From: Marinilabilia salmonicolor
Lineage (GTDB): Bacteria > Bacteroidota > Bacteroidia > Bacteroidales > Marinilabiliaceae
Direction: 5' to 3'
Length of the DNA stretch: 64,000 nt
Assembly: GCF_003003035.1 (NCBI RefSeq)
Contig: NZ_PVTS01000006.1
Coordinates: 234,977-298,976 of the forward strand
The position numbers and the translations under genes are program-made. Positions within the stretch are counted from its first letter, which is position 1, and every line of letters starts with the position of its first letter. The notes beneath the pieces are model-generated. The model made no database searches. It saw only the letters and a program-made list of their open reading frames with translations, and had not been told where the DNA came from. Of this stretch, positions 1 through 64,000 are shown piece by piece.

Positions 1-2072
1 TCCCCTCCTGAAGTTCGGGGAGGAATCAATCCCAGTAATAATTGCCGGCGACTTTCGGGAAGCTTAAGAAATTCAAACAAACCGGCATGCATTTGTTCAA
101 AATTATTATCCAGGGAATCGTGCTCCAACACCCATGAGGAAAAGTCCTTAAAGTAATCCAGAGAACTCTGTTTCTGTCGTAAACGTACGGAGACCTCCTC
201 ATTGCTAAGCGATTCAATGGAGCACTTCAGCACCCGGTGTTGTGTGGCAAGCGATTTCTCATTTACATGAGGATACAAAACACAAATATCTCCTCTCCTG
301 AAATTAATGAACTTATCGCCGGTCGCCGGCCTTTGAAGTCTGATGGATGCACTTTCGGTATCGGCATGATTCTCAGTGATAGTCAGATTGCGCAATTCGT
401 TGAATGCATCCTCATCTGTCAGATCTGTCTTGTTCCAAAGGGCAGATAAGCCCTTGGTATATTCGCCGTCGCCCACTTTACTGAGAATTTTCTCACGGCT
501 GATGAACGAGACAAAAGAAAAGAAATATGCGCGCTCCAGAGGGGTAATCCGTTCCAAAATAAGATGCTTAAAATCAAGAAACTTATTAAAAAACCAGGAG
601 AATCTCTTGTCGCCAACATTTAACCCATACTTTTTTACATCCAGGTTACGAACAAATTCCTCACAAAATAAAAAGGGTTCCTTATCAGCTGCAAACCTAT
701 ACTCCCAGGCAACAATCTGATTTCTGACATTCAATATTTCACGCTCGAAGCTTTTAAAATGAGAGACATAGCGTAAGGCTTCACCACTATTTGGGGAGGC
801 AGAATAGAGTACCGCGTTAAAAATCTTTTTTGGATCATAACCCAGTACCCTCTGGGCCATCAAATTATACATCCGCACCTGTGCAGCATGATCTTCGGCC
901 ACCACCGAAGGATCTTGTGCAGGAAAAGGCAGTCTCCCCGATTTAAGTTCTATAATCTTGGATTGATAATTTCCGCTTTCACTGGCAGTCTCATCAAATA
1001 AGTCCATCCGGCCCTGCAGACCTACCTCAGGACTCATCAGGGAAACTTCCAGATTACTTTTCTGCCGGTCGATGGGCTGATGGTCGCCTTTCAGGAAATC
1101 GCTGTCCACCACCCGTCTGAGATTGACAAACTGCTGCTCCAACTCATCAAAATACGCTCTGTTAATTCCATCGAGAGATGTATAAGGCAGTGGAAAGAAC
1201 CGGAACGAATCCATCAGGACACTCCGGAACTTCTTTTCTGCACCGGGCCGTTCATTCAATAACTCGTCAAAAAAAAGGTTGGCCACATTCCCTTTATGAA
1301 TAGCCTTTGATAACTTCCTTGTCTCTGAACGCCCCACAAAGAACAGTTCAAAAGCTCTGATTTTTCGCCCCTGAATATTCTGAAAACATTTGGCAACCGA
1401 AGTAACATCGAGCAGGTAATCCGGCTCCAGAACAATAAGTCCGGCTACCACTTTACCATCGTCATTTCTGTGCGTTTCCAACAACTGGAGTTGCTGTCCC
1501 GGTTGCATCAACTCCACAGATGGTGTCAATTCGTGGTTCACGTTCTCGAGGTCATACAATATCACCAATGGAGAAGAACCGCCGGGAACATCAGGCTGAA
1601 CCAGTAATTCATGGTTTTCGGTGTCCTTTTTCAGTAATATCGCCCGAAAACCTGAAGGATTAACGTGGTAGCTCCCTTTTACCTCCTCTCCATGGTTGTG
1701 CGTAGCATACAAATGACTTACTTCGGCAGGAATCTCCACTCCAAAGAACAGTCCATATGATTCTGCCAGAATTTTCAGCCCCCGATAGTATTCCTCCGTT
1801 CCCGGATTTAGTCTCTGACCAACGACTTTATTGGCAAAGATTCTGAATTCATGCAACCGGCTCTTTTGCCTTTTATTGAGCTGTTTTTTATTGCACAGAT
1901 ACTCCAATCGCCCGAAAAGATTGGAAAAAGTAAGTCCATCCTCTTTGGTAAGAAACTTACAGCATCGTTCCAGAGAAATCCGCTGCCTGACAACCTTTTC
2001 GACAAGCGAAAAAGCTTCATTTTCTTCAATGGTTATCAGGTCGTCAAAGAACTGGCGGGCAGGATTTTGCAT
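1..2072 (-). CDS. Dna2-like PD-(D/E)XK nuclease/helicase, N-terminal part (partial)
   Basis: The frame is open from the ATG at 2072 to the window edge, giving about 690 residues; the 3' part lies outside. About midway along it has the motif series of a Cas4/RecB/Dna2-type nuclease: the metal-binding Asp in QGRMDLF, IIELKSGR (the E-x-K motif), then QVRMY (the Q-x-x-x-Y motif). The last visible residues, RRQLLLGLIPPR, resemble the linker just before the ATPase core of Dna2/UPF1-type SF1 helicases, so I infer a helicase domain beyond the edge. The start lies 2 bp after the stop of the upstream dipeptidyl peptidase gene, suggesting co-transcription. The likely role is DNA end processing or repair. 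The nuclease call is firm; the helicase is inferred. Confidence 0.72.
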   Translation of the reverse strand, partial: MQNPARQFFDDLITIEENEAFSLVEKVVRQRISLERCCKFLTKEDGLTFSNLFGRLEYLCNKKQLNKRQKSRLHEFRIFANKVVGQRLNPGTEEYYRGLKILAESYGLFFGVEIPAEVSHLYATHNHGEEVKGSYHVNPSGFRAILLKKDTENHELLVQPDVPGGSSPLVILYDLENVNHELTPSVELMQPGQQLQLLETHRNDDGKVVAGLIVLEPDYLLDVTSVAKCFQNIQGRKIRAFELFFVGRSETRKLSKAIHKGNVANLFFDELLNERPGAEKKFRSVLMDSFRFFPLPYTSLDGINRAYFDELEQQFVNLRRVVDSDFLKGDHQPIDRQKSNLEVSLMSPEVGLQGRMDLFDETASESGNYQSKIIELKSGRLPFPAQDPSVVAEDHAAQVRMYNLMAQRVLGYDPKKIFNAVLYSASPNSGEALRYVSHFKSFEREILNVRNQIVAWEYRFAADKEPFLFCEEFVRNLDVKKYGLNVGDKRFSWFFNKFLDFKHLILERITPLERAYFFSFVSFISREKILSKVGDGEYTKGLSALWNKTDLTDEDAFNELRNLTITENHADTESASIRLQRPATGDKFINFRRGDICVLYPHVNEKSLATQHRVLKCSIESLSNEEVSVRLRQKQSSLDYFKDFSSWVLEHDSLDNNFEQMHAGLFEFLKLPESRRQLLLGLIPPRTSGG

Positions 2073-2074
2073 TA

Positions 2075-4273
2075 CTAAAGATTATCAAAAAGATACTGAC
2101 TCATCATGGTATAGAGGTGATGACGGGTATTTCCTCCATAGATGCTGTGATTCCGGTTTGGATATACAAACATGTCAAATTGCTTTCCGGCCTGAATCAA
2201 TTGTTCGGCATATTCCATGGTATTCTGAAAATGCACATTGTCATCCGCACTACCATGAATCAGGAACAACCGTCCGCTAAGATTCTCCGCCATATTGATG
2301 GGACTGTTATCGTCATACCCCCGGGCGTTCTGCTGCGGCTTTTGCATAAAACGCTCGGTATAAATGGTATCATAATAACGCCAGTTGGTCACAGGAGCAA
2401 CCGCAATACCCACTTTAAAAAGATCACTTCTGCTCAAACAAATAGAGGACATATAACCGCCAAAACTCCATCCCCAGATACCAATTCGGGAAGCGTCCAC
2501 ATAATTCAGCGAACCAAGATACCGGGCAGTCTCAATCTGGTCATCCGACTCCAGTCGCCCCAATTGCTTGTAGGTGGATTTTTGAAACTCTTCTCCACGG
2601 GCTCCGGTTCCTCTGCCATCCACTGAAACCACCAGATAGCCGTTGGATGCCAGATATTGCTCCCAGTTGATACCATAACGATCCAACACCTCCTGCGAGT
2701 TAGGCCCGCTGTATTGAGACATCAATACCGGATAACGTTTTTGCTCATCAAAACCCAAGGGCTTTATCATATATCCGTTCAACTGAATACCTTCAGAGGT
2801 CTCAAACTGGAAAAACTCTTTTTGAGGAACTTCATAAGTGGCCAATCGCTCGGCCAATGCGCTGTTATCCTCTACAACACGAACCAGATCACCATCAGCT
2901 TCAAAAACTGAAACAACAGGAACTTCGTTGGCCGATGATCGCGTATTCACAAAGTATTTGAAGTGTTTGCTAAAATCAGCTGAATTATACCCTTCATCCG
3001 GAGTTAGCTGTAGCAGCTCCTCTCCTTCCAAATCCACAGAATAAACTTCGCGCTTAAGCGGTGATTTTTTGGCGGCCTGGAAATAGAACAACTCCTCATC
3101 AGCGTCAAACCCGTAAAAATCGGTGATATCCCATTCTCCGGTGGTTAGTTGCCGAACCTGAATGCCGGCCATGGAATACAGATATAAATGATTAAAACCA
3201 TCATCCTGACCAACATAGGAGAAATGCTCCCCATCAGGAAGAAACTGAATATTGTCCAGCACATTCTCGGTGATAAACTTATCCTCCCGAACCGTCAGCA
3301 GCACGTTGGCAACTCCGGAAGCCGGATTGGCGATAAACAACTCCAGCTGATTTTGCATGCGGTTCATTTTCAAAACCCCCAACTTGTCGGGATGGTAACT
3401 CCAGCGAAGGCGGGGCACATAAAAATCATCCAACTCTCCGACATCCATCGCTTTTGTGGTGCGGTTTTTCACATTAAACACATGAACCGAGACCTTAGCG
3501 TTGGCTTCTCCAGCCTTTGGATATTTGAATTTGTATTGCCCCGGATAAAGTGCAAACTCTTCCCGGGCAGGATGAGTGCCCTTATAAAGTGGGAAGGAGA
3601 ATTGTTTAACCTCAGACTCATCAAACTTCACATAAGCCAGGTTCTCGCTGTCAGGTGACCACTCGAAAGCTCTGTTGTATCCGAACTCCTCTTCATAAAC
3701 CCAATCAGGAATTCCATTGATAATTTTGTTCTCTTCCCCATCTTCGGTTACAGCACTGGTAGTACCAAAGCGCAACTTCTTCAGATAAATATTATTGTTT
3801 CGGACATAAGCGATTTTGTAACTGTCGGGCGAAAAAGCTGGTACCTGCTGCTTCCCTTCTTCTGCCAGAGGAACAAGTTCTTTGTATTTTCGATCATAAA
3901 CGTAATAGCTGGCCAGAAAGGAACGACGATAAATCCGCTCCACATCATTGTAAATCAATATTTTTGTTTCATCCGGACTAAATTCATAACCACTGATATT
4001 CTTTACTTCTGATGGATTTCGCTTGATTTTTTCGATATCAAAAACAACTTCCACAGCCTCTCCCGTTTTATAGGAATACTTAACGATTTTGGTTCCGCCA
4101 TCCTCCAATGCAGTATAGTGTAAACCATCCTTCATGGATCGAAGACCGTCGATTCGTTTGGCAGAAAAAGTGCCGTTTTTGGTAATATCTTCAATGGTAA
4201 TCTGCTTTTTCTGAGCGTTAACCACCGAACCAAAAAGAATAATTGTCAGAAATAAAAATGTAAGTTTTTGCAT
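2075..4273 (-). CDS. Dipeptidyl peptidase IV (S9B family serine peptidase)
   Basis: A 732-residue exported peptidase that removes X-Pro or X-Ala dipeptides from peptide N-termini. The start at 4273 gives a clean signal peptide (MQKLTFLFLTIILFG, cleaved near VNAQ); the frame runs 38 codons further upstream, but that extension is not signal-like. The N-terminal two thirds is a WD-like beta-propeller (DPPIV_N), with repeated phrases such as FSPDSYKIAYV and WSPDSENLAYV. The C-terminal alpha/beta hydrolase has the nucleophile in GWSFGGYM, the Asp in GSADDNVHF and the His in RNHSIYGG. Length matches periplasmic DPP IV of Bacteroidota. It is followed 2 bp later by the nuclease/helicase gene; a functional link is not evident. 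Confidence 0.93.
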   Translation of the reverse strand: MQKLTFLFLTIILFGSVVNAQKKQITIEDITKNGTFSAKRIDGLRSMKDGLHYTALEDGGTKIVKYSYKTGEAVEVVFDIEKIKRNPSEVKNISGYEFSPDETKILIYNDVERIYRRSFLASYYVYDRKYKELVPLAEEGKQQVPAFSPDSYKIAYVRNNNIYLKKLRFGTTSAVTEDGEENKIINGIPDWVYEEEFGYNRAFEWSPDSENLAYVKFDESEVKQFSFPLYKGTHPAREEFALYPGQYKFKYPKAGEANAKVSVHVFNVKNRTTKAMDVGELDDFYVPRLRWSYHPDKLGVLKMNRMQNQLELFIANPASGVANVLLTVREDKFITENVLDNIQFLPDGEHFSYVGQDDGFNHLYLYSMAGIQVRQLTTGEWDITDFYGFDADEELFYFQAAKKSPLKREVYSVDLEGEELLQLTPDEGYNSADFSKHFKYFVNTRSSANEVPVVSVFEADGDLVRVVEDNSALAERLATYEVPQKEFFQFETSEGIQLNGYMIKPLGFDEQKRYPVLMSQYSGPNSQEVLDRYGINWEQYLASNGYLVVSVDGRGTGARGEEFQKSTYKQLGRLESDDQIETARYLGSLNYVDASRIGIWGWSFGGYMSSICLSRSDLFKVGIAVAPVTNWRYYDTIYTERFMQKPQQNARGYDDNSPINMAENLSGRLFLIHGSADDNVHFQNTMEYAEQLIQAGKQFDMFVYPNRNHSIYGGNTRHHLYTMMSQYLFDNL

Positions 4274-4441
4274 AATATCAAAAGCTGAAGTTTCTTGAAA
4301 AAACACTCTTCTCTGCTGTTTTTTTTCACCAACTGCCGATAAAACTGTAGTGTTAAATACATCGGAGAAGAGAACAAAAATAACCACAATTTATCATTTT
4401 ACCGAAGAAATATCGGAAAGCCATACCCCCCGGAGGTACCT

Positions 4442-5611
4442 TCATTTACTTTTAGATTGATTTCGGAAAAATAAGATCATTGCCAGAAAAACAACCATAC
4501 ACAAAGCAAAGGCAACAAATACCGGATTCTGATAATTCCCTGAAATATCTCTCAGCACGCCTCCGGTAAAGGGACCGGCAAATCCTGACACACCGTATCC
4601 CAGAAAAACAAAGGGATAAATCTTCCCCAGATTGTTCAACCCGTATATCTGGGCAGTCTCTTTGGCATATATTACAAAATTGGCACCAAAGCTGAAGCCA
4701 ACTGCAAAAGAAATGGCCAGGTAGAGCAACGGACTTAAATGAAGAAGTCCGATCAAAAGAGTAGAAATGCCCATTAAAAGAAGAGAAAGCGGAATCAAAA
4801 CATTACCGCTAACAAAATCGTTGAGCCATCCCCAAAATAAACGACCACTGAAATTGGCCACCGAAAATACGGTGATGCCCAATACAAGAGTTGTTTCATC
4901 AATCGGGAATTGCTCTCCGATGGGTTTGAGATTCCCAATCACAAGAAGGCCGGCAAACGTTCCGGTAAAAATACCAAGAAACATTTTTAAAAATTGACTT
5001 TGCCTTAATAGTCGATTCATTGGTACCAAAGGGCTTAAATCATCACTCAGGGAGGGTCTGTCTATAAAAAATGAAGCCACAGCCAGGATAACTCCTTTAC
5101 TAAGCCCAATCAACAGAAACACCTGTGGCAATGGAATCTCTGCAACAAACAACTCCTGAACCACCATAGACTCAACAATAGCTCCACCTCCGAAGCCGGC
5201 AGAAACAAGTCCTGTAACCAGCCCCTTTTTTTTGGGATACCACTCCACCGGTATGGTAATAGATATCAGATAGCCAAAACCGGTAGCGACACCTGCAAAA
5301 ACAGAGATTCCCAGAAGCATTACCGGAAAGTGAATTCCGAACACAGGTACTACAAGAAATCCGACGGTATATAATCCGGAAGCAAGAAGTGCCAGTCTCT
5401 TAGCCCCCATCGTAGCAAGCAATGAACGGCCGAAAACCATGGCCACGGTAAAAACGGCAATAAAAACACCAAAAATAAGTTGAGTTTGTCCGGTAGAAAA
5501 ACCATAGTCGGCAACCAACCGGGGAACAAAAATACTCCAGGCATAGATACTACCCAGAGCTAACATCATTGTAACAGCAGCAAAAACAGTCCTTACGGGC
5601 TTTAACATCAT
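4442..5611 (-). CDS. MFS transporter, oxalate/formate antiporter (OFA)-like family
   Basis: A 389-residue inner-membrane carrier with about 12 hydrophobic segments. The opening TM1 with GSIYAWSIF and the following DYGFSTGQTQL resemble the OFA branch of the major facilitator superfamily, whose members exchange small monocarboxylates or dicarboxylates. The loop KETAQIYG and the terminal NQSKSK tail are cytoplasmic. The substrate cannot be read from the sequence. It stands alone on the minus strand, with 168 bp to the DPP IV start downstream, and is divergent from the RRM gene across about 270 bp. Confidence 0.82.
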   Translation of the reverse strand: MMLKPVRTVFAAVTMMLALGSIYAWSIFVPRLVADYGFSTGQTQLIFGVFIAVFTVAMVFGRSLLATMGAKRLALLASGLYTVGFLVVPVFGIHFPVMLLGISVFAGVATGFGYLISITIPVEWYPKKKGLVTGLVSAGFGGGAIVESMVVQELFVAEIPLPQVFLLIGLSKGVILAVASFFIDRPSLSDDLSPLVPMNRLLRQSQFLKMFLGIFTGTFAGLLVIGNLKPIGEQFPIDETTLVLGITVFSVANFSGRLFWGWLNDFVSGNVLIPLSLLLMGISTLLIGLLHLSPLLYLAISFAVGFSFGANFVIYAKETAQIYGLNNLGKIYPFVFLGYGVSGFAGPFTGGVLRDISGNYQNPVFVAFALCMVVFLAMILFFRNQSKSK

Positions 5612-5878
5612 AACAGCAAGTAATTATTTATACATTTTTCACATACCAAAATAACTAAAAAACAGAAAAAAGGTTGTTTCTTTGCACCCAATAGATTTAT
5701 ACGTATTGCACTTCTTTTACGCTTCCTTAAACTGAATTGCCTTGCTACACTTCTATTTAAGTTCTTTTTATTTACATTTTATGATCACACATATTTCAGT
5801 GCAAATACACGGCTCATCCCATACGGGTGCGGGCATTGTCAGTGCTCTGAAGTGTCGGTCATCTCAAACATTTTTTTA
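5612..5878. other. Divergent intergenic region / probable structured 5' leader of the RRM gene
   Basis: This 267 bp gap separates divergent MFS and RRM genes. The half near the RRM start holds short hairpin-forming runs (CCCATACGGG at about 5818-5827) and a U-rich stretch directly before the ATG. RRM and cold-shock genes often carry long leaders, so a regulatory 5' UTR is plausible. I see no clear TAnnTTTG box here, so the transcription start is unresolved. Confidence 0.3.
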
Positions 5879-6181
5879 ATGAATCTTTTTGTAGCAAAGT
5901 TAAGTGACGCAACAACCAGCGAAGACTTAAACGATTTGTTCGCCGAATATGGCGAAGTAGTATCAGCCAAAGTAATTATGGACAGGGAAACCGGATCCTC
6001 AAAACGCTTTGGTTTTGTTGAAATGAAAGAAGATGACGCTGCTCAGAAGGCCATCAAAGACCTGAACGAGTGCCTCTTCGACAACAGCCCCATCGTGGTT
6101 AAGAAGGCCCGTCCGAAAGGCGAAGGTCGTGAACGTTCATTCGGTGGTGGGAACCGCAACCAGGGACAACGCAGATACTAA
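5879..6181 (+). CDS. Small RRM-domain RNA-binding protein (cold-shock type)
   Basis: A 100-residue protein made of one RNA recognition motif and a short basic tail. RNP2 is LFVAKL (residues 3-8) and RNP1 is RFGFVEMK (43-50). The C-terminus (from about residue 82) is Arg/Gly-rich, ending GGGNRNQGQRRY, like the glycine-rich RNA-binding proteins common in Bacteroidota and cyanobacteria. The start at 5879 puts RNP2 at the N-terminus as in the family; an upstream in-frame ATG at 5852 would add nine non-homologous residues. Its likely role is post-transcriptional regulation or RNA chaperoning in the cytoplasm. A strong terminator follows at 6246. Confidence 0.9.
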   Translation: MNLFVAKLSDATTSEDLNDLFAEYGEVVSAKVIMDRETGSSKRFGFVEMKEDDAAQKAIKDLNECLFDNSPIVVKKARPKGEGRERSFGGGNRNQGQRRY

Positions 6182-6183
6182 AA

Positions 6184-6227
6184 AGTTTCTGTCCAGAAAC
6201 AAATTTTGCTTAGTTTATAGACGGACT
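6184..6227. repeat. Internally deleted copy (A) of the inverted-repeat element family
   Basis: A 44 bp remnant directly after the RRM stop. It keeps only the two ends: left AGTTTCTGTCC and right TTTATAGACGGACT, matching the ends of the longer copies at 26.4, 27.4, 49.4 and 59.6 kb. The hairpin-bearing centre is missing. Confidence 0.55.
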
Positions 6228-6245
6228 AAATAATTTGCAAAATAT

Positions 6246-6282
6246 AAAAGGGGCGATTGCAATTGTGCAGTCGCCCCTTTTT
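6246..6282. terminator. Bidirectional rho-independent terminator
   Basis: A long hairpin with arms AAAAGGGGCGA and TCGCCCCTTTT, extended by a G-U wobble and an inner TGCA/TGCA pair around a 4 nt loop. It has T-runs in both directions. It serves the RRM gene (+) and the convergent YhcH gene (-). Confidence 0.93.
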
Positions 6283-6295
6283 TCATGTTATCGGT

Positions 6296-6751
6296 TTAAT
6301 CCACTTTAATTTTTCCTACCAGCTTCTTCACTTTCGAGGGGATACCATCGGTAACCATTGCTTTGTGAATCTCTTCGGGAAAGAATATAATAAAAGCCCC
6401 CTTTGGATGATTGACTTTCATTCCGGAATCGCCTGTGAATAAAGTACAATCTTTCTCCTCATCATAAGGGACTTCCACTTCCATTTTATACTCCTCGGCA
6501 TACTTAATCATTTCATGACCTTCCATCAGATAATGAATATCTATATGCTTCTCATGTGATTCCCACACTGCTTCATCTTCCGACACAGTGGATTGTTCCA
6601 TGGCATTAACAAAAACATCACTGCCACTCAACTCAACTCTTCCGGCCTCAAAATCAGAAGGATCAAGATTTTCCAAATAATCCAGCACGATCTCCATGGC
6701 CGGATGCAACATATAATAACGTGCTGCATTTTCAAAAGTATCTATAACCAT
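6296..6751 (-). CDS. YhcH/YjgK/YiaL family protein (DUF386)
   Basis: A 151-residue cytosolic protein of the YhcH/EbgC family, a small beta-barrel fold. Family features are the HIDIHYLMEGHE segment, in which His and Glu residues line a metal site in solved members, and the terminal NHPKGAFIIFFPEEIHKA block, which resembles a sugar-binding cupin. Homologues are linked with sialic acid or other sugar metabolism (YhcH) or with evolved beta-galactosidase (EbgC). No sugar operon surrounds it here, so the substrate is unknown. Length is normal for the family. Confidence 0.88.
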   Translation of the reverse strand: MVIDTFENAARYYMLHPAMEIVLDYLENLDPSDFEAGRVELSGSDVFVNAMEQSTVSEDEAVWESHEKHIDIHYLMEGHEMIKYAEEYKMEVEVPYDEEKDCTLFTGDSGMKVNHPKGAFIIFFPEEIHKAMVTDGIPSKVKKLVGKIKVD

Positions 6752-7320
6752 AATATTTTTCTTACAAAGAAACTACATTCAGAGGTTTTTCACTCATCAC
6801 CACCATACAATTTTATCAATTTTCGGGGAAAAATTCAATGAATAATCCATGAAATCGAATCTTACAAAATGCGTATCGCTGAATTTTTAGCGTGTCATTA
6901 TCTTTAAATGGCACTTTTCCCGAAAATGTCGTAATTTCCAATTACAAAGAAAAATTCAACACAACTATGTTTGTACACCAACATTCATCCGCAACAACGG
7001 AAGTGTGCAGACAACAATAAATTACAAATCAATCTAAATTTAGTTCGCATACAAACAAATAAAAACAGCCGTTCTGTTCAATCAGCCATGAATCTCAAAA
7101 CACAAAAACCAAAAAATCACACAATGTTCACTTTTACAGGCACTTAACCCGGACAAAATCTTTTCAAACCATTAACCATACCGGCCTCCCGTTTCCCGTT
7201 TCAAAAAAAATGATTAATTTTGTCGCGCAGAAACAATCAGGTTTCGGAGTTAAAAATCCCATCAAAAAATGACTTTTCAACCCTGACCCAAAAAACTGAT
7301 TATTCACCAAACTGAATATT
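6752..7320. other. 569 bp AT-rich intergenic region upstream of ablA, with a promoter box
   Basis: There is no credible gene on either strand. A TAATTTTG box at 7215-7222 fits the Bacteroidota -7 consensus TAnnTTTG and would start transcription near 7229, giving a roughly 90 nt leader for the osmolyte operon. Its -33 element is poor (TTTC, 19 bp upstream). Osmotic control of this promoter would be expected, but no operator is recognisable. Confidence 0.4.
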
Positions 7321-8629
7321 ATGGCAATCTTCACAGCAAATCAACAAAGAATTGCAACAAAAATTGATTCTTCTTCCGAACTGTCGAACTGGCGGGACTG
7401 GAAATGGCATCTCAAACACTCCATTAAAACCATTGACAAGTTTGAAGAGCTAACGGGAATTAAGTTTCCGGAAGAGGAAAAAAAACAACTTGAAGAAACT
7501 AAGGGGAAATTCCCTCTCAGCATCACTCCTTACTATCTCTCTCTAATTAAAAAAGAGAATTTCAGACATGACCCTATCTACAAACAGTCATTTCTGGACA
7601 ACAGAGAATTACACGTCACCCAATATGAAATGGGCGACCCGCTTTCCGAGGATACCGACAGCCCGGTTCCCGGAATTACCCACCGCTACCCCGACAGAGT
7701 TCTTTTTCATGTCAGCAATGTATGCGCCATGTATTGCCGCCATTGTACCCGCAAAAGAAAAGTGGGTGATCAGGATTTTGTACCCGGCAAATCGCAAGTG
7801 GAAATAGGATTGGATTACATCAGAAAAACTCCACAGGTAAGAGACGTACTCCTTTCGGGAGGTGATCCGTTCCTGCTTTCTGATGATTATCTGGACTGGA
7901 TTCTGACAGAACTAAGAAAAATTGACCACATACAAGTCATCCGCATCGGAACACGTACTCCTGTTGTACTCCCTTACCGAATAACAGATGACCTGGTGAA
8001 TATGCTGAAAAAGCACCACCCGATTTGGATCAACACACACTTTAATCACCCACGGGAAATAACCTCATCTTCGAAAGAGGCACTAAGGAAACTTGCTGAT
8101 GCCGGTATTCCTTTGGGTAACCAGTCGGTATTGCTGGCCGATGTGAATGACTGCCCCAGAATCATGAAAGACCTGGTACACAAGCTCGTTGCCAACCGGG
8201 TACGTCCTTATTATCTGTATCAGTGTGACCTGTCAGAAGGATTGTCACATTTCCGCACTCCGGTAGGCAAGGGGATTGAAATCATAGAAAGCCTGATAGG
8301 TCATACCAGTGGTTTTGCGGTTCCAACCTATGTAATTGATGCTCCCGGCGGTGGCGGTAAGATACCGGTGATGCCAAATTACATCATTTCATGGTCAACC
8401 AACAGGGTAATTCTCAGAAACTACGAAGGGGTAATTACTTCGTACAAAGAACCCGACAATTATCAGCAAACCACATGTGACAGAAATTGTGACAATTGCA
8501 ACCTGGAGCTCGACTTGCAGGAGGGCTACGAAGAGAATGCCATCGGAATAGAAAAACTTCTGTCCGATTACGATGATGCCATTTCACTGGTACCATCAGA
8601 CAATGAACGAATTCAAAGAAGGGACGATA

Positions 8630-8643
<14 letters not shown>
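7321..8643 (+). CDS. ablA: Lysine 2,3-aminomutase (radical SAM, PLP)
   Basis: A 440-residue cytosolic radical SAM enzyme converting L-lysine to L-beta-lysine. The [4Fe-4S] cysteines form C-x3-C-x2-C (C135, C139, C142). This is followed by the GGDP SAM-binding motif ([13 protein letters not shown]) and the glycine-rich [12 protein letters not shown] near the C-terminus that contains the PLP-binding lysine. The Cys-rich tail, with CDRNCDNC near residue 390, resembles the zinc-binding C-terminus of KamA. The next gene, a beta-lysine acetyltransferase, overlaps it by 14 bp. This ablA-ablB pair makes N-epsilon-acetyl-beta-lysine, a compatible solute, so I infer osmoadaptation and not lysine fermentation; no kamD/E or kdd genes are present. 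Confidence 0.93.
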
Positions 8644-9536
<893 letters not shown>

Positions 9537-9619
9537 ACAGGCAAAAAAGCAAAAGCTCCAACAATCCCGGGGAGATTAAAATCAGAATTCCATTGCAGAC
9601 CATAGAATAAAACAATACT

Positions 9620-11020
9620 ATGCATCCGATAGATTTCATCATCATCTTTGTTTACATCGCAGCCATGCTCATGGTGGGACTTTGGTTTCACAGAAAGAAT
9701 CAGAGTTCTGAGGATTATTACGTAGGTGGCCGAAAGATGACCCGCTGGCACTTAGGATTATCCGTTGTGGCAACAGATGTGGGTGGTGGCTTTTCCATCG
9801 GACTGGGAGGACTGGGCTTCGCAATGGGTCTGTCCGGCTCCTGGATACTCTTTACCGGATTGATAGGAGCCTGGCTCACCGCAGCAGTATTAATTCCGCG
9901 GGTTTACAAAATTGCCTTTACCAGCAAATTCCAGACATTCCCTGAAATGCTGAGCCACCACTACGGCAAAAGAGTAGCTTTTTGGGCAGGTATCATCAGT
10001 GCAATAGGTTACCTGGGATTTACCAGCAGCCAGATTCTGGCAGGCGCCAAACTCACTTCAGGCACCATTGACGGACTCAGCGTCAACAATGCGGCCTTGA
10101 TAATGGGAATCATTGCGGTGGTTTACACAGCTTTGGGAGGAATTAAAGCAGTTATTTATACCGACACCATTCAATGGACCATATTGCTTTCGGGACTCAT
10201 TTTTGTTGGAGTTCCCTTTGCCATTTACAATGTGGGCGGGCTTGACGTATTGCGGGAATCGGTTGACAAAGAAATGCTTTCTCTGACCAACATCAAAGGG
10301 TCGGTAATTGTCAACTGGGCATTTTCCATCATCCCCATCTGGTTTATTGGAATGACGCTCTACCAACGGATTTATGCGGCATCCTCCCGCAAAGAAGCAC
10401 AAAAGGCATGGTTTGTGGCAGGGTTGTTTGAATATCCCGTAATGGCATTTCTGGGTGTTTTTCTGGGACTGATGGCTAAGGTATCCATCGATCACGGAGT
10501 TGTGCCCGCTGAAGCCGCTATTGGCATCGACAGTGAAACGGCTATGCCCATGATGCTTAAGTACATTCTGCCAACAGGAGCTCTCGGAATTATTCTGGCA
10601 GCCTATTTTTCAGCCATCCTTTCCACTGCTGACAGTTGCCTGATGGCATCCTCTGGAAATTTTGTAAGAGACATTTTTAAGGTAAAAAGGTCGGAGAACA
10701 CACTCAAGGTCTCTCAGATCATGACTTTTGTACTCGGGTCACTGGCACTTGTTCTGGCCTTGTTTATGCCCAGTGTTCTGGATCTGATGCTGCTCTCCTA
10801 CTCATTCATGGTAAGTGGTTTGCTGGCTCCGGTAATAGGATTTATCTTCTTCAAAAAGCCCAAACCCATGGCAGGATTGTTGTCTATGGCGGCGGGAGCG
10901 GCAGTGTTTGCCATTTTTCACTTTCTGAAAATTGAGCTTCCCTACGGATTTGATCCGGTTGTACCCGGAGTGATTGCATCCATCATAACCTTGTTTATTG
11001 TACAGAAAGTGGGCAAGTAA
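9620..11020 (+). CDS. Sodium:solute symporter (SSS family)
   Basis: A 466-residue inner-membrane protein with about 13 hydrophobic segments, of the SSS (SLC5-like) family, which drives solute uptake with Na+. Family features are the N-terminal SSEDYYVGGRKM, where the GGR loop follows TM1, then the FQTFPEMLSHHYGKR region and the TALGGIKAVIYTDTIQ signature around residues 172-188. The solute cannot be assigned from sequence. Its place behind ablAB would suit uptake of an osmolyte such as betaine or proline, but this is only context. Confidence 0.88.
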   Translation: MHPIDFIIIFVYIAAMLMVGLWFHRKNQSSEDYYVGGRKMTRWHLGLSVVATDVGGGFSIGLGGLGFAMGLSGSWILFTGLIGAWLTAAVLIPRVYKIAFTSKFQTFPEMLSHHYGKRVAFWAGIISAIGYLGFTSSQILAGAKLTSGTIDGLSVNNAALIMGIIAVVYTALGGIKAVIYTDTIQWTILLSGLIFVGVPFAIYNVGGLDVLRESVDKEMLSLTNIKGSVIVNWAFSIIPIWFIGMTLYQRIYAASSRKEAQKAWFVAGLFEYPVMAFLGVFLGLMAKVSIDHGVVPAEAAIGIDSETAMPMMLKYILPTGALGIILAAYFSAILSTADSCLMASSGNFVRDIFKVKRSENTLKVSQIMTFVLGSLALVLALFMPSVLDLMLLSYSFMVSGLLAPVIGFIFFKKPKPMAGLLSMAAGAAVFAIFHFLKIELPYGFDPVVPGVIASIITLFIVQKVGK

Positions 11021-11109
11021 GAATCAGGGAGTATCACAAAGCCCCCTGTCGAATGGGGCCGTGCAGGAATCAAACAAATGTAAATGGCATCAGACAAACA
11101 CCCCACGCT

Positions 11110-11610
11110 TTATTCCGGGGTGGTATCTGACTCAAAATCACCGGTGATTAAAGGCATTTCATCGGCTTGACTGGCTTCAATCTCCAGCATCTCAATAAGC
11201 AAATCCAAAGCACCCCCTACTCTGACCAGTTCATCGGCAGAAAGTCCTTTCAATTTTTCATCCAAACGCTGCTGCAACAAATCAGGAGTACGCTCCAGCA
11301 AGGCATCGCCCGAAGAGGTTAGAGCGATGTGCATAACCCGTTTATCCCCCGACTTTGGTAACCGGGCAAGAAAACCCTTTTTTTCCAGGCGCCCGATTAT
11401 TCCTGTCACGGTACTGGAGTTCAGATTCAGATGGTCACGAATAGAGCGCTGAGTAGCCTGATAACCGGGAGAGGCTTTTAAAAATTCAAGACATAAAATC
11501 TGGGGAATACTCACCCCGAAATCTTTCTGCACTTTCTTGGATTCCAGATTAATAGAACGAACAATGCGCCTGATTTTTATTAAAATATCTTTGTAATCCA
11601 TCTTACTCAT
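11110..11610 (-). CDS. MarR family transcriptional regulator
   Basis: A 166-residue DNA-binding protein. The winged helix-turn-helix spans about residues 40-105: ATQRSIRDHLNLNSSTVTG (recognition helix region), then GRLEKKGFLARLPKSGDKR, the typical D-x-R wing of MarR proteins. Flanking helices form the dimer interface. It is convergent with the symporter gene and lies 46 bp downstream of the start side of the WalJ-like operon's last gene, which it does not overlap. Its ligand and targets are unknown; autoregulation is common in the family. Confidence 0.9.
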   Translation of the reverse strand: MSKMDYKDILIKIRRIVRSINLESKKVQKDFGVSIPQILCLEFLKASPGYQATQRSIRDHLNLNSSTVTGIIGRLEKKGFLARLPKSGDKRVMHIALTSSGDALLERTPDLLQQRLDEKLKGLSADELVRVGGALDLLIEMLEIEASQADEMPLITGDFESDTTPE

Positions 11611-11655
11611 AAATTGTTTCTTTATTACCTGAACTCTGTCAGCCGAGCTCTAATT

Positions 11656-12435
11656 TTAAACTGTCACTGGTTTCTTTTCCAGTCTAAACACCTCTGCTGC
11701 AGCATATCGGTTGGTCAATCTCACATCAAACCTGTGTGACAAGCTGTTAAAAGCCTCCAATGCCAGTTGCGGAGTATTGTTTTCGGCCGACAAATGCGAT
11801 AAAAAAACAACTTCCAGATCGGCTCCACCGTGTATATCCAAAAGTTCCACTGCCTGTGCATTGGACAAATGTCCCACTTCAGAGGCAACTCTGTTTTTCA
11901 GATGCCAGGGATATACTCCGTTCCACAACATATCCTCGTCATAGTTTGATTCCAGAAACACAGCCTGACAGGAAGAAAAATGCTGAATCACATTGTCGCA
12001 TGGCGACCCAATGTCTGTCATTACTCCCACATTAACCCCGTCATGTTCGATTCTGAAACTACACGGCTCTGCCGCATCATGTTGCTTTAAAAAGGTATGA
12101 ATAATAAAATCTCCTATTTCGATGCGTTCTCCCGGAGTAAAATTCTTAATTAAAGCAGGACGATTGGGACCCCAGCTTTTCTCCAATGATCTGTGAGTAA
12201 TATAGACCGGAACATCCAGTTGCTTACTCAAAACCCGCACACCTTTAAAATGATCGGCATGTTCATGAGAAATTAATATTCCTTTGATCTTTGAAGGATT
12301 CAAAGACCGTTCTTTCATTCGTTCCAACACCTGGCGTCGGCTGATTCCGGCATCCACAAGTATCGCTTCATTTTCATTGCCTATGTAATAACAATTTCCG
12401 TTACTACCCGATGCCAGTGCACATATTTCAATCAT
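11656..12435 (-). CDS. MBL-fold metallohydrolase, WalJ/YycJ-like
   Basis: A 259-residue metallo-beta-lactamase-fold protein. It begins with CALASGSNGNCYYIG, typical of the YycJ/WalJ subgroup, and carries the metal motif H-x-H-x-D-H as SHEHADH, plus SNYDEDML and a late HLSAENN with metal-ligand His. WalJ-type proteins are exonuclease-like hydrolases linked with replication-repair coordination. The gene follows the B3/B4 gene with a 3 bp gap, so the two are probably co-transcribed. Confidence 0.87.
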   Translation of the reverse strand: MIEICALASGSNGNCYYIGNENEAILVDAGISRRQVLERMKERSLNPSKIKGILISHEHADHFKGVRVLSKQLDVPVYITHRSLEKSWGPNRPALIKNFTPGERIEIGDFIIHTFLKQHDAAEPCSFRIEHDGVNVGVMTDIGSPCDNVIQHFSSCQAVFLESNYDEDMLWNGVYPWHLKNRVASEVGHLSNAQAVELLDIHGGADLEVVFLSHLSAENNTPQLALEAFNSLSHRFDVRLTNRYAAAEVFRLEKKPVTV

Positions 12436-12438
12436 CTT

Positions 12439-13107
12439 TTATATCACTTTTATTTCAGGAGAAGCATTGCTGACATACTTACTCAACAATTCCGAAAGCA
12501 TTGCCATAGTCTCCTCCAATCCGTCACCATCCCCGTCAAAAGAGGGAACAATCATAAGTACCCGTTTGGTTTTTTCATCAATCAGAGTCCGGGAAGAATC
12601 ACTTGTAGGGGTTCCAAATGCTCCGTTTGAATCTCTGAAAACCGGTAAATTTTCAATATTTAATTCTCCCCTTCCGATTCCCTGGTAGGGTTCTGCTGGC
12701 TTCCCCTTGCCCAATGTCACATCTCCACTAATTTTACTAAGGTCGTAGCCACAAATGGAAAATCCGGTTTTAACAGAAACCAGATTCAAACAATCCACTA
12801 CATTATTTACCTGATACAAACCCTTGCCTTTACTTACCCTTCGAAGCAATGATTCAGCAGCCGGACGGTATCGATTGGGGTCCTTTCCCAGTTTCTTATA
12901 GGCTTGCTTCAAGGACTTTACAGCCGGCATTTCCCTGATTTTCTCCGCATCCAGTTGAGTGGAAAGTGCTTCAATTTCGCTCTGCATACTTTGCAGTAAA
13001 TCAGCTCCGGGCTCTTCGACCAGCACCTCAGAAACCAGACATCCCAGTTTAAGATCCGGAAAATTTTCAGCGATTTCGGGCTGGAGACTTAATTTAGGAA
13101 ATTCCAT
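12439..13107 (-). CDS. B3/B4 tRNA-binding domain protein
   Basis: A 222-residue stand-alone B3/B4 domain, the module that in the PheRS beta subunit edits Tyr-tRNA(Phe). Recognisable blocks are SLKQAYKKLGKDPNRYRPA, VNNVVDCLNLVSVKTGFSICGYDL and the terminal SRTLIDEKTKRVLMIVPSF. Free-standing B3/4 proteins are widespread but their role is poorly known; editing or tRNA binding is inferred from the fold. It lies just upstream of the WalJ-like gene and is divergent from the HAD gene. Confidence 0.86.
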   Translation of the reverse strand: MEFPKLSLQPEIAENFPDLKLGCLVSEVLVEEPGADLLQSMQSEIEALSTQLDAEKIREMPAVKSLKQAYKKLGKDPNRYRPAAESLLRRVSKGKGLYQVNNVVDCLNLVSVKTGFSICGYDLSKISGDVTLGKGKPAEPYQGIGRGELNIENLPVFRDSNGAFGTPTSDSSRTLIDEKTKRVLMIVPSFDGDGDGLEETMAMLSELLSKYVSNASPEIKVI

Positions 13108-13209
13108 TGTACAAATTGATGTTTTTCTCTTATTCTGCTAAAATACCAAATTTTCATGAATCCGCCTCAAAACTCAACGGGTGGATTTCGGACAGGCAGG
13201 TATTATTGC

Positions 13210-13217
13210 TATTTTTG
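13210..13217 (+). promoter_or_regulatory. Candidate -7 box of the HAD phosphatase gene
   Basis: TATTTTTG matches TAnnTTTG and lies 20 bp before the ATG at 13238, giving a leader of about 14 nt. The -33 region is weak. Confidence 0.4.
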
Positions 13218-13237
13218 CAGACTTAAAGTTATAAGCG

Positions 13238-13915
13238 ATGACAAAGACAATACCTCAAAAAATAAATGCTGTGCTTTTTGATATGGACGGAGTGCTTTAC
13301 GACAGCATGAAACACCATGCCGCCACATGGATTGAAGCATTCAATGCCTACAACATAAATTTCCCATTAGAGGAAGCCTACCTGAATGAAGGAAGCACCG
13401 GAGATTTCACCATAAAAAAGGCCATAAAACAGCTTTGTCACAGGGAGGCCACCCCCGAAGAAATTGAGGGCATTTACGAGGAGAAGACAAGACTCATGCA
13501 TCTGCGTCCAAAAGCAGACAAGATTCCGGGAATGCAGGCACTAATGAAAAAAATCAGGGATGCCGGAAGAAGAATCATTGTGGTTACCGGCAGCAAGCAA
13601 CCAATCTTACTGGAAAGATTACAGGAAGACTTCGGCGTTCATCCTGATGAAGTTGTATCCGGATACGATGTAAAACATGGTAAACCTCATCCCGAGCCCT
13701 ATCTCATGGGACTAAACAAAGCGGGCGTTTCGGCGGATGAAGCCATCGTAATAGAAAACGCACCACTCGGAGTAGAGTCAGCTGTTGCGGCAGGGATCCA
13801 CACCATTGCCATCAATACAGGTCCTCTGGAAAAGCAGGTATTGTTTGATGCCGGTGCGAGTGAGGTTTTTGATAAAGCTAAAGAGGTTGATGAGTTTTTT
13901 GAAAAACTATTGTAA
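13238..13915 (+). CDS. HAD-IA family sugar-phosphate phosphatase / beta-phosphoglucomutase-like
   Basis: A 225-residue cytosolic haloacid dehalogenase-fold enzyme. Motif I is FDMDGVLYDS with nucleophile D15 and acid/base D17; motif II is the Thr/Ser in VVTGSKQ; motif III is the Lys in GKPHPEPY; motif IV is IENAPLGVESAVAAG. The alpha-helical cap between motifs I and II is that of subfamily I. The GKPHPEPY and ENAPLG blocks are typical of beta-phosphoglucomutase and of 2-deoxyglucose-6-phosphatase-like proteins. The exact substrate is unknown. Confidence 0.85.
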   Translation: MTKTIPQKINAVLFDMDGVLYDSMKHHAATWIEAFNAYNINFPLEEAYLNEGSTGDFTIKKAIKQLCHREATPEEIEGIYEEKTRLMHLRPKADKIPGMQALMKKIRDAGRRIIVVTGSKQPILLERLQEDFGVHPDEVVSGYDVKHGKPHPEPYLMGLNKAGVSADEAIVIENAPLGVESAVAAGIHTIAINTGPLEKQVLFDAGASEVFDKAKEVDEFFEKLL

Positions 13916-14112
13916 CCTACCTTATGCATAAGACCGGTACGATGCAAACAGGCTGAAAGCCTGAGAGCAACAGCCCATGGCAACGCCCTGGGTTTTGAGG
14001 TATTCCTCATGCCCCCTCATTATTGGTCGCGACGCGACCAATAATGAGGGGGGAGGTAATTATAATTTCCCTGGGGCGTTGCCCCAGGCTATTGCTTAAA
14101 GACCTTCGGCCT
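13914..14112. repeat. REP-like palindromic repeat, copy 1 (long)
   Basis: This dispersed repeat begins at the HAD gene stop. It includes the small hairpin AGGCTGAAAGCCT, a 20 bp near-perfect stem at 14012-14052 (arms CCCCTCATTATTGGTCGCG around a single A), and an outer pair GGCAACGCC (13979-13987) with GGCGTTGCC (14075-14083). A shorter copy in the same orientation lies at 48678. Such palindromic units in Bacteroidota are often moved by REP-associated (Y1) transposases, but none is in this window. Confidence 0.8.
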
Positions 14113-14352
14113 TAAAAAAAACACAACAACATTATGTATTTCCCTAACAGGAAAAAGCCCAACTTTTGGGAGGACTGAATTATTGACTTCGTCGAACTTC
14201 GTTTCAAAAATTATCTGTTGCGATGTTCAACTACCTTCCAAATTCCGGCGTCCTCCATAAAGTTGATTTGAAAAAAGCTCACTATTCCGGAGGAATAAAT
14301 TGTTTTTGTCCTGTCAACTATCTGAAAGAAATATCTCTACGAATGGGTAGGC
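14113..14352. other. Intergenic region without recognisable gene
   Basis: These 240 bp lie between the repeat and the 3' end of the PfkB gene. There are short open frames on both strands, but none has protein-like composition or a family match I recognise. It contains a TTCGTCGAACTTCG-type short palindromic run, possibly a decayed repeat. Confidence 0.35.
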
Positions 14353-15267
14353 TTATTTTTTGTTCCTCGGTAACGTGGCTGCAAACTCCCTCGAGATATA
14401 ATTATCAAAAGATAAACAAACATTTGTGGAAAACTCAATGGCGTTTTCCACAATATTTTTCCATCGGTCCATATCTCCTTCAGCAGGTTTTTGTCTGTTA
14501 AGGCCATAAGCCAGCCCTGCATTGAAATTATCACCGGCACCAATGGTACTAACAGGCTTTATCGTCCTGGCAGCAACATGAAAATATTGTTCACCAACCA
14601 GCCCATATACCCCATCCCTGTTGGCAGTAATAAGTCCCATTGCATCAAATTCCCGAATTTTTTGTAACACCTTATCTGTATCCAATCCGGGATAGATATT
14701 TTCAAAATCTTCATCACTTCCCCTTACCAAATGAGCCAACGAAAAGTTCTCTTCAATGAGGGGACGGTAAACATCTATATTGCTCAGATGATTTTTCCTG
14801 AAATTGGGATCATAAATAAGAAAAGCTCCCTGTTTACGTGCCTTTTGGAGCAATGGCACCACCTGCTTACGAAGTACAGGGTTCACGGCAAAGAAAGAAC
14901 CAAACAGAAGAATGTCTCCCGGCAGGAAATCTGGTCCGGAAATCTGAAACCTTTCATCGGGAAAATCTTTATAAACCTGGTAGGACGCATTGTTGTCCTC
15001 ATCCAGAAAAGCAAGAGCAACGGGTGTCTTACCTGTAGAAAACCTGTGAAGCCATGAAGTTCCGACACCGTTTTCCCGAAGAAATTCCACAATCTGGTCA
15101 CCAACCTCCTCCAGGCCTATTTCACTAATCAAAGCCACCTCTTCCCCTGCCCGGGCAAGAGATACAAGGGCATTAAAGGCAGAACCGCCGGGGCGTGAAG
15201 CCACCGGCCGGTTATCCTTAAAAATAATATCGAGGACCGTTTCACCCAGCCCGAAAATCCGTCCCAT
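14353..15267 (-). CDS. PfkB-family carbohydrate kinase (fructokinase-like)
   Basis: A 304-residue cytosolic ribokinase-fold kinase. The start at 15267 (MGRIFGLGETVLD) is chosen because the family begins with this beta-strand; a 39-residue upstream extension lies in the preceding gene. N-terminal substrate-site motif RPGGSAFNALVSLARAG and the C-terminal signature IGAGDNFNAGLAYG, with catalytic Asp, are intact. The sugar is not fixed by sequence. It is the last gene of a four-gene operon, 10 bp after the isochorismatase-like gene. Confidence 0.88.
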   Translation of the reverse strand: MGRIFGLGETVLDIIFKDNRPVASRPGGSAFNALVSLARAGEEVALISEIGLEEVGDQIVEFLRENGVGTSWLHRFSTGKTPVALAFLDEDNNASYQVYKDFPDERFQISGPDFLPGDILLFGSFFAVNPVLRKQVVPLLQKARKQGAFLIYDPNFRKNHLSNIDVYRPLIEENFSLAHLVRGSDEDFENIYPGLDTDKVLQKIREFDAMGLITANRDGVYGLVGEQYFHVAARTIKPVSTIGAGDNFNAGLAYGLNRQKPAEGDMDRWKNIVENAIEFSTNVCLSFDNYISREFAATLPRNKK

Positions 15268-15277
15268 ACAGCAACCA

Positions 15278-15820
15278 TTACTTAACAAGTTTCGAAATGG
15301 CTTTAAACTCATCCGTACCTGAAACACGGCACATCTCAAATAACAGTGACTCGTAACTGGTAATGATGATTCCATCCTGAACAAGTCTGGCCATAGCTAT
15401 CCTTTTGTTCTCAGGATTTCTGGACCCTACACAATCTTCCACTACTACAGGATGGAAACCACGTTCCTTCAAATCGAGGGCTGTTTGCAACAGACAAATA
15501 TGTGCCTCGATACCGGCAAGAACCACGGTACGTTTAGACGACAACTCGACCTTCTCCATAATTGCGGGATCATCACAGCAGCTAAAGGCAGTTTTTTCAC
15601 TATGTGGATATTCGTCCACCAAAGCAGCGAGTGAAGGAATGGTTTCACCAAGGCCTTTTTTATACTGTTCGGTTACCATCACAGGAACTTGTAAAAGTTT
15701 AAGTCCCTCAACCAAAATCTTCATGTTTGCAGCCAGTTGCTCATGTTCATAAATATGAGGAAACAAGCGTTCCTGAACATCCACAACCATGGCAAGTGTA
15801 TTGTCTCTGATAATTCTCAT
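15278..15820 (-). CDS. Isochorismatase-family cysteine hydrolase
   Basis: A 180-residue hydrolase of the nicotinamidase/isochorismatase superfamily. The catalytic Asp lies in VVDVQERLF, the Lys in SEKTAFSCCD, and the nucleophilic Cys in GIEAHICLLQTALDL. The pattern is closest to YcaC-like hydrolases of unknown substrate. Its start overlaps the stop of the phosphohexomutase gene by 4 bp, so it is translationally coupled in the operon. Confidence 0.86.
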   Translation of the reverse strand: MRIIRDNTLAMVVDVQERLFPHIYEHEQLAANMKILVEGLKLLQVPVMVTEQYKKGLGETIPSLAALVDEYPHSEKTAFSCCDDPAIMEKVELSSKRTVVLAGIEAHICLLQTALDLKERGFHPVVVEDCVGSRNPENKRIAMARLVQDGIIITSYESLLFEMCRVSGTDEFKAISKLVK

Positions 15821-17358
15821 ACTCCAAATCTTTTAAATGCCGATAAATCAAGATTGTCAAAACGTCCGAAAAATTCAAATAATTCTTCAGCGATTTTTTG
15901 TACCCCACCCGGTTCGTTAGATTCAATATTCAACGGAAGAACCGGATCATGCAACGACAAACGCAGCAAGAACCAGCCATCCTGACCGTTACCGGAACAT
16001 TTCACCCGTACACCTTCGTAATTTTCGGGCAACAAATCCCAGTTGCTTTTATTTCCGGCCATAATGCCAACTTCAGCAATAATATCCGAACCGGTTTGAA
16101 TAAAATCAGCAGAATTAATTCTCAATCGAATTTCACAGCTGTCAACCGGCTCTGGAAGACCTTCAATAAGGTCGGTCAAGCGATTGCCTTCGGCCCTCTT
16201 CTTTGCAAGGGTTACAATCATCCGGGTGGCAAGATAGGCTCCGTCATCCAAAAAGAAATTTTCCCTGAAAGCAGCATGACCGGAAGTCTCAATGGCGAGA
16301 CAGGATTCCTGGCCGATTCCGTTCAAACGAACCGCTTCATTGATAACATTCTTATACCCCCGTTGATAGCGATGATGCTTGCCACCCAACTTCTCCTGAA
16401 TAAACCATGACAACCCATCTGAAGTGATTGAGTCGGTAACAATGGTACTTCCGGGCTTCTTCTGTAACACCATCGCTGAAGCCAGTGCAATCAGGGAATT
16501 TTTATTAATGGGGCGTCCGGTGTAATCAACCAGTGCAGCACGATCCACATCCATATCAAAGATAATTCCCAGGTCAGCTTCAGACTCCTTTACCTTGTTG
16601 ATAAGAGAATTCATGGCATTGGTGTCTTCAGGATTGGGGAAATGGTTGGGGAATCTTCCATCAGCCTCTAAAAACTGGGAGGCGGAAATATCTGCACCCA
16701 ACTGCTCCAATACATCAGTAGCAAAAAAACCACCGGATCCGTTACCTGCATCCACCGCAATCTTCAATCCCTCAAGAGGAGTCTCATAGTGATCGGGATG
16801 ATTAACTCCCTGGCGGATAACATCTGCCAGGTGCTGTGCATAAACAGCCATAAAATCATACTCTCCTACTGTTCCCTTCCTGCTTCCTTTTTTTAGGTGA
16901 CCATCTGCAAGGGTCAGAATTTCTGAAATATCAGCCTTATCCAGGCCGCCTGTGGAGGTAAACAGTTTCAATCCGTTTTTATGAGCAGCCGAGTGACTGC
17001 CTGTCACCATAACCGCTGCATCCACTGGTTTCTCCCCAATTTGAGTGGACATAAACATAGCTGGCGTGGAGGCAAGTCCAACATTGACCACATCTGCTCC
17101 ACCCTCACTAATTCCTTTGATAAGTGCCTGCAGCAGTTCAGGACCCGATAATCTCGGATCGCGTCCCACAGAAATTCGCAATTTGTTTTTTCCTGAAAAA
17201 TAGGTTTGCAACCAGACAACAAAAGCTCTGCCGAGCCTTTCGGCAATTTCGGGGGTAAAATTTACTTCATCTCCCCTTACTCTGTCCAGAGCGACCCCCA
17301 GAATATCAGAGCCGTTGTGTAATTTCTTCCAGTCAGTTTGTGGCATGGTCAGATTCAT
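15817..17358 (-). CDS. Phosphomannomutase/phosphoglucomutase (alpha-D-phosphohexomutase)
   Basis: A 513-residue four-domain phosphohexomutase, which moves phosphate between C1 and C6 of hexose phosphates. The active-site phosphoserine loop is VTGSHSAAHKNG (family TASHNP), the metal loop is DMDVDRA (family DGDxDR), the sugar loop is ETSGHAAFRENFFLDDG, and the C-terminal phosphate loop is SGNGQDGW. The altered metal loop and GSHS are unusual but keep Ser, Asp and Arg. It follows the SIS gene by 3 bp and overlaps the next gene by 4 bp. Confidence 0.88.
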   Translation of the reverse strand: MNLTMPQTDWKKLHNGSDILGVALDRVRGDEVNFTPEIAERLGRAFVVWLQTYFSGKNKLRISVGRDPRLSGPELLQALIKGISEGGADVVNVGLASTPAMFMSTQIGEKPVDAAVMVTGSHSAAHKNGLKLFTSTGGLDKADISEILTLADGHLKKGSRKGTVGEYDFMAVYAQHLADVIRQGVNHPDHYETPLEGLKIAVDAGNGSGGFFATDVLEQLGADISASQFLEADGRFPNHFPNPEDTNAMNSLINKVKESEADLGIIFDMDVDRAALVDYTGRPINKNSLIALASAMVLQKKPGSTIVTDSITSDGLSWFIQEKLGGKHHRYQRGYKNVINEAVRLNGIGQESCLAIETSGHAAFRENFFLDDGAYLATRMIVTLAKKRAEGNRLTDLIEGLPEPVDSCEIRLRINSADFIQTGSDIIAEVGIMAGNKSNWDLLPENYEGVRVKCSGNGQDGWFLLRLSLHDPVLPLNIESNEPGGVQKIAEELFEFFGRFDNLDLSAFKRFGV

Positions 17359-17361
17359 AGT

Positions 17362-17979
17362 TTATTTTTTTTCGAGATTGGCAGCCTGACGGGATTTATC
17401 GCCCAGATAGCCGCCATGATGTCTTAATGCATAATCATGATTATTGAACCCGATTTTTTTCATCAGCAACACCACCAAAACATCACCAATTACGGTCATT
17501 GTAGTAGTGGAAGTTGTTGGTGTGTGGCCCAAAGCACAAACTTCGGGAGGATTTCCCGTAAAGAGACAAGCCGAAGCAGCTTCTGCCAGCAGGGAATTTT
17601 CGTTCCCGGTAATTACGATAAACGGGATATCGGGTCTGAGCCCTTTAGCCAGGTCAATCAACTCAATAATTTCCCGTGTCTTGCCCGAATTGGAAATAAG
17701 GAGCATTATATCATTGTCCTGTAAAACCCCCAGGTCGCCGTGCTGGGCCTCACTGGGATGTAAAAAAACGGCGGGAGTACCGGTACTGCTAAAGGTTGTG
17801 GCCATATTGTTGGCAATTTGACCAGCCTTACCCATTCCGCTGGTAATCAGTTTACCCTTACGATTGTGGACAAACTCAAAAAGCAGGCCAACAGCCTTTT
17901 CAAAACCTTCTGTAACAGGGATTTGTGCTACTGCACGGGATTCAGCTTCCAATAAAGCCCGGATTTCTTTTTCTATCAT
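17362..17979 (-). CDS. SIS-domain sugar-phosphate isomerase (KdsD/GutQ-like, no CBS domains)
   Basis: A 205-residue SIS protein related to the N-terminal domain of D-arabinose-5-phosphate isomerase: TSGMGKAGQIANNMATTFSS, then FLHPSEAQHGDLG with the catalytic-type His, and ISNSGKTREI in the phosphate-binding loop. The CBS pair of full-length KdsD is absent, as in short single-domain isomerases. It is the first gene of the operon with a phosphohexomutase, a hydrolase and a sugar kinase, so it probably acts on a ketose phosphate in a dedicated pathway, not necessarily in Kdo synthesis. Confidence 0.83.
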   Translation of the reverse strand: MIEKEIRALLEAESRAVAQIPVTEGFEKAVGLLFEFVHNRKGKLITSGMGKAGQIANNMATTFSSTGTPAVFLHPSEAQHGDLGVLQDNDIMLLISNSGKTREIIELIDLAKGLRPDIPFIVITGNENSLLAEAASACLFTGNPPEVCALGHTPTTSTTTMTVIGDVLVVLLMKKIGFNNHDYALRHHGGYLGDKSRQAANLEKK

Positions 17980-18071
17980 TATTTTTCTCTAAAAATGGTT
18001 CCTTTTATCCTTAAAAATAATTATGATATCAGATGCAAATTAATAAAAATATCATTGGTGTCCGGTTAAAA

Positions 18072-18106
18072 AAATGAGATTGCTTCACTACGTTCGCAAT
18101 GACGCG
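18072..18106. repeat. Short dispersed-repeat fragment
   Basis: The stretch GATTGCTTCACTACGTTCGC is a self-complementary-looking phrase of a type commonly scattered between genes in many bacteria. It lies between the SIS operon and selD. Only one copy is in the window, so the call rests on general resemblance. Confidence 0.3.
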
Positions 18107-18168
18107 AATTTACACGATTATGGGGGTTGGTAAGGGCTGATTAATTTTCTCTTCCGGAAAAACTATGC

Positions 18169-19218
18169 TTACTCCAGATAGATCCTTTTCCTTGTTTTTG
18201 GAAGTACTTCTCCAATCACTTTTGTTTGGGGATGTTTTCCGGTAGCTTTCAAATCAGCCAACACGGCATCCAGTTTTTCCGGAGGTACGCACATCAGCAG
18301 TCCGCCGGATGTTTGAGCATCCGCAGCAAGCATTTTCAAGTGCGGTTCCACCAGTTTATTTACATGCAACGAGGATTGCACAAAATCCAGATTTCTAAAG
18401 GACGCCCCGGGCAAACAGCCATCATTGGCCAGTTCGGCAGCCTGATCAATTATGGGTAAATCCCGGCTTCGAATGGCCAGGCTCACCTCACTTGCCTCAG
18501 CCATTTTGAGTGCATGACCGAGCAGTCCGAAACCGGTAACATCAGTGGCACAGGTGAGTGCGTGTTTGGTCATCACCTCAGCCCCCCACTTATTCAGCAG
18601 CTTCATTTGGTCAAGTCCTTTACGATATGCATCCTCACGTACCATCTTTAATCGCTGGGCAGCAACCAGCACTCCAATCCCCAGTGGCTTGGTAAGTACC
18701 AGCAGGTCTCCGGGTTTTGCTGATGCATTGGTAATTAATTTATCCGGATGCACCGTACCCACCACGGCCAATCCGTATTTGGGCGGATGATCTTCAATGG
18801 TATGACCTCCCATTACCAGGGCTCCGGCTTCCTGAATCTTACTGTGGCCTCCCTGCAATATTTGCTCAAAGGCACTCAATGGCATTTTGGCTGACGAAAA
18901 CATAAACAGATTAAGAGCCAGCAAGGGAGTCCCGCCCATTGCATAAACATCACTCAGCGCATTGGCAGCAGCAATCTCACCAAATTCAAACGGATCGGAA
19001 CAAACCGGAGGGAAAAAATCAGTGGTAAAGATAAGTGCCGTTTCATCGTTAAGCCGATAAACCCCAGCATCATCGTGGGTATCAATATCCACCATAATAT
19101 TGGGATGCTGCATCTGCGGAAGCTTTGATAGAATTCCGGCAAGTTCTCCGGGTGGTAATTTTGCTGAACAACCACCATATTCCACTGTCTCTAACAAATC
19201 AATTATTTGCTCACTCAT
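18169..19218 (-). CDS. selD: Selenide, water dikinase (selenophosphate synthase)
   Basis: A 349-residue ATP-dependent enzyme making selenophosphate, the selenium donor for selenouridine and selenocysteine. The active-site loop is YGGCSAK with C17 (Cys, not selenocysteine) and K20. The ATP-site Asp-rich segment includes VDIDTHDDAGVYRL, and the later GGHTIEDHPPKYGLAV is typical of the PurM/SelD fold. It is the last gene of the selenium operon and overlaps the DUF3343 gene by 4 bp. Confidence 0.95.
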   Translation of the reverse strand: MSEQIIDLLETVEYGGCSAKLPPGELAGILSKLPQMQHPNIMVDIDTHDDAGVYRLNDETALIFTTDFFPPVCSDPFEFGEIAAANALSDVYAMGGTPLLALNLFMFSSAKMPLSAFEQILQGGHSKIQEAGALVMGGHTIEDHPPKYGLAVVGTVHPDKLITNASAKPGDLLVLTKPLGIGVLVAAQRLKMVREDAYRKGLDQMKLLNKWGAEVMTKHALTCATDVTGFGLLGHALKMAEASEVSLAIRSRDLPIIDQAAELANDGCLPGASFRNLDFVQSSLHVNKLVEPHLKMLAADAQTSGGLLMCVPPEKLDAVLADLKATGKHPQTKVIGEVLPKTRKRIYLE

Positions 19219-19442
19219 TGTTTGCCTCTCTTATGTAGTTCAAAAGTAATATTCTCTTTGCTCAAAGCCTCTCTGCAGGCATTCAAATTACTGTCTGCAA
19301 CAACCAGGCACATTCCGCACTCGGAAGAGACCTCTTCCGGAACAGGAATAACCCTTGTGGCAATTCCTAACGCTTTACAGATTCGATCAGCACGCATCAC
19401 TTTGTGCACATTCGGGAAGAGCAACAGCGGTTCTTCAGACAT
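19215..19442 (-). CDS. DUF3343 protein (small selenium-operon partner)
   Basis: A 75-residue protein of the DUF3343 family, which often accompanies selenium or sulfur transfer genes. It has a ferredoxin-like small fold with C-x-x-C-like spacing replaced by [10 protein letters not shown] (two cysteines, CGMC). The ATG at 19442 overlaps the stop of the upstream aminotransferase gene; an ATG at 19454 is also possible. I infer a role in selenium handling or redox delivery to SelD. Biochemical function is unknown. Confidence 0.75.
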
Positions 19443-20580
19443 AATTCCTATCATTTAGTATTATTTTCAACGCTTCACCCAGATTTTGCAAATCCCCTTT
19501 TGTATGATAAAAGGAGGGAGCAAATCGTGCAGAACCTTTTGGGAAAGTATCCAGAAAACGGTGTGCCATGGGTGCGCAATGCAATCCGGATCGGATCTCT
19601 ATCTCAAATCGTTCATACAAACGATTGGCAATGGTAGATGGGGTAAGATTTTCATGAACCAGCGAAAAGACATTTCCCCTGTTTACCGAATGCTCAGCTG
19701 TCAGCACCCTGACTCCTGAAATCTGCTGTACTCCCTGAACCAGAGCATTGATATCGTAGGAATCCCATTCCGGTTTCGGTCGGTTTTTAAGGGCAGCCAG
19801 AAGACCTGCAATACCAACCGCATTGTGTGTTCCGGCTTCAAACTTATCAGGAGCAAACAAAGGCATCTCAACACTCTCCGACCGACTCCCCGTTCCACCT
19901 AAAATCAGAGGAGAAAGCAATTCCGGATAACGCACATAAAAGCCCCCGGTTCCTGTTGGCCCCAGCAACCCTTTATGTCCGGTAAATGCTATAAAATCCA
20001 CGTCCCACCTGTCACCTTCAAACGAAACACTGCCCAACGACTGGGTGGTATCAACCAAAAAAGGAATATTACCTATATACTCCCGAATCTTTTCTATCGG
20101 CTGAATAACTCCGTTCACATTACTTTCGTGATTGACAATTACCAGACGCGTTCGATCGCTGATTATTCCGGGAATTTGCTCAGGGATAATTGTTCCGTCT
20201 TCTTCGGCCGGAATCACTTTCCAGTGTACATTACAGGTTTCTTTAAGACGCTCAAGCGGACGCATCACGGCATTGTGTTCCAATGGTGATATCAACACCT
20301 CGCAATCGTGCAAATCAAGACCAAAAAGAACCGTATTGATGCCATGCGTTGCATTTTGCGTAAAAGCAATATTCCCGGCCTCTCCAACACCCATTACCTT
20401 TGCCAGTTCATCTCTGCACTCCTCAATCATTGACGAAGTCTTGTAAACCCTTGGGTAGGCAGCACGACCATAGGTTCCGGCAGTATTCCGGATAAAATCG
20501 GACAGTGCCCCGGCAACTTCCGGAGGTTTTGGCCAACCGGTACTTGCATTGTCGAAATAAGTGTTGGTGAATTGAGGCAT
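19435..20580 (-). CDS. Class V aminotransferase, cysteine desulfurase / selenocysteine lyase-like
   Basis: A 381-residue PLP enzyme of the NifS/Csd type: [14 protein letters not shown] at the start, [14 protein letters not shown] block near residue 80, the PLP-binding Lys in [15 protein letters not shown], and a Cys in [11 protein letters not shown] near the C-terminus that matches the mobile catalytic Cys. The ATG at 20580 is used; a TTG six codons upstream is less likely. Placed between yedF and selD, it probably supplies selenide or a persulfide for SelD. Confidence 0.86.
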
Positions 20581-20666
20581 AAAAAAAAATTTCTTCAAGT
20601 GTTCATTGACCCCAAATCAATAAATCCTGCAATTAAGCGATTTCGGGAAATTACATTCCGTGCCTT

Positions 20667-21287
20667 CTATAAATAAACCACTTTGCCTGCTTCGGCAAGT
20701 GTGGTAGCAATCTGATACATATTACTGATACGCCCCACCCCTATTTGCTCTTTCATACTGTAATAATCGACACAGGTACCACACACCAATACACTCACAT
20801 CCTTGTCTTCAAGTTCAGCAAGAGCAGCTGCGGTATCGGTATCCTTCACGGCCAGTTTCACTCCTCCGTTATACATAATAATATGAGTAGGCAATTGATC
20901 CATCTCCTTCAGAGCATTAAAATATCCCCGAATCAACAAGGAACCCAGATCGTCTTCGCCCTCTCCCATACGACAGCTGCGGACAACAACCACATAATCA
21001 GTGTTTCCTCCGGCAGGCTGGGGCACCGCACAATATGCTTCGGGATTACTTTCTGCGACGGAAGCAGATTCTGCAGGTTTCGTGACTTCAATGGTATAAA
21101 TGCCGTCTTTCTTATCGGCAACCGGGTTGGCACCAAGATCCTCCAGAAAGCTCATCAGATTCTGATAAGAGGTATCATTGTCGGAAATCACCTGCATTTT
21201 CTCTCCCTCATTCACCTCTCTCAGTCCGTTTCGGGCCATAATCAATGGTTCGGGACACAACCGTCCCTTAGTATCTATTGTCTTCAT
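20667..21287 (-). CDS. yedF: Selenium metabolism protein YedF
   Basis: A 206-residue two-domain protein. The N-terminal TusA-like domain has GRLCPEPLI with Cys11 in the CPxP motif. The C-terminal DsrE-like domain, after a linker with Ala/Pro, includes VVVVRSCRMGEGEDDLGS and VLVCGTCVDYY. This TusA-DsrE fusion is the family TIGR03527 type found with SelD. It likely binds and relays selenium as perselenide. The start overlaps mnmH by 20 bp. Confidence 0.93.
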   Translation of the reverse strand: MKTIDTKGRLCPEPLIMARNGLREVNEGEKMQVISDNDTSYQNLMSFLEDLGANPVADKKDGIYTIEVTKPAESASVAESNPEAYCAVPQPAGGNTDYVVVVRSCRMGEGEDDLGSLLIRGYFNALKEMDQLPTHIIMYNGGVKLAVKDTDTAAALAELEDKDVSVLVCGTCVDYYSMKEQIGVGRISNMYQIATTLAEAGKVVYL

Positions 21288-22362
21288 GACTAAACTGTTT
21301 TATCAATTTTCGGGCTACATTTTCAGGCTCATCGGTCATTTCTTTCAAGACCAATACCGGTTCATTTCTTTTTGCCAAAGATTTGGCATATCCTTTATCG
21401 TAATACTGCAAGGTAAGGTCAGCCACGGAGCGATAGTCACCTGCATCTAAAGCCTCCAATGCTTCGTTGGTTCTCTGGCCTCCAAGTCGTTTCTGAATTT
21501 TCAAAACAGATTCCTGCAGTAACTCTTTATCAAAGCAACCATAATCCCTAACAAGCCGATCCACCCGAAGTTTTCGGTCAATATCATACATAACCAATGG
21601 TGCCTGCATCAACAACTCAAAGAGTTGATCGGGAATATAGACACGGCCGATACTGTGGCTTTCACCTTCCACCCAAATTATTCTGTCGGGATTAAATTTC
21701 AGAAAACGGGCATGGATATCATTTTCAAACTGCTCTGATGTTGGTTGGTCCTCTTCTCCCAGTGCACCAAAGGCCGATCCTTTGTGATTGGCCAGGCCTT
21801 CCAGATCCAACATCTGTTCTCCATGGTTTTCAAGCTCCTTCAAAACTTCGGTTTTCCCACCTCCGGTAGGGCCGCCAATTACCATAAAACGCCATTTCTG
21901 TTCTTCCAGCATTTTTCTGAACGATGCCCGGTATGCCTTATAGCCACCCTCCAAGGTAGTGGCTTTCAACCCGACCGTTCTGAATAGCCAGGCCATACTT
22001 CCACTGCGCATTCCACCCCGCCAGCAATGAACCAATACCTGGTTGTCAACTGCAATACGCCTTGCCGCACGGGCAAACTCAGCCATTTTGGGGCCGACAT
22101 ACTCCAACCCCTTTAAAACGGCTGCATCACGCCCCTCTCTTTTATACAAGGTTCCAACCACAGCTCGCTCCTCATTGGAAAAAATGGGCATATTAATGGC
22201 TCCCGGAATATGCCCCTGGGCAAACTCCGCCGGCGTACGAACATCAATAACCGGAAACACCTCAGCTTCCTCCAGAAACGACTCCGGAGCAAGCACTGAG
22301 GTGCTCGCTTTATTACTATTTTCCAAATTCAAATGGTCAGAATCATTATTATTCACCATCAT
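21268..22362 (-). CDS. mnmH: tRNA 2-selenouridine synthase (SelU/YbbB)
   Basis: A 364-residue enzyme that replaces sulfur by selenium at U34 of tRNAs for Lys, Glu and Gln. The N-terminal rhodanese domain carries Cys113 in VHCWRGGMRS; the C-terminal P-loop domain begins at GGPTGGGKTE (residues 163-172). Length and the MRSGSMAWLF block match the family. It is the first gene of the operon mnmH-yedF-csd-like-DUF3343-selD. No selA, selB or tRNA-Sec is visible, so the operon alone supports selenouridine, not selenoproteins. Confidence 0.95.
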   Translation of the reverse strand: MMVNNNDSDHLNLENSNKASTSVLAPESFLEEAEVFPVIDVRTPAEFAQGHIPGAINMPIFSNEERAVVGTLYKREGRDAAVLKGLEYVGPKMAEFARAARRIAVDNQVLVHCWRGGMRSGSMAWLFRTVGLKATTLEGGYKAYRASFRKMLEEQKWRFMVIGGPTGGGKTEVLKELENHGEQMLDLEGLANHKGSAFGALGEEDQPTSEQFENDIHARFLKFNPDRIIWVEGESHSIGRVYIPDQLFELLMQAPLVMYDIDRKLRVDRLVRDYGCFDKELLQESVLKIQKRLGGQRTNEALEALDAGDYRSVADLTLQYYDKGYAKSLAKRNEPVLVLKEMTDEPENVARKLIKQFSHEDNRY

Positions 22363-22512
22363 AGTTTTTTAAAACTGAAGGCAGGGTAACTTTTGACTGA
22401 AATATCGACTTCGGAAATATCACCCTCAAAACACCATCTTCATCCTTATCACTTCAGTAAAGACGCACAATCGTGCTTCTCTGCCAGAACCTCATTCCTC
22501 AACCCTGATTCC

Positions 22513-22953
22513 TTACAACGTCACACTCCAGGTGTCATCCATATGATTTTTCCAGTCGCTGTATTTTTCCTGACCGCCGCGTACTTTCCAGTCGCTGTCG
22601 ATGGTCAAACGGGAACTGATACCACCACGGGGGTTACAAACCATTACAATTCGTATTCTGTCCGGATTGTAAACCTCCATCAGGTGATCGTAAAAAACAT
22701 TAATCAATCTTTCATAAGAAACAGTGATATTCCGAAGTGCCTGAACGTACATCTTCAGGGATTTTAATTCAATAATGCGGTCGGTTGGATAAAAAGTAAT
22801 GTAAACATCAGCAAAATCCGGCTGATCCTTTACCCCGAGAAAAGTAAACTCAGGTATCTTCACCTTTATTTCGTAAGCCTGATTGGTAGGATTAGGCAAC
22901 GATTTCAGCATGCTTTTATCGATATCCTTGTAGGTTAAAACTTTATCTGCCAT
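22513..22953 (-). CDS. QueF-family (tunnelling-fold) protein lacking the catalytic Cys
   Basis: A 146-residue homologue of 7-cyano-7-deazaguanine reductase. It aligns through PEFTFLGVKDQPDFADVYI, IELKSLKMYVQALRN and NPRGGIS. In authentic QueF the Cys in the TSLCP segment forms the thioimide with preQ0; here that position is Gly40. The FHE motif that binds substrate and protonates is SYE (Ser79-Tyr80-Glu81), so the His is lost while the Asp46 and Glu81 counterparts remain. Reductase activity is therefore doubtful, and a binding or alternative amidine-type role is possible. No other queuosine genes lie nearby. Confidence 0.82.
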   Translation of the reverse strand: MADKVLTYKDIDKSMLKSLPNPTNQAYEIKVKIPEFTFLGVKDQPDFADVYITFYPTDRIIELKSLKMYVQALRNITVSYERLINVFYDHLMEVYNPDRIRIVMVCNPRGGISSRLTIDSDWKVRGGQEKYSDWKNHMDDTWSVTL

Positions 22954-23079
22954 GACATTATTCGATTTGATGAACTAAAAAAATTATATCTGAAGTAAAA
23001 AACAACTTTGCATGATCCGGTTTCATTATCAGCAACCGGAAACAGAATGGCAAAGCACCAATAGATGATAAAATCGGTG

Positions 23080-23087
23080 CAAAGTTA
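23080..23087 (-). promoter_or_regulatory. Candidate -7 box of the QueF-like gene
   Basis: On the minus strand this reads TAACTTTG, a match to TAnnTTTG. It would give a leader of about 120 nt containing a CCGGTT/AACCGG hairpin. The -33 element is unclear. Confidence 0.45.
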
Positions 23088-23134
23088 ACAATTTAAGAGA
23101 AACAAAAAGATTAGTGAATCTTAACGGATTCACA

Positions 23135-23142
23135 TATCTTTG
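23135..23142 (+). promoter_or_regulatory. Candidate -7 box of rlmD
   Basis: TATCTTTG fits TAnnTTTG, with TTAG 20 bp upstream. It overlaps the upstream TTG candidate start of rlmD, which is why the GTG at 23170 is preferred as the start codon. Confidence 0.5.
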
Positions 23143-23169
23143 CGCGCAAAACCAGAAAAGAAAAAACAA

Positions 23170-24579
23170 GTGGGACGATCAAGACGAAACAAACCATTGC
23201 TCGAACGATTGGTGATCAGCGATGTAGCAGCAGAAGGCAAAGCCCTGGGCAGAGTCAATGACACGGTGGTATTTGTGCCACTGGCAGCACCGGGGGATGT
23301 GGTGGATGTTCAGGTAACAAAGAAAAGGAAAAAATATTTTGAAGGACGCCCTGTTAAATTCCATCACCTTTCGGAAATGCGTGCCGAACCTTTTTGCGAA
23401 CATTTCGGCATATGCGGCGGGTGCAAATGGCAACATCTCCCCTATTCCGAACAGGTAAAGTTCAAGCAACGTGAAGTACTTAACAATCTTCAGCGAATCG
23501 GAAAAGTTGAGTTGCCGGAAATCAGTCCCATTTTGGCCTCCCCACAGGAACGTTTTTACCGCAACAAACTGGAGTTTACTTTTTCCAATAAAAGATGGCT
23601 TTCATTAGAGGAGATGGAGTCGGAAGAGGTCATTGACAACAAAAACGGCCTGGGATTTCATATTCCCGGGATGTTCGATAAAGTTATTGACATAAAGGAG
23701 TGTCATCTGCAGCGACAACCATCCAACGACATTCGTCTGGCCATCCGAAATTATGCCCTTCAAAACAACTGGACATTTTTTGACCTCAGAGCCCAGGAAG
23801 GTTTTTTGCGGACATTGATTATCCGCACAACTTCTATCGGCGAAACCATGATTATTGTGGTATTCTTTCACGAAGATGAAGAAAAACGAAACAGGCTGTT
23901 TGAACATCTCAGAGAACAATTCCCCGAAGTAACTTCATGGATGTACGTAATCAACGAAAAGAAAAACGATACCATTACAGATCAGGAAGTGGTGCTTCAA
24001 TATGGCCGGGACCACATTTTTGAAGAGATGGAAGGTCTGAAGTTCAAAATCGGACCCAAATCATTTTATCAGACCAACTCTGACCAGGCTTACAATCTCT
24101 ACAAGGTTGCCCGGAATTTTGCCGGACTTACAGGAGACGAAACCGTTTACGACCTTTATACTGGCACGGGAACCATTGCCAACTTTATTGCCGGCAACGC
24201 TAAAAAAGTAGTGGGAATAGAGTATGTGCCAGAAGCCATTGAGGATGCCCACATCAACTCGGAAATTAACAACATCGAAAACACCCGTTTCTTTGCAGGC
24301 GACATGAAAGACCTTCTCAACCATGACCTGTTTGAGAAAGAAGGATTCCCTGATGTAATTATTACCGATCCTCCACGGGCTGGAATGCATGAAGATGTGG
24401 TCAGAACCATCCTCAATGCCGCTCCCGAGAAAATAGTTTATGTGAGCTGTAACTCCGCAACCCAGGCCAGAGACATCAATATTCTGGATGCCCGGTACCG
24501 CGTTACCGCAATTCAACCGGTTGATATGTTTCCCCACACGCACCATGTGGAAAATGTGGCTTTGTTGGAAAGGAAATAA
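23170..24579 (+). CDS. rlmD: 23S rRNA (uracil-5-)-methyltransferase, RlmD/RumA type
   Basis: A 469-residue SAM-dependent methyltransferase making 5-methyluridine in rRNA (or tRNA). From the N-terminus there is a TRAM domain, then iron-sulfur Cys residues in CEHFGICGGCKWQH, then the Rossmann domain with DLYTGTGTIANFIA, DPPRAGMHEDV, and the catalytic Cys in YVSCNSATQARD. The GTG at 23170 gives MGRSRRNKPLLERL, as in relatives; an in-frame TTG at 23140 lies inside the promoter box. The exact target base is not provable from sequence. Confidence 0.92.
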   Translation: MGRSRRNKPLLERLVISDVAAEGKALGRVNDTVVFVPLAAPGDVVDVQVTKKRKKYFEGRPVKFHHLSEMRAEPFCEHFGICGGCKWQHLPYSEQVKFKQREVLNNLQRIGKVELPEISPILASPQERFYRNKLEFTFSNKRWLSLEEMESEEVIDNKNGLGFHIPGMFDKVIDIKECHLQRQPSNDIRLAIRNYALQNNWTFFDLRAQEGFLRTLIIRTTSIGETMIIVVFFHEDEEKRNRLFEHLREQFPEVTSWMYVINEKKNDTITDQEVVLQYGRDHIFEEMEGLKFKIGPKSFYQTNSDQAYNLYKVARNFAGLTGDETVYDLYTGTGTIANFIAGNAKKVVGIEYVPEAIEDAHINSEINNIENTRFFAGDMKDLLNHDLFEKEGFPDVIITDPPRAGMHEDVVRTILNAAPEKIVYVSCNSATQARDINILDARYRVTAIQPVDMFPHTHHVENVALLERK

Positions 24580-24628
24580 TTTTCGGTTGAACTTTTTAAT
24601 AGTGTGTTGCGTTTTTCTGTAAAAAAGT

Positions 24629-25396
24629 ATGATTGCAATATTATCACCGGCAAAAAAACTGGACTTTAAAAAGAAAGTTCCAACATCGCAAAGTACCGAA
24701 ATACTCTTTTCTGATGAAGCATCTTCATTGGCTGATGATTTGAAAAAATTCTCACCCGATGAACTCATGAACCTCATGAAAATAAGCCGACAATTGGGAG
24801 AACTCAATGCAGAACGTTTCATTCAATGGAGCTGGCCTTTCAATTCAACGAAAGCCCGTCAGGCCATTTATGCTTTTAATGGTGAAGCCTACAACGGGCT
24901 CGATGCATGGTCACTTAATCACAAAGAAATAGAAACAGCTCAAAAGCAGTTGCGCATTCTGTCGGGAATGTACGGTGTATTAAGACCATTGGATAATATA
25001 CTTCCATACAGACTTGAAATGGGCACTAAACTCAAAAATGAAAAGGGGAAAGACCTCTATGAATTTTGGGGTGAAAAACTGACAAGACAAATTAACGAAG
25101 ACCTGAAACAAGGCAAACATAAAGCACTCATCAACCTTGCGAGCCAGGAGTATTTTAAAGCCCTTGATGAAGATAAAATTGAAAAACCCGTAATAACCCC
25201 CGTTTTCAAAGAAAACAAAAACGGGACATACAAAGTCATCAGTATTTATGCTAAAAAAGCACGAGGCATGATGGTCCGATTTATCGTACAGAACAAACTA
25301 ACCCAACCTGAAGACCTGAAAGCCTTTGATGAAGATGGCTACCATTTCAACAACGATCTTTCAAAAGGAAACGAAATGGTCTTTACCAGACACTAA
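24629..25396 (+). CDS. yaaA: Peroxide stress protein YaaA (DUF328)
   Basis: A 255-residue cytosolic protein starting MIAILSPAKKLDF and containing the family core WPFNSTKARQAIYAFNGEAYNGLD, SGMYGVLRPLD and NLASQEYFKAL. In E. coli YaaA lowers free iron and limits Fenton damage during peroxide stress, and it binds DNA. Length is typical. It follows rlmD by 49 bp, so the two may share a transcript. Confidence 0.94.
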   Translation: MIAILSPAKKLDFKKKVPTSQSTEILFSDEASSLADDLKKFSPDELMNLMKISRQLGELNAERFIQWSWPFNSTKARQAIYAFNGEAYNGLDAWSLNHKEIETAQKQLRILSGMYGVLRPLDNILPYRLEMGTKLKNEKGKDLYEFWGEKLTRQINEDLKQGKHKALINLASQEYFKALDEDKIEKPVITPVFKENKNGTYKVISIYAKKARGMMVRFIVQNKLTQPEDLKAFDEDGYHFNNDLSKGNEMVFTRH

Positions 25397-25697
25397 AAAC
25401 TTCAACATTCACGTTCAATAGTTCGTTAGATTTTTAGATTTTTAGACGTTAGAGGTTAGACGTTAGAGGTTGGAAATTAGAAGTTAGAAAAAACGTATTA
25501 CGCTGACATTCTAAGCATTACCGGAAAACTCATTTAAACATAAAGATTTAATGCCCCAAATTTTTTAAAGGGTTTATCGGACTATTGGTCGGTATTCAAG
25601 AACAGAAAACAAAAAATACAAACCACTTTTAACGCACAATTTCGTGACAAACCCATGATTTTTTCTTAACTTTTGTACATACAAAAACTAAGTTATT
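25397..25697. repeat. Degenerate GTTAGA-type simple repeat plus promoter region
   Basis: About 25424-25490 is a slippage-prone tract with repeated units such as TTTTTAGA and GACGTTAGAGGTTAGA, the latter present about twice in tandem. The rest (25491-25697) is AT-rich and carries the promoter of the next gene; a box close to the consensus, TTAACTTTTG, ends near 25675. No gene is visible. Confidence 0.55.
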
Positions 25698-26411
25698 ATG
25701 AGTGAAACACAACATATTGAACGTTATGGAAATCTTCTGAAACAGGAAAGCCTGAGAACACTGGAAGACAAAATATGGCCAAACACCTTTGTTTTGGAAG
25801 CTCCGGAACCCTTCCCCGGGTTTTTTAATTACTATTCCGACCATCCGGTGGACAGCAAACCGCTTTATATCTACCTGGTATTAAAAAGGTTATATACACT
25901 GGAGGAAATTACCCGGGCAACTCAGAATATTCAGAAGTATTTCGATACCGATTTCAACGCCACCCCCGGAGTTGTAAACATCTACAACAAGCAGTTTGAT
26001 GTCATCAGGGTGCGCCATCTGGACAACTTCTCTCAGATCACCGACTTGCAGGCAAGCTACATGGATCAGGGGATAGAATTTAAAAGCAAGCCCAACAGAA
26101 AAGTGGAAGGTCCGGCCGTAATCCGCATCAAAAAGTTTTTCATTCTTGATGAACCGGAACAGGGACTATTTTTTGACACCATCGAAAAAGATCATGGATA
26201 TTTTCTGATTCCGAATCAATTAACATGGAAGCATTTTGAAGACATTACCCGCAGAGTAAAGTTTAACTGGGAAAAGCCGTTTTTCGATGCTGCCATAGGC
26301 CACTTTCATGTAAAATTTGGACTTCAGGATATGATTCGAATTTATTATCCTGAAATGAGTCTGGATTATTTGCGTGAAGTGAGGAAAAAGTATCTGGAAC
26401 GCATTAAATAA
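25698..26411 (+). CDS. Conserved hypothetical protein (237 aa), function unknown
   Basis: A 237-residue soluble, aromatic-rich protein with no signal peptide or membrane segment. I do not recognise a family. Visible features are an acidic N-terminal half with PFPGFFNYYSDHP, a central KVEGPAVIRIKKFF beta segment, and a basic C-terminus ending EVRKKYLERIK. The composition and regular codon use look genuinely coding, and it has its own upstream space with a -7-like box. It may be lineage-specific to Bacteroidota. Neighbours (yaaA, ung) give no functional hint. Confidence 0.78.
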   Translation: MSETQHIERYGNLLKQESLRTLEDKIWPNTFVLEAPEPFPGFFNYYSDHPVDSKPLYIYLVLKRLYTLEEITRATQNIQKYFDTDFNATPGVVNIYNKQFDVIRVRHLDNFSQITDLQASYMDQGIEFKSKPNRKVEGPAVIRIKKFFILDEPEQGLFFDTIEKDHGYFLIPNQLTWKHFEDITRRVKFNWEKPFFDAAIGHFHVKFGLQDMIRIYYPEMSLDYLREVRKKYLERIK

Positions 26412-26418
26412 CAAAATT

Positions 26419-26571
26419 AGTGTTTGTCTATAAAGTCCAACTTCTGCGTTGTTGCTCAAAATCTAAATCCTAAAATACACTAATATTCTGCGGTTTAGAT
26501 TTTTCACACGCCTTGAATTTGAACTTACTCGTTCAAACACATGAAAAACGTTTAGTTTATGGACAAACACT
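26419..26571. mobile_element. Inverted-repeat hairpin element, copy B
   Basis: 153 bp. Ends AGTGTTTGTCTATAAAG (left) and TTTATGGACAAACACT (right) are inverted repeats, flanked by TA on both sides, as for Tc1/IS630-type MITEs. Inside is a 10 bp stem AAAATCTAAA (26458-26467) with TTTAGATTTT (26494-26503) around a 26 nt loop. It lies between the hypothetical gene and the 3' end of ung. Copy E at 59625 is its closest relative. Confidence 0.75.
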
Positions 26572-26576
26572 AATGA

Positions 26577-27338
26577 TTACCAAAGCCTCTTCTGTCGTTG
26601 CACCGAAGAGGCTTTTTTATCTCCTCCTGTCCAGTCAATCAACCCGGAAGTAGCCTCAAAAACGTTTGTTTCTCCCAGTAAAAAATCATTAGGGCGCTCA
26701 TGGCAAATCATTGGATGTGTTGTGGAAATGCTATGCTTAATCTCAAGATGCTCCACTGCTTTTTGGGCGTGGTTTCCCCATAGAAACCAAACGGCATCCG
26801 GACAATTTTTATTAATAAAATCTAACAATCGGTCGGTAAAGGGTTTCCAGTATCCCGAATGACTTCCGGGTTTACCTACATGACAGGAAAATGAGGTATT
26901 CAGTAACAAAACACCCTGTTGTTCCCAATACTTAAACAGCTCATCCGGCGGGAGCAAAGAAAATTCCCCGGCAGCCATTTCTTTTTTGATGCCTTTGAAA
27001 GTTTTGAAATCCTTCCTTTCAGCAGCATAAAGCGCACGAACAATATTACGCAGGCTGGTATTCCGAAAACTTTCGGTCCAATTCTTCAATGGCCCCACCT
27101 CAAATGCCCTGCCCGTAGCAACCCCTTGCTGAGGGTAGGGATCCTGACCGAGAATCACTACTTTGGTTTTGAAAAGATCAAGGGCCAAAAACCGAAGCAT
27201 TCTATTTCTACCAGGCGTTAAATCTTCGCTGTTCGTAATTCCAATTTGGCTTTCAACATCATCAAGTATTGCCGAAATCTCCTGAGTAAAAAAAGGCTTC
27301 CAGGAAGGATGAATGTCTGAAGGTAAAATCATCTGCAT
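26577..27338 (-). CDS. ung: Uracil-DNA glycosylase (family 1, variant)
   Basis: A 253-residue DNA repair enzyme that removes uracil from DNA. The water-activating loop is ILGQDPYPQQG (usual GQDPYHG; the His is Pro here), the uracil-binding Asn is in GVLLLNTSFS, and the C-terminal HP motif is STTHPMICHERPNDF in place of HPSPLSAHRGF. WFLWGNHAQKA and the central fold match Ung. Compared with E. coli it has an insertion before LLPPDELFKYW. This variant form is common in some Bacteroidota. The start could also be the Met two codons later. Confidence 0.88.
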   Translation of the reverse strand: MQMILPSDIHPSWKPFFTQEISAILDDVESQIGITNSEDLTPGRNRMLRFLALDLFKTKVVILGQDPYPQQGVATGRAFEVGPLKNWTESFRNTSLRNIVRALYAAERKDFKTFKGIKKEMAAGEFSLLPPDELFKYWEQQGVLLLNTSFSCHVGKPGSHSGYWKPFTDRLLDFINKNCPDAVWFLWGNHAQKAVEHLEIKHSISTTHPMICHERPNDFLLGETNVFEATSGLIDWTGGDKKASSVQRQKRLW

Positions 27339-27354
27339 TATTCAAGTTCTAACT

Positions 27355-27520
27355 TGTTTCTGTCCATAAAGTACCACTTGCGTCGCGTTACGCTTGCCGC
27401 CAAAATACTCATTTACCCAAGTAAACTCCGCTTTTGGCGGCTGTACAAGCCTTGCAACTGGCACTTTCTAACCAGACACATGACCATGTACAAACTTAGC
27501 TTTGCTTATAGACGGGCACT
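27355..27520. mobile_element. Inverted-repeat hairpin element, copy C
   Basis: 166 bp. Left end TGTTTCTGTCCATAAAG and right end TTATAGACGGGCACT. The inner stem is GCCGCCAAAA (27396-27405) with TTTTGGCGGC (27432-27441), loop TACTCATTTACCCAAGTAAA plus ACTCCGC-type end. An outer pair, AAAGTACCACTTGC (27368-27381) with GCAACTGGCACTTT (27454-27467), matches at 12 of 14. It lies between divergent ung and the lipoprotein gene. Confidence 0.75.
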
Positions 27521-27690
27521 AACTTGGGACTTAACCTGATGTATCCGGTAAATTTTCAGGTTGAAAGTTCAAATATAACTAATCCTGTATTTTTCCAATC
27601 ATACCATCCCTCATTCAGCAATCATTTCCGGATAAAGAGAACATTAACAATTTTGTAACCCTGGATAAACACATATTCCCTCTGATTTGT

Positions 27691-27698
27691 TAGCTTTG
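27691..27698 (+). promoter_or_regulatory. Candidate -7 box of the split 5'-nucleotidase operon
   Basis: TAGCTTTG fits TAnnTTTG and lies 11 bp before the ATG at 27710, so the leader would be only a few nt. The -33 element is not obvious. Confidence 0.4.
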
Positions 27699-27709
27699 AA
27701 AACAAAAAA

Positions 27710-28465
27710 ATGCGACACCATCATTTTATTTTCATTCTTCTAACACTCGCAGCAATCAGCTGTCAGTCACCAGAAAAACCATCACTTACCTCGACTCAGA
27801 ACATAACCATCGATAGTACGATTGTAGCAGATTCGATGGTTGCATCTTACATTACACCACTTCGCGATTCGGTAAATGCAATAATGAACGAAGTCATCGG
27901 AACGTCACCGGAAGAAATGTTTGCAGACAAACCAGAGTCCCCTCTATCCAGCTTTGTTGCTGACCTTCTCAGGGAAACAGCTTTAAAAGAATTAAAGGAC
28001 CTGAACAAAGAAAAATTACCGGTTATTTCCATCATAAACATCCGGGGTTTGAGAGCTCCCCTCCCAAAGGGCTCCATAAAAGTTAAACACATCTATGCCC
28101 TGATGCCATTCGAAAATCAGATGGTTACCTTAAAAATGTCAGGCGAAGACATCAAAAAACTTTATCAGCACATAGGCGAATCCAACGGGGACGGCCTGAG
28201 TGGCGGTTCTTTTACTTTCACCGGTCAATCGGTAAAAAATCCGAGAATCAACAACCAACCGGTTAGAGACGAGGCCTTTTATTATGTGGTGACATCAGAT
28301 TACCTGGCCACCGGAGGCGACCATTACACCGTTTTTGCCAACGCCGTTGAAAAACATGAATCATCGAATAAAATCAGAGATTTGATCATTCGACACATTC
28401 GGGAATTAAATGAACAGAACAAACAGATTCCATCTCCATCAGATCAGCGAATCGAAATGCAATAA
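27710..28465 (+). CDS. Lipoprotein with 5'-nucleotidase C-terminal domain
   Basis: A 251-residue lipoprotein: signal peptide and lipobox LAAISC put the acylated Cys at about residue 18. The remainder is the substrate-binding C-terminal domain of UshA-type 5'-nucleotidases: SPLSSFVADLLRETA, then INIRGLRAPLPKGSIKVKHIY, MPFENQMVTLKMSG, and DYLATGGDHYTVF near the end. The catalytic metallophosphatase domain is encoded by the next gene, 15 bp downstream. Together they make a two-polypeptide 5'-nucleotidase, a split arrangement seen in Bacteroidota. Confidence 0.9.
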   Translation: MRHHHFIFILLTLAAISCQSPEKPSLTSTQNITIDSTIVADSMVASYITPLRDSVNAIMNEVIGTSPEEMFADKPESPLSSFVADLLRETALKELKDLNKEKLPVISIINIRGLRAPLPKGSIKVKHIYALMPFENQMVTLKMSGEDIKKLYQHIGESNGDGLSGGSFTFTGQSVKNPRINNQPVRDEAFYYVVTSDYLATGGDHYTVFANAVEKHESSNKIRDLIIRHIRELNEQNKQIPSPSDQRIEMQ

Positions 28466-28480
28466 AAAAAGCCATAGATC

Positions 28481-29392
28481 ATGCAAACCACCAGAAGACA
28501 ATTCATAAAGACCCTGGCTGCCGGGAGTCTGGCTGCCACCCTCCCATTTGCTGTAAAAGGAGAGTCGCGTAATTATCATACACTAACCATTCTACATACC
28601 AACGATGTCCACAGCCATCTCGATCCCTTTGAAGCCAATCATCCAAGGTTTCCTGACATGGGTGGATTTGCAAGAAGAGCAAGCCTCATAAACCAAATCA
28701 GGAAACAAAACAATCACGTTTTATTGGTGGATGCAGGTGATATTTTTCAGGGTACCCCATATTTTAACTTCTTTGGAGGAAGACCCGAATTGGAATTAAT
28801 GTCGAAAATGAGATACGATGCAGCAACCATCGGCAATCATGAATTTGATAATGGCATTCAGCACCTCTCTGACCAGTTGAAATATGCCGATTTTCCTTTC
28901 ATCTGTAGCAACTATAATTTCGACAACACCATCCTGAAAGGCAAAACCCGGCCCTGGAAAATCATTGAAAATGGCCCCTTCCGAGTTGGCATCGTAGGCA
29001 TTGGAATCAACCCTTCAGGGCTGGTATCCCCGGCAAATTATGAAGGAATGAAATGGCTTGATCCAATAAAAACAGCAGAGGAAACAGGAGCCTTCCTGAG
29101 AAATGAAAAGAACTGCAATCTCATCATTGCGTTATCGCACCTGGGCATCAACAGCACCTCCGAAAGGCCCGATTCGGACCGAAAACTAGCGGCAGAAACA
29201 TCCTCCATAGATATCATCATAGGAGGACACTCACACACATTTCTTGACGAACCTGAACAAATAAAAAACAAAGCAGGCAAAAATGTCATCATTAACCAGG
29301 TTGGCTGGGGCGGAGTAATTCTGGGAGAACTAAACATTACGCTAAGCAAAGGCAAAACAACTTTTCTTTCAACACAACATCTGCTAAAATAA
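28481..29392 (+). CDS. Metallophosphoesterase, catalytic half of a split 5'-nucleotidase (Tat-exported)
   Basis: A 303-residue periplasmic enzyme. The twin-arginine signal is TTRRQFIKTLAAGSLAA. The metal motifs follow: TNDVHSHLDPF, DAGDIFQGTP, GNHEFDNG, ALSHLG, and GGHSHTFLD, all intact. It lacks the C-terminal UshA domain, which is the neighbouring lipoprotein. It likely hydrolyses nucleotides or UDP-sugars outside the cytoplasm. The use of Tat here implies folding, and perhaps metal loading, before export. Confidence 0.92.
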   Translation: MQTTRRQFIKTLAAGSLAATLPFAVKGESRNYHTLTILHTNDVHSHLDPFEANHPRFPDMGGFARRASLINQIRKQNNHVLLVDAGDIFQGTPYFNFFGGRPELELMSKMRYDAATIGNHEFDNGIQHLSDQLKYADFPFICSNYNFDNTILKGKTRPWKIIENGPFRVGIVGIGINPSGLVSPANYEGMKWLDPIKTAEETGAFLRNEKNCNLIIALSHLGINSTSERPDSDRKLAAETSSIDIIIGGHSHTFLDEPEQIKNKAGKNVIINQVGWGGVILGELNITLSKGKTTFLSTQHLLK

Positions 29393-29596
29393 TGTTGCTT
29401 TGGGCACTTTTGAATTTAGTCTGAGAGAAAATCATTATTGTCCGGCTAAAATATAATTCTTGAAAAAAGACTGTGCCACGGTCCTCCTATTAACTCGATC
29501 CTACAGAATTGATGAAGATCAAGTGGCGTGCAAAATCAGATTTTTCATATAAATTATTGGCCTCTGAAGCATCGGGAGACCAAGGATGTAAAGGAT
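29393..29596. other. Intergenic region with a possible decayed gene
   Basis: There is no full gene. On the minus strand, downstream of the small frame at 29597-29719, a second frame runs about 36 codons with protein-like text (NPLHPWSPDASEANNLYEK) to a TAA at about 29490. It is one frame-shift away from the small frame, so the two may be parts of one broken gene. Confidence 0.25.
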
Positions 29597-29719
29597 TTAT
29601 ACATTTTCTTTCGTGACTTCTTTTTCCATGCTCGTTTCATTAGGAACATTTACCTCAAAATAATTATTGGCAACAAAAGTGTACAATAATTGAGTACGCA
29701 AAAAATCAGCCCGTCTCAT
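29597..29719 (-). pseudogene. Small open frame, possibly the 5' part of a frameshifted gene
   Basis: A 40-residue frame with ATG at 29719, beginning MRRADFLRTQLLYTFVANNY and ending KEVTKENV. It continues, after a one-base shift, into protein-like sequence. It lies just after the terminator hairpin of the Lrp gene, with no clear promoter. I do not recognise the product. It could equally be a chance frame. Confidence 0.22.
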
Positions 29720-29724
29720 CTCAC

Positions 29725-29771
29725 AAAAAAACGCGCAAAACCTCAGCAATGAGCTTTTTGCGCGTTTTTTT
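29725..29771. terminator. Bidirectional terminator between 5'-nucleotidase and Lrp genes
   Basis: Arms AAAAAACGCGCAAAA and TTTTTGCGCGTTTTTT, with an inner CTCA-GCAA-TGAG hairpin. T-runs occur on both strands. It sits 15 bp after the Lrp stop. Confidence 0.9.
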
Positions 29772-29785
29772 AATCTATAATTTAA

Positions 29786-30250
29786 TTACTCAATCGGTAA
29801 TTGTCTCTTGAATGACTCATCCAGTGAGATGATGGTCTCTGTTGAAGAGATACCCGGAATGTTTTGTAAACGATCGTGAAGGATACGTTTTAAATGCTCA
29901 TTACTTTTTGCAAAGATCTTGATAAACATGGCGTACTCACCTGTAGTATAGTGACATTCCACCACTTCCGGAATCTCTTCCAACATCTTTACCACCTTAT
30001 CAAAAAGGCTGGCTTTTTTGAGAAATATTCCCATAAAAGCACAGGTGTGATAACCAATTTTACTGGGATTAATAATAAACTCAGATCCCTTAATAACTCC
30101 CATATTCATCAAGCGCTGAATACGCTGATGAATAGCGGCTCCGGACACCTTACATTCCCTGGCAACTTCAAGAAACGGAATTCGGGCATTATGTGTAATC
30201 ATTGACAAAATCTTTTTGTCAAGACTATCAATCTGTAAATTGCTCTCCAT
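29786..30250 (-). CDS. Lrp/AsnC family transcriptional regulator
   Basis: A 154-residue regulator. The N-terminal helix-turn-helix (about residues 10-55) has the family phrase NARIPFLEVARECKVSGAAIHQRIQRL; the C-terminal RAM (ACT-like) effector domain includes GIFLKKASLFDKVVKMLEEIPEV and TTGEYAMFIKI. It probably senses an amino acid. The downstream terminator and the upstream MscS gene, 144 bp away, suggest a monocistronic unit. Confidence 0.93.
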   Translation of the reverse strand: MESNLQIDSLDKKILSMITHNARIPFLEVARECKVSGAAIHQRIQRLMNMGVIKGSEFIINPSKIGYHTCAFMGIFLKKASLFDKVVKMLEEIPEVVECHYTTGEYAMFIKIFAKSNEHLKRILHDRLQNIPGISSTETIISLDESFKRQLPIE

Positions 30251-30394
30251 ACTAAAAATGACAAATGTTAGAAATTAAAAGAATTTCTGCTTTTTTTTTA
30301 ATGATTCTTTTCGAATTTACGGGATTTTCTCCAATAATCCAATAAATCTGCGGCAAAAATAGCACTAATAATTTTCTTCCTTTCGGTTTCACTT

Positions 30395-31681
30395 TCAATT
30401 TTTAACCAAACTGCCTAACATTTTCAAATCGTCGCCACTGGGATTCTGAAATATCCGGAGTTCAAACAAAGGAATTATTGCTAAAACATGATCAAAAATA
30501 TCGGCTTGTACTGCCTCATATTTAGCCCATTCCTGCTCCCTTGAAAAAGCATAAATCTGCATAGGAATTCCTTTTTCTGTAGGATCCAGATGACGAACAA
30601 TCAGCGTCATTTTATCATTAATCTTCGGATGTTTAATCAGATAGTTCTCCAGGTATTTTCTGAAAATCCCCAGATTCGTCATCCTTCTCCCGTTTACAGG
30701 TAAGGATTCATCAATTTCATGTTGTCTGTTGTAATTCTCTATTTCTATTTGTCGTTCCTCGATATATGCTTTTAAATGATGAATCTTTTTAAATTTCTCC
30801 AACATTTCAGGAGTACAAAACTTAACACTATGAGTATCGATAAACACAGACCGGGCTATACGGCGTCCACCGGACTCCTCCATCCCCCGCCAGTTGACAA
30901 AGGAGTTGGAAACCATAGCATAGGTAGGTATGGTGGATATGGTTTTATCCCAATTCCTGACTTTCACGGTATTCAGTGTTATTTCCAACACTGTACCATC
31001 TGCATTGTGCCCCGGCATGGATATCCAGTCTCCTACCCTGACCATCCGGTTGGCTGACAATTGCACACCGGCAACCAACCCCAGTATAGAATCCCGGAAC
31101 ACCAACATCAACACAGCAGCTAAAGCACCCATACCAGCAATAATTGCGGTTACCTCAACATTAAAAACAATAGAAACAGCAATCAACACTCCAACTATAA
31201 TTGCCAATAGCTGAATAACCTGTAAGTACCCCTTTATTGGCCGGTCGTAAGCAAAAGGAAAAGTATTATAAATATCTTCAAATGCCTTGAGAAGGGCCTG
31301 GAAAGCCATAATGATGACCACAAGCAAATAAAGAGAAACGATGTCATGAAAAACGGCGAGACGAGCGGTCTGAGCTCCCCAAAAAAGGTCGGAAAGAAAA
31401 TAAATAACAATCACCGGAGCCAAATGTGCAAGCCTGTGAAAAACTTTTCGGTGAACCAGATAATCATCAATCTTTGACTTGGTTTTTCGGACCATCTTAA
31501 TAATTGAAAAAATCAAAACCCGACGGACAACCACAAAAGACAGCCACGAAAGTAACAGCATTATTACTGCGGAAACCCCAAATAATAGCACCTCAGTCCA
31601 AAACTCAGATAGATTTAGCAACTCCAACCGGGAATGCAACCACTCTGTCATCCATGTAACATTAGAATTTATCGTCTCCAT
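30395..31681 (-). CDS. Mechanosensitive channel, MscS family (YbdG-like)
   Basis: A 428-residue inner-membrane channel with five or so TM helices (about residues 25-185), then the MscS core: GALAAVLMLVFRDSILGLVAGVQ, the pore-lining and post-pore helix, followed by VGDWISMPGHNADGTVLEI beta domain. Extra N-terminal helices and the soluble C-terminal extension match the YbdG/YnaI-type larger MscS proteins. It vents solutes on hypo-osmotic shock, which suits the osmolyte-making genes at 7 kb. Confidence 0.9.
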   Translation of the reverse strand: METINSNVTWMTEWLHSRLELLNLSEFWTEVLLFGVSAVIMLLLSWLSFVVVRRVLIFSIIKMVRKTKSKIDDYLVHRKVFHRLAHLAPVIVIYFLSDLFWGAQTARLAVFHDIVSLYLLVVIIMAFQALLKAFEDIYNTFPFAYDRPIKGYLQVIQLLAIIVGVLIAVSIVFNVEVTAIIAGMGALAAVLMLVFRDSILGLVAGVQLSANRMVRVGDWISMPGHNADGTVLEITLNTVKVRNWDKTISTIPTYAMVSNSFVNWRGMEESGGRRIARSVFIDTHSVKFCTPEMLEKFKKIHHLKAYIEERQIEIENYNRQHEIDESLPVNGRRMTNLGIFRKYLENYLIKHPKINDKMTLIVRHLDPTEKGIPMQIYAFSREQEWAKYEAVQADIFDHVLAIIPLFELRIFQNPSGDDLKMLGSLVKN

Positions 31682-31876
31682 GCTTTAATTATTACAATGA
31701 TTTTGTATATTTTTGTTTGTACTACAACTTTAACCTAAACCGAATCTTAACCCGGAACTCCTGAACCTCATTTACAATGCCGAAAAGAAGTTGAAGCCCA
31801 TAAATATCACTTCAAAAATCCGATGTTCAGCACAAAAATAACGAAACCACCGGATGTAACCTATCATAATGAAGCT

Positions 31877-33154
31877 ATGAACACAAAATATATATTTAAG
31901 ACAATAGCCTTTTCAATCTTTTTTATTTCGACATGGTCTTACAGCCAGGGCAATTTTGATTTCGAAAAGGCGCTCCGAATAGACTTCGTCCTTTCCGGTG
32001 ACAAACAGGAACAAACAGCAACCATTGCAAATTACCTGAAGACACCAAACTACTTTGACAGTCCTGAACAATCCATTCCTGATTTCGATTATGGCTCCTA
32101 TCGAATTGTGCTCACCTCATCAGCAAACCGGGACACCCTCTATATAAAAGGTTTTTGCACCCTTTTTGAAGAATGGCGGGCCACACCTGGGGCCAAACAA
32201 AAGAAAAGGGCCTTCAAACAAACGATTGAAACCCCCTTCCCCCTGCAAAAAATAATCATAAACCTCGATTTTAGAGAGAAAAACGGGAAATTTACCTCCC
32301 TGCTGAGTGAGGAGTTTTCTCCCGAATCGCTCATCACAAAACTAATCCCGACAAAATTTCCGTCAAGGATTATTCATGGAACCGCTGCCCCGTCAAAAAA
32401 ATTGGATTTTTTGATTTTAGCCGAAGGATACACCAAGGAAGAGGCAGAAACTTTTTTTAATGATGCGGAAAAAATGGTTTCAGAACTTTTTAAGACTCCT
32501 CCATACGATCGGCTTAAGAATAAAATTACCGTAAGAGCAATGGCTGTTTCATCGGCTGAATCAGGAACAGACGATCCGGTAAAGGATGAATGGAAAAACA
32601 CAGCCATGGAAAGTACATTCAACACTTTTGGGACCGACCGCTATCTGGAAAGTCTCTCCACCTGGAAAATATACGATTATGCCGCAGCCCACCCGCGCGA
32701 TCACATTATAGTATTGGTCAACACGAAAAAATATGGCGGCGGCGGCGTTTACAACCATTTTTCCATTACCTCAGCCGGTCACTCCCAGTCTGCGAAAGTT
32801 CTCATTCACGAAATCGGGCATGGTCTCGCCGGTTTAGGAGATGAATATTACTCCTCCGAGGTAACCTATTCCGGTTTTTTTGATCTGGATACCGAACCCT
32901 GGCATCCCAACATTACCACTTTAGTTGATTTTGACAGCAAATGGAAAAATTTGCTTGAGGATTCAATACTGATTCCCACCCCCGCAAAACACAAATACAA
33001 AAACATTACCGGGGTGTTCGAAGGTGCAGGTTATACCGCCAAAGGAATTTACCGACCAGCCTTTAATTGCCGGATGAAATCAAATGAGGCAGCCGGTTTT
33101 TGTGAAGTATGCAGGCTGTCCATTGAAAATATTGTCAATTTTTATACACACTAA
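31877..33154 (+). CDS. M64 family metallopeptidase (IgA peptidase M64-like)
   Basis: A 425-residue secreted zinc peptidase. The ATG at 31877 gives a signal peptide (TIAFSIFFISTWSYSQ); the frame extends 18 codons further upstream without signal character. The N-terminal part (about 20-170) is the M64 prodomain, then LDFLILAEGYTKEEAETFF and the zinc motif LIHEIGHGLAGLGDEYY (first His about residue 311). The third ligand is probably the Asp in the GDEYY part, as in the family. Family members cleave glycoproteins such as IgA; the physiological substrate here is unknown. Confidence 0.9.
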   Translation: MNTKYIFKTIAFSIFFISTWSYSQGNFDFEKALRIDFVLSGDKQEQTATIANYLKTPNYFDSPEQSIPDFDYGSYRIVLTSSANRDTLYIKGFCTLFEEWRATPGAKQKKRAFKQTIETPFPLQKIIINLDFREKNGKFTSLLSEEFSPESLITKLIPTKFPSRIIHGTAAPSKKLDFLILAEGYTKEEAETFFNDAEKMVSELFKTPPYDRLKNKITVRAMAVSSAESGTDDPVKDEWKNTAMESTFNTFGTDRYLESLSTWKIYDYAAAHPRDHIIVLVNTKKYGGGGVYNHFSITSAGHSQSAKVLIHEIGHGLAGLGDEYYSSEVTYSGFFDLDTEPWHPNITTLVDFDSKWKNLLEDSILIPTPAKHKYKNITGVFEGAGYTAKGIYRPAFNCRMKSNEAAGFCEVCRLSIENIVNFYTH

Positions 33155-33178
33155 AAACATCAATAATAAAAACAACTT

Positions 33179-34171
33179 ATGAATTATTTAGCCAACGACA
33201 AACGTTACGAAAAAATGACATACCGCCGTTGCGGTGAAAGTGGAATAAGATTACCCGCACTTTCCCTCGGCTTGTGGCACAATTTCGGATCAGTAGATTT
33301 ATTTGAAAATGGTCGCAACATTCTTCACCATGCATTCGACAATGGAATTACCCATTTCGACCTGGCCAACAACTACGGACCTGTTCCGGGAAGTGCGGAA
33401 GAAAATTTTGGCCGTATTCTGGCCACCGATTTCAAACCTTACCGCGATGAAATGATTATTTCCTCAAAAGCAGGGTACCTGATGTGGCCCGGACCATACG
33501 GAGAATGGGGTTCCAGAAAATATCTTCTGGCCAGTCTGGATCAGAGTCTGAAACGAATGGGCTTGGACTACGTGGATATTTTTTACTCTCATCGTCCCGA
33601 CCCGGACACTCCCCTGGAAGAAACCATGGGAGCTCTGGCACATGCAGTTAAACAGGGGAAAGCTCTGTATGCAGGAATCTCCAATTATCCGGCAGATATG
33701 ACAAAAAAAGCAGAAACCATTCTTCGTGATATGGGAGTTCCTTTGCTCATTCATCAGCCCCGTTACAACATGCTGGATCGTTGGGTGGAGGATGATGGTC
33801 TTCTTGATGTACTCGGAAAGCGAGGAGTTGGTTCAATTGCCTTTTCACCTCTGGCCCAGGGTCTGTTAACCAACAAGTATCTGAAAGAGATACCCGCCAA
33901 TTCCCGCATGGCTAATCCTCACGGGTTTCTACAGAAAGATGCACTTACTCCGGAAGTTCAATCTAAGCTTAATAAACTAAACAGCCTTGCCGAAGCCAGA
34001 GGTCAGTCACTGGCACAAATGTCCATTGCATGGTTGCTCAAAGACACAAGAGTCACCTCTGTTCTGATAGGCGCCAGCAGTGTGAATCAACTCAGCAACA
34101 ACCTGGATGCACTCAACAATACAGCATTCACCGATGAGGAGTTGAATGACATTGAGAAAATTTTGAAATAA
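33179..34171 (+). CDS. Aldo/keto reductase, YghZ-like (L-glyceraldehyde 3-phosphate reductase)
   Basis: A 330-residue NADPH-dependent oxidoreductase. N-terminal MTYRRCGESGIRLPALSLGLWHNFG and FDLANNYGPVPGSAEENFG (catalytic Tyr in NNYG), the Lys in SSKAGYLM, then YSHRPDPDTPLEETMGAL and the C-terminal NADP site VTSVLIGASSVNQLSNNL. These blocks are those of the YghZ/Gpr subgroup, which detoxifies methylglyoxal and L-glyceraldehyde 3-phosphate. It lies 24 bp after the M64 gene, so co-transcription is possible. Confidence 0.91.
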   Translation: MNYLANDKRYEKMTYRRCGESGIRLPALSLGLWHNFGSVDLFENGRNILHHAFDNGITHFDLANNYGPVPGSAEENFGRILATDFKPYRDEMIISSKAGYLMWPGPYGEWGSRKYLLASLDQSLKRMGLDYVDIFYSHRPDPDTPLEETMGALAHAVKQGKALYAGISNYPADMTKKAETILRDMGVPLLIHQPRYNMLDRWVEDDGLLDVLGKRGVGSIAFSPLAQGLLTNKYLKEIPANSRMANPHGFLQKDALTPEVQSKLNKLNSLAEARGQSLAQMSIAWLLKDTRVTSVLIGASSVNQLSNNLDALNNTAFTDEELNDIEKILK

Positions 34172-34178
34172 TCAGAAC

Positions 34179-34217
34179 AAGCTGAGGTTGAACAAGAAGT
34201 TCTTCCTCAGCTTATTT
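34179..34217 (+). terminator. Terminator of the aldo/keto reductase gene
   Basis: AAGCTGAGG (34179-34187) pairs with CCTCAGCTT (34205-34213) around an inner GAAC/GTTC stem; an ATTTT tail follows. Confidence 0.75.
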
Positions 34218-34348
34218 TCCTTCTAACTTCCACTGTTTTTTAAAAACTTTATCCCCCTCCGGGACGATTGTATTAGTCTCCTACTCTTTTGCCTCCTGCA
34301 TTATCGCCAATCTTATTATCTTTGTTGGCACAAGAATTAAAATAAGAC

Positions 34349-36220
34349 ATGGCCAACATATTATCAGTAGAAAATCTCACCCACAACTGGGGCGACATAC
34401 GGTTATTCAACAATCTTACTTTCGGACTGGAAGAGGGAGATAAAGCAGCTTTGATAGCCCGAAACGGAACCGGAAAAACAACTCTTTTAAATATTTTGGG
34501 AGGCAAATTTTCTGCAGATTCAGGGTTGGTTACGTGGCGAAAAGACATTGTCACCGGATATCTCTCCCAAAATCCCGAATTTGAACCCGAGCAAACAGTC
34601 CTTGAATCCCTCTTTCATTCCGAAAATGAAACTGCGGTTGTGGTTCGCAGCTACGAAAAAGCAGTAGCGGAAAATGACGATACTGCCATTCAGGAGCTGC
34701 TGCCAAAGATGGAGCAACTAAACGCCTGGGATTATGAAGAACGAGCCAAACAAATTCTTTCGCAACTGAAGATTGACATATTCAATCAGCCCATGGGCCA
34801 ACTATCCGGAGGCCAGGTAAAGCGTGTGGCACTGGCAAGAGTGCTGATTACCAACCCAGACTTCCTGATTTTGGATGAGCCTACCAACCATCTTGATCTG
34901 GATATGATTGAATGGCTTGAAGATTATTTGAAAAGAAGCCGCATGACCCTGCTGATGGTCACGCACGACAGGTATTTTCTTGACAGCGTTTGCAATACCA
35001 TTTATGAACTTCATGACGAGTCTCTTTATCAATATAAAGGAAACTACACCTACTATCTTGAAAAACGTGCGGAACGCATCAGCCAGAAAAATCAGGAAGT
35101 AGAACGGGCCAAAAATCTGCTGAGAAAGGAGCAGGATTGGATGAACCGCCAGCCACAGGCTCGTGGAACTAAAGCCAAGTATCGGATTGATGCCTTCTAC
35201 GACTTAAAGAAAACGGCAGAACAGAGTACCGAAGAACAAAATCTGGAAATCAACATCAAGTCTGCCCGACTGGGAAAGAAAGTGATTAATCTGCACCACA
35301 TAAGCAAAAGTTTCGGAGACCTCACCCTGATTAAGGACTTTTCCTACAAGTTTGCCCGGGGAGAAAAGGTGGGGATTATCGGGAAAAACGGAAGCGGAAA
35401 ATCAACTTTTCTTAATATTCTGACTGGAAAACTTGAGCCCGATAGCGGAGAAGTAGAACCGGGAGAAACGCTCGCTTTTGGTTACTACAGACAAGAAGGA
35501 TTAAACCTTGACAACAGCAAAAGAGTTCTGGATGTCATTACAGAGATCGCAGATCATATTCAATTGGGGAAAGATCAGTCGATGTCGGCTTCCCAGTTTT
35601 TAAGATACTTCCTATTCCCCAATGAGATGCACAACGTACTGGTGGAAAAGCTCAGCGGAGGTGAGAAAAAAAGGCTCTACCTCATGACTGTTTTAATGAA
35701 GAACCCAAACTTCCTGATTCTTGATGAGCCCACAAACGACCTGGACATACTGACCCTTAACATTCTTGAAGATTACCTGCTCCAATTCGATGGTTGCGTA
35801 ATGGTGGTATCGCACGACCGATATTTTCTGGATAAGGTTACCGACCATTTGTTTGTTCTGGAAGGAAACGGCCGAATCAAAGACTTTCCGGGCAACTATA
35901 CAGACTATCACGGTCAAAAAAAGCAGGAAGCAAAGGAACAAAAAAACACTTCTGCACCTGTTAAAGACCCCAAAAAGAAGAAACCCGCCAGACAACAGGA
36001 TAAAAACAAACTCACGTACAAAGAAAAGAAAGAGCTGGAAAACCTGGAACAACAAATTGAAGAGCTGGAAAACCGGAAGAAAGAAAAAGAGACCCAACTC
36101 AACTCAGGTACGCTTACAGGAGATGAACTACTTCAAACATCAGCCGACCTTGGTCAACTGATGGAAGAACTGGAAAGCTGTGAAATGCGATGGCTTGAAT
36201 TAAGTGAGAAGGAGGGTTAA
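34349..36220 (+). CDS. ABC-F family ATPase (Uup-like)
   Basis: A 623-residue soluble protein with two ABC domains and no membrane region. Domain 1 has Walker A ARNGTGKTT, signature LSGGQVKRVALARVL and Walker B FLILDEPTNHLDL; domain 2 has GKNGSGKST, LSGGEKKRLYLMTVL and FLILDEPTNDLDI. The linker between them is charged, and the C-terminus (about 540-623) is a Lys/Glu-rich coiled coil, as in Uup. ABC-F proteins act on the ribosome, and Uup also influences branched DNA. The stop overlaps the convergent XylF-like gene by 4 bp. Confidence 0.92.
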   Translation: MANILSVENLTHNWGDIRLFNNLTFGLEEGDKAALIARNGTGKTTLLNILGGKFSADSGLVTWRKDIVTGYLSQNPEFEPEQTVLESLFHSENETAVVVRSYEKAVAENDDTAIQELLPKMEQLNAWDYEERAKQILSQLKIDIFNQPMGQLSGGQVKRVALARVLITNPDFLILDEPTNHLDLDMIEWLEDYLKRSRMTLLMVTHDRYFLDSVCNTIYELHDESLYQYKGNYTYYLEKRAERISQKNQEVERAKNLLRKEQDWMNRQPQARGTKAKYRIDAFYDLKKTAEQSTEEQNLEINIKSARLGKKVINLHHISKSFGDLTLIKDFSYKFARGEKVGIIGKNGSGKSTFLNILTGKLEPDSGEVEPGETLAFGYYRQEGLNLDNSKRVLDVITEIADHIQLGKDQSMSASQFLRYFLFPNEMHNVLVEKLSGGEKKRLYLMTVLMKNPNFLILDEPTNDLDILTLNILEDYLLQFDGCVMVVSHDRYFLDKVTDHLFVLEGNGRIKDFPGNYTDYHGQKKQEAKEQKNTSAPVKDPKKKKPARQQDKNKLTYKEKKELENLEQQIEELENRKKEKETQLNSGTLTGDELLQTSADLGQLMEELESCEMRWLELSEKEG

Positions 36221-37218
36221 TTCCTGATCTCCTCCCAGGAATATTCGCCCAAGTCAACCAATGTCCCCAGATTTTCCCGGTTAATGCCCATCGATTTAAC
36301 CCGAAAAGTAGGAATACTCTCTGTACCATTAAAAGTCTCCGCATTTGCCAGCTCCTCAGGATCTTCATTTTCTCTGAGAATTTTAGCAATTAAATCCCCG
36401 GTTTTATAGCCTAACTCTCTGTGCGGATGATAAACAGTGAGATTCATCTCTCCATCTTCAATACTCCTGACGGCCTCCAAAATGGCATCCTGACCTGTAA
36501 CAAATACATTACCGGCAATTCCATACTGGTTCAATACATCAACGGTTCCAAGTCCCATAGGATCATTACAACTAATAACTGCATCCACTACAAGCCCATG
36601 TGAGTCGAGTACTTCCTGAAATTCAAAAGCTGCCCGTTCCCTGTTCCATCCCTCAATATAAGTTTCGTAGATAACATTTATCTCACCCGCTTCCACATGA
36701 GGTTTTAACATGGTATCGATGTGTTCTTTTACCTCGAAACCGTTTTTATCAAAACGATCGCCTGCAAATACCACATAATTTCCGGAAGGAACCGCCTTCA
36801 ATGCCCCTTCACAAAATATACGTGCAATCTCCTCATTATCTCCGGTAACAAACATATCATAATCCGAATTATTGATCAGTCGGTTATAGGCAATCACTTT
36901 AACTCCTTGCGATCTGGCATCGCGAACAAGCGGAGCAATGGTATTTCCGTTCACCGCAGCTATAACCAATAAATCAACCCCTTCGGCAAGCAACTCATAC
37001 CCCTGTTCAAGCTGGGTGATATCATTGTCTTCGGCATGTTTTATCAGCGTTTCAATGCCATACTCCCTTAACTTTTCAGCCATGAAGTTCCCCTCTTTTA
37101 CAAATCGCTCTCTGTTTTGAGCAGGGTTCAGGTAGCCTACCGTATAATCAGAAGTATCCGAACAGGACCATAAAAAAATAAGAGAAAAGGCAAACAAGAT
37201 GGTTTTATAGATTTTCAT
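36217..37218 (-). CDS. XylF-like periplasmic sugar-binding lipoprotein (solitary)
   Basis: A 333-residue type I periplasmic binding protein. The lipobox LWSC gives an acylated Cys about residue 19. The body follows D-xylose-binding protein: GVDLLVIAAVNGNTIAPLV, VKVIAYNRLINNSDYDMFVTGDNEE, VPSGNYVVFAGD, AVISCNDPMGLGTVDVL and VTGQDA. No ABC permease or ATPase gene lies nearby. It is divergent from a chemoreceptor gene across 107 bp, and a xylose catabolic operon lies at 54-59 kb. I infer that it presents xylose (or a similar sugar) to that receptor or acts as a sensor, not as a transporter part. Confidence 0.87.
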   Translation of the reverse strand: MKIYKTILFAFSLIFLWSCSDTSDYTVGYLNPAQNRERFVKEGNFMAEKLREYGIETLIKHAEDNDITQLEQGYELLAEGVDLLVIAAVNGNTIAPLVRDARSQGVKVIAYNRLINNSDYDMFVTGDNEEIARIFCEGALKAVPSGNYVVFAGDRFDKNGFEVKEHIDTMLKPHVEAGEINVIYETYIEGWNRERAAFEFQEVLDSHGLVVDAVISCNDPMGLGTVDVLNQYGIAGNVFVTGQDAILEAVRSIEDGEMNLTVYHPHRELGYKTGDLIAKILRENEDPEELANAETFNGTESIPTFRVKSMGINRENLGTLVDLGEYSWEEIRN

Positions 37219-37325
37219 AATACAAACAAATTTTTCAACTGCCTAAAAATATTAAAAAATTACAAACAAATACTAAATTCCGATAAAATATACATATTTT
37301 TACCCTGACCAAAATCATTTTTACA

Positions 37326-39140
37326 ATGCAGAAAATCAATTGGAGCTGGCAGGATATAAGCATCCGCCATAAGATAGGACTGGGATTTACTGTTATTATT
37401 GCAATTTCTGTAATTACAGGACTTGTTTTGTTAAGCAACCTGAATAAAATCTCCAGTCAGACAAAAAACCTTTCTGAGACCCACATCCCCACCGTTTATG
37501 AAGTTAATTATCTGATGCGTTATTGGCAGGAAACGAGCGAAAATGCAAAAGCTTTTGATTTCTCCCAAAACCCATACTTCAACAATCAGGCAGATATAAC
37601 CTTTGAAAGAACACTAACAGCCTTCAGTAACTTGAATGAGCTGACAACCGAACGGAAAGAAGAGTTAAAAAAGAAAGGGGTCTTTCTGGATTTATTAGAA
37701 CAATACCTGACTCAATATAAAGAGACCAGAGAACACTATCTCGATTTGTCTTCAAATTTTGAAAATCAGCGGAACCGTTTCAACCAAGAGTTGGATAATC
37801 TGAATAATACCGCCAACATCAGATCTTTCAATGAGGCGCGAATTCTGGCAGAAGTCAATCAACTGGGTGTAAAACTCAATGATCACTTTTTAAACAGAAA
37901 CGGAGTTGAATTAATTGAGTTATCCATTGCGTTGCCTTCTTTCCGGTCTGAAATATCATCCATTCCGGCCAGGACTGCAATAAAAGAATTAACCACCGGA
38001 ATTTTCAGCACAATAGAAAATTTGCTGGCAACTTACAAGCAAATGCGCATTGCTGAACTCAAAAACTATGAGGCTTCGAAAAATGTGATGTGGGAAGTAA
38101 GAGCCTCATCAGACATCGGATTAGATCAGATACAGGTGGTAGGAAACACCAGCAATGACATCACCAACAAACAAAGAACCATTCAGGTAATCACCCTAAT
38201 CCTCTCCATTGTTCTTGGAGTATCCCTCATTTTCTTACTTTCAAACTCCATTGGTCGCCCAATCATCAGAGGCATAGAACTGGCAGAAAGAGTGGCCAAA
38301 GGAGACCTGACCGTTAAAATGAAGGAAGACAGAAAAGATGAGATTGGCCGACTGGGAAGTGCCTTGAACAACATGACAGTTAATTTGAACAAATTAATAT
38401 CAGATATTATAAACACCTCGAGAACCGTTGCCGACTACAGCGAACAATTGAATGAGAAAGCTCTTGACCTTGCAGAAGGGGCTAACCAACAGGCATCTTC
38501 AGCAGAAGAAGTTTCTTCATCCATGGAAGAAATGCACAGTGTAATTGAACAAAATACCCAGAATTCGAAGGAAACAGAAACCATATCGGCAAAAGCAGCT
38601 GCCCAGATGCGCGAAAGTAACAAACGCAGCAAAGAGGCGGCATTGCAATTGGAAGAGATTACCAACAAAATCATGGTAATTAAGGACATTGCCTTTCAGA
38701 CCAATATTCTTGCCCTTAATGCTGCGGTGGAAGCAGCCCGCGCAGGACAGGAAGGCAGAGGATTTTCTGTGGTAGCGGCAGAAGTCCGCAAACTGGCCGA
38801 ACGCAGCCAGGCAGCAGCACAGGAAATCAGCAAAGTATCTTCGGTTACCATTGAAGCCTCCAGGCTTTCTACTGAAATGCTTGATGAGCTGACACCGCAA
38901 ATTGAAAAAACCGCAGAACTGGTCAGCGAGATTTCAGCAGCCTCGGCAGAACAGGTAAGCGGAGTGCAACAAATAAACCTGGCATTACAGGAACTAAATC
39001 AAATAACACAAAAAAATGCCTCCAGCGCCGATGAAATAAATATAACCTCGGATAAACTTCAGGGAATGTCTCATCAGTTGCTAAATGCTACCACCTCGTT
39101 CAAGGCTCTGAGTGGGTCGGAGGAAGATGAAGATTTTTAG
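37326..39140 (+). CDS. Methyl-accepting chemotaxis protein
   Basis: A 604-residue chemoreceptor. TM1 is at about residues 17-38, a helical periplasmic domain follows to about 280, TM2 at about 282-304, then HAMP ([20 protein letters not shown]) and a methyl-accepting domain with the hairpin tip [20 protein letters not shown] and [18 protein letters not shown]. The four-helix-bundle-like ligand domain, with many charged residues, could contact a binding protein. It is divergent from the XylF-like lipoprotein gene. No che genes are in the window. Confidence 0.93.
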
Positions 39141-39264
39141 CCGTTGATGTCAGCGGTTAACCCCCATTATTCATAAAATGGGTTAAGACCAGGTTATTAA
39201 TGACAGAAATCAGCACCACAACTTTAATTTTATAAGTAAAACCCGTTATTTTTTATCAATTTTA

Positions 39265-39295
39265 TTGTTTTAGACTGAATTAATAATTATTTTTG
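39265..39295 (+). promoter_or_regulatory. Promoter of the Phe/Tyr operon
   Basis: TTG (39265-39267), a 20 bp spacer and TATTTTTG (39288-39295) fit the Bacteroidota -33/-7 pattern. Transcription would start near 39302, about 24 nt before the leader peptide ATG. Confidence 0.65.
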
Positions 39296-39325
39296 CAAAG
39301 CAAACAAAAACAAAGACGATTTATC

Positions 39326-39415
39326 ATGTTAAAACATGCCTACTCTTTCTTTTATTTCTTCTTTTATTTTTTTGGTTATTCAACCAGAAGGGGCAGGCTC
39401 GTGTATAAACAATAA
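39326..39415 (+). CDS. Phe/Tyr-rich attenuator leader peptide
   Basis: A 29-residue frame (ATG at 39326, TAA at 39413). Residues 6-18 contain seven Phe and four Tyr: Y6, F8, F9, Y10, F11-F13, Y14, F15, F16, Y18. Such density of the operon's own end products is the hallmark of leader-peptide attenuators. The remainder (TRRGRLVYKQ) overlaps the segment GGGGCAGG used for the antiterminator. The first structural gene begins 63 bp after the stop. Too short for standard gene finders. Confidence 0.88.
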   Translation: MLKHAYSFFYFFFYFFGYSTRRGRLVYKQ

Positions 39416-39450
39416 CGAAAAGGATTTTTCAAAAATATACGTCCCGCCCC
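39390..39450 (+). promoter_or_regulatory. Attenuator antiterminator pairing
   Basis: GGGGCAGG (39390-39397, inside the leader peptide frame) can pair with CCCGCCCC (39443-39450) at 7 of 8 positions; this covers the left arm of the terminator. A ribosome stalled at the Phe/Tyr codons leaves 39390-39397 free, so the antiterminator can form and transcription continues. A ribosome that finishes the peptide masks it and the terminator wins. Confidence 0.72.
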
Positions 39451-39469
39451 ACAAGGCGGGACTTTTTTT
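39441..39469 (+). terminator. Attenuator terminator before prephenate dehydratase
   Basis: GTCCCGCC (39441-39448) pairs with GGCGGGAC (39455-39462), loop CCACAA, then seven T. It ends 10 bp before the first structural gene, so it is regulatory and not the end of another gene. Confidence 0.93.
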
Positions 39470-39478
39470 ATCTAAACT

Positions 39479-40399
39479 ATGAGTACAAAAGAAACCATTA
39501 AAGTGGCCATACAGGGTATTCCGGGAGCCAACCATGAGATTGCGGCCCGGGCCTGGTTTGCCAACAAAGAAGTTGAACCGGTGGCCTGCCACACTTTCCA
39601 GGAAGTTTTTGACGCTATGCACAAAGACCCTGACACATTGGGAATCATGGCCATCGAGAATACACTCGTCGGGAGCCTTCTCCCCAATTACACCATGCTT
39701 CGGGAGTCAGGCTATTTCATTCATGGCGAGCACAAGCTAAGAATCAAACATCACCTGATGGCATTGCCGGGACAAACCATTAACGACCTGAGAGAAGTTC
39801 ACTCGCATCCCATGGCCCTTGCCCAGTGCGAAGCATTCTTCAAAGATTATCCGCATATCAAACTCATAGAAAGTGAAGATACCGCATACAGTGCCAAAGT
39901 TATCGAAGACGGCCAACTGGAAGGAATCGGAGCCATAGCCTCCTCGCTGGCAGCAGAGCTGTATCACCTGGATATCATTGAAAGCGGAATTGAAACCAAC
40001 AAACACAACTACACCCGTTTTCTAATCATTGGACAGGAAGATCATATTGAGAAAGCGGAATTGATCAAACAAAAAAGAATCAATAAATCCTCTCTGGTAT
40101 TCTCTCTGCCTCACGAAGAGGGCAGCTTGTCAAAAGTTCTGACCATTTTGGCATTTTACAACATTAATCTCACCAAAATTCAATCATTACCGGTAGTTGG
40201 AGTGGAGTGGGAATATCTTTTTTACATCGATGTCAACTATAATGATTACGATCGTTATTTACAATCGCTGGATGCCATTCGCCCCTTGTGTAAAAAACTG
40301 AGGATACTGGGTGAATATGAAGCCTGTCAAACCACCCATTCCACCAATGGCGAGACTGTGAAAAAAGAAAAAGTTCAACAAGCATTATTATCGATTTAA
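39479..40399 (+). CDS. pheA: Prephenate dehydratase (PDT + ACT domains)
   Basis: A 306-residue enzyme converting prephenate to phenylpyruvate. The catalytic PDT domain (about 7-190) includes IMAIENTLVGSL, TAYSAKVI and the catalytic NYTRFLII (T-R-F motif). The C-terminal ACT domain (about 205-290) with SLPHEEGSLSKVLTILAFYNINLTKI binds Phe for feedback inhibition. No chorismate mutase domain is present; that activity is fused to DAHP synthase two genes downstream. First gene of the attenuated operon. Confidence 0.95.
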   Translation: MSTKETIKVAIQGIPGANHEIAARAWFANKEVEPVACHTFQEVFDAMHKDPDTLGIMAIENTLVGSLLPNYTMLRESGYFIHGEHKLRIKHHLMALPGQTINDLREVHSHPMALAQCEAFFKDYPHIKLIESEDTAYSAKVIEDGQLEGIGAIASSLAAELYHLDIIESGIETNKHNYTRFLIIGQEDHIEKAELIKQKRINKSSLVFSLPHEEGSLSKVLTILAFYNINLTKIQSLPVVGVEWEYLFYIDVNYNDYDRYLQSLDAIRPLCKKLRILGEYEACQTTHSTNGETVKKEKVQQALLSI

Positions 40400-40410
40400 A
40401 AGAACATATT

Positions 40411-41574
40411 ATGATAACACCAGCCCAAAGAGTAAGCGAAGTGAAAGAGTATTACTTCTCCCTTAAACTGAAGGAAATTGCCGAAATGATTAAAGATGGC
40501 AAACCCGTCATTAATCTGGGCATTGGTAATCCGGATCAACCACCGGCTCCCGAGGTTTTGGAAACCCTTAACCAGTCAGCTCTACAACCCGACACCCACG
40601 GCTATCAGGGATACATCGGAATTCCTGAATTGAGAGCGTCTTTTTCACATTGGTACAAAAAGTTCTATGGCGTAACGCTGAATCCTGACTCTGAAATACT
40701 GCCTCTGATGGGCTCCAAAGAAGGTATCATGCACATCTCCATGGCCTTTCTGAACCCCGGAGATGAAGTATTGGTTCCCAATCCCGGCTATCCTACCTAC
40801 TCCGCAGTTACACGAATAGTAGGAGCCAAAGAGCGTTCATACGATTTATTGGAAGCGAACAACTGGCAACCCGACCTGGATGCTTTGGAAAAAGAGGACC
40901 TCTCTTCGGTGAAAATAATGTGGGTGAATTATCCCAATATGCCCACCGGAGCAAAAGCAAGCAGAGGATTCTTCGAGAAACTAATAGCATTTGCCAGGCG
41001 CAATGACATCCTGATATGCAACGACAATCCTTACAGTTTCATTTTAAATGAAGAGCCCCAAAGCCTGCTTGCCATTGCGGGAGCAAAAGAAGTGGCCATC
41101 GAGTTGAACTCGTTGAGCAAATCACACAATATGGCCGGATGGCGTGTTGGCATGGCAGCCTCGAATCCTGAATTCATTAAATACATCCTGCGCATCAAAA
41201 GCAACATGGATTCAGGGATGTTTCGTCCTATGCAGGAAGCCGCAGCAAAGGCTCTAATGCTTGAAGAGAAATGGTATAATGAAGTAAATGCGGTATATAA
41301 GAAAAGAAAGGAGCTGGTTCTGAAAATCATGGAGCTTCTGGGATGTACCTGGCAGGAAGATCAGGTGGGAATGTTTATCTGGGCCAAAATTCCGGAAAAA
41401 TACTCCTCCAGCGAGGAATTATCAGACAAAATCCTTTACGAAGCCAACGTATTCATAACGCCGGGCTTTATATTCGGGGACAACGGCAGACAATACATCC
41501 GCATCTCCCTGTGTACATCCGAAGAAAAATTACAAGAGTCAATAAACAGAATTGAAAACATAATAACCAATTAA
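40411..41574 (+). CDS. PLP-dependent aminotransferase (aromatic, class I/II)
   Basis: A 387-residue fold-type I aminotransferase. Motifs include NLGIGNPDQPP near the N-terminus, GSKEGIMHIS, the Asn/Asp in CNDNPYSF, and the PLP Lys in SLSKSHNMAGWRVG. Its place between prephenate dehydratase and DAHP synthase suggests transamination of phenylpyruvate and 4-hydroxyphenylpyruvate (or prephenate). Sequence alone could also suit LL-diaminopimelate-type or Ala aminotransferases. It starts 11 bp after pheA. Confidence 0.88.
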   Translation: MITPAQRVSEVKEYYFSLKLKEIAEMIKDGKPVINLGIGNPDQPPAPEVLETLNQSALQPDTHGYQGYIGIPELRASFSHWYKKFYGVTLNPDSEILPLMGSKEGIMHISMAFLNPGDEVLVPNPGYPTYSAVTRIVGAKERSYDLLEANNWQPDLDALEKEDLSSVKIMWVNYPNMPTGAKASRGFFEKLIAFARRNDILICNDNPYSFILNEEPQSLLAIAGAKEVAIELNSLSKSHNMAGWRVGMAASNPEFIKYILRIKSNMDSGMFRPMQEAAAKALMLEEKWYNEVNAVYKKRKELVLKIMELLGCTWQEDQVGMFIWAKIPEKYSSSEELSDKILYEANVFITPGFIFGDNGRQYIRISLCTSEEKLQESINRIENIITN

Positions 41575-41576
41575 CC

Positions 41577-42671
41577 ATGCATAATTTGAACATTCAACCA
41601 ATCACCCTTCCGGGGTTAGAACTGAAAAGGCCAATCATCATTTCCGGCCCATGCAGTGCAGAAACAGAAGAGCAGGTAATGACCACTGCAAAGGAACTCG
41701 CCGCACAAGGCGTTAAAATATTCCGTGCCGGCATCTGGAAACCCCGAACCCGTCCCGGTGCTTTCGAAGGTGTAGGAACAGTAGGATTACCCTGGCTCAA
41801 GCGGGTAAAAGAGGAGACCGGAATGTTTGTCGGTGTTGAGGTAGCCACTGCCCACCATGTGTATGAGGCCGTAAAATTCGGTATCGATCTGGTATGGATT
41901 GGTGCCCGCACCTCGGCCAACCCATTTGCTGTTCAGGAGGTTGCAGATGCCATCAAGGGAATGGATATTCCCGTACTGATAAAAAACCCCGTAAACCCCG
42001 ACCTGGAGTTGTGGATTGGTGCAATTGAGCGCATCAACAGAGCAGGAATTACCCAAATAGCAGCTATCCACAGAGGATTCAGCTCCTATGATCAGTCCGA
42101 ATTTCGCAACCACCCACAGTGGCAAATTCCTATTGAACTGCGACGTAGAATCCCAGAACTGCCAATCATCACCGATCCCAGTCACATTGCAGGAAACCGT
42201 GAACTGCTCGAAGAGATATCCCAGGAGGCTATGGACCTCAACTTCGACGGACTGATCATCGAGTCTCATACTTGTCCCGACAAAGCATGGAGTGATGCCA
42301 AGCAACAAATCACCCCGGTACGCCTAAAAGAAATCATTGACAATCTTGTTCTCAGACGTCCTAAAATTGGTGATACCCCTCGTGTAACACTGGATGAGTT
42401 GCGTAAAAAAATTGACTTGCTGGATGACCAGTTACTGGATTTGCTGAAAGAAAGGATGAATATTTCGGAAGCCATCGGAAAATACAAATACGACAACAAA
42501 ATTACCATTCTTCAGACCCGCAGGTACGACGAAATAATGAACAACCGAAGAGACCGGGGATCACAGCGCGGTTTGGACGAGGAGTTTATTACCCGTATTT
42601 TTGAATCCATTCATGAGGAATCCATTCATCGTCAGAATGAAATCATGAATAAGGCAACCACTAAGAAATAA
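41577..42671 (+). CDS. Bifunctional DAHP synthase (KDO8P-type) / chorismate mutase
   Basis: A 364-residue fusion. Residues about 10-260 form a type I-beta (KDO8P synthase-like) DAHP synthase: PIIISGPCSAETEEQV, KPRTRPGAFEGVG, HRGFSSYD and TDPSHIAGNRELL. Residues about 275-355 are an AroQ-type chorismate mutase: LDELRKKIDLLDDQLLDLL and ERMNISEAIGKYK. It makes the first shikimate intermediate and also converts chorismate to prephenate; the CM domain usually confers prephenate feedback in this type. Begins 2 bp after the aminotransferase stop. Confidence 0.95.
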   Translation: MHNLNIQPITLPGLELKRPIIISGPCSAETEEQVMTTAKELAAQGVKIFRAGIWKPRTRPGAFEGVGTVGLPWLKRVKEETGMFVGVEVATAHHVYEAVKFGIDLVWIGARTSANPFAVQEVADAIKGMDIPVLIKNPVNPDLELWIGAIERINRAGITQIAAIHRGFSSYDQSEFRNHPQWQIPIELRRRIPELPIITDPSHIAGNRELLEEISQEAMDLNFDGLIIESHTCPDKAWSDAKQQITPVRLKEIIDNLVLRRPKIGDTPRVTLDELRKKIDLLDDQLLDLLKERMNISEAIGKYKYDNKITILQTRRYDEIMNNRRDRGSQRGLDEEFITRIFESIHEESIHRQNEIMNKATTKK

Positions 42672-42686
42672 GAAAACCTTTTTGGA

Positions 42687-43463
42687 ATGAAGATATGTAT
42701 TCTGGGCGCAGGAAAAATGGGAACCTGGCTTACCGACGCTTTGTGCCTGCAGCACGAAGTAGCCATTTACGATCCCGACATGGAGCGTCTGCGCTTTGTA
42801 TTCAATACCCAGCGACTTACAAAACCTGAAGAAATCACGGCATTTGCTCCGGAACTATTGATTAATGCAGCCAACCTGAAATATACCATCCCGGCTTTTA
42901 AGTCGGTGATGGATTATTTACCTGAAAGTTGCATTTTATCAGATATCGCCTCTGTGAAAACCGGATTGGAAGATTTTTATAAAGAAACCGGGAAGCGATA
43001 TGTCTCCACCCACCCTATGTTTGGCCCCACATTCGGAAACCTGAAAGAATTGCGCCAACATCACGCGATTATCATCAGCGAATCGGACCATATGGGAAAG
43101 ACTTTTTTCAAAGATTTTTTCGGTTCACTGGGACTCAACATCCATGAATACAGTTTTGAAGAACATGACCAGACAATTGCATATTCTTTGTCGGTTCCAT
43201 TTGCTTCAACTCTGGTGTTTGCCGCCTGTATGAAAAAACAGGATGCTCCGGGAACCACCTTTCGCAAACATCATGACATAGCCAAAGGTCTCCTTTCTGA
43301 GGATGATTATCTGTTGACGGAAATCCTGATGAACCCCTTTACCACCGGTCAGGTGGAAAAAATCAGACAGGAACTGAAAGGACTCCTGGCTTTGATTGAG
43401 AGTAAAGACACAGAAGGCTTACAGGGATTTCTGAAAAAGGTACGCCAAAACATCGAAGAGTAA
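42687..43463 (+). CDS. Prephenate dehydrogenase
   Basis: A 258-residue NAD(P)-dependent enzyme making 4-hydroxyphenylpyruvate from prephenate. The Rossmann motif GAGKMGTWLTDAL is N-terminal; STHPMFGPTFGN carries the catalytic-type His/Pro segment, and SLSVPFASTLVF starts the helical dimer domain. The length matches the compact TyrA form without ACT. Last biosynthetic gene in the attenuated operon; the next gene (mnmA paralogue) begins 7 bp later and may share the transcript. Confidence 0.9.
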   Translation: MKICILGAGKMGTWLTDALCLQHEVAIYDPDMERLRFVFNTQRLTKPEEITAFAPELLINAANLKYTIPAFKSVMDYLPESCILSDIASVKTGLEDFYKETGKRYVSTHPMFGPTFGNLKELRQHHAIIISESDHMGKTFFKDFFGSLGLNIHEYSFEEHDQTIAYSLSVPFASTLVFAACMKKQDAPGTTFRKHHDIAKGLLSEDDYLLTEILMNPFTTGQVEKIRQELKGLLALIESKDTEGLQGFLKKVRQNIEE

Positions 43464-43470
43464 TATTTGA

Positions 43471-44535
43471 ATGCAAGTCAATAACCGGATATTATTAGGC
43501 ATGAGTGGAGGGCTCGACAGTACTATGTCGGCCCTTTTACTTAAACAACAGGGTTATCAGGTCATAGGCCTTACCTTAAAAACCTGGCATTTGCATCCCG
43601 GGAAATACGAGCAGGAACTTCAAAAAGCTGCTTCTCTGGCAAAAAAACTGAATATTGAACACAGCATTTTGGACATTAGCCGTTCCTTTCACGAAGAAGT
43701 GGTGGATTATTTTTGCAGGGAATACCAAACAGGCCGTACACCCAATCCATGTAACCGTTGTAACCCGGTCATCAAATGGCCCTGGCTGATAAAAAAAGCC
43801 GAAGAATTAAACTGCAGATTTGTTGCCACCGGCCACTATGTGCAAAAAGTAAAAGATAACGGAAAGTGGTACATTAAAAAAGGAGCAGATCCTTCCAAGG
43901 ATCAATCCTATTTTCTTTGGAATCTCAGTCAGGAAATTCTTGAAAAGGCAATCTTCCCATTGGGCAATTTAACAAAAAGTGAAGTTCGCCAAATGGCATT
44001 GGATTATGGATTAAAAGAGACAGCCCGAAAGCAGGAGAGCATGGGTGTATGCTTTTTGGGAGGAACCAATTACAGAGATTTTCTTACACAAAAACAAGCA
44101 AACAACGAACTGACCATACATCCCGGAAAAATCGTTGATGAGGAAGGAAATATACTGGGGACACACCGCGGCCTGGCATTTTTTACCATCGGTCAAAAAA
44201 AAGGACTGGGACTTCCGGACAAAAAGTTTTTTGTAAAAGAGATGGGCCCTGAAACCAACCGGATTATTGTATCAAAAACGGCCACCCTCTCCACATCCAC
44301 CTTAAAGCTCACCGAGTTCAACCTCATTCCGAATCTGGAAGAAAACCGGAAATATCAGGTGGACATCCGAATTCGGGGAATTGACAAGGTTCCCTCGTTA
44401 CCGGGATTCATAACCTTGCATTCCGATAAGCTGTTGGTGGATTTTGAAGAAGAAGCATGGGGAATAACACCCGGTCAAAGCATTGTGTTCTACCAAAAAA
44501 ATATAGTAATCGGAGGCGGACTGGTTATATCCTGA
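43471..44535 (+). CDS. MnmA-type tRNA thiouridylase paralogue (C-x-x-C form)
   Basis: A 354-residue ATP-dependent tRNA 2-thiouridylase-like protein. PP-loop LGMSGGLDSTMSALLL; KDQSYFLW and FTIGQKKGLGL as in MnmA. The first Cys site is TPNPCNRC (C94, C97), where MnmA normally has a D-x-x-C; the second site is GVCFLGG (C194). C-x-x-C plus a distant Cys is the arrangement of [4Fe-4S] thiolases, so an iron-sulfur mechanism is inferred. A second, canonical MnmA lies at 50083. Its position behind the Phe/Tyr operon may be fortuitous. It is convergent with tilS, overlapping by 11 bp. Confidence 0.85.
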   Translation: MQVNNRILLGMSGGLDSTMSALLLKQQGYQVIGLTLKTWHLHPGKYEQELQKAASLAKKLNIEHSILDISRSFHEEVVDYFCREYQTGRTPNPCNRCNPVIKWPWLIKKAEELNCRFVATGHYVQKVKDNGKWYIKKGADPSKDQSYFLWNLSQEILEKAIFPLGNLTKSEVRQMALDYGLKETARKQESMGVCFLGGTNYRDFLTQKQANNELTIHPGKIVDEEGNILGTHRGLAFFTIGQKKGLGLPDKKFFVKEMGPETNRIIVSKTATLSTSTLKLTEFNLIPNLEENRKYQVDIRIRGIDKVPSLPGFITLHSDKLLVDFEEEAWGITPGQSIVFYQKNIVIGGGLVIS

Positions 44536-45847
44536 TCTCCAAAATATTTTTGGTTGTCTTAGTTACCTTAAACCGGTCATCAATTCTGTATCCGACAACC
44601 CATGCAATATCCTCTCCCGAAAGGAGCAACCAAACCTTTTCCTTTTCTACCCTGGAGAGCTTCTCATCCACAAAAAAATCACTCAGCTTTTTAAATTTCT
44701 CCATACCCAAAGGTCTAAAAAGATCACCCTGATGCCAGCGCCGCACTTTCAGCGGAAAATCGATGCAGTCAGCATCAAGATGAATGCATTGCGGATCACG
44801 GGAGAATTTAAAATCCTTATTTACTTCATATTGCTTTAACCTCAAGCTCAGAGAACCGGTAAGCACCTCCCCCTGTCCATTTTCAATATAGAAGACTTCT
44901 GCTTCCTCTGTGTCGCGGGGCAATAGTATGAGATTATAGCGGTCGCGAACCAGCCGATAATTTTGTGAGAAAAATTGTTTTCCCGGGATGCCTTCAAAGC
45001 TTTCTATAATTTCGGAAATGGTAGCCCCGTTAAATCCGTATGGTCTGAGAATCTCAAATAAGACGACCTCTCTTTGCGGATGCTCACGGATCAACCGGAT
45101 GGGAATCAGCATATGCTCCCCCTCCCTGGCTAGCAACTGGTGTTTCAGCTCCTCCATATGATTCAGGAAAACCTGCCAGACATCATCAATGTTTTTGAAA
45201 TTTCGTTGCATCGTGGAGAAAAAAGAGGGATTCAGTTTCTCCATCTCCGGAAGGATATTATGCCGAATGAAATTGCGCTGATAGGCGGTATCCAGGTTGG
45301 AAGAATCTGTTCTGAAGGGAATTTGATTCTGAAAACACCATTTTTCAATCTCTTCCCGGCGAAATGCAAGCAACGGCCGAAGCAAAGCTTCATTGCATTC
45401 CCGCATTCCCCGCAAACCACGCACACCGGTTCCTCTGGCAAGGTTCAAAAAGAAAGTTTCTATCATATCATCGCCATGATGCCCGGTAGCAAGCCGATGA
45501 AATCCCATTTTCTCAACCAGCTCCCAAAACCATTGATACCGAAGTTCCCGGGCGGCCATTTCTATGGAGATTCCTTTTTGCCTGGACTCCTCCTGCGTAT
45601 CGAAATGTTTAATATGCAACGGGACCTGTTTTTCACGGCAATAATCCGTCACAAAACGTTCATCCTCATCAGACTCGTCACCCCTGAGGTGAAAATTACA
45701 ATGAGCGGCTTCACAGTTATATCCTAACATTAGAAGTGCATTGAGCAATGCCATGGAGTCGGCGCCACCACTAAGAGCCACCAAAATACGCTGATCAGGC
45801 ATTACCTGATGTTTTTCCAATATTCTTTTAACCCCTGAAGGAATCAT
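44525..45847 (-). CDS. tilS: tRNA(Ile)-lysidine synthetase
   Basis: A 440-residue enzyme that converts C34 of tRNA(Ile2) to lysidine so that it reads AUA. The PP-loop is VALSGGADSMALLNAL; LATGHHGDDMIETFFLNLARGTG and GLRGM are the N-domain signatures; a C-terminal TilS domain (KVRRWHQGDLFRPLG) is present. The ATG at 45847 is used (45853 is also possible); the frame extends 26 codons further upstream into pabB. It overlaps the 3' end of pabB by 20 bp, implying coupling. Essential in most bacteria. Confidence 0.93.
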   Translation of the reverse strand: MIPSGVKRILEKHQVMPDQRILVALSGGADSMALLNALLMLGYNCEAAHCNFHLRGDESDEDERFVTDYCREKQVPLHIKHFDTQEESRQKGISIEMAARELRYQWFWELVEKMGFHRLATGHHGDDMIETFFLNLARGTGVRGLRGMRECNEALLRPLLAFRREEIEKWCFQNQIPFRTDSSNLDTAYQRNFIRHNILPEMEKLNPSFFSTMQRNFKNIDDVWQVFLNHMEELKHQLLAREGEHMLIPIRLIREHPQREVVLFEILRPYGFNGATISEIIESFEGIPGKQFFSQNYRLVRDRYNLILLPRDTEEAEVFYIENGQGEVLTGSLSLRLKQYEVNKDFKFSRDPQCIHLDADCIDFPLKVRRWHQGDLFRPLGMEKFKKLSDFFVDEKLSRVEKEKVWLLLSGEDIAWVVGYRIDDRFKVTKTTKNILEIRI

Positions 45848-47156
45848 ATACATTATCTTTAGTAAAAAGAGACCGCAATCTCTCGGCTTTGAGCAGACAT
45901 TCCTCATATTCTTCCTCAGGATCACACATTCCCGTTATGGCACTTCCGACAGTATAAGAAAGATGTCCGGAACGAAGGTTATACAACAAACTGCGAATGA
46001 CCACATTAAAATCATAATCCAATTCAGGAGTAACATACCCCACAGCCCCGGAATAAAGACTCCTACTTCTCTTTTCATACCTGTCAATAAGCTGCATTGC
46101 CCTTATTTTGGGTGCTCCGGTCATCGATCCCATGGGAAAGCTATGCTTTACAGGATCCAGCCAGTTGGCATCAGAATGCATCTGAGCAGAAACAGTAGAA
46201 ATCATCTGATAGACACCGGGATAAGGTAAAACAGAGCAAAGCTCCTCAACTTTTACGGTGCCACGAGCAGCCACCCGGGAGAGATCATTTCTCACCAGAT
46301 CGGCAATCATAATATTCTCCGCCCTCTCTTTGTCTGAGTCTGCCAAACTTTTCATCACACTGTAATCATCCTGATTGTCAGAGCTCCTTCGGGCAGTCCC
46401 TTTCATCGGTTGTGAGATTAATCGGGCTCCCCGTTTTCTAAGATATCGTTCAGGAGATGCCCCCATCAGGAAGGAATCATTATCCCGCAGCAAAACAGCA
46501 AAAGGCATTGGAGCAACATGAACCAACTCAGAAAATACCTTTCCGGGATTAAGCTTGTTTTTTTTGGCAAAAAAATCGATACAATAGTTGATTTCATATA
46601 TATCCCCTCTATGAATGTGTTCCTTTAACTTATCAACAGTTTCCAGATATTCGTTTCGTGAAACATTGGATTCAAAACGTACATCAGGAAGCTCCTCGTC
46701 AGGGATTTCAATTTGGCGCAAAACATCAAGAAAGCGCTCAGCATCCTTCATTTCATCATGATCGGTCTGAAAACCAAGTTGCCAGTTTTCATTACTCTTC
46801 CGGACCATAAAACGAGGCTGAAAGAATCGAAACCTCTCGAAGCCAATGGGATCGTTGTTTTCGGACAAAAGATCCGGTTCCAGGTCATTTTTCAAATCAT
46901 AAGAGAAATATCCAAGCAACCAATCATTTAGTGATGCAGCAGATTCTGCCAAATGTCCGAGGGCCCCATCAAACACGCATAAAGCATCAAATCCGGCAAG
47001 AAAATCAAATTCATGGTAGAGGTATGCCTGTCCGTTGTAAAACGGATATTTATCCGTCAACACCGCAGCATGTTTATATTCATTTACCAGTTGGTAGAGT
47101 CGCTGTTCAAACTTCCGGGAATACTCTCCCGGGAAAAAAGAAAACCATTTACGCAT
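45828..47156 (-). CDS. pabB: Aminodeoxychorismate/anthranilate synthase component I (PabB-like)
   Basis: A 442-residue chorismate-utilising enzyme: HRGDIYEINYCIDFFA, SPERYLRKRGARLISQPMKGT, ERAENIMIADLVRNDLSRVA, and GSMTGAPKIRAMQLI. The PMKGTA and GSMTGAPK motifs of the family are clear; the K in PMKGT fits PabB (aminodeoxychorismate) better than TrpE's PIAGT. The upstream ATG at 47186 lies inside the promoter, so 47156 is chosen. The amidotransferase partner (PabA) is not in the window. Confidence 0.88.
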   Translation of the reverse strand: MRKWFSFFPGEYSRKFEQRLYQLVNEYKHAAVLTDKYPFYNGQAYLYHEFDFLAGFDALCVFDGALGHLAESAASLNDWLLGYFSYDLKNDLEPDLLSENNDPIGFERFRFFQPRFMVRKSNENWQLGFQTDHDEMKDAERFLDVLRQIEIPDEELPDVRFESNVSRNEYLETVDKLKEHIHRGDIYEINYCIDFFAKKNKLNPGKVFSELVHVAPMPFAVLLRDNDSFLMGASPERYLRKRGARLISQPMKGTARRSSDNQDDYSVMKSLADSDKERAENIMIADLVRNDLSRVAARGTVKVEELCSVLPYPGVYQMISTVSAQMHSDANWLDPVKHSFPMGSMTGAPKIRAMQLIDRYEKRSRSLYSGAVGYVTPELDYDFNVVIRSLLYNLRSGHLSYTVGSAITGMCDPEEEYEECLLKAERLRSLFTKDNVYDSFRG

Positions 47157-47161
47157 GCTTG

Positions 47162-47193
47162 CAAATTTAAGCGTAACGGGTCTCATTCACAAA
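47162..47193 (-). promoter_or_regulatory. Promoter of pabB-tilS
   Basis: On the minus strand: TTTG (47193-47190), a 20 bp spacer, TAAATTTG (47169-47162). The expected start of transcription falls at or next to the ATG at 47156, so the mRNA may be leaderless. Confidence 0.6.
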
Positions 47194-47254
47194 TTATCAG
47201 CCGGGTTGTGAAGTCATTCGTAAAACAATGCGTTCGGTGGCTCGAAGATTGGGA

Positions 47255-47288
47255 TAAAAAAAAGAGACCACCCCGAAGGGCAGCCTCT
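47255..47288 (-). terminator. Terminator of the peroxiredoxin gene
   Basis: On the minus strand an 11 bp stem with three G-U pairs closes on a TTCG tetraloop (plus-strand CGAA at 47274-47277) and is followed by eight T (47262-47255). Confidence 0.85.
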
Positions 47289-47323
47289 CAAAAAGCTATG
47301 GTATCCGAAAAATCAAATGGTTA

Positions 47324-47956
47324 TTAGTTTTTGCCTAAATAGTTGGCAATACCCTCCTGGGTTGCCTGAAGAGCTTCGTCACCCTTGTGCCAGTTGGCAG
47401 GGCAAACTTCTCCGTTTTCTTCAAAGAACTGCAAAGCATCAACCATTCTCAATACTTCATCAACGCTACGTCCCAATGGCATATCATTCACCACCTGGTG
47501 ACGCACCACGCCCTCTTTATCGATCAGGAATAATCCACGGTATGCTTGAGGATTACCATTGAAAACAGCCTTTCCTGTTTCATCATAATCCCATTCACCC
47601 GCCAATACATCATAATTTTCTGAAATGGTCATAGCGCTATCTGCAACCAATGGAAACTTAACGCCTTTAATTCCACCATCGTTTTTCTCTGTTTGCAACC
47701 ACTTCCAGTGACTGAACTGCTGATCGGTAGATGCACCAACTACTGCTACATCTCTTTTTTCGAACTCGGCAAGCTTCTCCTGCATGGCCACAATTTCAGT
47801 CGGGCAAACAAATGTAAAGTCAGCGGGATAGAAGAAAAACACAACATATTTTTTTCCTTCGTATTGCTTCAATGAGAAGTTCTCTACAATTTCTCCACCG
47901 TTAACCACAGCAGGAGCTGTAAATTCCGGTGCTTTTTTTCCTACTAATACAGACAT
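47324..47956 (-). CDS. Typical 2-Cys peroxiredoxin (AhpC/Prx1 type)
   Basis: A 210-residue cytosolic peroxidase. The peroxidatic Cys is C51 in FVCPTE, the resolving Cys is C185 in EVCPANW, and the GGLG/YF segment that makes such enzymes sensitive to overoxidation is partly seen as EVCPANWHKG plus YLGKN tail. It reduces H2O2 and organic hydroperoxides, probably with a thioredoxin or AhpF partner not found here. It has its own promoter and terminator, so it is monocistronic. Confidence 0.93.
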   Translation of the reverse strand: MSVLVGKKAPEFTAPAVVNGGEIVENFSLKQYEGKKYVVFFFYPADFTFVCPTEIVAMQEKLAEFEKRDVAVVGASTDQQFSHWKWLQTEKNDGGIKGVKFPLVADSAMTISENYDVLAGEWDYDETGKAVFNGNPQAYRGLFLIDKEGVVRHQVVNDMPLGRSVDEVLRMVDALQFFEENGEVCPANWHKGDEALQATQEGIANYLGKN

Positions 47957-48007
47957 AGTTTAAGTTTTTATACGTTTCTAATTAAAATTCTGATTTGTTT
48001 CTATCAG

Positions 48008-48037
48008 CAAATTTACAAAAGAGAACTTTACCTCAAA
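48008..48037 (-). promoter_or_regulatory. Promoter of the peroxiredoxin gene
   Basis: Minus strand: TTTG (48037-48034), an 18 bp spacer, TAAATTTG (48015-48008). The leader would be about 45 nt. Confidence 0.58.
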
Positions 48038-48160
48038 CTATTTCGGTACTTTTTTACCTTATTAATTACCGATACCATATTGACAAAATTTATAACTTAA
48101 TAATCGTAAAATTGAACAATTAAGTGTGAAAGCATTATTCAATCTGGATTATTGATTGCA

Positions 48161-48655
48161 CTACCTCTTACCCAACTCAATTACTTCCAAATCTTTAATT
48201 TCTCCGTTATTTATGGCAAATCGAATCGCCGTTCGAACCTGGTGGAACCCGGATTTGCCGGCAGCTCCGGGATTGATATGCAAACAGTTGAGATTTTTAT
48301 CAAACATGACTTTCAAAATATGACTGTGGCCTGAGATAAACAAGTTGGGAGGATTTTTGTAAATATCTGCTTTAACTCCGGGAGCATATTTCCCAGGATA
48401 TCCACCAATATGAGTCATCCATACCTTCAGGCCATTAACTTCGAAACGCTGATGCTCGCTGGTTCTGATGCGAATATTCCAGTCATCAATATTGCCATAA
48501 ACGGCCCGGCATGTTTTGAAAGCTTCCAGATCTGTGAGCACATTCTCATCCCCTATATCTCCGGCATGCCACACCTCATCCACTTCGCTGAACAATTCAA
48601 AGAACCGCGGATCGAGGTAACCATGGGTATCTGATATCAAACCTATTTTTATCAT
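48161..48655 (-). CDS. YfcE/MJ0936-type metallophosphoesterase
   Basis: A 164-residue phosphodiesterase. Metal motifs in order: LISDTHGYLDPRF, HAGDIGDENV, VYGNIDDWN (GNxD), MTHIGGYPGKY (the second H), and ISGHSHILK. The ending HINPGAAGKSG is typical. It probably hydrolyses phosphodiesters such as cyclic or damaged nucleotides; the natural substrate is unknown. It lies 23 bp upstream of repeat copy 2 (in transcription terms, behind it). Confidence 0.9.
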   Translation of the reverse strand: MIKIGLISDTHGYLDPRFFELFSEVDEVWHAGDIGDENVLTDLEAFKTCRAVYGNIDDWNIRIRTSEHQRFEVNGLKVWMTHIGGYPGKYAPGVKADIYKNPPNLFISGHSHILKVMFDKNLNCLHINPGAAGKSGFHQVRTAIRFAINNGEIKDLEVIELGKR

Positions 48656-48677
48656 TCAATCAGTATATAATTTATCT

Positions 48678-48830
48678 AACCTACCTTATACATAAAACAA
48701 GTACAATGTAAACAGGCTGAAAGCCTGAGAGCAACAGCCCGGGCAACACTCCGGGTTTTGAGGTATTCCTCATGCGCGTCCCTCTCATTATTGGTCGCGA
48801 CGCGTCCAATTAATGAGAGAAGGTGCACTA
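48678..48830. repeat. REP-like palindromic repeat, copy 2 (short)
   Basis: This copy matches the first 150 bp of the repeat at 13914, in the same orientation, with the same AGGCTGAAAGCCT hairpin. The large palindrome is degraded (CTCTCATTATTGGTCGCG versus CGCGTCCAATTAATGAGAG), and the outer arm that would pair with GGCAAC is missing because the 3' end is truncated. Confidence 0.78.
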
Positions 48831-48941
48831 AATATTTTTTTCTATATACGTTAGGCCAATTAAGAAAAAATTCTTTAATTTGATTTCAGGTAATTTACTA
48901 CCTAATTAAAACAAAAATTACGAACCAATAAAAAAATAGTT

Positions 48942-49376
48942 ATGGCAAAAGCAAAATTCTCCATTACCGGAAAAAATGATAATCCCACAAAATTCGTAGC
49001 AAAAGCACGAAATTTTGAAATCGTTATTGACGAACCGGAAAACCTCGGAGGAACCAATGCGGGCCCCAATCCCGTGGAGTATATTCTGGCAGGTTATGCA
49101 GGATGTATCAATGTAATGGGCCACATCATCGCCAAAGAGCAGGGCATTGAGCTAAATGGTCTGGAAATTACTCTTGAAGGTGATCTGGATCCGGACAAAC
49201 TCTTTGGAAAACCTACAGATGCAAGAGCCGGGTACCAGGAGATCCGTCTTCAGGTAAAACCTGACTGTACAGCAACCCCGGAACAATTGAAAAAATGGAT
49301 TGATGAAGTTGAATCACGTTGTCCGGTGAATGACAACCTGGCCAACACCACTCCTATTAAAGTGGAAGTTGTATAA
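48942..49376 (+). CDS. OsmC family peroxiredoxin-like protein
   Basis: A 144-residue OsmC/Ohr-family protein. The two reactive cysteines are C55 in AGYAGCINVMG and C127 in ESRCPVNDNL. It begins with a short beta strand (MAKAKFSITG), as in the YhfA/OsmC-like subgroup. It probably reduces organic hydroperoxides or handles sulfur species. A terminator follows at 49386. Confidence 0.9.
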   Translation: MAKAKFSITGKNDNPTKFVAKARNFEIVIDEPENLGGTNAGPNPVEYILAGYAGCINVMGHIIAKEQGIELNGLEITLEGDLDPDKLFGKPTDARAGYQEIRLQVKPDCTATPEQLKKWIDEVESRCPVNDNLANTTPIKVEVV

Positions 49377-49385
49377 AGAACCAAG

Positions 49386-49420
49386 GCACACGGTAACCGA
49401 ATATATTACCGTGTGCTTTT
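49386..49420 (+). terminator. Terminator of the osmC-like gene
   Basis: GCACACGGTAA (49386-49396) pairs perfectly with TTACCGTGTGC (49406-49416), loop of 9, then TTTT. Confidence 0.9.
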
Positions 49421-49430
49421 AAAACAAAAT

Positions 49431-49593
49431 AGTGTCTGTCCATAAAATCCCGTTTACTGCGTTATACCATTCACGGAAACTACTCATTTACTCAGGTAAA
49501 CTCCGCATTTCCGTGAATGGCAAGCCTTGTAAACGAAACCTTATGAACAGACACAGTACTTGTAAAATGTTTTCCCGACTTTATAGACGGACT
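49431..49593. mobile_element. Inverted-repeat hairpin element, copy D
   Basis: 163 bp. Left end AGTGTCTGTCCATAAA, right end TTATAGACGGACT. Inner stem CCATTCACGGAAA (49467-49479) pairs perfectly with TTTCCGTGAATGG (49508-49520), with a loop that shares CTCATTTAC and GTAAACTCCGC with copy C although the arms differ. Outer stem CGTTTAC (49451-49457) pairs with GTAAACG (49529-49535). Confidence 0.77.
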
Positions 49594-49636
49594 CAAAATA
49601 GGCCAACGACCACACCTGACAATATCAGTTTTTTCC

Positions 49637-50086
49637 CTACTTGTTGACTGCAGGTCTGTTTAATTTAAACCTGATTCTCAGAACACCATTTTCAAAAGAG
49701 CTCGACCCAAGAACAAATTCTCCCACTTCTGCAGTATTCTGCACATGAGCCCCAATACATGGGCATGCATCATAATCTCCAATGGTCACAATCCGTATCT
49801 CATCCTCAGCATCTTCAGGCAACCGTGTCAAATTGTATCTCTTTTCTGCATTTTCCTTTGAGAGCCAATGCTCTTCAACCGGGAGGTGACGCATCAATTG
49901 TTCATTTACCAAATCCTCAATTGATTTCTCTTCCCCGACGGACAACGCCCGGTTAAATCTGTAATCGCATTTGGATTTTTTCCGCTCAAGATGGCTGCTG
50001 AAAGCTCTTTCAATTCCAAATAACCGAACCATTGTCTTATTCAGTATGTGTTCGGCCGTATGCATTTGTGGATCATAATTTTTCAT
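49637..50086 (-). CDS. AlaX-like alanyl-tRNA editing protein
   Basis: A 149-residue free-standing editing domain of the Thr/Ala-tRNA synthetase (SAD) fold. Zinc ligands are the HTAEH (H-x3-H) near the N-terminus and CPCIGAHV (C-x3-H) later. These proteins hydrolyse Ser- or Gly-tRNA(Ala). The first ATG overlaps the stop of mnmA by 4 bp, so it is likely co-translated with mnmA. Confidence 0.88.
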   Translation of the reverse strand: MKNYDPQMHTAEHILNKTMVRLFGIERAFSSHLERKKSKCDYRFNRALSVGEEKSIEDLVNEQLMRHLPVEEHWLSKENAEKRYNLTRLPEDAEDEIRIVTIGDYDACPCIGAHVQNTAEVGEFVLGSSSFENGVLRIRFKLNRPAVNK

Positions 50087-51288
50087 GAAATCACCCCCGA
50101 TCCTGTCAATTCATCATTTTCGTACCAGGCAGCAAACTGACCGGCAGTAATCCCACGCTGAGGCTCATCAAAAACGATAAACATTCCTTCTCCCCTTTTT
50201 ATCAACACGCCATCCTGCAGTGGCTGACGATAGCGAATACGCACCTTCAGCCTGCGTGATTCGTTATCTTTCAATGCCAGGTCGGGACGAACCCAATGTA
50301 CCTCCGCATTATTTATCTTCAATACTCGCCGAAAAAGACCGGGATGTTCTTTCCCCATTCCCACAAATACCTGATTGAATTCCACGTCGATGCCAATCAC
50401 AAACAAGGGCTCAGCGAAACCGCCTATATCCAAACCTTTACGCTGGCCAATGGTATAAAAATGAGCACCATTGTGTTCGCCGATTCTTTGGCCATATCGG
50501 GGATGAAACGAATAAGATGCAGACAATTCCTCCAAAGCAGCAGTGTCAGCTTCCGGTTCGGCTTTGCTCCAATCTCTCTGAAACAACTCACTATCGGGCG
50601 GAATCAAAAAGACCCTGCCTTTTTTTGCTTCCAGCTTTTGCTGAAGAAAAACCGGTAAATCAACTTTTCCCACAAAACAAATACCCTGTGAATCCTTTTT
50701 ATGAGCAGTAACCAGTTTCAGTTCACCGGCAACCTTACGAACTTCGGGCTTTACCATCTCTCCAATAGGAAATAAAGCTTTGGCCAACTGTTTCTGACTC
50801 AACTGACAGAGGAAATAACTCTGATCCTTATTCCCGTCGGCTCCGGCCAACAACCGGTAAACCTCCCCATTTTCGGTTTGTATGGTCTCCTTTCTGCAAT
50901 AATGTCCCGTTGCCACATAATCAGCCCCCAATTCGAAGGCCTTATCCATAAAAACATCAAACTTAATCTCCCTGTTACATAGCACATCGGGATTTGGGGT
51001 ACGTCCTTTTTCGTATTCTGAGAACATGTAATCCACCACTCTGGCCCGATACTCCGTACTCAAATCCACAAAGTGAAAAGGAATATTCAGTTTACGGGCA
51101 ACTGCCTCGGCATCAAATTTATCATCGAGCCAGGGACAATCGGACTCCAACACCCCCGTGGTATCGTGCCAGTTTTTCATAAAAAGACCAATCACCTCGT
51201 ACCCCTGCTCCTGCAACACACGAGCTGCAACACTGGAATCAACACCTCCCGAAAGGCCAACAACTACACGTTTCTTTTGATTTGTCAT
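50083..51288 (-). CDS. mnmA: tRNA-specific 2-thiouridylase MnmA (canonical form)
   Basis: A 401-residue enzyme making 2-thiouridine at U34 of tRNAs for Lys, Glu and Gln. PP-loop VVGLSGGVDSSVAARVL; D101 and C104 in NPDVLCNREIKF (D-x-x-C form) and the catalytic C204 in GICFVGK. KDQSYFLCQL and HFYTIGQRKGL match the family. The product is the substrate of MnmH at 21.3 kb. A C-x-x-C paralogue lies at 43471. Confidence 0.95.
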   Translation of the reverse strand: MTNQKKRVVVGLSGGVDSSVAARVLQEQGYEVIGLFMKNWHDTTGVLESDCPWLDDKFDAEAVARKLNIPFHFVDLSTEYRARVVDYMFSEYEKGRTPNPDVLCNREIKFDVFMDKAFELGADYVATGHYCRKETIQTENGEVYRLLAGADGNKDQSYFLCQLSQKQLAKALFPIGEMVKPEVRKVAGELKLVTAHKKDSQGICFVGKVDLPVFLQQKLEAKKGRVFLIPPDSELFQRDWSKAEPEADTAALEELSASYSFHPRYGQRIGEHNGAHFYTIGQRKGLDIGGFAEPLFVIGIDVEFNQVFVGMGKEHPGLFRRVLKINNAEVHWVRPDLALKDNESRRLKVRIRYRQPLQDGVLIKRGEGMFIVFDEPQRGITAGQFAAWYENDELTGSGVIS

Positions 51289-51343
51289 TCATCTTTGTTT
51301 TGGACTGCAAATTTAATGGTTTTGTTCCGATTAACAGCAAAAA

Positions 51344-51379
51344 CAAAAAAACGGGATTCTCCAGACGAAGAATCCCGTT
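51344..51379 (-). terminator. Terminator of the DUF89 gene
   Basis: Arms AACGGGATTCT (51350-51360) and AGAATCCCGTT (51369-51379), perfectly paired; the minus-strand U-run is at 51349-51344. Confidence 0.9.
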
Positions 51380-51406
51380 CCAACCAATTGTCAACAAACA
51401 AAAAAA

Positions 51407-52255
51407 CTATTCATTTTTTAAGACCACCGCCTCATTTTTTAAACGTCCGGTTGCCTTTGCAATCTCATCACATTTTACCATAAAAAGGAAATACAGCTTT
51501 TTATGGTCCACCTGTCCATAGAGTCCCTCAAAATTCCCTTGTCCCTTGGAAATAATGACATCTGCCTTATTGAAAATCTCCATGAATTCCTCTGAACAAT
51601 AGTCAGTCAAAGTAGATGGGGCGTCAAACCCATTATCCACAACTGTTGCAAACTCATGCATCCCTACTGCTTCAGCCTCATAGGTTGTTACATCATTCAA
51701 AACCGGATTTCCCCGCACCGCAAAAACAACATTCGGATGATTAAGGGTTTCAATAAAAAGCTTGTCTGTCACTATTTCACCGGCGTTATCGCCCAAATAA
51801 AGGACAGTCCGGGCTGCTTCCAAATCCCGAAACAATTCATCGGAGTGATCTATTCCTATTTTTTTATCCAGTGCCTCTGAAAATGTTGAATCCAAATCGA
51901 ACTCATGCGGAGGGCCAAAATCAATAATATTACCTGCAAGTGCGTATCTTAATGCCGTTTTAAGCGGGTTATCGCTACTCAAAACACCATTCTTCAATTG
52001 CTCATACCGCTCCAAAAGTACATTGTTATAAAATTCTTTTTCTTCAAAATAAAGATCCTTTATCCCGGTCTCCTCACGAACAAGCTTATTCAAGAACTGA
52101 GCGCTCAACGGCGAAGGTTGGTTAACTCCATCGTTTTGCAGGAAATCCTCAAAAACACCCTTTAAAACAATCTGTCTGTCTTTAGCAATTTTATACTTTT
52201 CAAATAAACGAGTAGCCTGCTTGCGCAAACAAGGCACGCAATTTACATCAATCAT
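51407..52255 (-). CDS. DUF89/ARMT1-like damage-control phosphatase
   Basis: A 282-residue protein of the DUF89 family of metal-dependent phosphatases that clear damaged phosphometabolites. N-terminal CVPCLRKQA, then VLYLGDNAGEIVTDKLF with the metal-binding D-N-x-G-E, and ISKGQGNFEGLY near the C-terminus. It follows the NifX-like gene closely (9 bp), so it probably shares its transcript. The substrate is unknown. Confidence 0.88.
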   Translation of the reverse strand: MIDVNCVPCLRKQATRLFEKYKIAKDRQIVLKGVFEDFLQNDGVNQPSPLSAQFLNKLVREETGIKDLYFEEKEFYNNVLLERYEQLKNGVLSSDNPLKTALRYALAGNIIDFGPPHEFDLDSTFSEALDKKIGIDHSDELFRDLEAARTVLYLGDNAGEIVTDKLFIETLNHPNVVFAVRGNPVLNDVTTYEAEAVGMHEFATVVDNGFDAPSTLTDYCSEEFMEIFNKADVIISKGQGNFEGLYGQVDHKKLYFLFMVKCDEIAKATGRLKNEAVVLKNE

Positions 52256-52264
52256 ACACAGTTA

Positions 52265-52603
52265 TTAATGACTACATTGATTAACACCGGCCACCAACTT
52301 ATCTGCCAGAAACTCATCAACCAATTCTTTTGGAACTTTTGCAGGTACACCAATGACGGGTTTAACCCCGAATTGATTAAACAAATCAACAGCCTTTTGA
52401 CCAATCCCGCCTACCAGAACAACATTCACTCCTTCTTCACTGAGCCAACGCGGAATCACACCCGGCTCATGAGGAGGCGGAACAACCTCTTTGGTTTGCC
52501 GAACTTCACCGTTTACCACATCGGCGATGAAAAAAAACTCACAATGCCCAAAGTGGGCACTCAATAGACCGTTAACAACGGGAACTGCAACTCTCTGCTC
52601 CAT
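52265..52603 (-). CDS. NifX/NifB C-terminal-like (dinitrogenase FeMo-cofactor) family protein
   Basis: A 112-residue small protein with the fold of NifX and of the NifB C-terminal domain: RVAVPVVNGLLSAHFGHCEFFF and GVNVVLVGGIGQKAVDLF. Outside nitrogen fixers these proteins probably bind or carry iron-sulfur or Fe-Mo type cofactors. Neighbours DUF5320 and DUF134 are a recurrent association. No nif genes are visible. Confidence 0.85.
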   Translation of the reverse strand: MEQRVAVPVVNGLLSAHFGHCEFFFIADVVNGEVRQTKEVVPPPHEPGVIPRWLSEEGVNVVLVGGIGQKAVDLFNQFGVKPVIGVPAKVPKELVDEFLADKLVAGVNQCSH

Positions 52604-52625
52604 ATTTTACATTTAGATAATTAAC

Positions 52626-52686
52626 AAAAAACAACCGGCCGGTTTCAAACAAAACGCTATAAAACAATCGGAAAACCGGCCGGTTG
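52626..52686 (-). terminator. Double-palindrome terminator or operator between DUF5320 and NifX-like genes
   Basis: CAACCGGCCGGTTT (52632-52645) pairs with AAACCGGCCGGTTG (52673-52686) over 14 bp, followed on the minus strand by six T (52631-52626). Each half is itself the 12 bp palindrome AACCGGCCGGTT, so it may also be a tandem operator. It ends 23 bp before the NifX-like ATG, which would suit an attenuating terminator. Confidence 0.7.
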
Positions 52687-52768
52687 AAATCAATCATAAA
52701 GATTGTGTGCCAATTAATAAATTTCTTCAATAATTTAACAACAGACACACTTGCACTGAAAAAAACCT

Positions 52769-52960
52769 TTAAAAGTTACCGCGTCCGCTCATTCCTCTTC
52801 CGCGGCCGCGACCACTATTCCCCATTCCGGAACGACGCCCCGCACCACGCCTGTTTTCATCATTGGTATATCCGGGATTGTCATTTCCGCTACAAAGGCC
52901 TTTGCCTCTACCGGTACGGGATCCTTGTCCCATTGGTCCGGTTTTATCTCCTCGTGGCAT
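52769..52960 (-). CDS. DUF5320 family small Gly/Arg-rich protein
   Basis: A 63-residue protein starting MPRGDKTGPMGQGSRTGRGKG, then a single C23 in GLCSGNDNPGY and a Gly/Arg/Ser-rich tail (GRGRGRGMSGRGNF). This is the DUF5320 pattern, usually found beside NifX-type proteins and DUF134 regulators. The ATG at 52960 is chosen over a longer frame because the family begins MPRGD. Function unknown. Confidence 0.82.
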   Translation of the reverse strand: MPRGDKTGPMGQGSRTGRGKGLCSGNDNPGYTNDENRRGAGRRSGMGNSGRGRGRGMSGRGNF

Positions 52961-53036
52961 AAAACATAGTTTTAATAAAAATTCGATACTACAAAGTGAA
53001 CAAATGTTCACTTAAAAAGCAAATTTTTTTGAACTT

Positions 53037-53447
53037 TTATTCGCAGGTATGTAACAACTCAGGAATAGCCAACCTGGTAACTTTATTTTTTTCATTCAAT
53101 GCGGTCATAATAAAGAGAGCTTTTGCTGCCAGATCTTTTTCGGTGCTGTACAGAGACTCACTAAATATTTTCACCTCAACTTCAAGTCTGACACTTCCTG
53201 CATTTTTGACATTTGCCACCACTTCAGCAATAGAATTTTCCTGAACAGGACAAATAAATTCCACATTTTCAACCTTGGCGGTAAACATTTTCTGACGCGT
53301 AGCACGTGTGGCACAAATAAATGCTACCTCGTCCATCCATTTCATCAACTCTCCGCCAAAAAGAGTTTCATTGGCATTTAAGGTTCCGGGAAAAACCATT
53401 TTACACTGCCTTGTTTCAGCTTCCCGAAAAAATTCCTGATGTGACAT
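53037..53447 (-). CDS. Acyl-CoA thioesterase, hotdog fold (YciA/BFIT-like)
   Basis: A 136-residue cytosolic thioesterase. The start at 53447 (MSHQEFF) is chosen because an in-frame extension of 86 residues overlaps the divergent DUF134 gene and is not protein-like. Family blocks are MVFPGTLNANETLFGGELMKWMDEVAFICATR (catalytic Asp/Glu region) and VENVEFICPVQEN. A -7 box reading TATTTTTG on the minus strand (53472-53465) supports its own promoter. Confidence 0.85.
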   Translation of the reverse strand: MSHQEFFREAETRQCKMVFPGTLNANETLFGGELMKWMDEVAFICATRATRQKMFTAKVENVEFICPVQENSIAEVVANVKNAGSVRLEVEVKIFSESLYSTEKDLAAKALFIMTALNEKNKVTRLAIPELLHTCE

Positions 53448-53464
53448 AACGCTTAATTTTGCTG

Positions 53465-53472
53465 CAAAAATA
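53465..53472 (-). promoter_or_regulatory. Candidate -7 box of the thioesterase gene
   Basis: Minus-strand TATTTTTG, 17 bp before the ATG at 53447. Confidence 0.45.
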
Positions 53473-53537
53473 GTTATAAAATTCGAGTCTCCGAACAATC
53501 GTTCACTACCGCAACAATAGGATTCGATGAATTTACC

Positions 53538-53545
53538 TATATTTG
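53538..53545 (+). promoter_or_regulatory. Candidate -7 box of the DUF134 gene
   Basis: Plus-strand TATATTTG, 19 bp before the ATG at 53565. Confidence 0.45.
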
Positions 53546-53564
53546 CAAAATAAAATTTCAGTAA

Positions 53565-53969
53565 ATGCCAAATCAACGACGCCAAAGAAAGATTCAGTCT
53601 CCCCCGCCCATGGATGGTTTTAAGCCCTATGGAGTGCGGATGAGAAACATGGAAAAGGTTATTTTGCTTTTTGAAGAATATGAAGCCATCAGACTGATTG
53701 ACCACGAAGACCTGAATCAGGAAGAAGCTGCAGCAAGAATGGATGTGTCAAGGCCTACATTTACGCGCATATACAAAAAAGCAAGGCAAACCGTAGCCAA
53801 AGCTTTGGTAGAAGGAAAAGCGTTGTTGATTGAAGGTGGAACCTACATTTCCGAAAACTATTGGGTCCGTTGCGGTAAGTGTTCCAAATTAACCACCGCC
53901 CCCGATCCGGTACAGAACTGTCCCCATTGCCATTCGGATAAAATGAAAAACATTCATCAACCTGAATAA
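53565..53969 (+). CDS. DUF134 family DNA-binding protein
   Basis: A 134-residue predicted transcription factor. Central sigma-70 region 4-like helix-turn-helix: YEAIRLIDHEDLNQEEAAARM and VSRPTFTRIYKKARQTVAKAL. The C-terminus has a zinc-ribbon-like CGKC plus CPHC pair, which many DUF134 proteins have. It is divergent from the thioesterase and probably regulates the NifX/DUF5320 group, perhaps through the AACCGGCCGGTT sites. Confidence 0.87.
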   Translation: MPNQRRQRKIQSPPPMDGFKPYGVRMRNMEKVILLFEEYEAIRLIDHEDLNQEEAAARMDVSRPTFTRIYKKARQTVAKALVEGKALLIEGGTYISENYWVRCGKCSKLTTAPDPVQNCPHCHSDKMKNIHQPE

Positions 53970-53971
53970 AC

Positions 53972-54003
53972 AAAAAAACCGGTGTTTTAAGCCGGTTTTT
54001 TTT
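53972..54003. terminator. Bidirectional terminator between DUF134 and xylE
   Basis: AAAAAAACCGG (53972-53982) pairs with CCGGTTTTTTT (53992-54002), loop of 9, with T-runs on both strands. Confidence 0.9.
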
Positions 54004-54019
54004 GTTTTACTATGATTCT

Positions 54020-55405
54020 TTATTTTTCTTTCTCCCAAATGGCTTCCATATCTTCCAGGGTCCTTCCTTTTGTTTCAGGAACATATTTCCACACAAAGAT
54101 TAAAGAAAGAATACTCATGATACCATATACACTATAGGTCATTGCCCCACTGAACTCCATCATGGCCGGATAAGTAGATGAAATCAGGTAGTTGGCAGAC
54201 CACTGAGCTGCCACAGCGATAGCAACAGCTTTACCCCGTATCCTGTTGGGAAATATTTCGGAGATCAGCACCCAGGTAATGGGTCCCCATGACATCATAA
54301 AGGACGCAGTATAAACGATCATAAATACAAGTGTGCTGATGCCGATAACATCAAAATAAGCCAGGCCGGCAATGGCAAACATACCGATGGCCATACCTGA
54401 AGATCCAACAATCAGCAAAGGTTTCCTTCCCCATTTGTCAACGGTAAATATTGCAACAACTGTGAATACAACATTTACAAGACCCATAATTACAGTCTGC
54501 ATCATGGAAGCATCCTTGGCAGCCCCCATACTTTCAAAAATACGTGGTGCATAATACAGCGCCACATTGATACCCACAAACTGCTGAAAAATAGAGAGTA
54601 GAATACCTACAACAATTACAGTTTTACCGAAGGAGAATAATTTCCCGGAGTGGTGTTCCACACTGCTTTTGATGTCCTGCATTATTGACCGGGCAATTTC
54701 CTTACCGTTAATACGGCTCAAAATACTGTAAGCTTTCTCATCCTGATGGTTCAACGCCAAATAGCGGGGTGTTTCAGGAACCAGGAAGAGCAATAAACCA
54801 AACAGACCCGCAGGAACAGTTTCAGATAAGAACATTCTTCTCCAACCAACCTCATTTATCCACTCTAATGTCTGACCGTGCGCAATACCCCAGTTCACAA
54901 AATAAACCACAAGCATTCCGAAAATAATGGCAAACTGGTTCAGAGATACCAATGTACCCCGAATTTTGGCAGGAGCAACTTCACCAATATACATCGGGCT
55001 CACGGCAGAGGCAAGTCCCACTCCGATTCCTCCGATTACCCGGTAGAAATTAAACATTACCAATAAACCGATACTGGCCTCTCCGGCCTCAAAAAACAGA
55101 AACTCAGGATAAGCAGATCCCAGCGCAGAGATAAAAAACAAAATGGCAGCAAATTGCAAGGAACGTTTTCGCCCGAAATTAGAGGCAAGAATACCGGAGA
55201 TCAGACCTCCAATTATACATCCAATTAAAGCACTGGAGGTAGTGATTCCATGAACCAACGTGCTCAATCCCTGACTGTCTATCAGGAATGCCTGTACAGA
55301 TTTCTCTGCTCCTGAAATTACAGCCGTGTCATAGCCAAAAAGAAGTCCACCCAGGGTGGCAACAAGAGTGATGGCAATAACATAAAACTTATTTTGTCCT
55401 TCCAT
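54020..55405 (-). CDS. xylE: Sugar porter MFS transporter, xylose/H+ symporter-like
   Basis: A 461-residue 12-TM sugar porter. Signatures: LGGLLFGYDTAVISG, NFGRKRSLQF (GRK loop), RVIGGIGVGLASAVSPMYIGE, PETPRYL, QQFVGINVALYYAPRIFE, and the terminal PETKGRTLEDME. The xylose isomerase and xylulokinase genes upstream make xylose the likely substrate. A terminator at 55496 separates it from xylA, so it may have its own promoter as well as readthrough. Confidence 0.9.
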   Translation of the reverse strand: MEGQNKFYVIAITLVATLGGLLFGYDTAVISGAEKSVQAFLIDSQGLSTLVHGITTSSALIGCIIGGLISGILASNFGRKRSLQFAAILFFISALGSAYPEFLFFEAGEASIGLLVMFNFYRVIGGIGVGLASAVSPMYIGEVAPAKIRGTLVSLNQFAIIFGMLVVYFVNWGIAHGQTLEWINEVGWRRMFLSETVPAGLFGLLLFLVPETPRYLALNHQDEKAYSILSRINGKEIARSIMQDIKSSVEHHSGKLFSFGKTVIVVGILLSIFQQFVGINVALYYAPRIFESMGAAKDASMMQTVIMGLVNVVFTVVAIFTVDKWGRKPLLIVGSSGMAIGMFAIAGLAYFDVIGISTLVFMIVYTASFMMSWGPITWVLISEIFPNRIRGKAVAIAVAAQWSANYLISSTYPAMMEFSGAMTYSVYGIMSILSLIFVWKYVPETKGRTLEDMEAIWEKEK

Positions 55406-55495
55406 GAATATACTTTTATACTTAGTTTATAAAATACACTACGAAACTACAATAATTTTAATTAACTAAACAATATTAACAATTAATCTCCCAGC

Positions 55496-55533
55496 AAAAA
55501 AGAAGCGACAACCGTGAGTCACAGCGTCGCTTC
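55496..55533 (-). terminator. Terminator of xylBA
   Basis: GAAGCGAC (55502-55509) pairs with GTCGCTTC (55526-55533), with a weak inner stem; minus-strand U-run 55501-55496. Confidence 0.85.
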
Positions 55534-55562
55534 CTTATTTAGAGAAAAATCTACGGCATGAT

Positions 55563-56888
55563 TTAGATATACAGGTTGATCAACTGCTCATAAAGCTCCT
55601 GCTTACCGCTGGTCATGGCAGGTTCACCTGCCTCCAGAGCGATTTTACGCAGATCCTCGAGAGTCAGTTTGCCATTCTCAAATTCAGCACCTTTTCCGTT
55701 GTCAAATGAAGCATAACGGGTTGCACGCATTTTTTTGTAATCTGAGTCGGTAAGAAGTTTGTCAGCCGACTTCAAAGCACGGGCAAATACGTCCATGGCA
55801 GCAATGTGAGCAATAAAGAGATCGTCACGATCGGTAGAGTTACGACGCAATTTGGCATCGAAATTCACACCACCTGTTGTAAAACCACCAGACTCAAGAA
55901 TTACGAGCATAGCTTCGATGGTCTCATAAATATTAATGGGGAACTGGTCGGTATCCCAACCATTCTGATAATCACCACGGTTGGCATCGATACTTCCGAG
56001 TAATCCGGCATTGGCAGCCATCTGCAACTCGTGCTGGAAGGTATGCTGAGCCAGGGTAGCGTGGTTCACTTCGATGTTCAGTTTAAAATCTTTGTCCAAA
56101 CCATACTGACGCAGGAAGCCAATCACAGTTTCTGAGTCAAAATCGTACTGGTGCTTGGTAGGCTCCATTGGCTTAGGCTCAATCAGGAAAGTTCCGTTGA
56201 AGCCATTTTTGCGACCATAGTCACGGGCCATTGTGAGCAACTGAGCAAGATGTTCTTTCTCACGTTTGGTGTCGGTATTGAGCAAAGACATATAACCTTC
56301 ACGACCACCCCAGAAAACATAGTTTTCACCACCAAGAGCAACAGTTGCATCAATGGCATTCTTAATCTGAGTTCCGGCATGAGCCAACACATTGAAATCA
56401 GGGTTGGTTCCGGCACCATTCATATAGCGGGGGTTGCTGAATACATTGGCAGTTCCCCAAAGCAATTTGATACCAGAAGCCTTTTGCTTTTCTTTGGCAT
56501 ATTCAATCATTGTTTGCAGACGCTTCTCAATGTCGCCAACAGCGCCATCTTCAACAACATCAATATCGTGGAAGCACCAGAAAGGCATTCCCAGCTTGGT
56601 CATAAACTCAAAAGCAGCATCCATACGGTTTTTGTTACGCTCTTCTACATCAGAAGAAGCATCCCAGGGAAACTTGGTTGTACCGCCACCAAACGGGTCA
56701 CCACCATCACCGGTCATTGCATGCCAGTATGAAAGGGCAAAACGAAAATGCTCTTTCATGGTTTTTCCGGCAACAACCTCTTCTTCGTTGTACCATTTGA
56801 AAGCCAAAGGATTCTTTGAATCTTTACCTTCAAATTTAATTTTCCCTATCCCGGGAAAGTACTCTTGTTTTCCAATTAATACATCCAT
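55563..56888 (-). CDS. xylA: Xylose isomerase
   Basis: A 441-residue enzyme converting D-xylose to D-xylulose. The long (class II) form, with [22 protein letters not shown] near the N-terminus, [13 protein letters not shown] (catalytic His), [36 protein letters not shown] (metal Glu and Lys), [20 protein letters not shown] (metal Asp). Length matches 438-442 in Bacteroidota. It lies 6 bp after xylB. Confidence 0.97.
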
Positions 56889-56894
56889 TGTTCT

Positions 56895-58379
56895 CTATTT
56901 TAAAAGTTTATTTAATTGTTGTTTCCAGTCTTCGTAATGTTCATTCACTTTATCTCTGTCGGCATCAGGCTTAATAACCTCGAGGCGTGTAAGATTATCG
57001 AAAGCTTCTTTGGGACTCTTCCAGATTCCGGCACCTACAGCAGCACCACGGGCAGCTCCCAATGAGCCATCAGTGTCATACAACTCAATGGTTGCATTGG
57101 CCAGGTTGGCAAGTGTCTGACGGAAAAGAGGGCTCAGGAACATATTGGCCTTTCCGGCTCGAATAACTTTTGTATCTACTCCCATATCGCCCATAATATC
57201 CATTCCATACCTGAAAGAAAATGCAATTCCTTCCTGTCCGGCTCTCAACAGGTGTGCCTGTTTATGAATATTGAAATTAAGTCCTTTAAGAACAGCTCCG
57301 GGGTTCACATCTTCCAAAACCCGTTCGGCACCATTTCCGAAAGGGAAAAACCGCAATCCTTCAGCTCCAACCGGTGCCTGCATTGCCACCTCATTAATTT
57401 GAGGATAATCCAGTTCTTTTGCGGTGTTCTGACGCAACCATGCATTGAGAATACCGGTTCCGTTGATACAAAGCAAAATTCCCAGACGACGCTGATCTGC
57501 AGTATGATTCACATGAGCAAATGTATTCACTCTCGATTTGGGGTCGGGAGCCAACCGGTCACTCACTCCGTAAACCACACCTGAAGTTCCCGCAGTGGCA
57601 GCAACCTCACCAGGCTCAAGCACGTTCAACGAGAAAGCATTGTTTGGTTGATCTCCAGCTCTGTATGCCACTGGAATACCAGCAGGAAGCCCCAGTTCAG
57701 AAGCCACTGTGGAGGTCAACTCTCCCTGAGGGGCAAAAGTCCCAACCTGTTCGGGTAAGAGCCCTTCATCAAATCCAAAATATTGGAGCAACTCTTTGGA
57801 GATGGAGTCTGACTGAAAATCCACAAATATTCCTTCAGACAACCCTGAGAGCGTAGTTGTTTTCTTTCCGGTGAGCCGATAGGCAATATAATCACCCGGA
57901 AGCATAATCTTATCAATCTTTTGATAAACTTCAGGCTCATTTTCCTTAACCCACTTCAATTTCGCAGCAGTAAAATTACCGGGAGAATTGAGCAAATGAT
58001 TCAAAGACCATTCCTCACCCAGCGTCTTAAATGCCTCACGACCATAATCAACAGCCCTGCTGTCACACCAGATAATGGATGGCCGAACTACGTTTCCATC
58101 TTTATCCAGGGCAACCAGCCCATGCATCTGGTAGGTAATACCAATGGCTTTAATATCAGACACCTCAATATTTGCGGTGTCCAAAACTTCTTTAAGCGCA
58201 TTTTTAATATTTTCCCACCAATCTTCGGGTGCCTGTTCAGCCCATTCAGCCTGCGGAACCGAAATGGCCATCTCAGTTTTTGGATAAAACGCCGAGGCGG
58301 CACTGGTACCTTTTTCTATATCCAGCAGACTTACTTTAACTGATGAACTCCCTATGTCAAAACCAAGTGTGTACTTCAT
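56895..58379 (-). CDS. xylB: Xylulokinase (FGGY family)
   Basis: A 494-residue sugar kinase phosphorylating D-xylulose. FGGY motifs: FDIGSSSVKVSLLD at the N-terminus, GITYQMHGLVALDKDGNVVRPSIIWCD, DYIAYRLTGKKTT, and GSLGAARGAAVGAG near the end. First gene of the xylBA operon, 68 bp downstream of xylR. The motif TCTGTTCTGGT occurs 11 bp before its start and also directly before the xylR start. Confidence 0.95.
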   Translation of the reverse strand: MKYTLGFDIGSSSVKVSLLDIEKGTSAASAFYPKTEMAISVPQAEWAEQAPEDWWENIKNALKEVLDTANIEVSDIKAIGITYQMHGLVALDKDGNVVRPSIIWCDSRAVDYGREAFKTLGEEWSLNHLLNSPGNFTAAKLKWVKENEPEVYQKIDKIMLPGDYIAYRLTGKKTTTLSGLSEGIFVDFQSDSISKELLQYFGFDEGLLPEQVGTFAPQGELTSTVASELGLPAGIPVAYRAGDQPNNAFSLNVLEPGEVAATAGTSGVVYGVSDRLAPDPKSRVNTFAHVNHTADQRRLGILLCINGTGILNAWLRQNTAKELDYPQINEVAMQAPVGAEGLRFFPFGNGAERVLEDVNPGAVLKGLNFNIHKQAHLLRAGQEGIAFSFRYGMDIMGDMGVDTKVIRAGKANMFLSPLFRQTLANLANATIELYDTDGSLGAARGAAVGAGIWKSPKEAFDNLTRLEVIKPDADRDKVNEHYEDWKQQLNKLLK

Positions 58380-58389
58380 TTTACTCTGT

Positions 58390-58400
58390 TCTGTTCTGGT
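58390..58400. promoter_or_regulatory. Candidate XylR operator upstream of xylB
   Basis: TCTGTTCTGGT on the plus strand (ACCAGAACAGA in gene sense), identical to the 11-mer just before xylR. It is a partial repeat (TCTGTTCTGTT overlaps it). Not seen before other genes I checked. Confidence 0.35.
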
Positions 58401-58447
58401 TAGATATTAATATAAATTCTTCAAACTCTATTTGTTATTTTTCATTG

Positions 58448-59461
58448 TTACAAAGATTCCCGGATACGTAAAGTTGTAGGTATGCAGAGTCGCATTGGTT
58501 CATCATTGGCAACAAATTCGGCAGCTCTTCTTCCCATTTCTGCAAAGTCGGTGGACAAGACTGTTATTCCTTTGTAGATGAACTTTTTCATCGGGGTTTC
58601 ATTGTATGAAACAAATCCTACATCCTGTCCAGGTTCCAGATTTTTCTCCCGCGTTTGTTCCAAAAAACGACCAAGAATCCGGTCACTTACACTAATATAA
58701 GCAACACCTTTCTTAATATCAAATAAATCACTGTTTTTTAAGACATCATATTTGACATGATGCTTTTTACAAAACTTAATAAAATAATTGACTGATTCGT
58801 AGGGGTGGTTGGTATATTCAGGATACACAAACTCAAAGTGATCGTATTTTTTGATCAGATGAAGGGCCTTTTCAAACTCTTCAAACAGTGGTCGTCCAAA
58901 ATCCTGATAAAGAATATTGCTTTCCGGAGTAGAATAAAGATTCCAGTCAATAAGCAAAAGTTTATCCTGGGGAATGACTCCAAGAATATCCTGCATCGAT
59001 GGGTCATCAAATGGCATTACCACATATTTGGCATACTTCCCGATGCTTTCCTCAATCTGCTTTTTGAAAACATCCGGTTTATAATGGTGAAAATGAACAT
59101 CCGCAATAACATTCTTGGGCAAATTTTTAAAAAAGGAATCATACAATACTTCCTTATAAGCCTTAAAAGTATCGAGAAACAAAAACACCCTCCGGATCTC
59201 TTTTGCTATAAAGTAACCTTTATTCGGGACACTTTCGATAACTCCCTGCTCTTTTAATAAAGAATAAGCCTTAAAAACGGTATCTCTGGACAGCGTGTAT
59301 TCTTTACAAACCTGATTTACCGATGGCAAATGGTCACCAATACTAAGCTTTTTTTCCGAAATTGCATTGTTTACGGACTCTACCAATTGACGAAATTTCG
59401 GGACATCCGAAGTGCTATCAATCAGGAACTTAAAGTCATTTATTTTGTTATTTTCAGCCAT
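58448..59461 (-). CDS. xylR: XylR-type regulator (GntR HTH + LacI-like sugar-binding domain)
   Basis: A 337-residue regulator. The N-terminal GntR winged helix (about residues 10-85): FRQLVESVNNAISEKKL, IGDHLPSVNQVCKEY, LSRDTVFKAYSLLKEQGVIES. The rest is a periplasmic-binding-type effector domain (FLDTFKAYKEVLYDSF, PFDDPSMQDILG, VGFVSYNETPMKKF, TTLRIRESL). It heads the xylose cluster and presumably represses xylBA until xylose or a derivative binds, as for XylR regulators in other Bacteroidota. It probably autoregulates: the shared 11-mer sits directly before its start. Confidence 0.88.
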   Translation of the reverse strand: MAENNKINDFKFLIDSTSDVPKFRQLVESVNNAISEKKLSIGDHLPSVNQVCKEYTLSRDTVFKAYSLLKEQGVIESVPNKGYFIAKEIRRVFLFLDTFKAYKEVLYDSFFKNLPKNVIADVHFHHYKPDVFKKQIEESIGKYAKYVVMPFDDPSMQDILGVIPQDKLLLIDWNLYSTPESNILYQDFGRPLFEEFEKALHLIKKYDHFEFVYPEYTNHPYESVNYFIKFCKKHHVKYDVLKNSDLFDIKKGVAYISVSDRILGRFLEQTREKNLEPGQDVGFVSYNETPMKKFIYKGITVLSTDFAEMGRRAAEFVANDEPMRLCIPTTLRIRESL

Positions 59462-59472
59462 TCTGTTCTGGT
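59462..59472. promoter_or_regulatory. Candidate XylR operator at the xylR start
   Basis: Second copy of TCTGTTCTGGT, adjacent to the xylR ATG, lying in the 5' leader downstream of the -7 box. Confidence 0.35.
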
Positions 59473-59484
59473 ATGTGGACAGTG

Positions 59485-59492
59485 CAAATATA
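59485..59492 (-). promoter_or_regulatory. Candidate -7 box of xylR
   Basis: Minus-strand TATATTTG, 23 bp before the xylR ATG. Confidence 0.5.
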
Positions 59493-59624
59493 GTTTATTT
59501 ATAATTACGACCATAAAATGTTCAATAAAAAAATTCCACACACCGGGACATCAATCACTAAAATACTGGTCTAAAAATAATTAGCTCACATATTTTTTTT
59601 CTTGAGTTGACATAAGCTTTATTT

Positions 59625-59774
59625 AGTGTCTGTCCATAAAGTCCAACTTCTGCGTTGTTGCTCAAAACCTAAATCCACAAATACATTAGAATTCTGCAGT
59701 TTAGATTTTTAACACGCTTTGAATTTGACCTTTCTAGTTCAAGCATGGGAAAAACGCTTAGTTTATGGAAGACT
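59625..59774. mobile_element. Inverted-repeat hairpin element, copy E
   Basis: 150 bp, closest to copy B. Left end AGTGTCTGTCCATAAAG is intact; the right end GTTTATGGAAGACT has lost bases. The inner stem AAAACCTAAA with TTTAGATTTT carries one mismatch, so this copy seems to be decaying. It lies between xylR and the helicase leader. Confidence 0.72.
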
Positions 59775-59843
59775 TTATTTGACAGGTTTGGTTAAATATC
59801 ATTAATAAAAAGACTCCAAGGGCAATAAAACAAATAAAGAGAC

Positions 59844-60298
59844 TACATTTGCATCGGTTTTGGAAGAAATTCAAGTAAACAAAGAAACTTCTGAAACAGG
59901 TCGCTCAAGTTGTTTATTCAATCAACTGGATCCTGAAAGGGTCAGATATTGAAGTTACAATTGCCCGGCCTCCCGGACAAAACGATAGAACATCCAATCG
60001 TCCGGCTTTTTACTTCACGTTAATTCAACCAAAAAAGATGGGCGGTTGTGAAAGCGTGAAACTCATTACTGGGAACACGTTTCTTTTTTGGTTGTAAGCA
60101 TTTCCGCAAATTCTATCAAAGAAACATTTTGGGATTTTAAAGGTACCGTCAGGCTTTATCTGTCGTATCGGAATATGTCTGATGAACACCCTTTCGGACA
60201 TTATGGAATTTTATTATGTCATTTTCCAGCAAGACAAGTATTTGGGTCCATCTTACAAAATGTATATCACCAAAAAGGTGATTTCTAATTTATCATTT
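59844..60298 (+). promoter_or_regulatory. Long structured 5' leader of the DEAD-box helicase gene
   Basis: A TACATTTG box at 59844-59851 would give a leader of about 440 nt. It holds two terminator-like hairpins: CCGGAC (59973-59978) with GTCCGG (60000-60005), then CTTTTT; and GAAAGCGTG (60050-60058) with CACGTTTC (60076-60083), then TTTTTT. A 12 bp alternative stem, CAACCAAAAAAG (60026-60037) with CTTTTTTGGTTG (60083-60094), would sequester the second T-run. No credible gene lies in it. This fits cold-shock or attenuation control. Confidence 0.5.
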
Positions 60299-61918
60299 AT
60301 GATTACATTTAAAGAAACAGGGTTAAAGCCCGAAATTTTAAAATCTCTGGATGAGATGGGATTTGAAACACCAACCCCCATTCAGGCAGAGACCATTCCT
60401 TACATTTTAGACTCCACCAACGATCTGATTGCTCTGGCACAAACAGGAACGGGAAAAACCGCAGCTTTCGGACTACCTGTTCTCAACAAAATCGAGATCA
60501 ACAAGAAAGAGATACAAAGCATCGTTCTTTGTCCTACCAGAGAATTGTGCCTGCAGATAACCAGTGACCTGCACAAATTCAGCAACAATATCGATATTAC
60601 AGTAGTGCCGGTTTACGGAGGAGAACCAATATATCGCCAGCTCGGAGCACTCAAAAAGGGCTGTCATATGGTTGTAGGTACTCCCGGACGGGTAAACGAC
60701 CTCATCAACAGAGAGAAACTGGATTTATCTTCTGTTCGCTTTCTGATTTTGGACGAGGCCGATGAAATGCTGAAAATGGGATTTAAAGATGAGATGGATG
60801 CCATTCTTGCTCAAACACCTGCTATGAAGCAAACACTGCTCTTCTCAGCAACCATGCCACCTGATATCGCTTCTTTGACCGGAAGATATATGAACACTCC
60901 TCATAAAATCAGCGTAACCAGTCAAAACAAAACAGCGGAGAACATCGACCACAAATATATGGTCACCTCTCCTCCCACCCTCTATCCAGCACTGCGTCGA
61001 TTTGCTGATATGCATTCCGACATATACAGCATTGTTTTTTGTCGCACCCGTCAGGAAACAAAAGACATTGCTGACAAACTGATTGCAGACGGCTACAATG
61101 CTGATTCACTGCACGGAGACCTGTCACAGGGCCAAAGAGACCTGGTAATGGGACGGTTTCGCAAAAAACACCTGCAGATTCTCGTAGCTACGGATGTCGC
61201 CGCCAGAGGCCTGGATGTCACAGAGTTGACACACGTCATCCACTACCATCTTCCGGATGATCCGGAAAATTATGTTCACCGAAGCGGCAGAACCGGAAGA
61301 GCGGGAAAATCAGGTATATCAATGGCCATAATCACTCCGGGAGAGCAACGAAAAATAAAGATGTTGGAGCGGCAGGTCAAAACAAACTTTACCAAAGAAA
61401 TGGTTCCGCAGGGTAAAGAAGTGTTCAAGCGCAGATTATCCACCTACCTGGACAATGTGGCTGAGTGTGATGAACAAAAATTCCCGGTAGCTGAGTTTGA
61501 AGAGATAATCAACGAAAAGCTGGGGCACCTCAGCAAGGAAGAATTGCTGAATAAATTTATGTCCAAAGAATTTGGCCGTATTTATCAGGAATACAAAAAT
61601 TCAACCGATCTCAATTCAACCACAAGTTCATCACAAAGAAAAGGTCGTGGGCCTAAGAAAGCCGGTGCAGGAAGAAAAGGCAACCGTCTCTCCAGATTCT
61701 CCATTAACCTTGGTGAAAAGAATAACCTGCGTCCCGATTTGCTGATCAACATCATCAACAGACATACCCCGGAGTATAAAATCCGGATCGGAAAAATCGA
61801 CATTCAAAACAAACATACAGTATTTGAAGCAGACGGAAATTACGAGAAAGAATTAATCAAAGCTTTCCGAAAAGCACGTTACAAAGGAAATAACCTTTCG
61901 GTGCAGACATTTCGTTAA
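60299..61918 (+). CDS. DEAD-box RNA helicase with DbpA-type RNA-binding domain
   Basis: A 539-residue ATP-dependent RNA helicase. Q-motif GFETPTPIQ (about 21-29), Walker A AQTGTGKT (47-54), PTRELCLQ, TPGRVNDL, LDEADEML, SATMPP, then helicase domain 2 with ATDVAARGLDVTEL and HRSGRTGRAG. The C-terminus (about 465-539) is a DbpA/CsdA RNA-binding domain, after a basic linker. The ATG at 60299 gives the normal N-terminus; an in-frame ATG at 60182 adds unrelated residues. Likely roles are ribosome assembly and cold adaptation. Confidence 0.94.
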   Translation: MITFKETGLKPEILKSLDEMGFETPTPIQAETIPYILDSTNDLIALAQTGTGKTAAFGLPVLNKIEINKKEIQSIVLCPTRELCLQITSDLHKFSNNIDITVVPVYGGEPIYRQLGALKKGCHMVVGTPGRVNDLINREKLDLSSVRFLILDEADEMLKMGFKDEMDAILAQTPAMKQTLLFSATMPPDIASLTGRYMNTPHKISVTSQNKTAENIDHKYMVTSPPTLYPALRRFADMHSDIYSIVFCRTRQETKDIADKLIADGYNADSLHGDLSQGQRDLVMGRFRKKHLQILVATDVAARGLDVTELTHVIHYHLPDDPENYVHRSGRTGRAGKSGISMAIITPGEQRKIKMLERQVKTNFTKEMVPQGKEVFKRRLSTYLDNVAECDEQKFPVAEFEEIINEKLGHLSKEELLNKFMSKEFGRIYQEYKNSTDLNSTTSSSQRKGRGPKKAGAGRKGNRLSRFSINLGEKNNLRPDLLINIINRHTPEYKIRIGKIDIQNKHTVFEADGNYEKELIKAFRKARYKGNNLSVQTFR

Positions 61919-61943
61919 AACTCAATTCATCAACCTGATTAAG

Positions 61944-61979
61944 AACCGTGGTATTCTCAAGATATCACGGTTTTTTTTT
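61944..61979 (+). terminator. Terminator of the DEAD-box helicase gene
   Basis: AACCGTG (61944-61950) pairs with CACGGTT (61966-61972), followed by a long T-run. Confidence 0.9.
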
Positions 61980-61990
61980 GAGTGACACAT

Positions 61991-62066
61991 AAAAAAGAGG
62001 GCCGTCCACAAATGTTATGTAAACGGCCCTCAATTAACCAAACCTAACCCTAAACTATGAGAAAAC
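61991..62066 (-). ncRNA. Candidate small RNA 2 (minus strand, about 75 nt)
   Basis: A promoter at 62102-62072 (TTG, 20 bp, TATATTTA) points to a start near 62066. The transcript ends in a 9 bp hairpin GAGGGCCGT (62031-62023) with ACGGCCCTC (62005-61997), then six T (61996-61991). Its 5' half shares TCATAG, TTTAGG, GGTTAGG and GGTTAATT with sRNA 1, but the terminator stems differ. No protein is encoded. Confidence 0.55.
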
Positions 62067-62071
62067 TTAAT

Positions 62072-62102
62072 TAAATATAAACAAAGCTTGTTCCTATGTC
62101 AA
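62072..62102 (-). promoter_or_regulatory. Promoter of candidate small RNA 2
   Basis: Minus strand: TTG (62102-62100), 20 bp, TATATTTA (62079-62072); one base from consensus. Confidence 0.5.
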
Positions 62103-62167
62103 TAGAAAAGATGTTAAATACAAGGTCTGTTTATTTGTTCTCTTGTAATAAGTAAACAAACAAACCG

Positions 62168-62267
62168 GAAAAAAGATCAAAAGAGCAGGAAAAAATTCCT
62201 GCTCTTTCTTTACTTAACCTAATTAACCTAACCTTACCTAAACCTATGAAAAACCCCTTTGTTTTTC
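62168..62267 (-). ncRNA. Candidate small RNA 1 (minus strand, about 100 nt)
   Basis: The promoter at 62306-62274 predicts a start near 62267. The RNA begins with a possible CCCT/AGGG hairpin, then an unstructured stretch (TCATAGGTTTAGG with further AGGTTA repeats), and ends with a 12 bp perfect stem AAAGAGCAGGAA/TTCCTGCTCTTT (62207-62180) and a T-rich tail. It may be antisense to mRNA starts of the form CCTAAACCTATGAAAAA. DUF3078 readthrough could also use this terminator. Confidence 0.55.
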
Positions 62268-62273
62268 AGGGTG

Positions 62274-62306
62274 CAAATATAAGCGGAAAAAAATCTCACA
62301 AGCAAA
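62274..62306 (-). promoter_or_regulatory. Promoter of candidate small RNA 1
   Basis: Minus strand: TTTG (62306-62303), 21 bp, TATATTTG (62281-62274). Confidence 0.55.
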
Positions 62307-62348
62307 CCTTCCAAGTTAAACAAAGTTAAAGGTAACCGGACCTAATAT

Positions 62349-63869
62349 TCAGAATTTGTAATTAAATGATATACTGAGGTTTTCCCTGAATTGAACATAC
62401 TCCGATTCGTTGCTGTAATATCGCAGATATGTGGCAATACGGGTACTCAAAAAGACATTGATCTGCATATCCAGGATGAGCTCCCATTCAGCCTGAATCT
62501 GGTTATCATCCCTCATATATTCGTAGAAAAAATCCATCTTGGACCGGAGGTTAAAATCTTTTGCAATCTTACGGCTAAAACTATTCACAATGGAAGCTCC
62601 TCCCATATTATCAATCTTCTTATCCTCCGGAATTTTATACCTGGTCTGATCGAACTTTACCGTATCGGTTACAATCGTCATTTTGGAGGTAAAGGGCAAA
62701 ATCATAAGGGTAAAATTCTTTTCCTTATAATCCATACCAAGAGCCATTGTCAGATAACCGGGAGCCATAAAACCAGAGACCGGATTTTCCTTTTCGGTAT
62801 CGCTGCTTTCATAGCCATTAAAAAACTGGGTTTTAAAGTTAAGCAGTCCACTATAAAACCACTTTTTACCGGCACTCAAACCATATTTAGAGTTCAGCTC
62901 TATCAAATCGTCGTTGAACCTGGATTTTTTTTCTTCAGTATTTAATATGCCCAACTTGTGAATGATGTAACTTTCCCATTCCACATTGTTTTTTTTATAC
63001 CTGGCCTGCAACCGCAGGTCGCTCAATAACGCAACAGAATTCTCACCACCCTTCACCCAATTTTCCTGAAATGCCTGAGAAACCTGAATATTCTCTGTTC
63101 CTCCATACACCCAGGTTCGCTGAATGGCCTTTTTCTTCTCAAGTTTTCGATTGGTTTCCGGTGTATCCCATTGCAATAAACTACTGATGCTTTCATTGGC
63201 CGAGCGGTGACTGATGTACCCTTCTCCATAATAAAATCTTGGCGGATCAGGTATCTCACTCCACAATTCATCAGCAAAATCAGGCCGGTTGTATAAAGCT
63301 TTGATTGTAAGTTCGTCAGCTAGTGAACGTTCAAATCCTTTCATCAACGTATCAACCCTTGCCGGATGTCTGAGAAAGTTCTGATATTCCTGAACAGAAG
63401 GCTTTAATTGCACTGAGGTATCATAAACAAAAAGGTCATTCTCTCTCCCCTTGTACTTTAAACTCATGGCATAGGGATTGTACATGGAAGGTTTTTCCCA
63501 ATGAGGTGACAAATTCCATGGATTATGAAATCCTCTAAAAAAAACTTTTGAAAATAATCTATTGCGATCCCACTGGCGCAAAACCTGATTCCGGATAAAA
63601 TGATTCCAGTAATTTTGGGTTTTGATTTTAATTCTCCCTTTCGAAAACCATCTTTTTTCTGAATACAAGGAATCCAATTTCATCAGGCGTTGTAAAATTG
63701 CACCATTGTCCTGATCCTCTAAAGAATCAGGATTAATCATAATCCGGGATTTCTGATGATCCGGAATTACCAGATCCACCTCCACCGAATCCACGGAAAG
63801 AACCTGACTGAAACTACCGGAAGTAAAACCGACAAAAATAAAAAGAAGAAATAAAACCCGTTTTAACAT
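62349..63869 (-). CDS. DUF3078 outer-membrane beta-barrel protein
   Basis: A 506-residue exported protein. The ATG at 63869 gives a signal peptide (MLKRVLFLLFIFVGFTSGSF, cleaved near FSQ); a 30-residue upstream extension has no signal character. The C-terminal half is the DUF3078 beta-barrel: VYGGTENIQVSQAFQENWVKGGENS, KKWFYSGLLNFKTQFFNGY, and alternating strands to the terminal aromatic SISFNYKF, typical of outer-membrane proteins. The N-terminal half (about 25-220) is a soluble region with many Tyr and Arg residues. Function unknown. Confidence 0.87.
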   Translation of the reverse strand: MLKRVLFLLFIFVGFTSGSFSQVLSVDSVEVDLVIPDHQKSRIMINPDSLEDQDNGAILQRLMKLDSLYSEKRWFSKGRIKIKTQNYWNHFIRNQVLRQWDRNRLFSKVFFRGFHNPWNLSPHWEKPSMYNPYAMSLKYKGRENDLFVYDTSVQLKPSVQEYQNFLRHPARVDTLMKGFERSLADELTIKALYNRPDFADELWSEIPDPPRFYYGEGYISHRSANESISSLLQWDTPETNRKLEKKKAIQRTWVYGGTENIQVSQAFQENWVKGGENSVALLSDLRLQARYKKNNVEWESYIIHKLGILNTEEKKSRFNDDLIELNSKYGLSAGKKWFYSGLLNFKTQFFNGYESSDTEKENPVSGFMAPGYLTMALGMDYKEKNFTLMILPFTSKMTIVTDTVKFDQTRYKIPEDKKIDNMGGASIVNSFSRKIAKDFNLRSKMDFFYEYMRDDNQIQAEWELILDMQINVFLSTRIATYLRYYSNESEYVQFRENLSISFNYKF

Positions 63870-64000
63870 GCTGTTCAAAATTCTGGCTGTAAAAATAATG
63901 GTTTTTAACCCAACTTGCAAACATGCATCCATAAAAAGCTGTTTGACAGCATGATACACTTTGTATTTTTACATTTGGGTCACCACTTTTGTTTTTCTGA

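Follow-up and report, generated by a model that had tools for sequence, protein, structure and literature searches.

The hairpin elements analyzed in this study form a genuine family of non-autonomous elements with a conserved structure, for which both mobility and covariation of the hairpin arms were observed. They are best read as a cross-phylum family whose members combine ends of the IS5 type with a conserved hairpin core of DNA. The family features many copies, target duplications, two IS5-family ends in Pseudomonas, corresponding IS that lack the core, covarying arms, and motifs kept at fixed places across taxa. The elements were studied in a 64,000-nucleotide stretch of the Marinilabilia salmonicolor genome (GCF_003003035.1, contig NZ_PVTS01000006.1, positions 234,977 to 298,976), referred to as the window, as well as in the genome of this organism as a whole and in genomes of other taxa.

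Element copies in the analyzed window

Four full copies (B to E) and a 44-bp remnant (A) had been described in the original prediction, and all five places were borne out, each on the plus strand. Copy B (26419..26571) is a full element flanked by AATT and AATG, whose apex has diverged to AATA/TATT as compared to TTTAC/GTAAA. Copy C (27355..27520) is a full element located between 4-bp direct repeats of AACT, representing the left (27351..27354) and right (27521..27524) target duplications. Likewise, copy D is bordered by AAAT on both sides, the left and right target duplications lying at 49427..49430 and 49596..49599; its right end, previously placed at 49593, had to be corrected, so that the full element spans 49431..49595. 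Copy E (59625..59774) is of the B type, matching copy B with 87% over 145 bp (blast match), and its right end is damaged: ATTT precedes the element and recurs 2 bp past the given end. Remnant A (6184..6227) comprises both ends without the core. A comparable end-to-end pair of approximately 80 bp, too short for a core and resembling remnant A, was observed elsewhere in the genome (G000:C1:73444-73526). The ends of the window type read AGTGTYTGTCCATAAAG, corresponding to the pattern TGT-C-AAAGT. None of the copies A to E overlaps an ORF of at least 90 aa, which agrees with their description as intergenic.

The inner arms of the copies differ in sequence and are nevertheless paired, as originally proposed (AAAATCTAAA in B, GCCGCCAAAA in C, and CCATTCACGGAAA in D), with a single C·A mismatch in E, and the loops of C and D were confirmed to have CTCATTTAC-N4-GTAAACTCCGC in common. 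A covariance model search, suggested as a check, was carried out with model R1, which was built without sequences of this genome. It recovered the hairpin core modules of copy D (49458..49529, plus strand, E 3.4e-8) and copy C (27384..27454, plus strand, E 3.4e-6) in the window, and missed copies B and E, in which the apex has diverged. A weak match of the model on the minus strand (29725-29773, E 0.25) is likely due to chance.

Architecture of the element

From the outside to the inside, the element is composed of an end, the outer arms, the motif pair CGTT/GCCT, the inner arms, TCA/CTSC, an apex stem TTTAC/GTAAA, and a free tetraloop. At least 76 out of 88 full-length copies measure 152-199 bp, and the elements are short and geneless and carry terminal inverted repeats, as is characteristic of MITEs. 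When arms of 8-26/6-26 nt were allowed, the inner arms fell mainly into three length classes, namely 18/17 nt (44 of 110 elements), 18/18 (21 of 110), and 19/18 (20 of 110); in the 18/17 class, the inner stem is interrupted by a bulged T and a TC/TC loop.

Since the scan pattern prescribed the apex, its constancy in core-selected sets is given by construction, whereas CGTT and GCCT were left free in the core-only scan. CGTT was found 15-26 nt left of the core in 71 out of 115 elements selected by the core only (7.5 with the letters shuffled), GCCT right of the core in 80 of them (7.7 shuffled), and both motifs together in 60. The corresponding values for the Halomonadaceae were 33, 43, and 31 out of 49 elements. 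Selection in the opposite direction, by the window's ends alone, yielded 30 places, 13 of which feature a similar apex, including seven with the canonical stem. Moreover, the apex stem itself covaries, being TTGAC/GTCAA in Cryomorpha and AATA/TATT in copy B.

Small GC-rich hairpins, e.g., CCCCGAAGAAAAATCGGGG, were also noticed inside the element at a GCC/TTG motif (L016, L017, L021, L028 of the M. salmonicolor genome, L069, and L125), and similar ones at the apex in L326, L334, and L337.

Distribution of the family

Copies C and D are members of a genome-wide family far above chance: the core CTCATTTAC-N4-GTAAACTSCG, searched with at most one mismatch, yielded 80 matches in the 4.79 Mb genome of M. 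salmonicolor as compared to 0 for the reversed pattern. For B-type copies with their diverged apex, 47 further blast matches were listed in this genome, some of them being parts of one copy. In a scan of named genomes, at least 117 stretches with the core were obtained from Pseudomonas, Halomonas relatives, Vibrio, Mariprofundales, Bacteroidales, Prevotellaceae, and others; many of these genomes are MAGs, and single cases may represent contamination. The most similar named elements, as judged by eye, were those of Marinilabilia (L124 and L132).

Among 19 genomes picked for holding a core, the copy number ranged from 1 to 82, with 0 control matches in each. The core was present in 63 out of 151 genomes sampled from the family of Salinicola (L077), in 28 out of 398 Pseudomonadota genomes, with one control match across all of them, and in 3 out of 395 Bacteroidota genomes, M. 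salmonicolor included. The element family is widespread but patchy. The most core matches of any genome seen (290) occurred in a 2.0 Mb pseudomonadotal genome (G677). A search of phage records with the Pseudomonas-type core gave no match, and the family was not found in a literature search including motif strings, most subscription journals and all supplements being beyond its reach.

Covariation of the hairpin arms

Covarying arms, proposed from the few copies in the window, were found genome-wide and across phyla. Arm complementarity was compared with that of shuffled arms, which had been named as the refuting check. The pairing score within elements amounted to 17.7 against a shuffle maximum of 11.2 for 115 cross-taxon elements (2000 shuffles), and to 20.0 against a maximum of 16.0 for 52 elements of the M. 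salmonicolor genome. The outer arms, likewise described as changing without loss of pairing, scored 27.7 within elements compared to a shuffle maximum of 14.9 (90 elements).

Alignment A1, consisting of 45 gap-free elements with 24 pairs (1080 cells), allowed these changes to be counted. Pairing was found in 93.1% of the cells, and 171 cells had changed on both sides and were still paired, the shuffle mean being 45.3 and none of 500 shuffles reaching this number; the covariation score was 0.432, as opposed to 0.147 in shuffles. Sliding the partners by one column reduced the paired cells from 93% to 45-50%. Two-sided changes are distributed over 15 of the 24 pairs, while seven invariant pairs (five of the apex, 25-47, and 3-65) are uninformative on covariation. 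Helix 1 (columns 1-3) is a less favourable case, as only 79% of its cells are paired and compensation is lacking, its two outer pairs holding in only 24 and 38 of the 45 elements. The covariation counts support the original view that a constraint or a copying process acts on the fold.

Within the M. salmonicolor genome, about five inner arm types, some of them alike, were distinguished among 33 distinct arm pairs, and 30 of these pairs contain a complementary stretch of at least 8 (mismatches allowed). A few chimaeras with the left arm of one subfamily, the right arm of another, and a broken stem were also seen, which likely go back to recombination between copies. Both flanks were in common in 16 out of 28 ortholog-like pairs. 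Among these orthologous sites, L262/L278 differ by two-sided changes that preserve pairing in five stem pairs, and L154/L177 in two; one-sided changes, G·T included, were present as well. Since these changes occurred in pairs at shared flanks, compensation also happens in place. Four elements of the Salinicola family (L077, L154, L177, and L259) share one flanking locus, presumably just after rho, and show paired differences there.

The 171 two-sided changes compared to 11 wobble cells, and the different arm types of subfamilies within one genome, speak for pure copying, in which template switching at the hairpin rewrites one arm from the other and no protein reads the fold. Such a process should, however, erase asymmetric motifs, whereas the 60 core-only-selected elements mentioned above carry both a left-hand CGTT and a right-hand GCCT, and we consider copying alone an unlikely explanation. 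The 26 invariant columns of A1 provide no evidence against it, because all of them were fixed by the search pattern, and they were dropped as evidence. Our weighing of the explanations was left unchanged by this step, since the support from CGTT/GCCT and from the apex of end-selected places was not fixed by the pattern.

Fold at the RNA or DNA level

The fold might instead be kept at the RNA level, with selection acting on transcripts in which the elements serve as terminators, small RNAs, or hairpins of the 3' end. Mismatch counts bear on this explanation. The 675 stem cells of A1 comprise 618 Watson-Crick pairs, and G·T (11 cells) is about as rare as A·C (14 cells), the remaining 32 cells being other combinations. 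Selection on RNA would be expected to favour G·U. The 13 tRNAs found in these loci contained 18 G·T but no A·C, this being a rough control, as ARAGORN itself favours paired stems. Similar proportions were obtained for 60 elements representing the 18/17 (45) and 18/18 (15) classes out of 92 elements (23 G·T, 21 A·C), for the arms of the M. salmonicolor genome (16 G·T, 12 A·C), and for cross-taxon local alignments (27 G·T, 36 A·C). Nearly equal and low numbers of both mismatches speak against a wobble-tolerant RNA fold. They fit a constraint on both strands (cruciform) and arm-to-arm copying alike, and would also follow from perfect palindromes that arise and then decay without selection. Looser counts featured an excess of A·C, namely 67 compared to 28 G·T for unequal arms, and 20 compared to 5 for the 19/18 class, where ten of the 20 fall into one poorly paired column beside the motif. 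This excess could reflect a fold of the other strand alone; the fixed-column counts are preferred because the alignment of unequal arms crossed unpaired motif columns.

The position of the elements relative to genes is more favourable to selection in transcripts. The end of a sense gene lies no more than 80 nt to the left of the core in 38 out of 91 cross-taxon loci, as compared to 13 out of 91 for the mirror case, and in 33 out of 44 Halomonadaceae loci, compared to 7 out of 44, some of the latter sites being orthologous; these counts refer to plain ORFs, and 13 and 6 cores, respectively, lie inside such an ORF. The excess just past stop codons could originate from a target containing stop-codon letters or from a transcript-level effect. 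Transcripts of MITEs can form stem-loops, as described in PMC10969869. At the Rfam gathering score, no match was obtained in the 64-kb window. Seven other loci gave seven matches with E up to 1, the only one above the cut-off being the small RNA family FopS (L159, 1835-1917), 3.7 kb from the core, while a sub-threshold match to a miRNA family (28.9 bits, cut-off 110) overlies the core of L093, likely by chance. Taken together, we regard maintenance of the fold in RNA as improbable.

A bias towards one replication strand was considered separately and rejected, as no GC-skew signal was found on the core strand in the M. salmonicolor genome (27 loci) or in the Halomonadaceae (29 loci); the cross-taxon set gave a weak signal (72 of 114 positive, p 0.009).

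Mobility and target duplication

Identical 4-bp flanks border 53 out of 88 full-length copies, compared to 1, 0, 1, and 2 at four control offsets, and TANNTA is the target in 40 of these 53 duplications. At locus L307, an element with ACTT repeats on either side splits a Y1 transposase gene, the two halves of which are collinear with five paralogues. The elements are mobile and non-autonomous, and the TA adjoining their ends belongs to TANNTA, the preferred target. An ordinary Tc1/IS630-type MITE, originally suggested on account of this TA beside the ends of the M. salmonicolor copies, is very improbable, because the target duplication is 4 bp and not TA, and the IS5-family members ISPs1 and ISPst12 have the same ends as two element types of Pseudomonas.

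Ends and candidate transposases

The search for a transposase with matching ends, proposed as a further check, gave matches for these two Pseudomonas end types. The end of the Pseudomonas element L127 agrees in 20 out of 20 bases with ISPs1 (annotated as IS5-like), which carries the repeat at both of its ends. The other common Pseudomonas end, represented by a composite query, matches ISPst12, also annotated as IS5-like, in 21 out of 21 bases, and the opposite end of ISPst12 matches the query with 2 mismatches; by eye, 19 of the 21 bases are present in the right end of L074. The core is absent from all three IS loci read (ISPs1 and ISPst12 types) when up to 5 mismatches are allowed. Among 203 core places, left ends with at most 2 mismatches were ISPs1-like in 7, ISPst12-like in 12, and of the window type in 11 cases, these numbers not being deduplicated and some matches likely arising by chance.

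The ends in the window (TGT-C-AAAGT) appear IS5-like, judging from their resemblance by eye. The same check yielded no partner in the M. salmonicolor genome: IS1182 had no match, DDE_Tnp_1_2 was not detected, and none of five DDE_Tnp_1 loci featured window-type ends within 4 mismatches. Two partial plasmid matches to the window-type ends were obtained, with no annotated transposase beside the one examined. Selection by the window's ends gave 30 loci of up to 3 kb in four genomes, and no long element that might represent an autonomous copy was clear in them. Second end-like matches, each with 3 mismatches, are located 655 bp away in L320, where no ORF exceeds 83 codons, and 947 bp away in L329, inside an ORF that is methyltransferase-like by eye. 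In the 25 largest protein clusters within 2.5 kb of the cores in the loci of the named-genome scan, no transposase was recognised by eye as a shared mobile gene. With regard to a linked RAYT gene, as found with REP sequences, a Y1 motif search of 1.32 Mb of loci and the window returned two low-confidence ORFs; nine Y1 matches over the cut-off were obtained in the M. salmonicolor genome, and only the L307 locus holds an element, which interrupts the gene.

Proposed mode of movement and relation to known elements

It is somewhat more probable than the opposite that small non-autonomous elements making a 4-bp duplication are moved in trans by IS5-family transposases and that their core hairpin is recognised as folded DNA. 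Trans-mobilisation by IS5-family enzymes is likely. Transposition in the M. salmonicolor genome would be of the IS5 type, the functional form is presumably a cruciform or a single-strand DNA hairpin, and a protein is assumed to read the core motifs. The arms may drift in complementary pairs, either because their sequence is less important than the fold or because one arm serves as the template of the other. Since the ends lie within the outer arms, which covary as well, both ends could change together, and a lineage could thereby pass from one transposase to another. An extended version of this idea, which we put forward tentatively and hold to be possible rather than probable, is that of a DNA hairpin lineage older than any of its transposases. 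The lineage would survive by conserving a structure that is recognised as folded DNA, and joint rewriting of its two ends would let it hop between IS5-family transposases across phyla.

The elements resemble bacterial MITEs, those of the IS5 family in particular, in being short and geneless, in their terminal inverted repeats, target duplication, and many intergenic copies, and in sharing ends with IS (ISPs1 and ISPst12 in Pseudomonas). They are unlike them in that a shared core, absent from those IS, recurs across phyla with different ends and covarying arms. Integron attC sites are recognised by their fold and extrahelical bases while the arms vary, which is a similar feature; however, attC recombination leaves no target duplication, in contrast to the identical 4-bp flanks of 53 out of 88 copies described here. 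REP and REPIN sequences with GTAG and CGTC tags are, according to PMC3733652, 20-40 bp long and extragenic, and their stems differ between families by complementary changes. Short conserved tags, complementary stem changes, and extragenic location are thus common to both, whereas the present elements are mostly 152-199 bp long, carry other motifs, and generate a 4-bp target duplication. No recurrent GTAG or CGTC tag was seen in the element alignments, and the lengths also differ. The R178 repeat of P. fluorescens is described in PMC2718517 as 101 bp long with an internal 11-bp inverted repeat, three genomes containing 18, 28, and 9 copies. Going by this description, it might represent the element as it occurs in Pseudomonas.

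MITEs are commonly regarded as defunct fragments of a single IS whose core is of no importance. In the present family, it is the core that is conserved, whereas the ends can be exchanged, and this holds for Pseudomonadota and Bacteroidota at least. Provided that the fold is recognised in DNA, the elements would represent a natural family for measuring structural covariation at the DNA level apart from RNA, and would offer a handle on a structure-reading factor not yet known.
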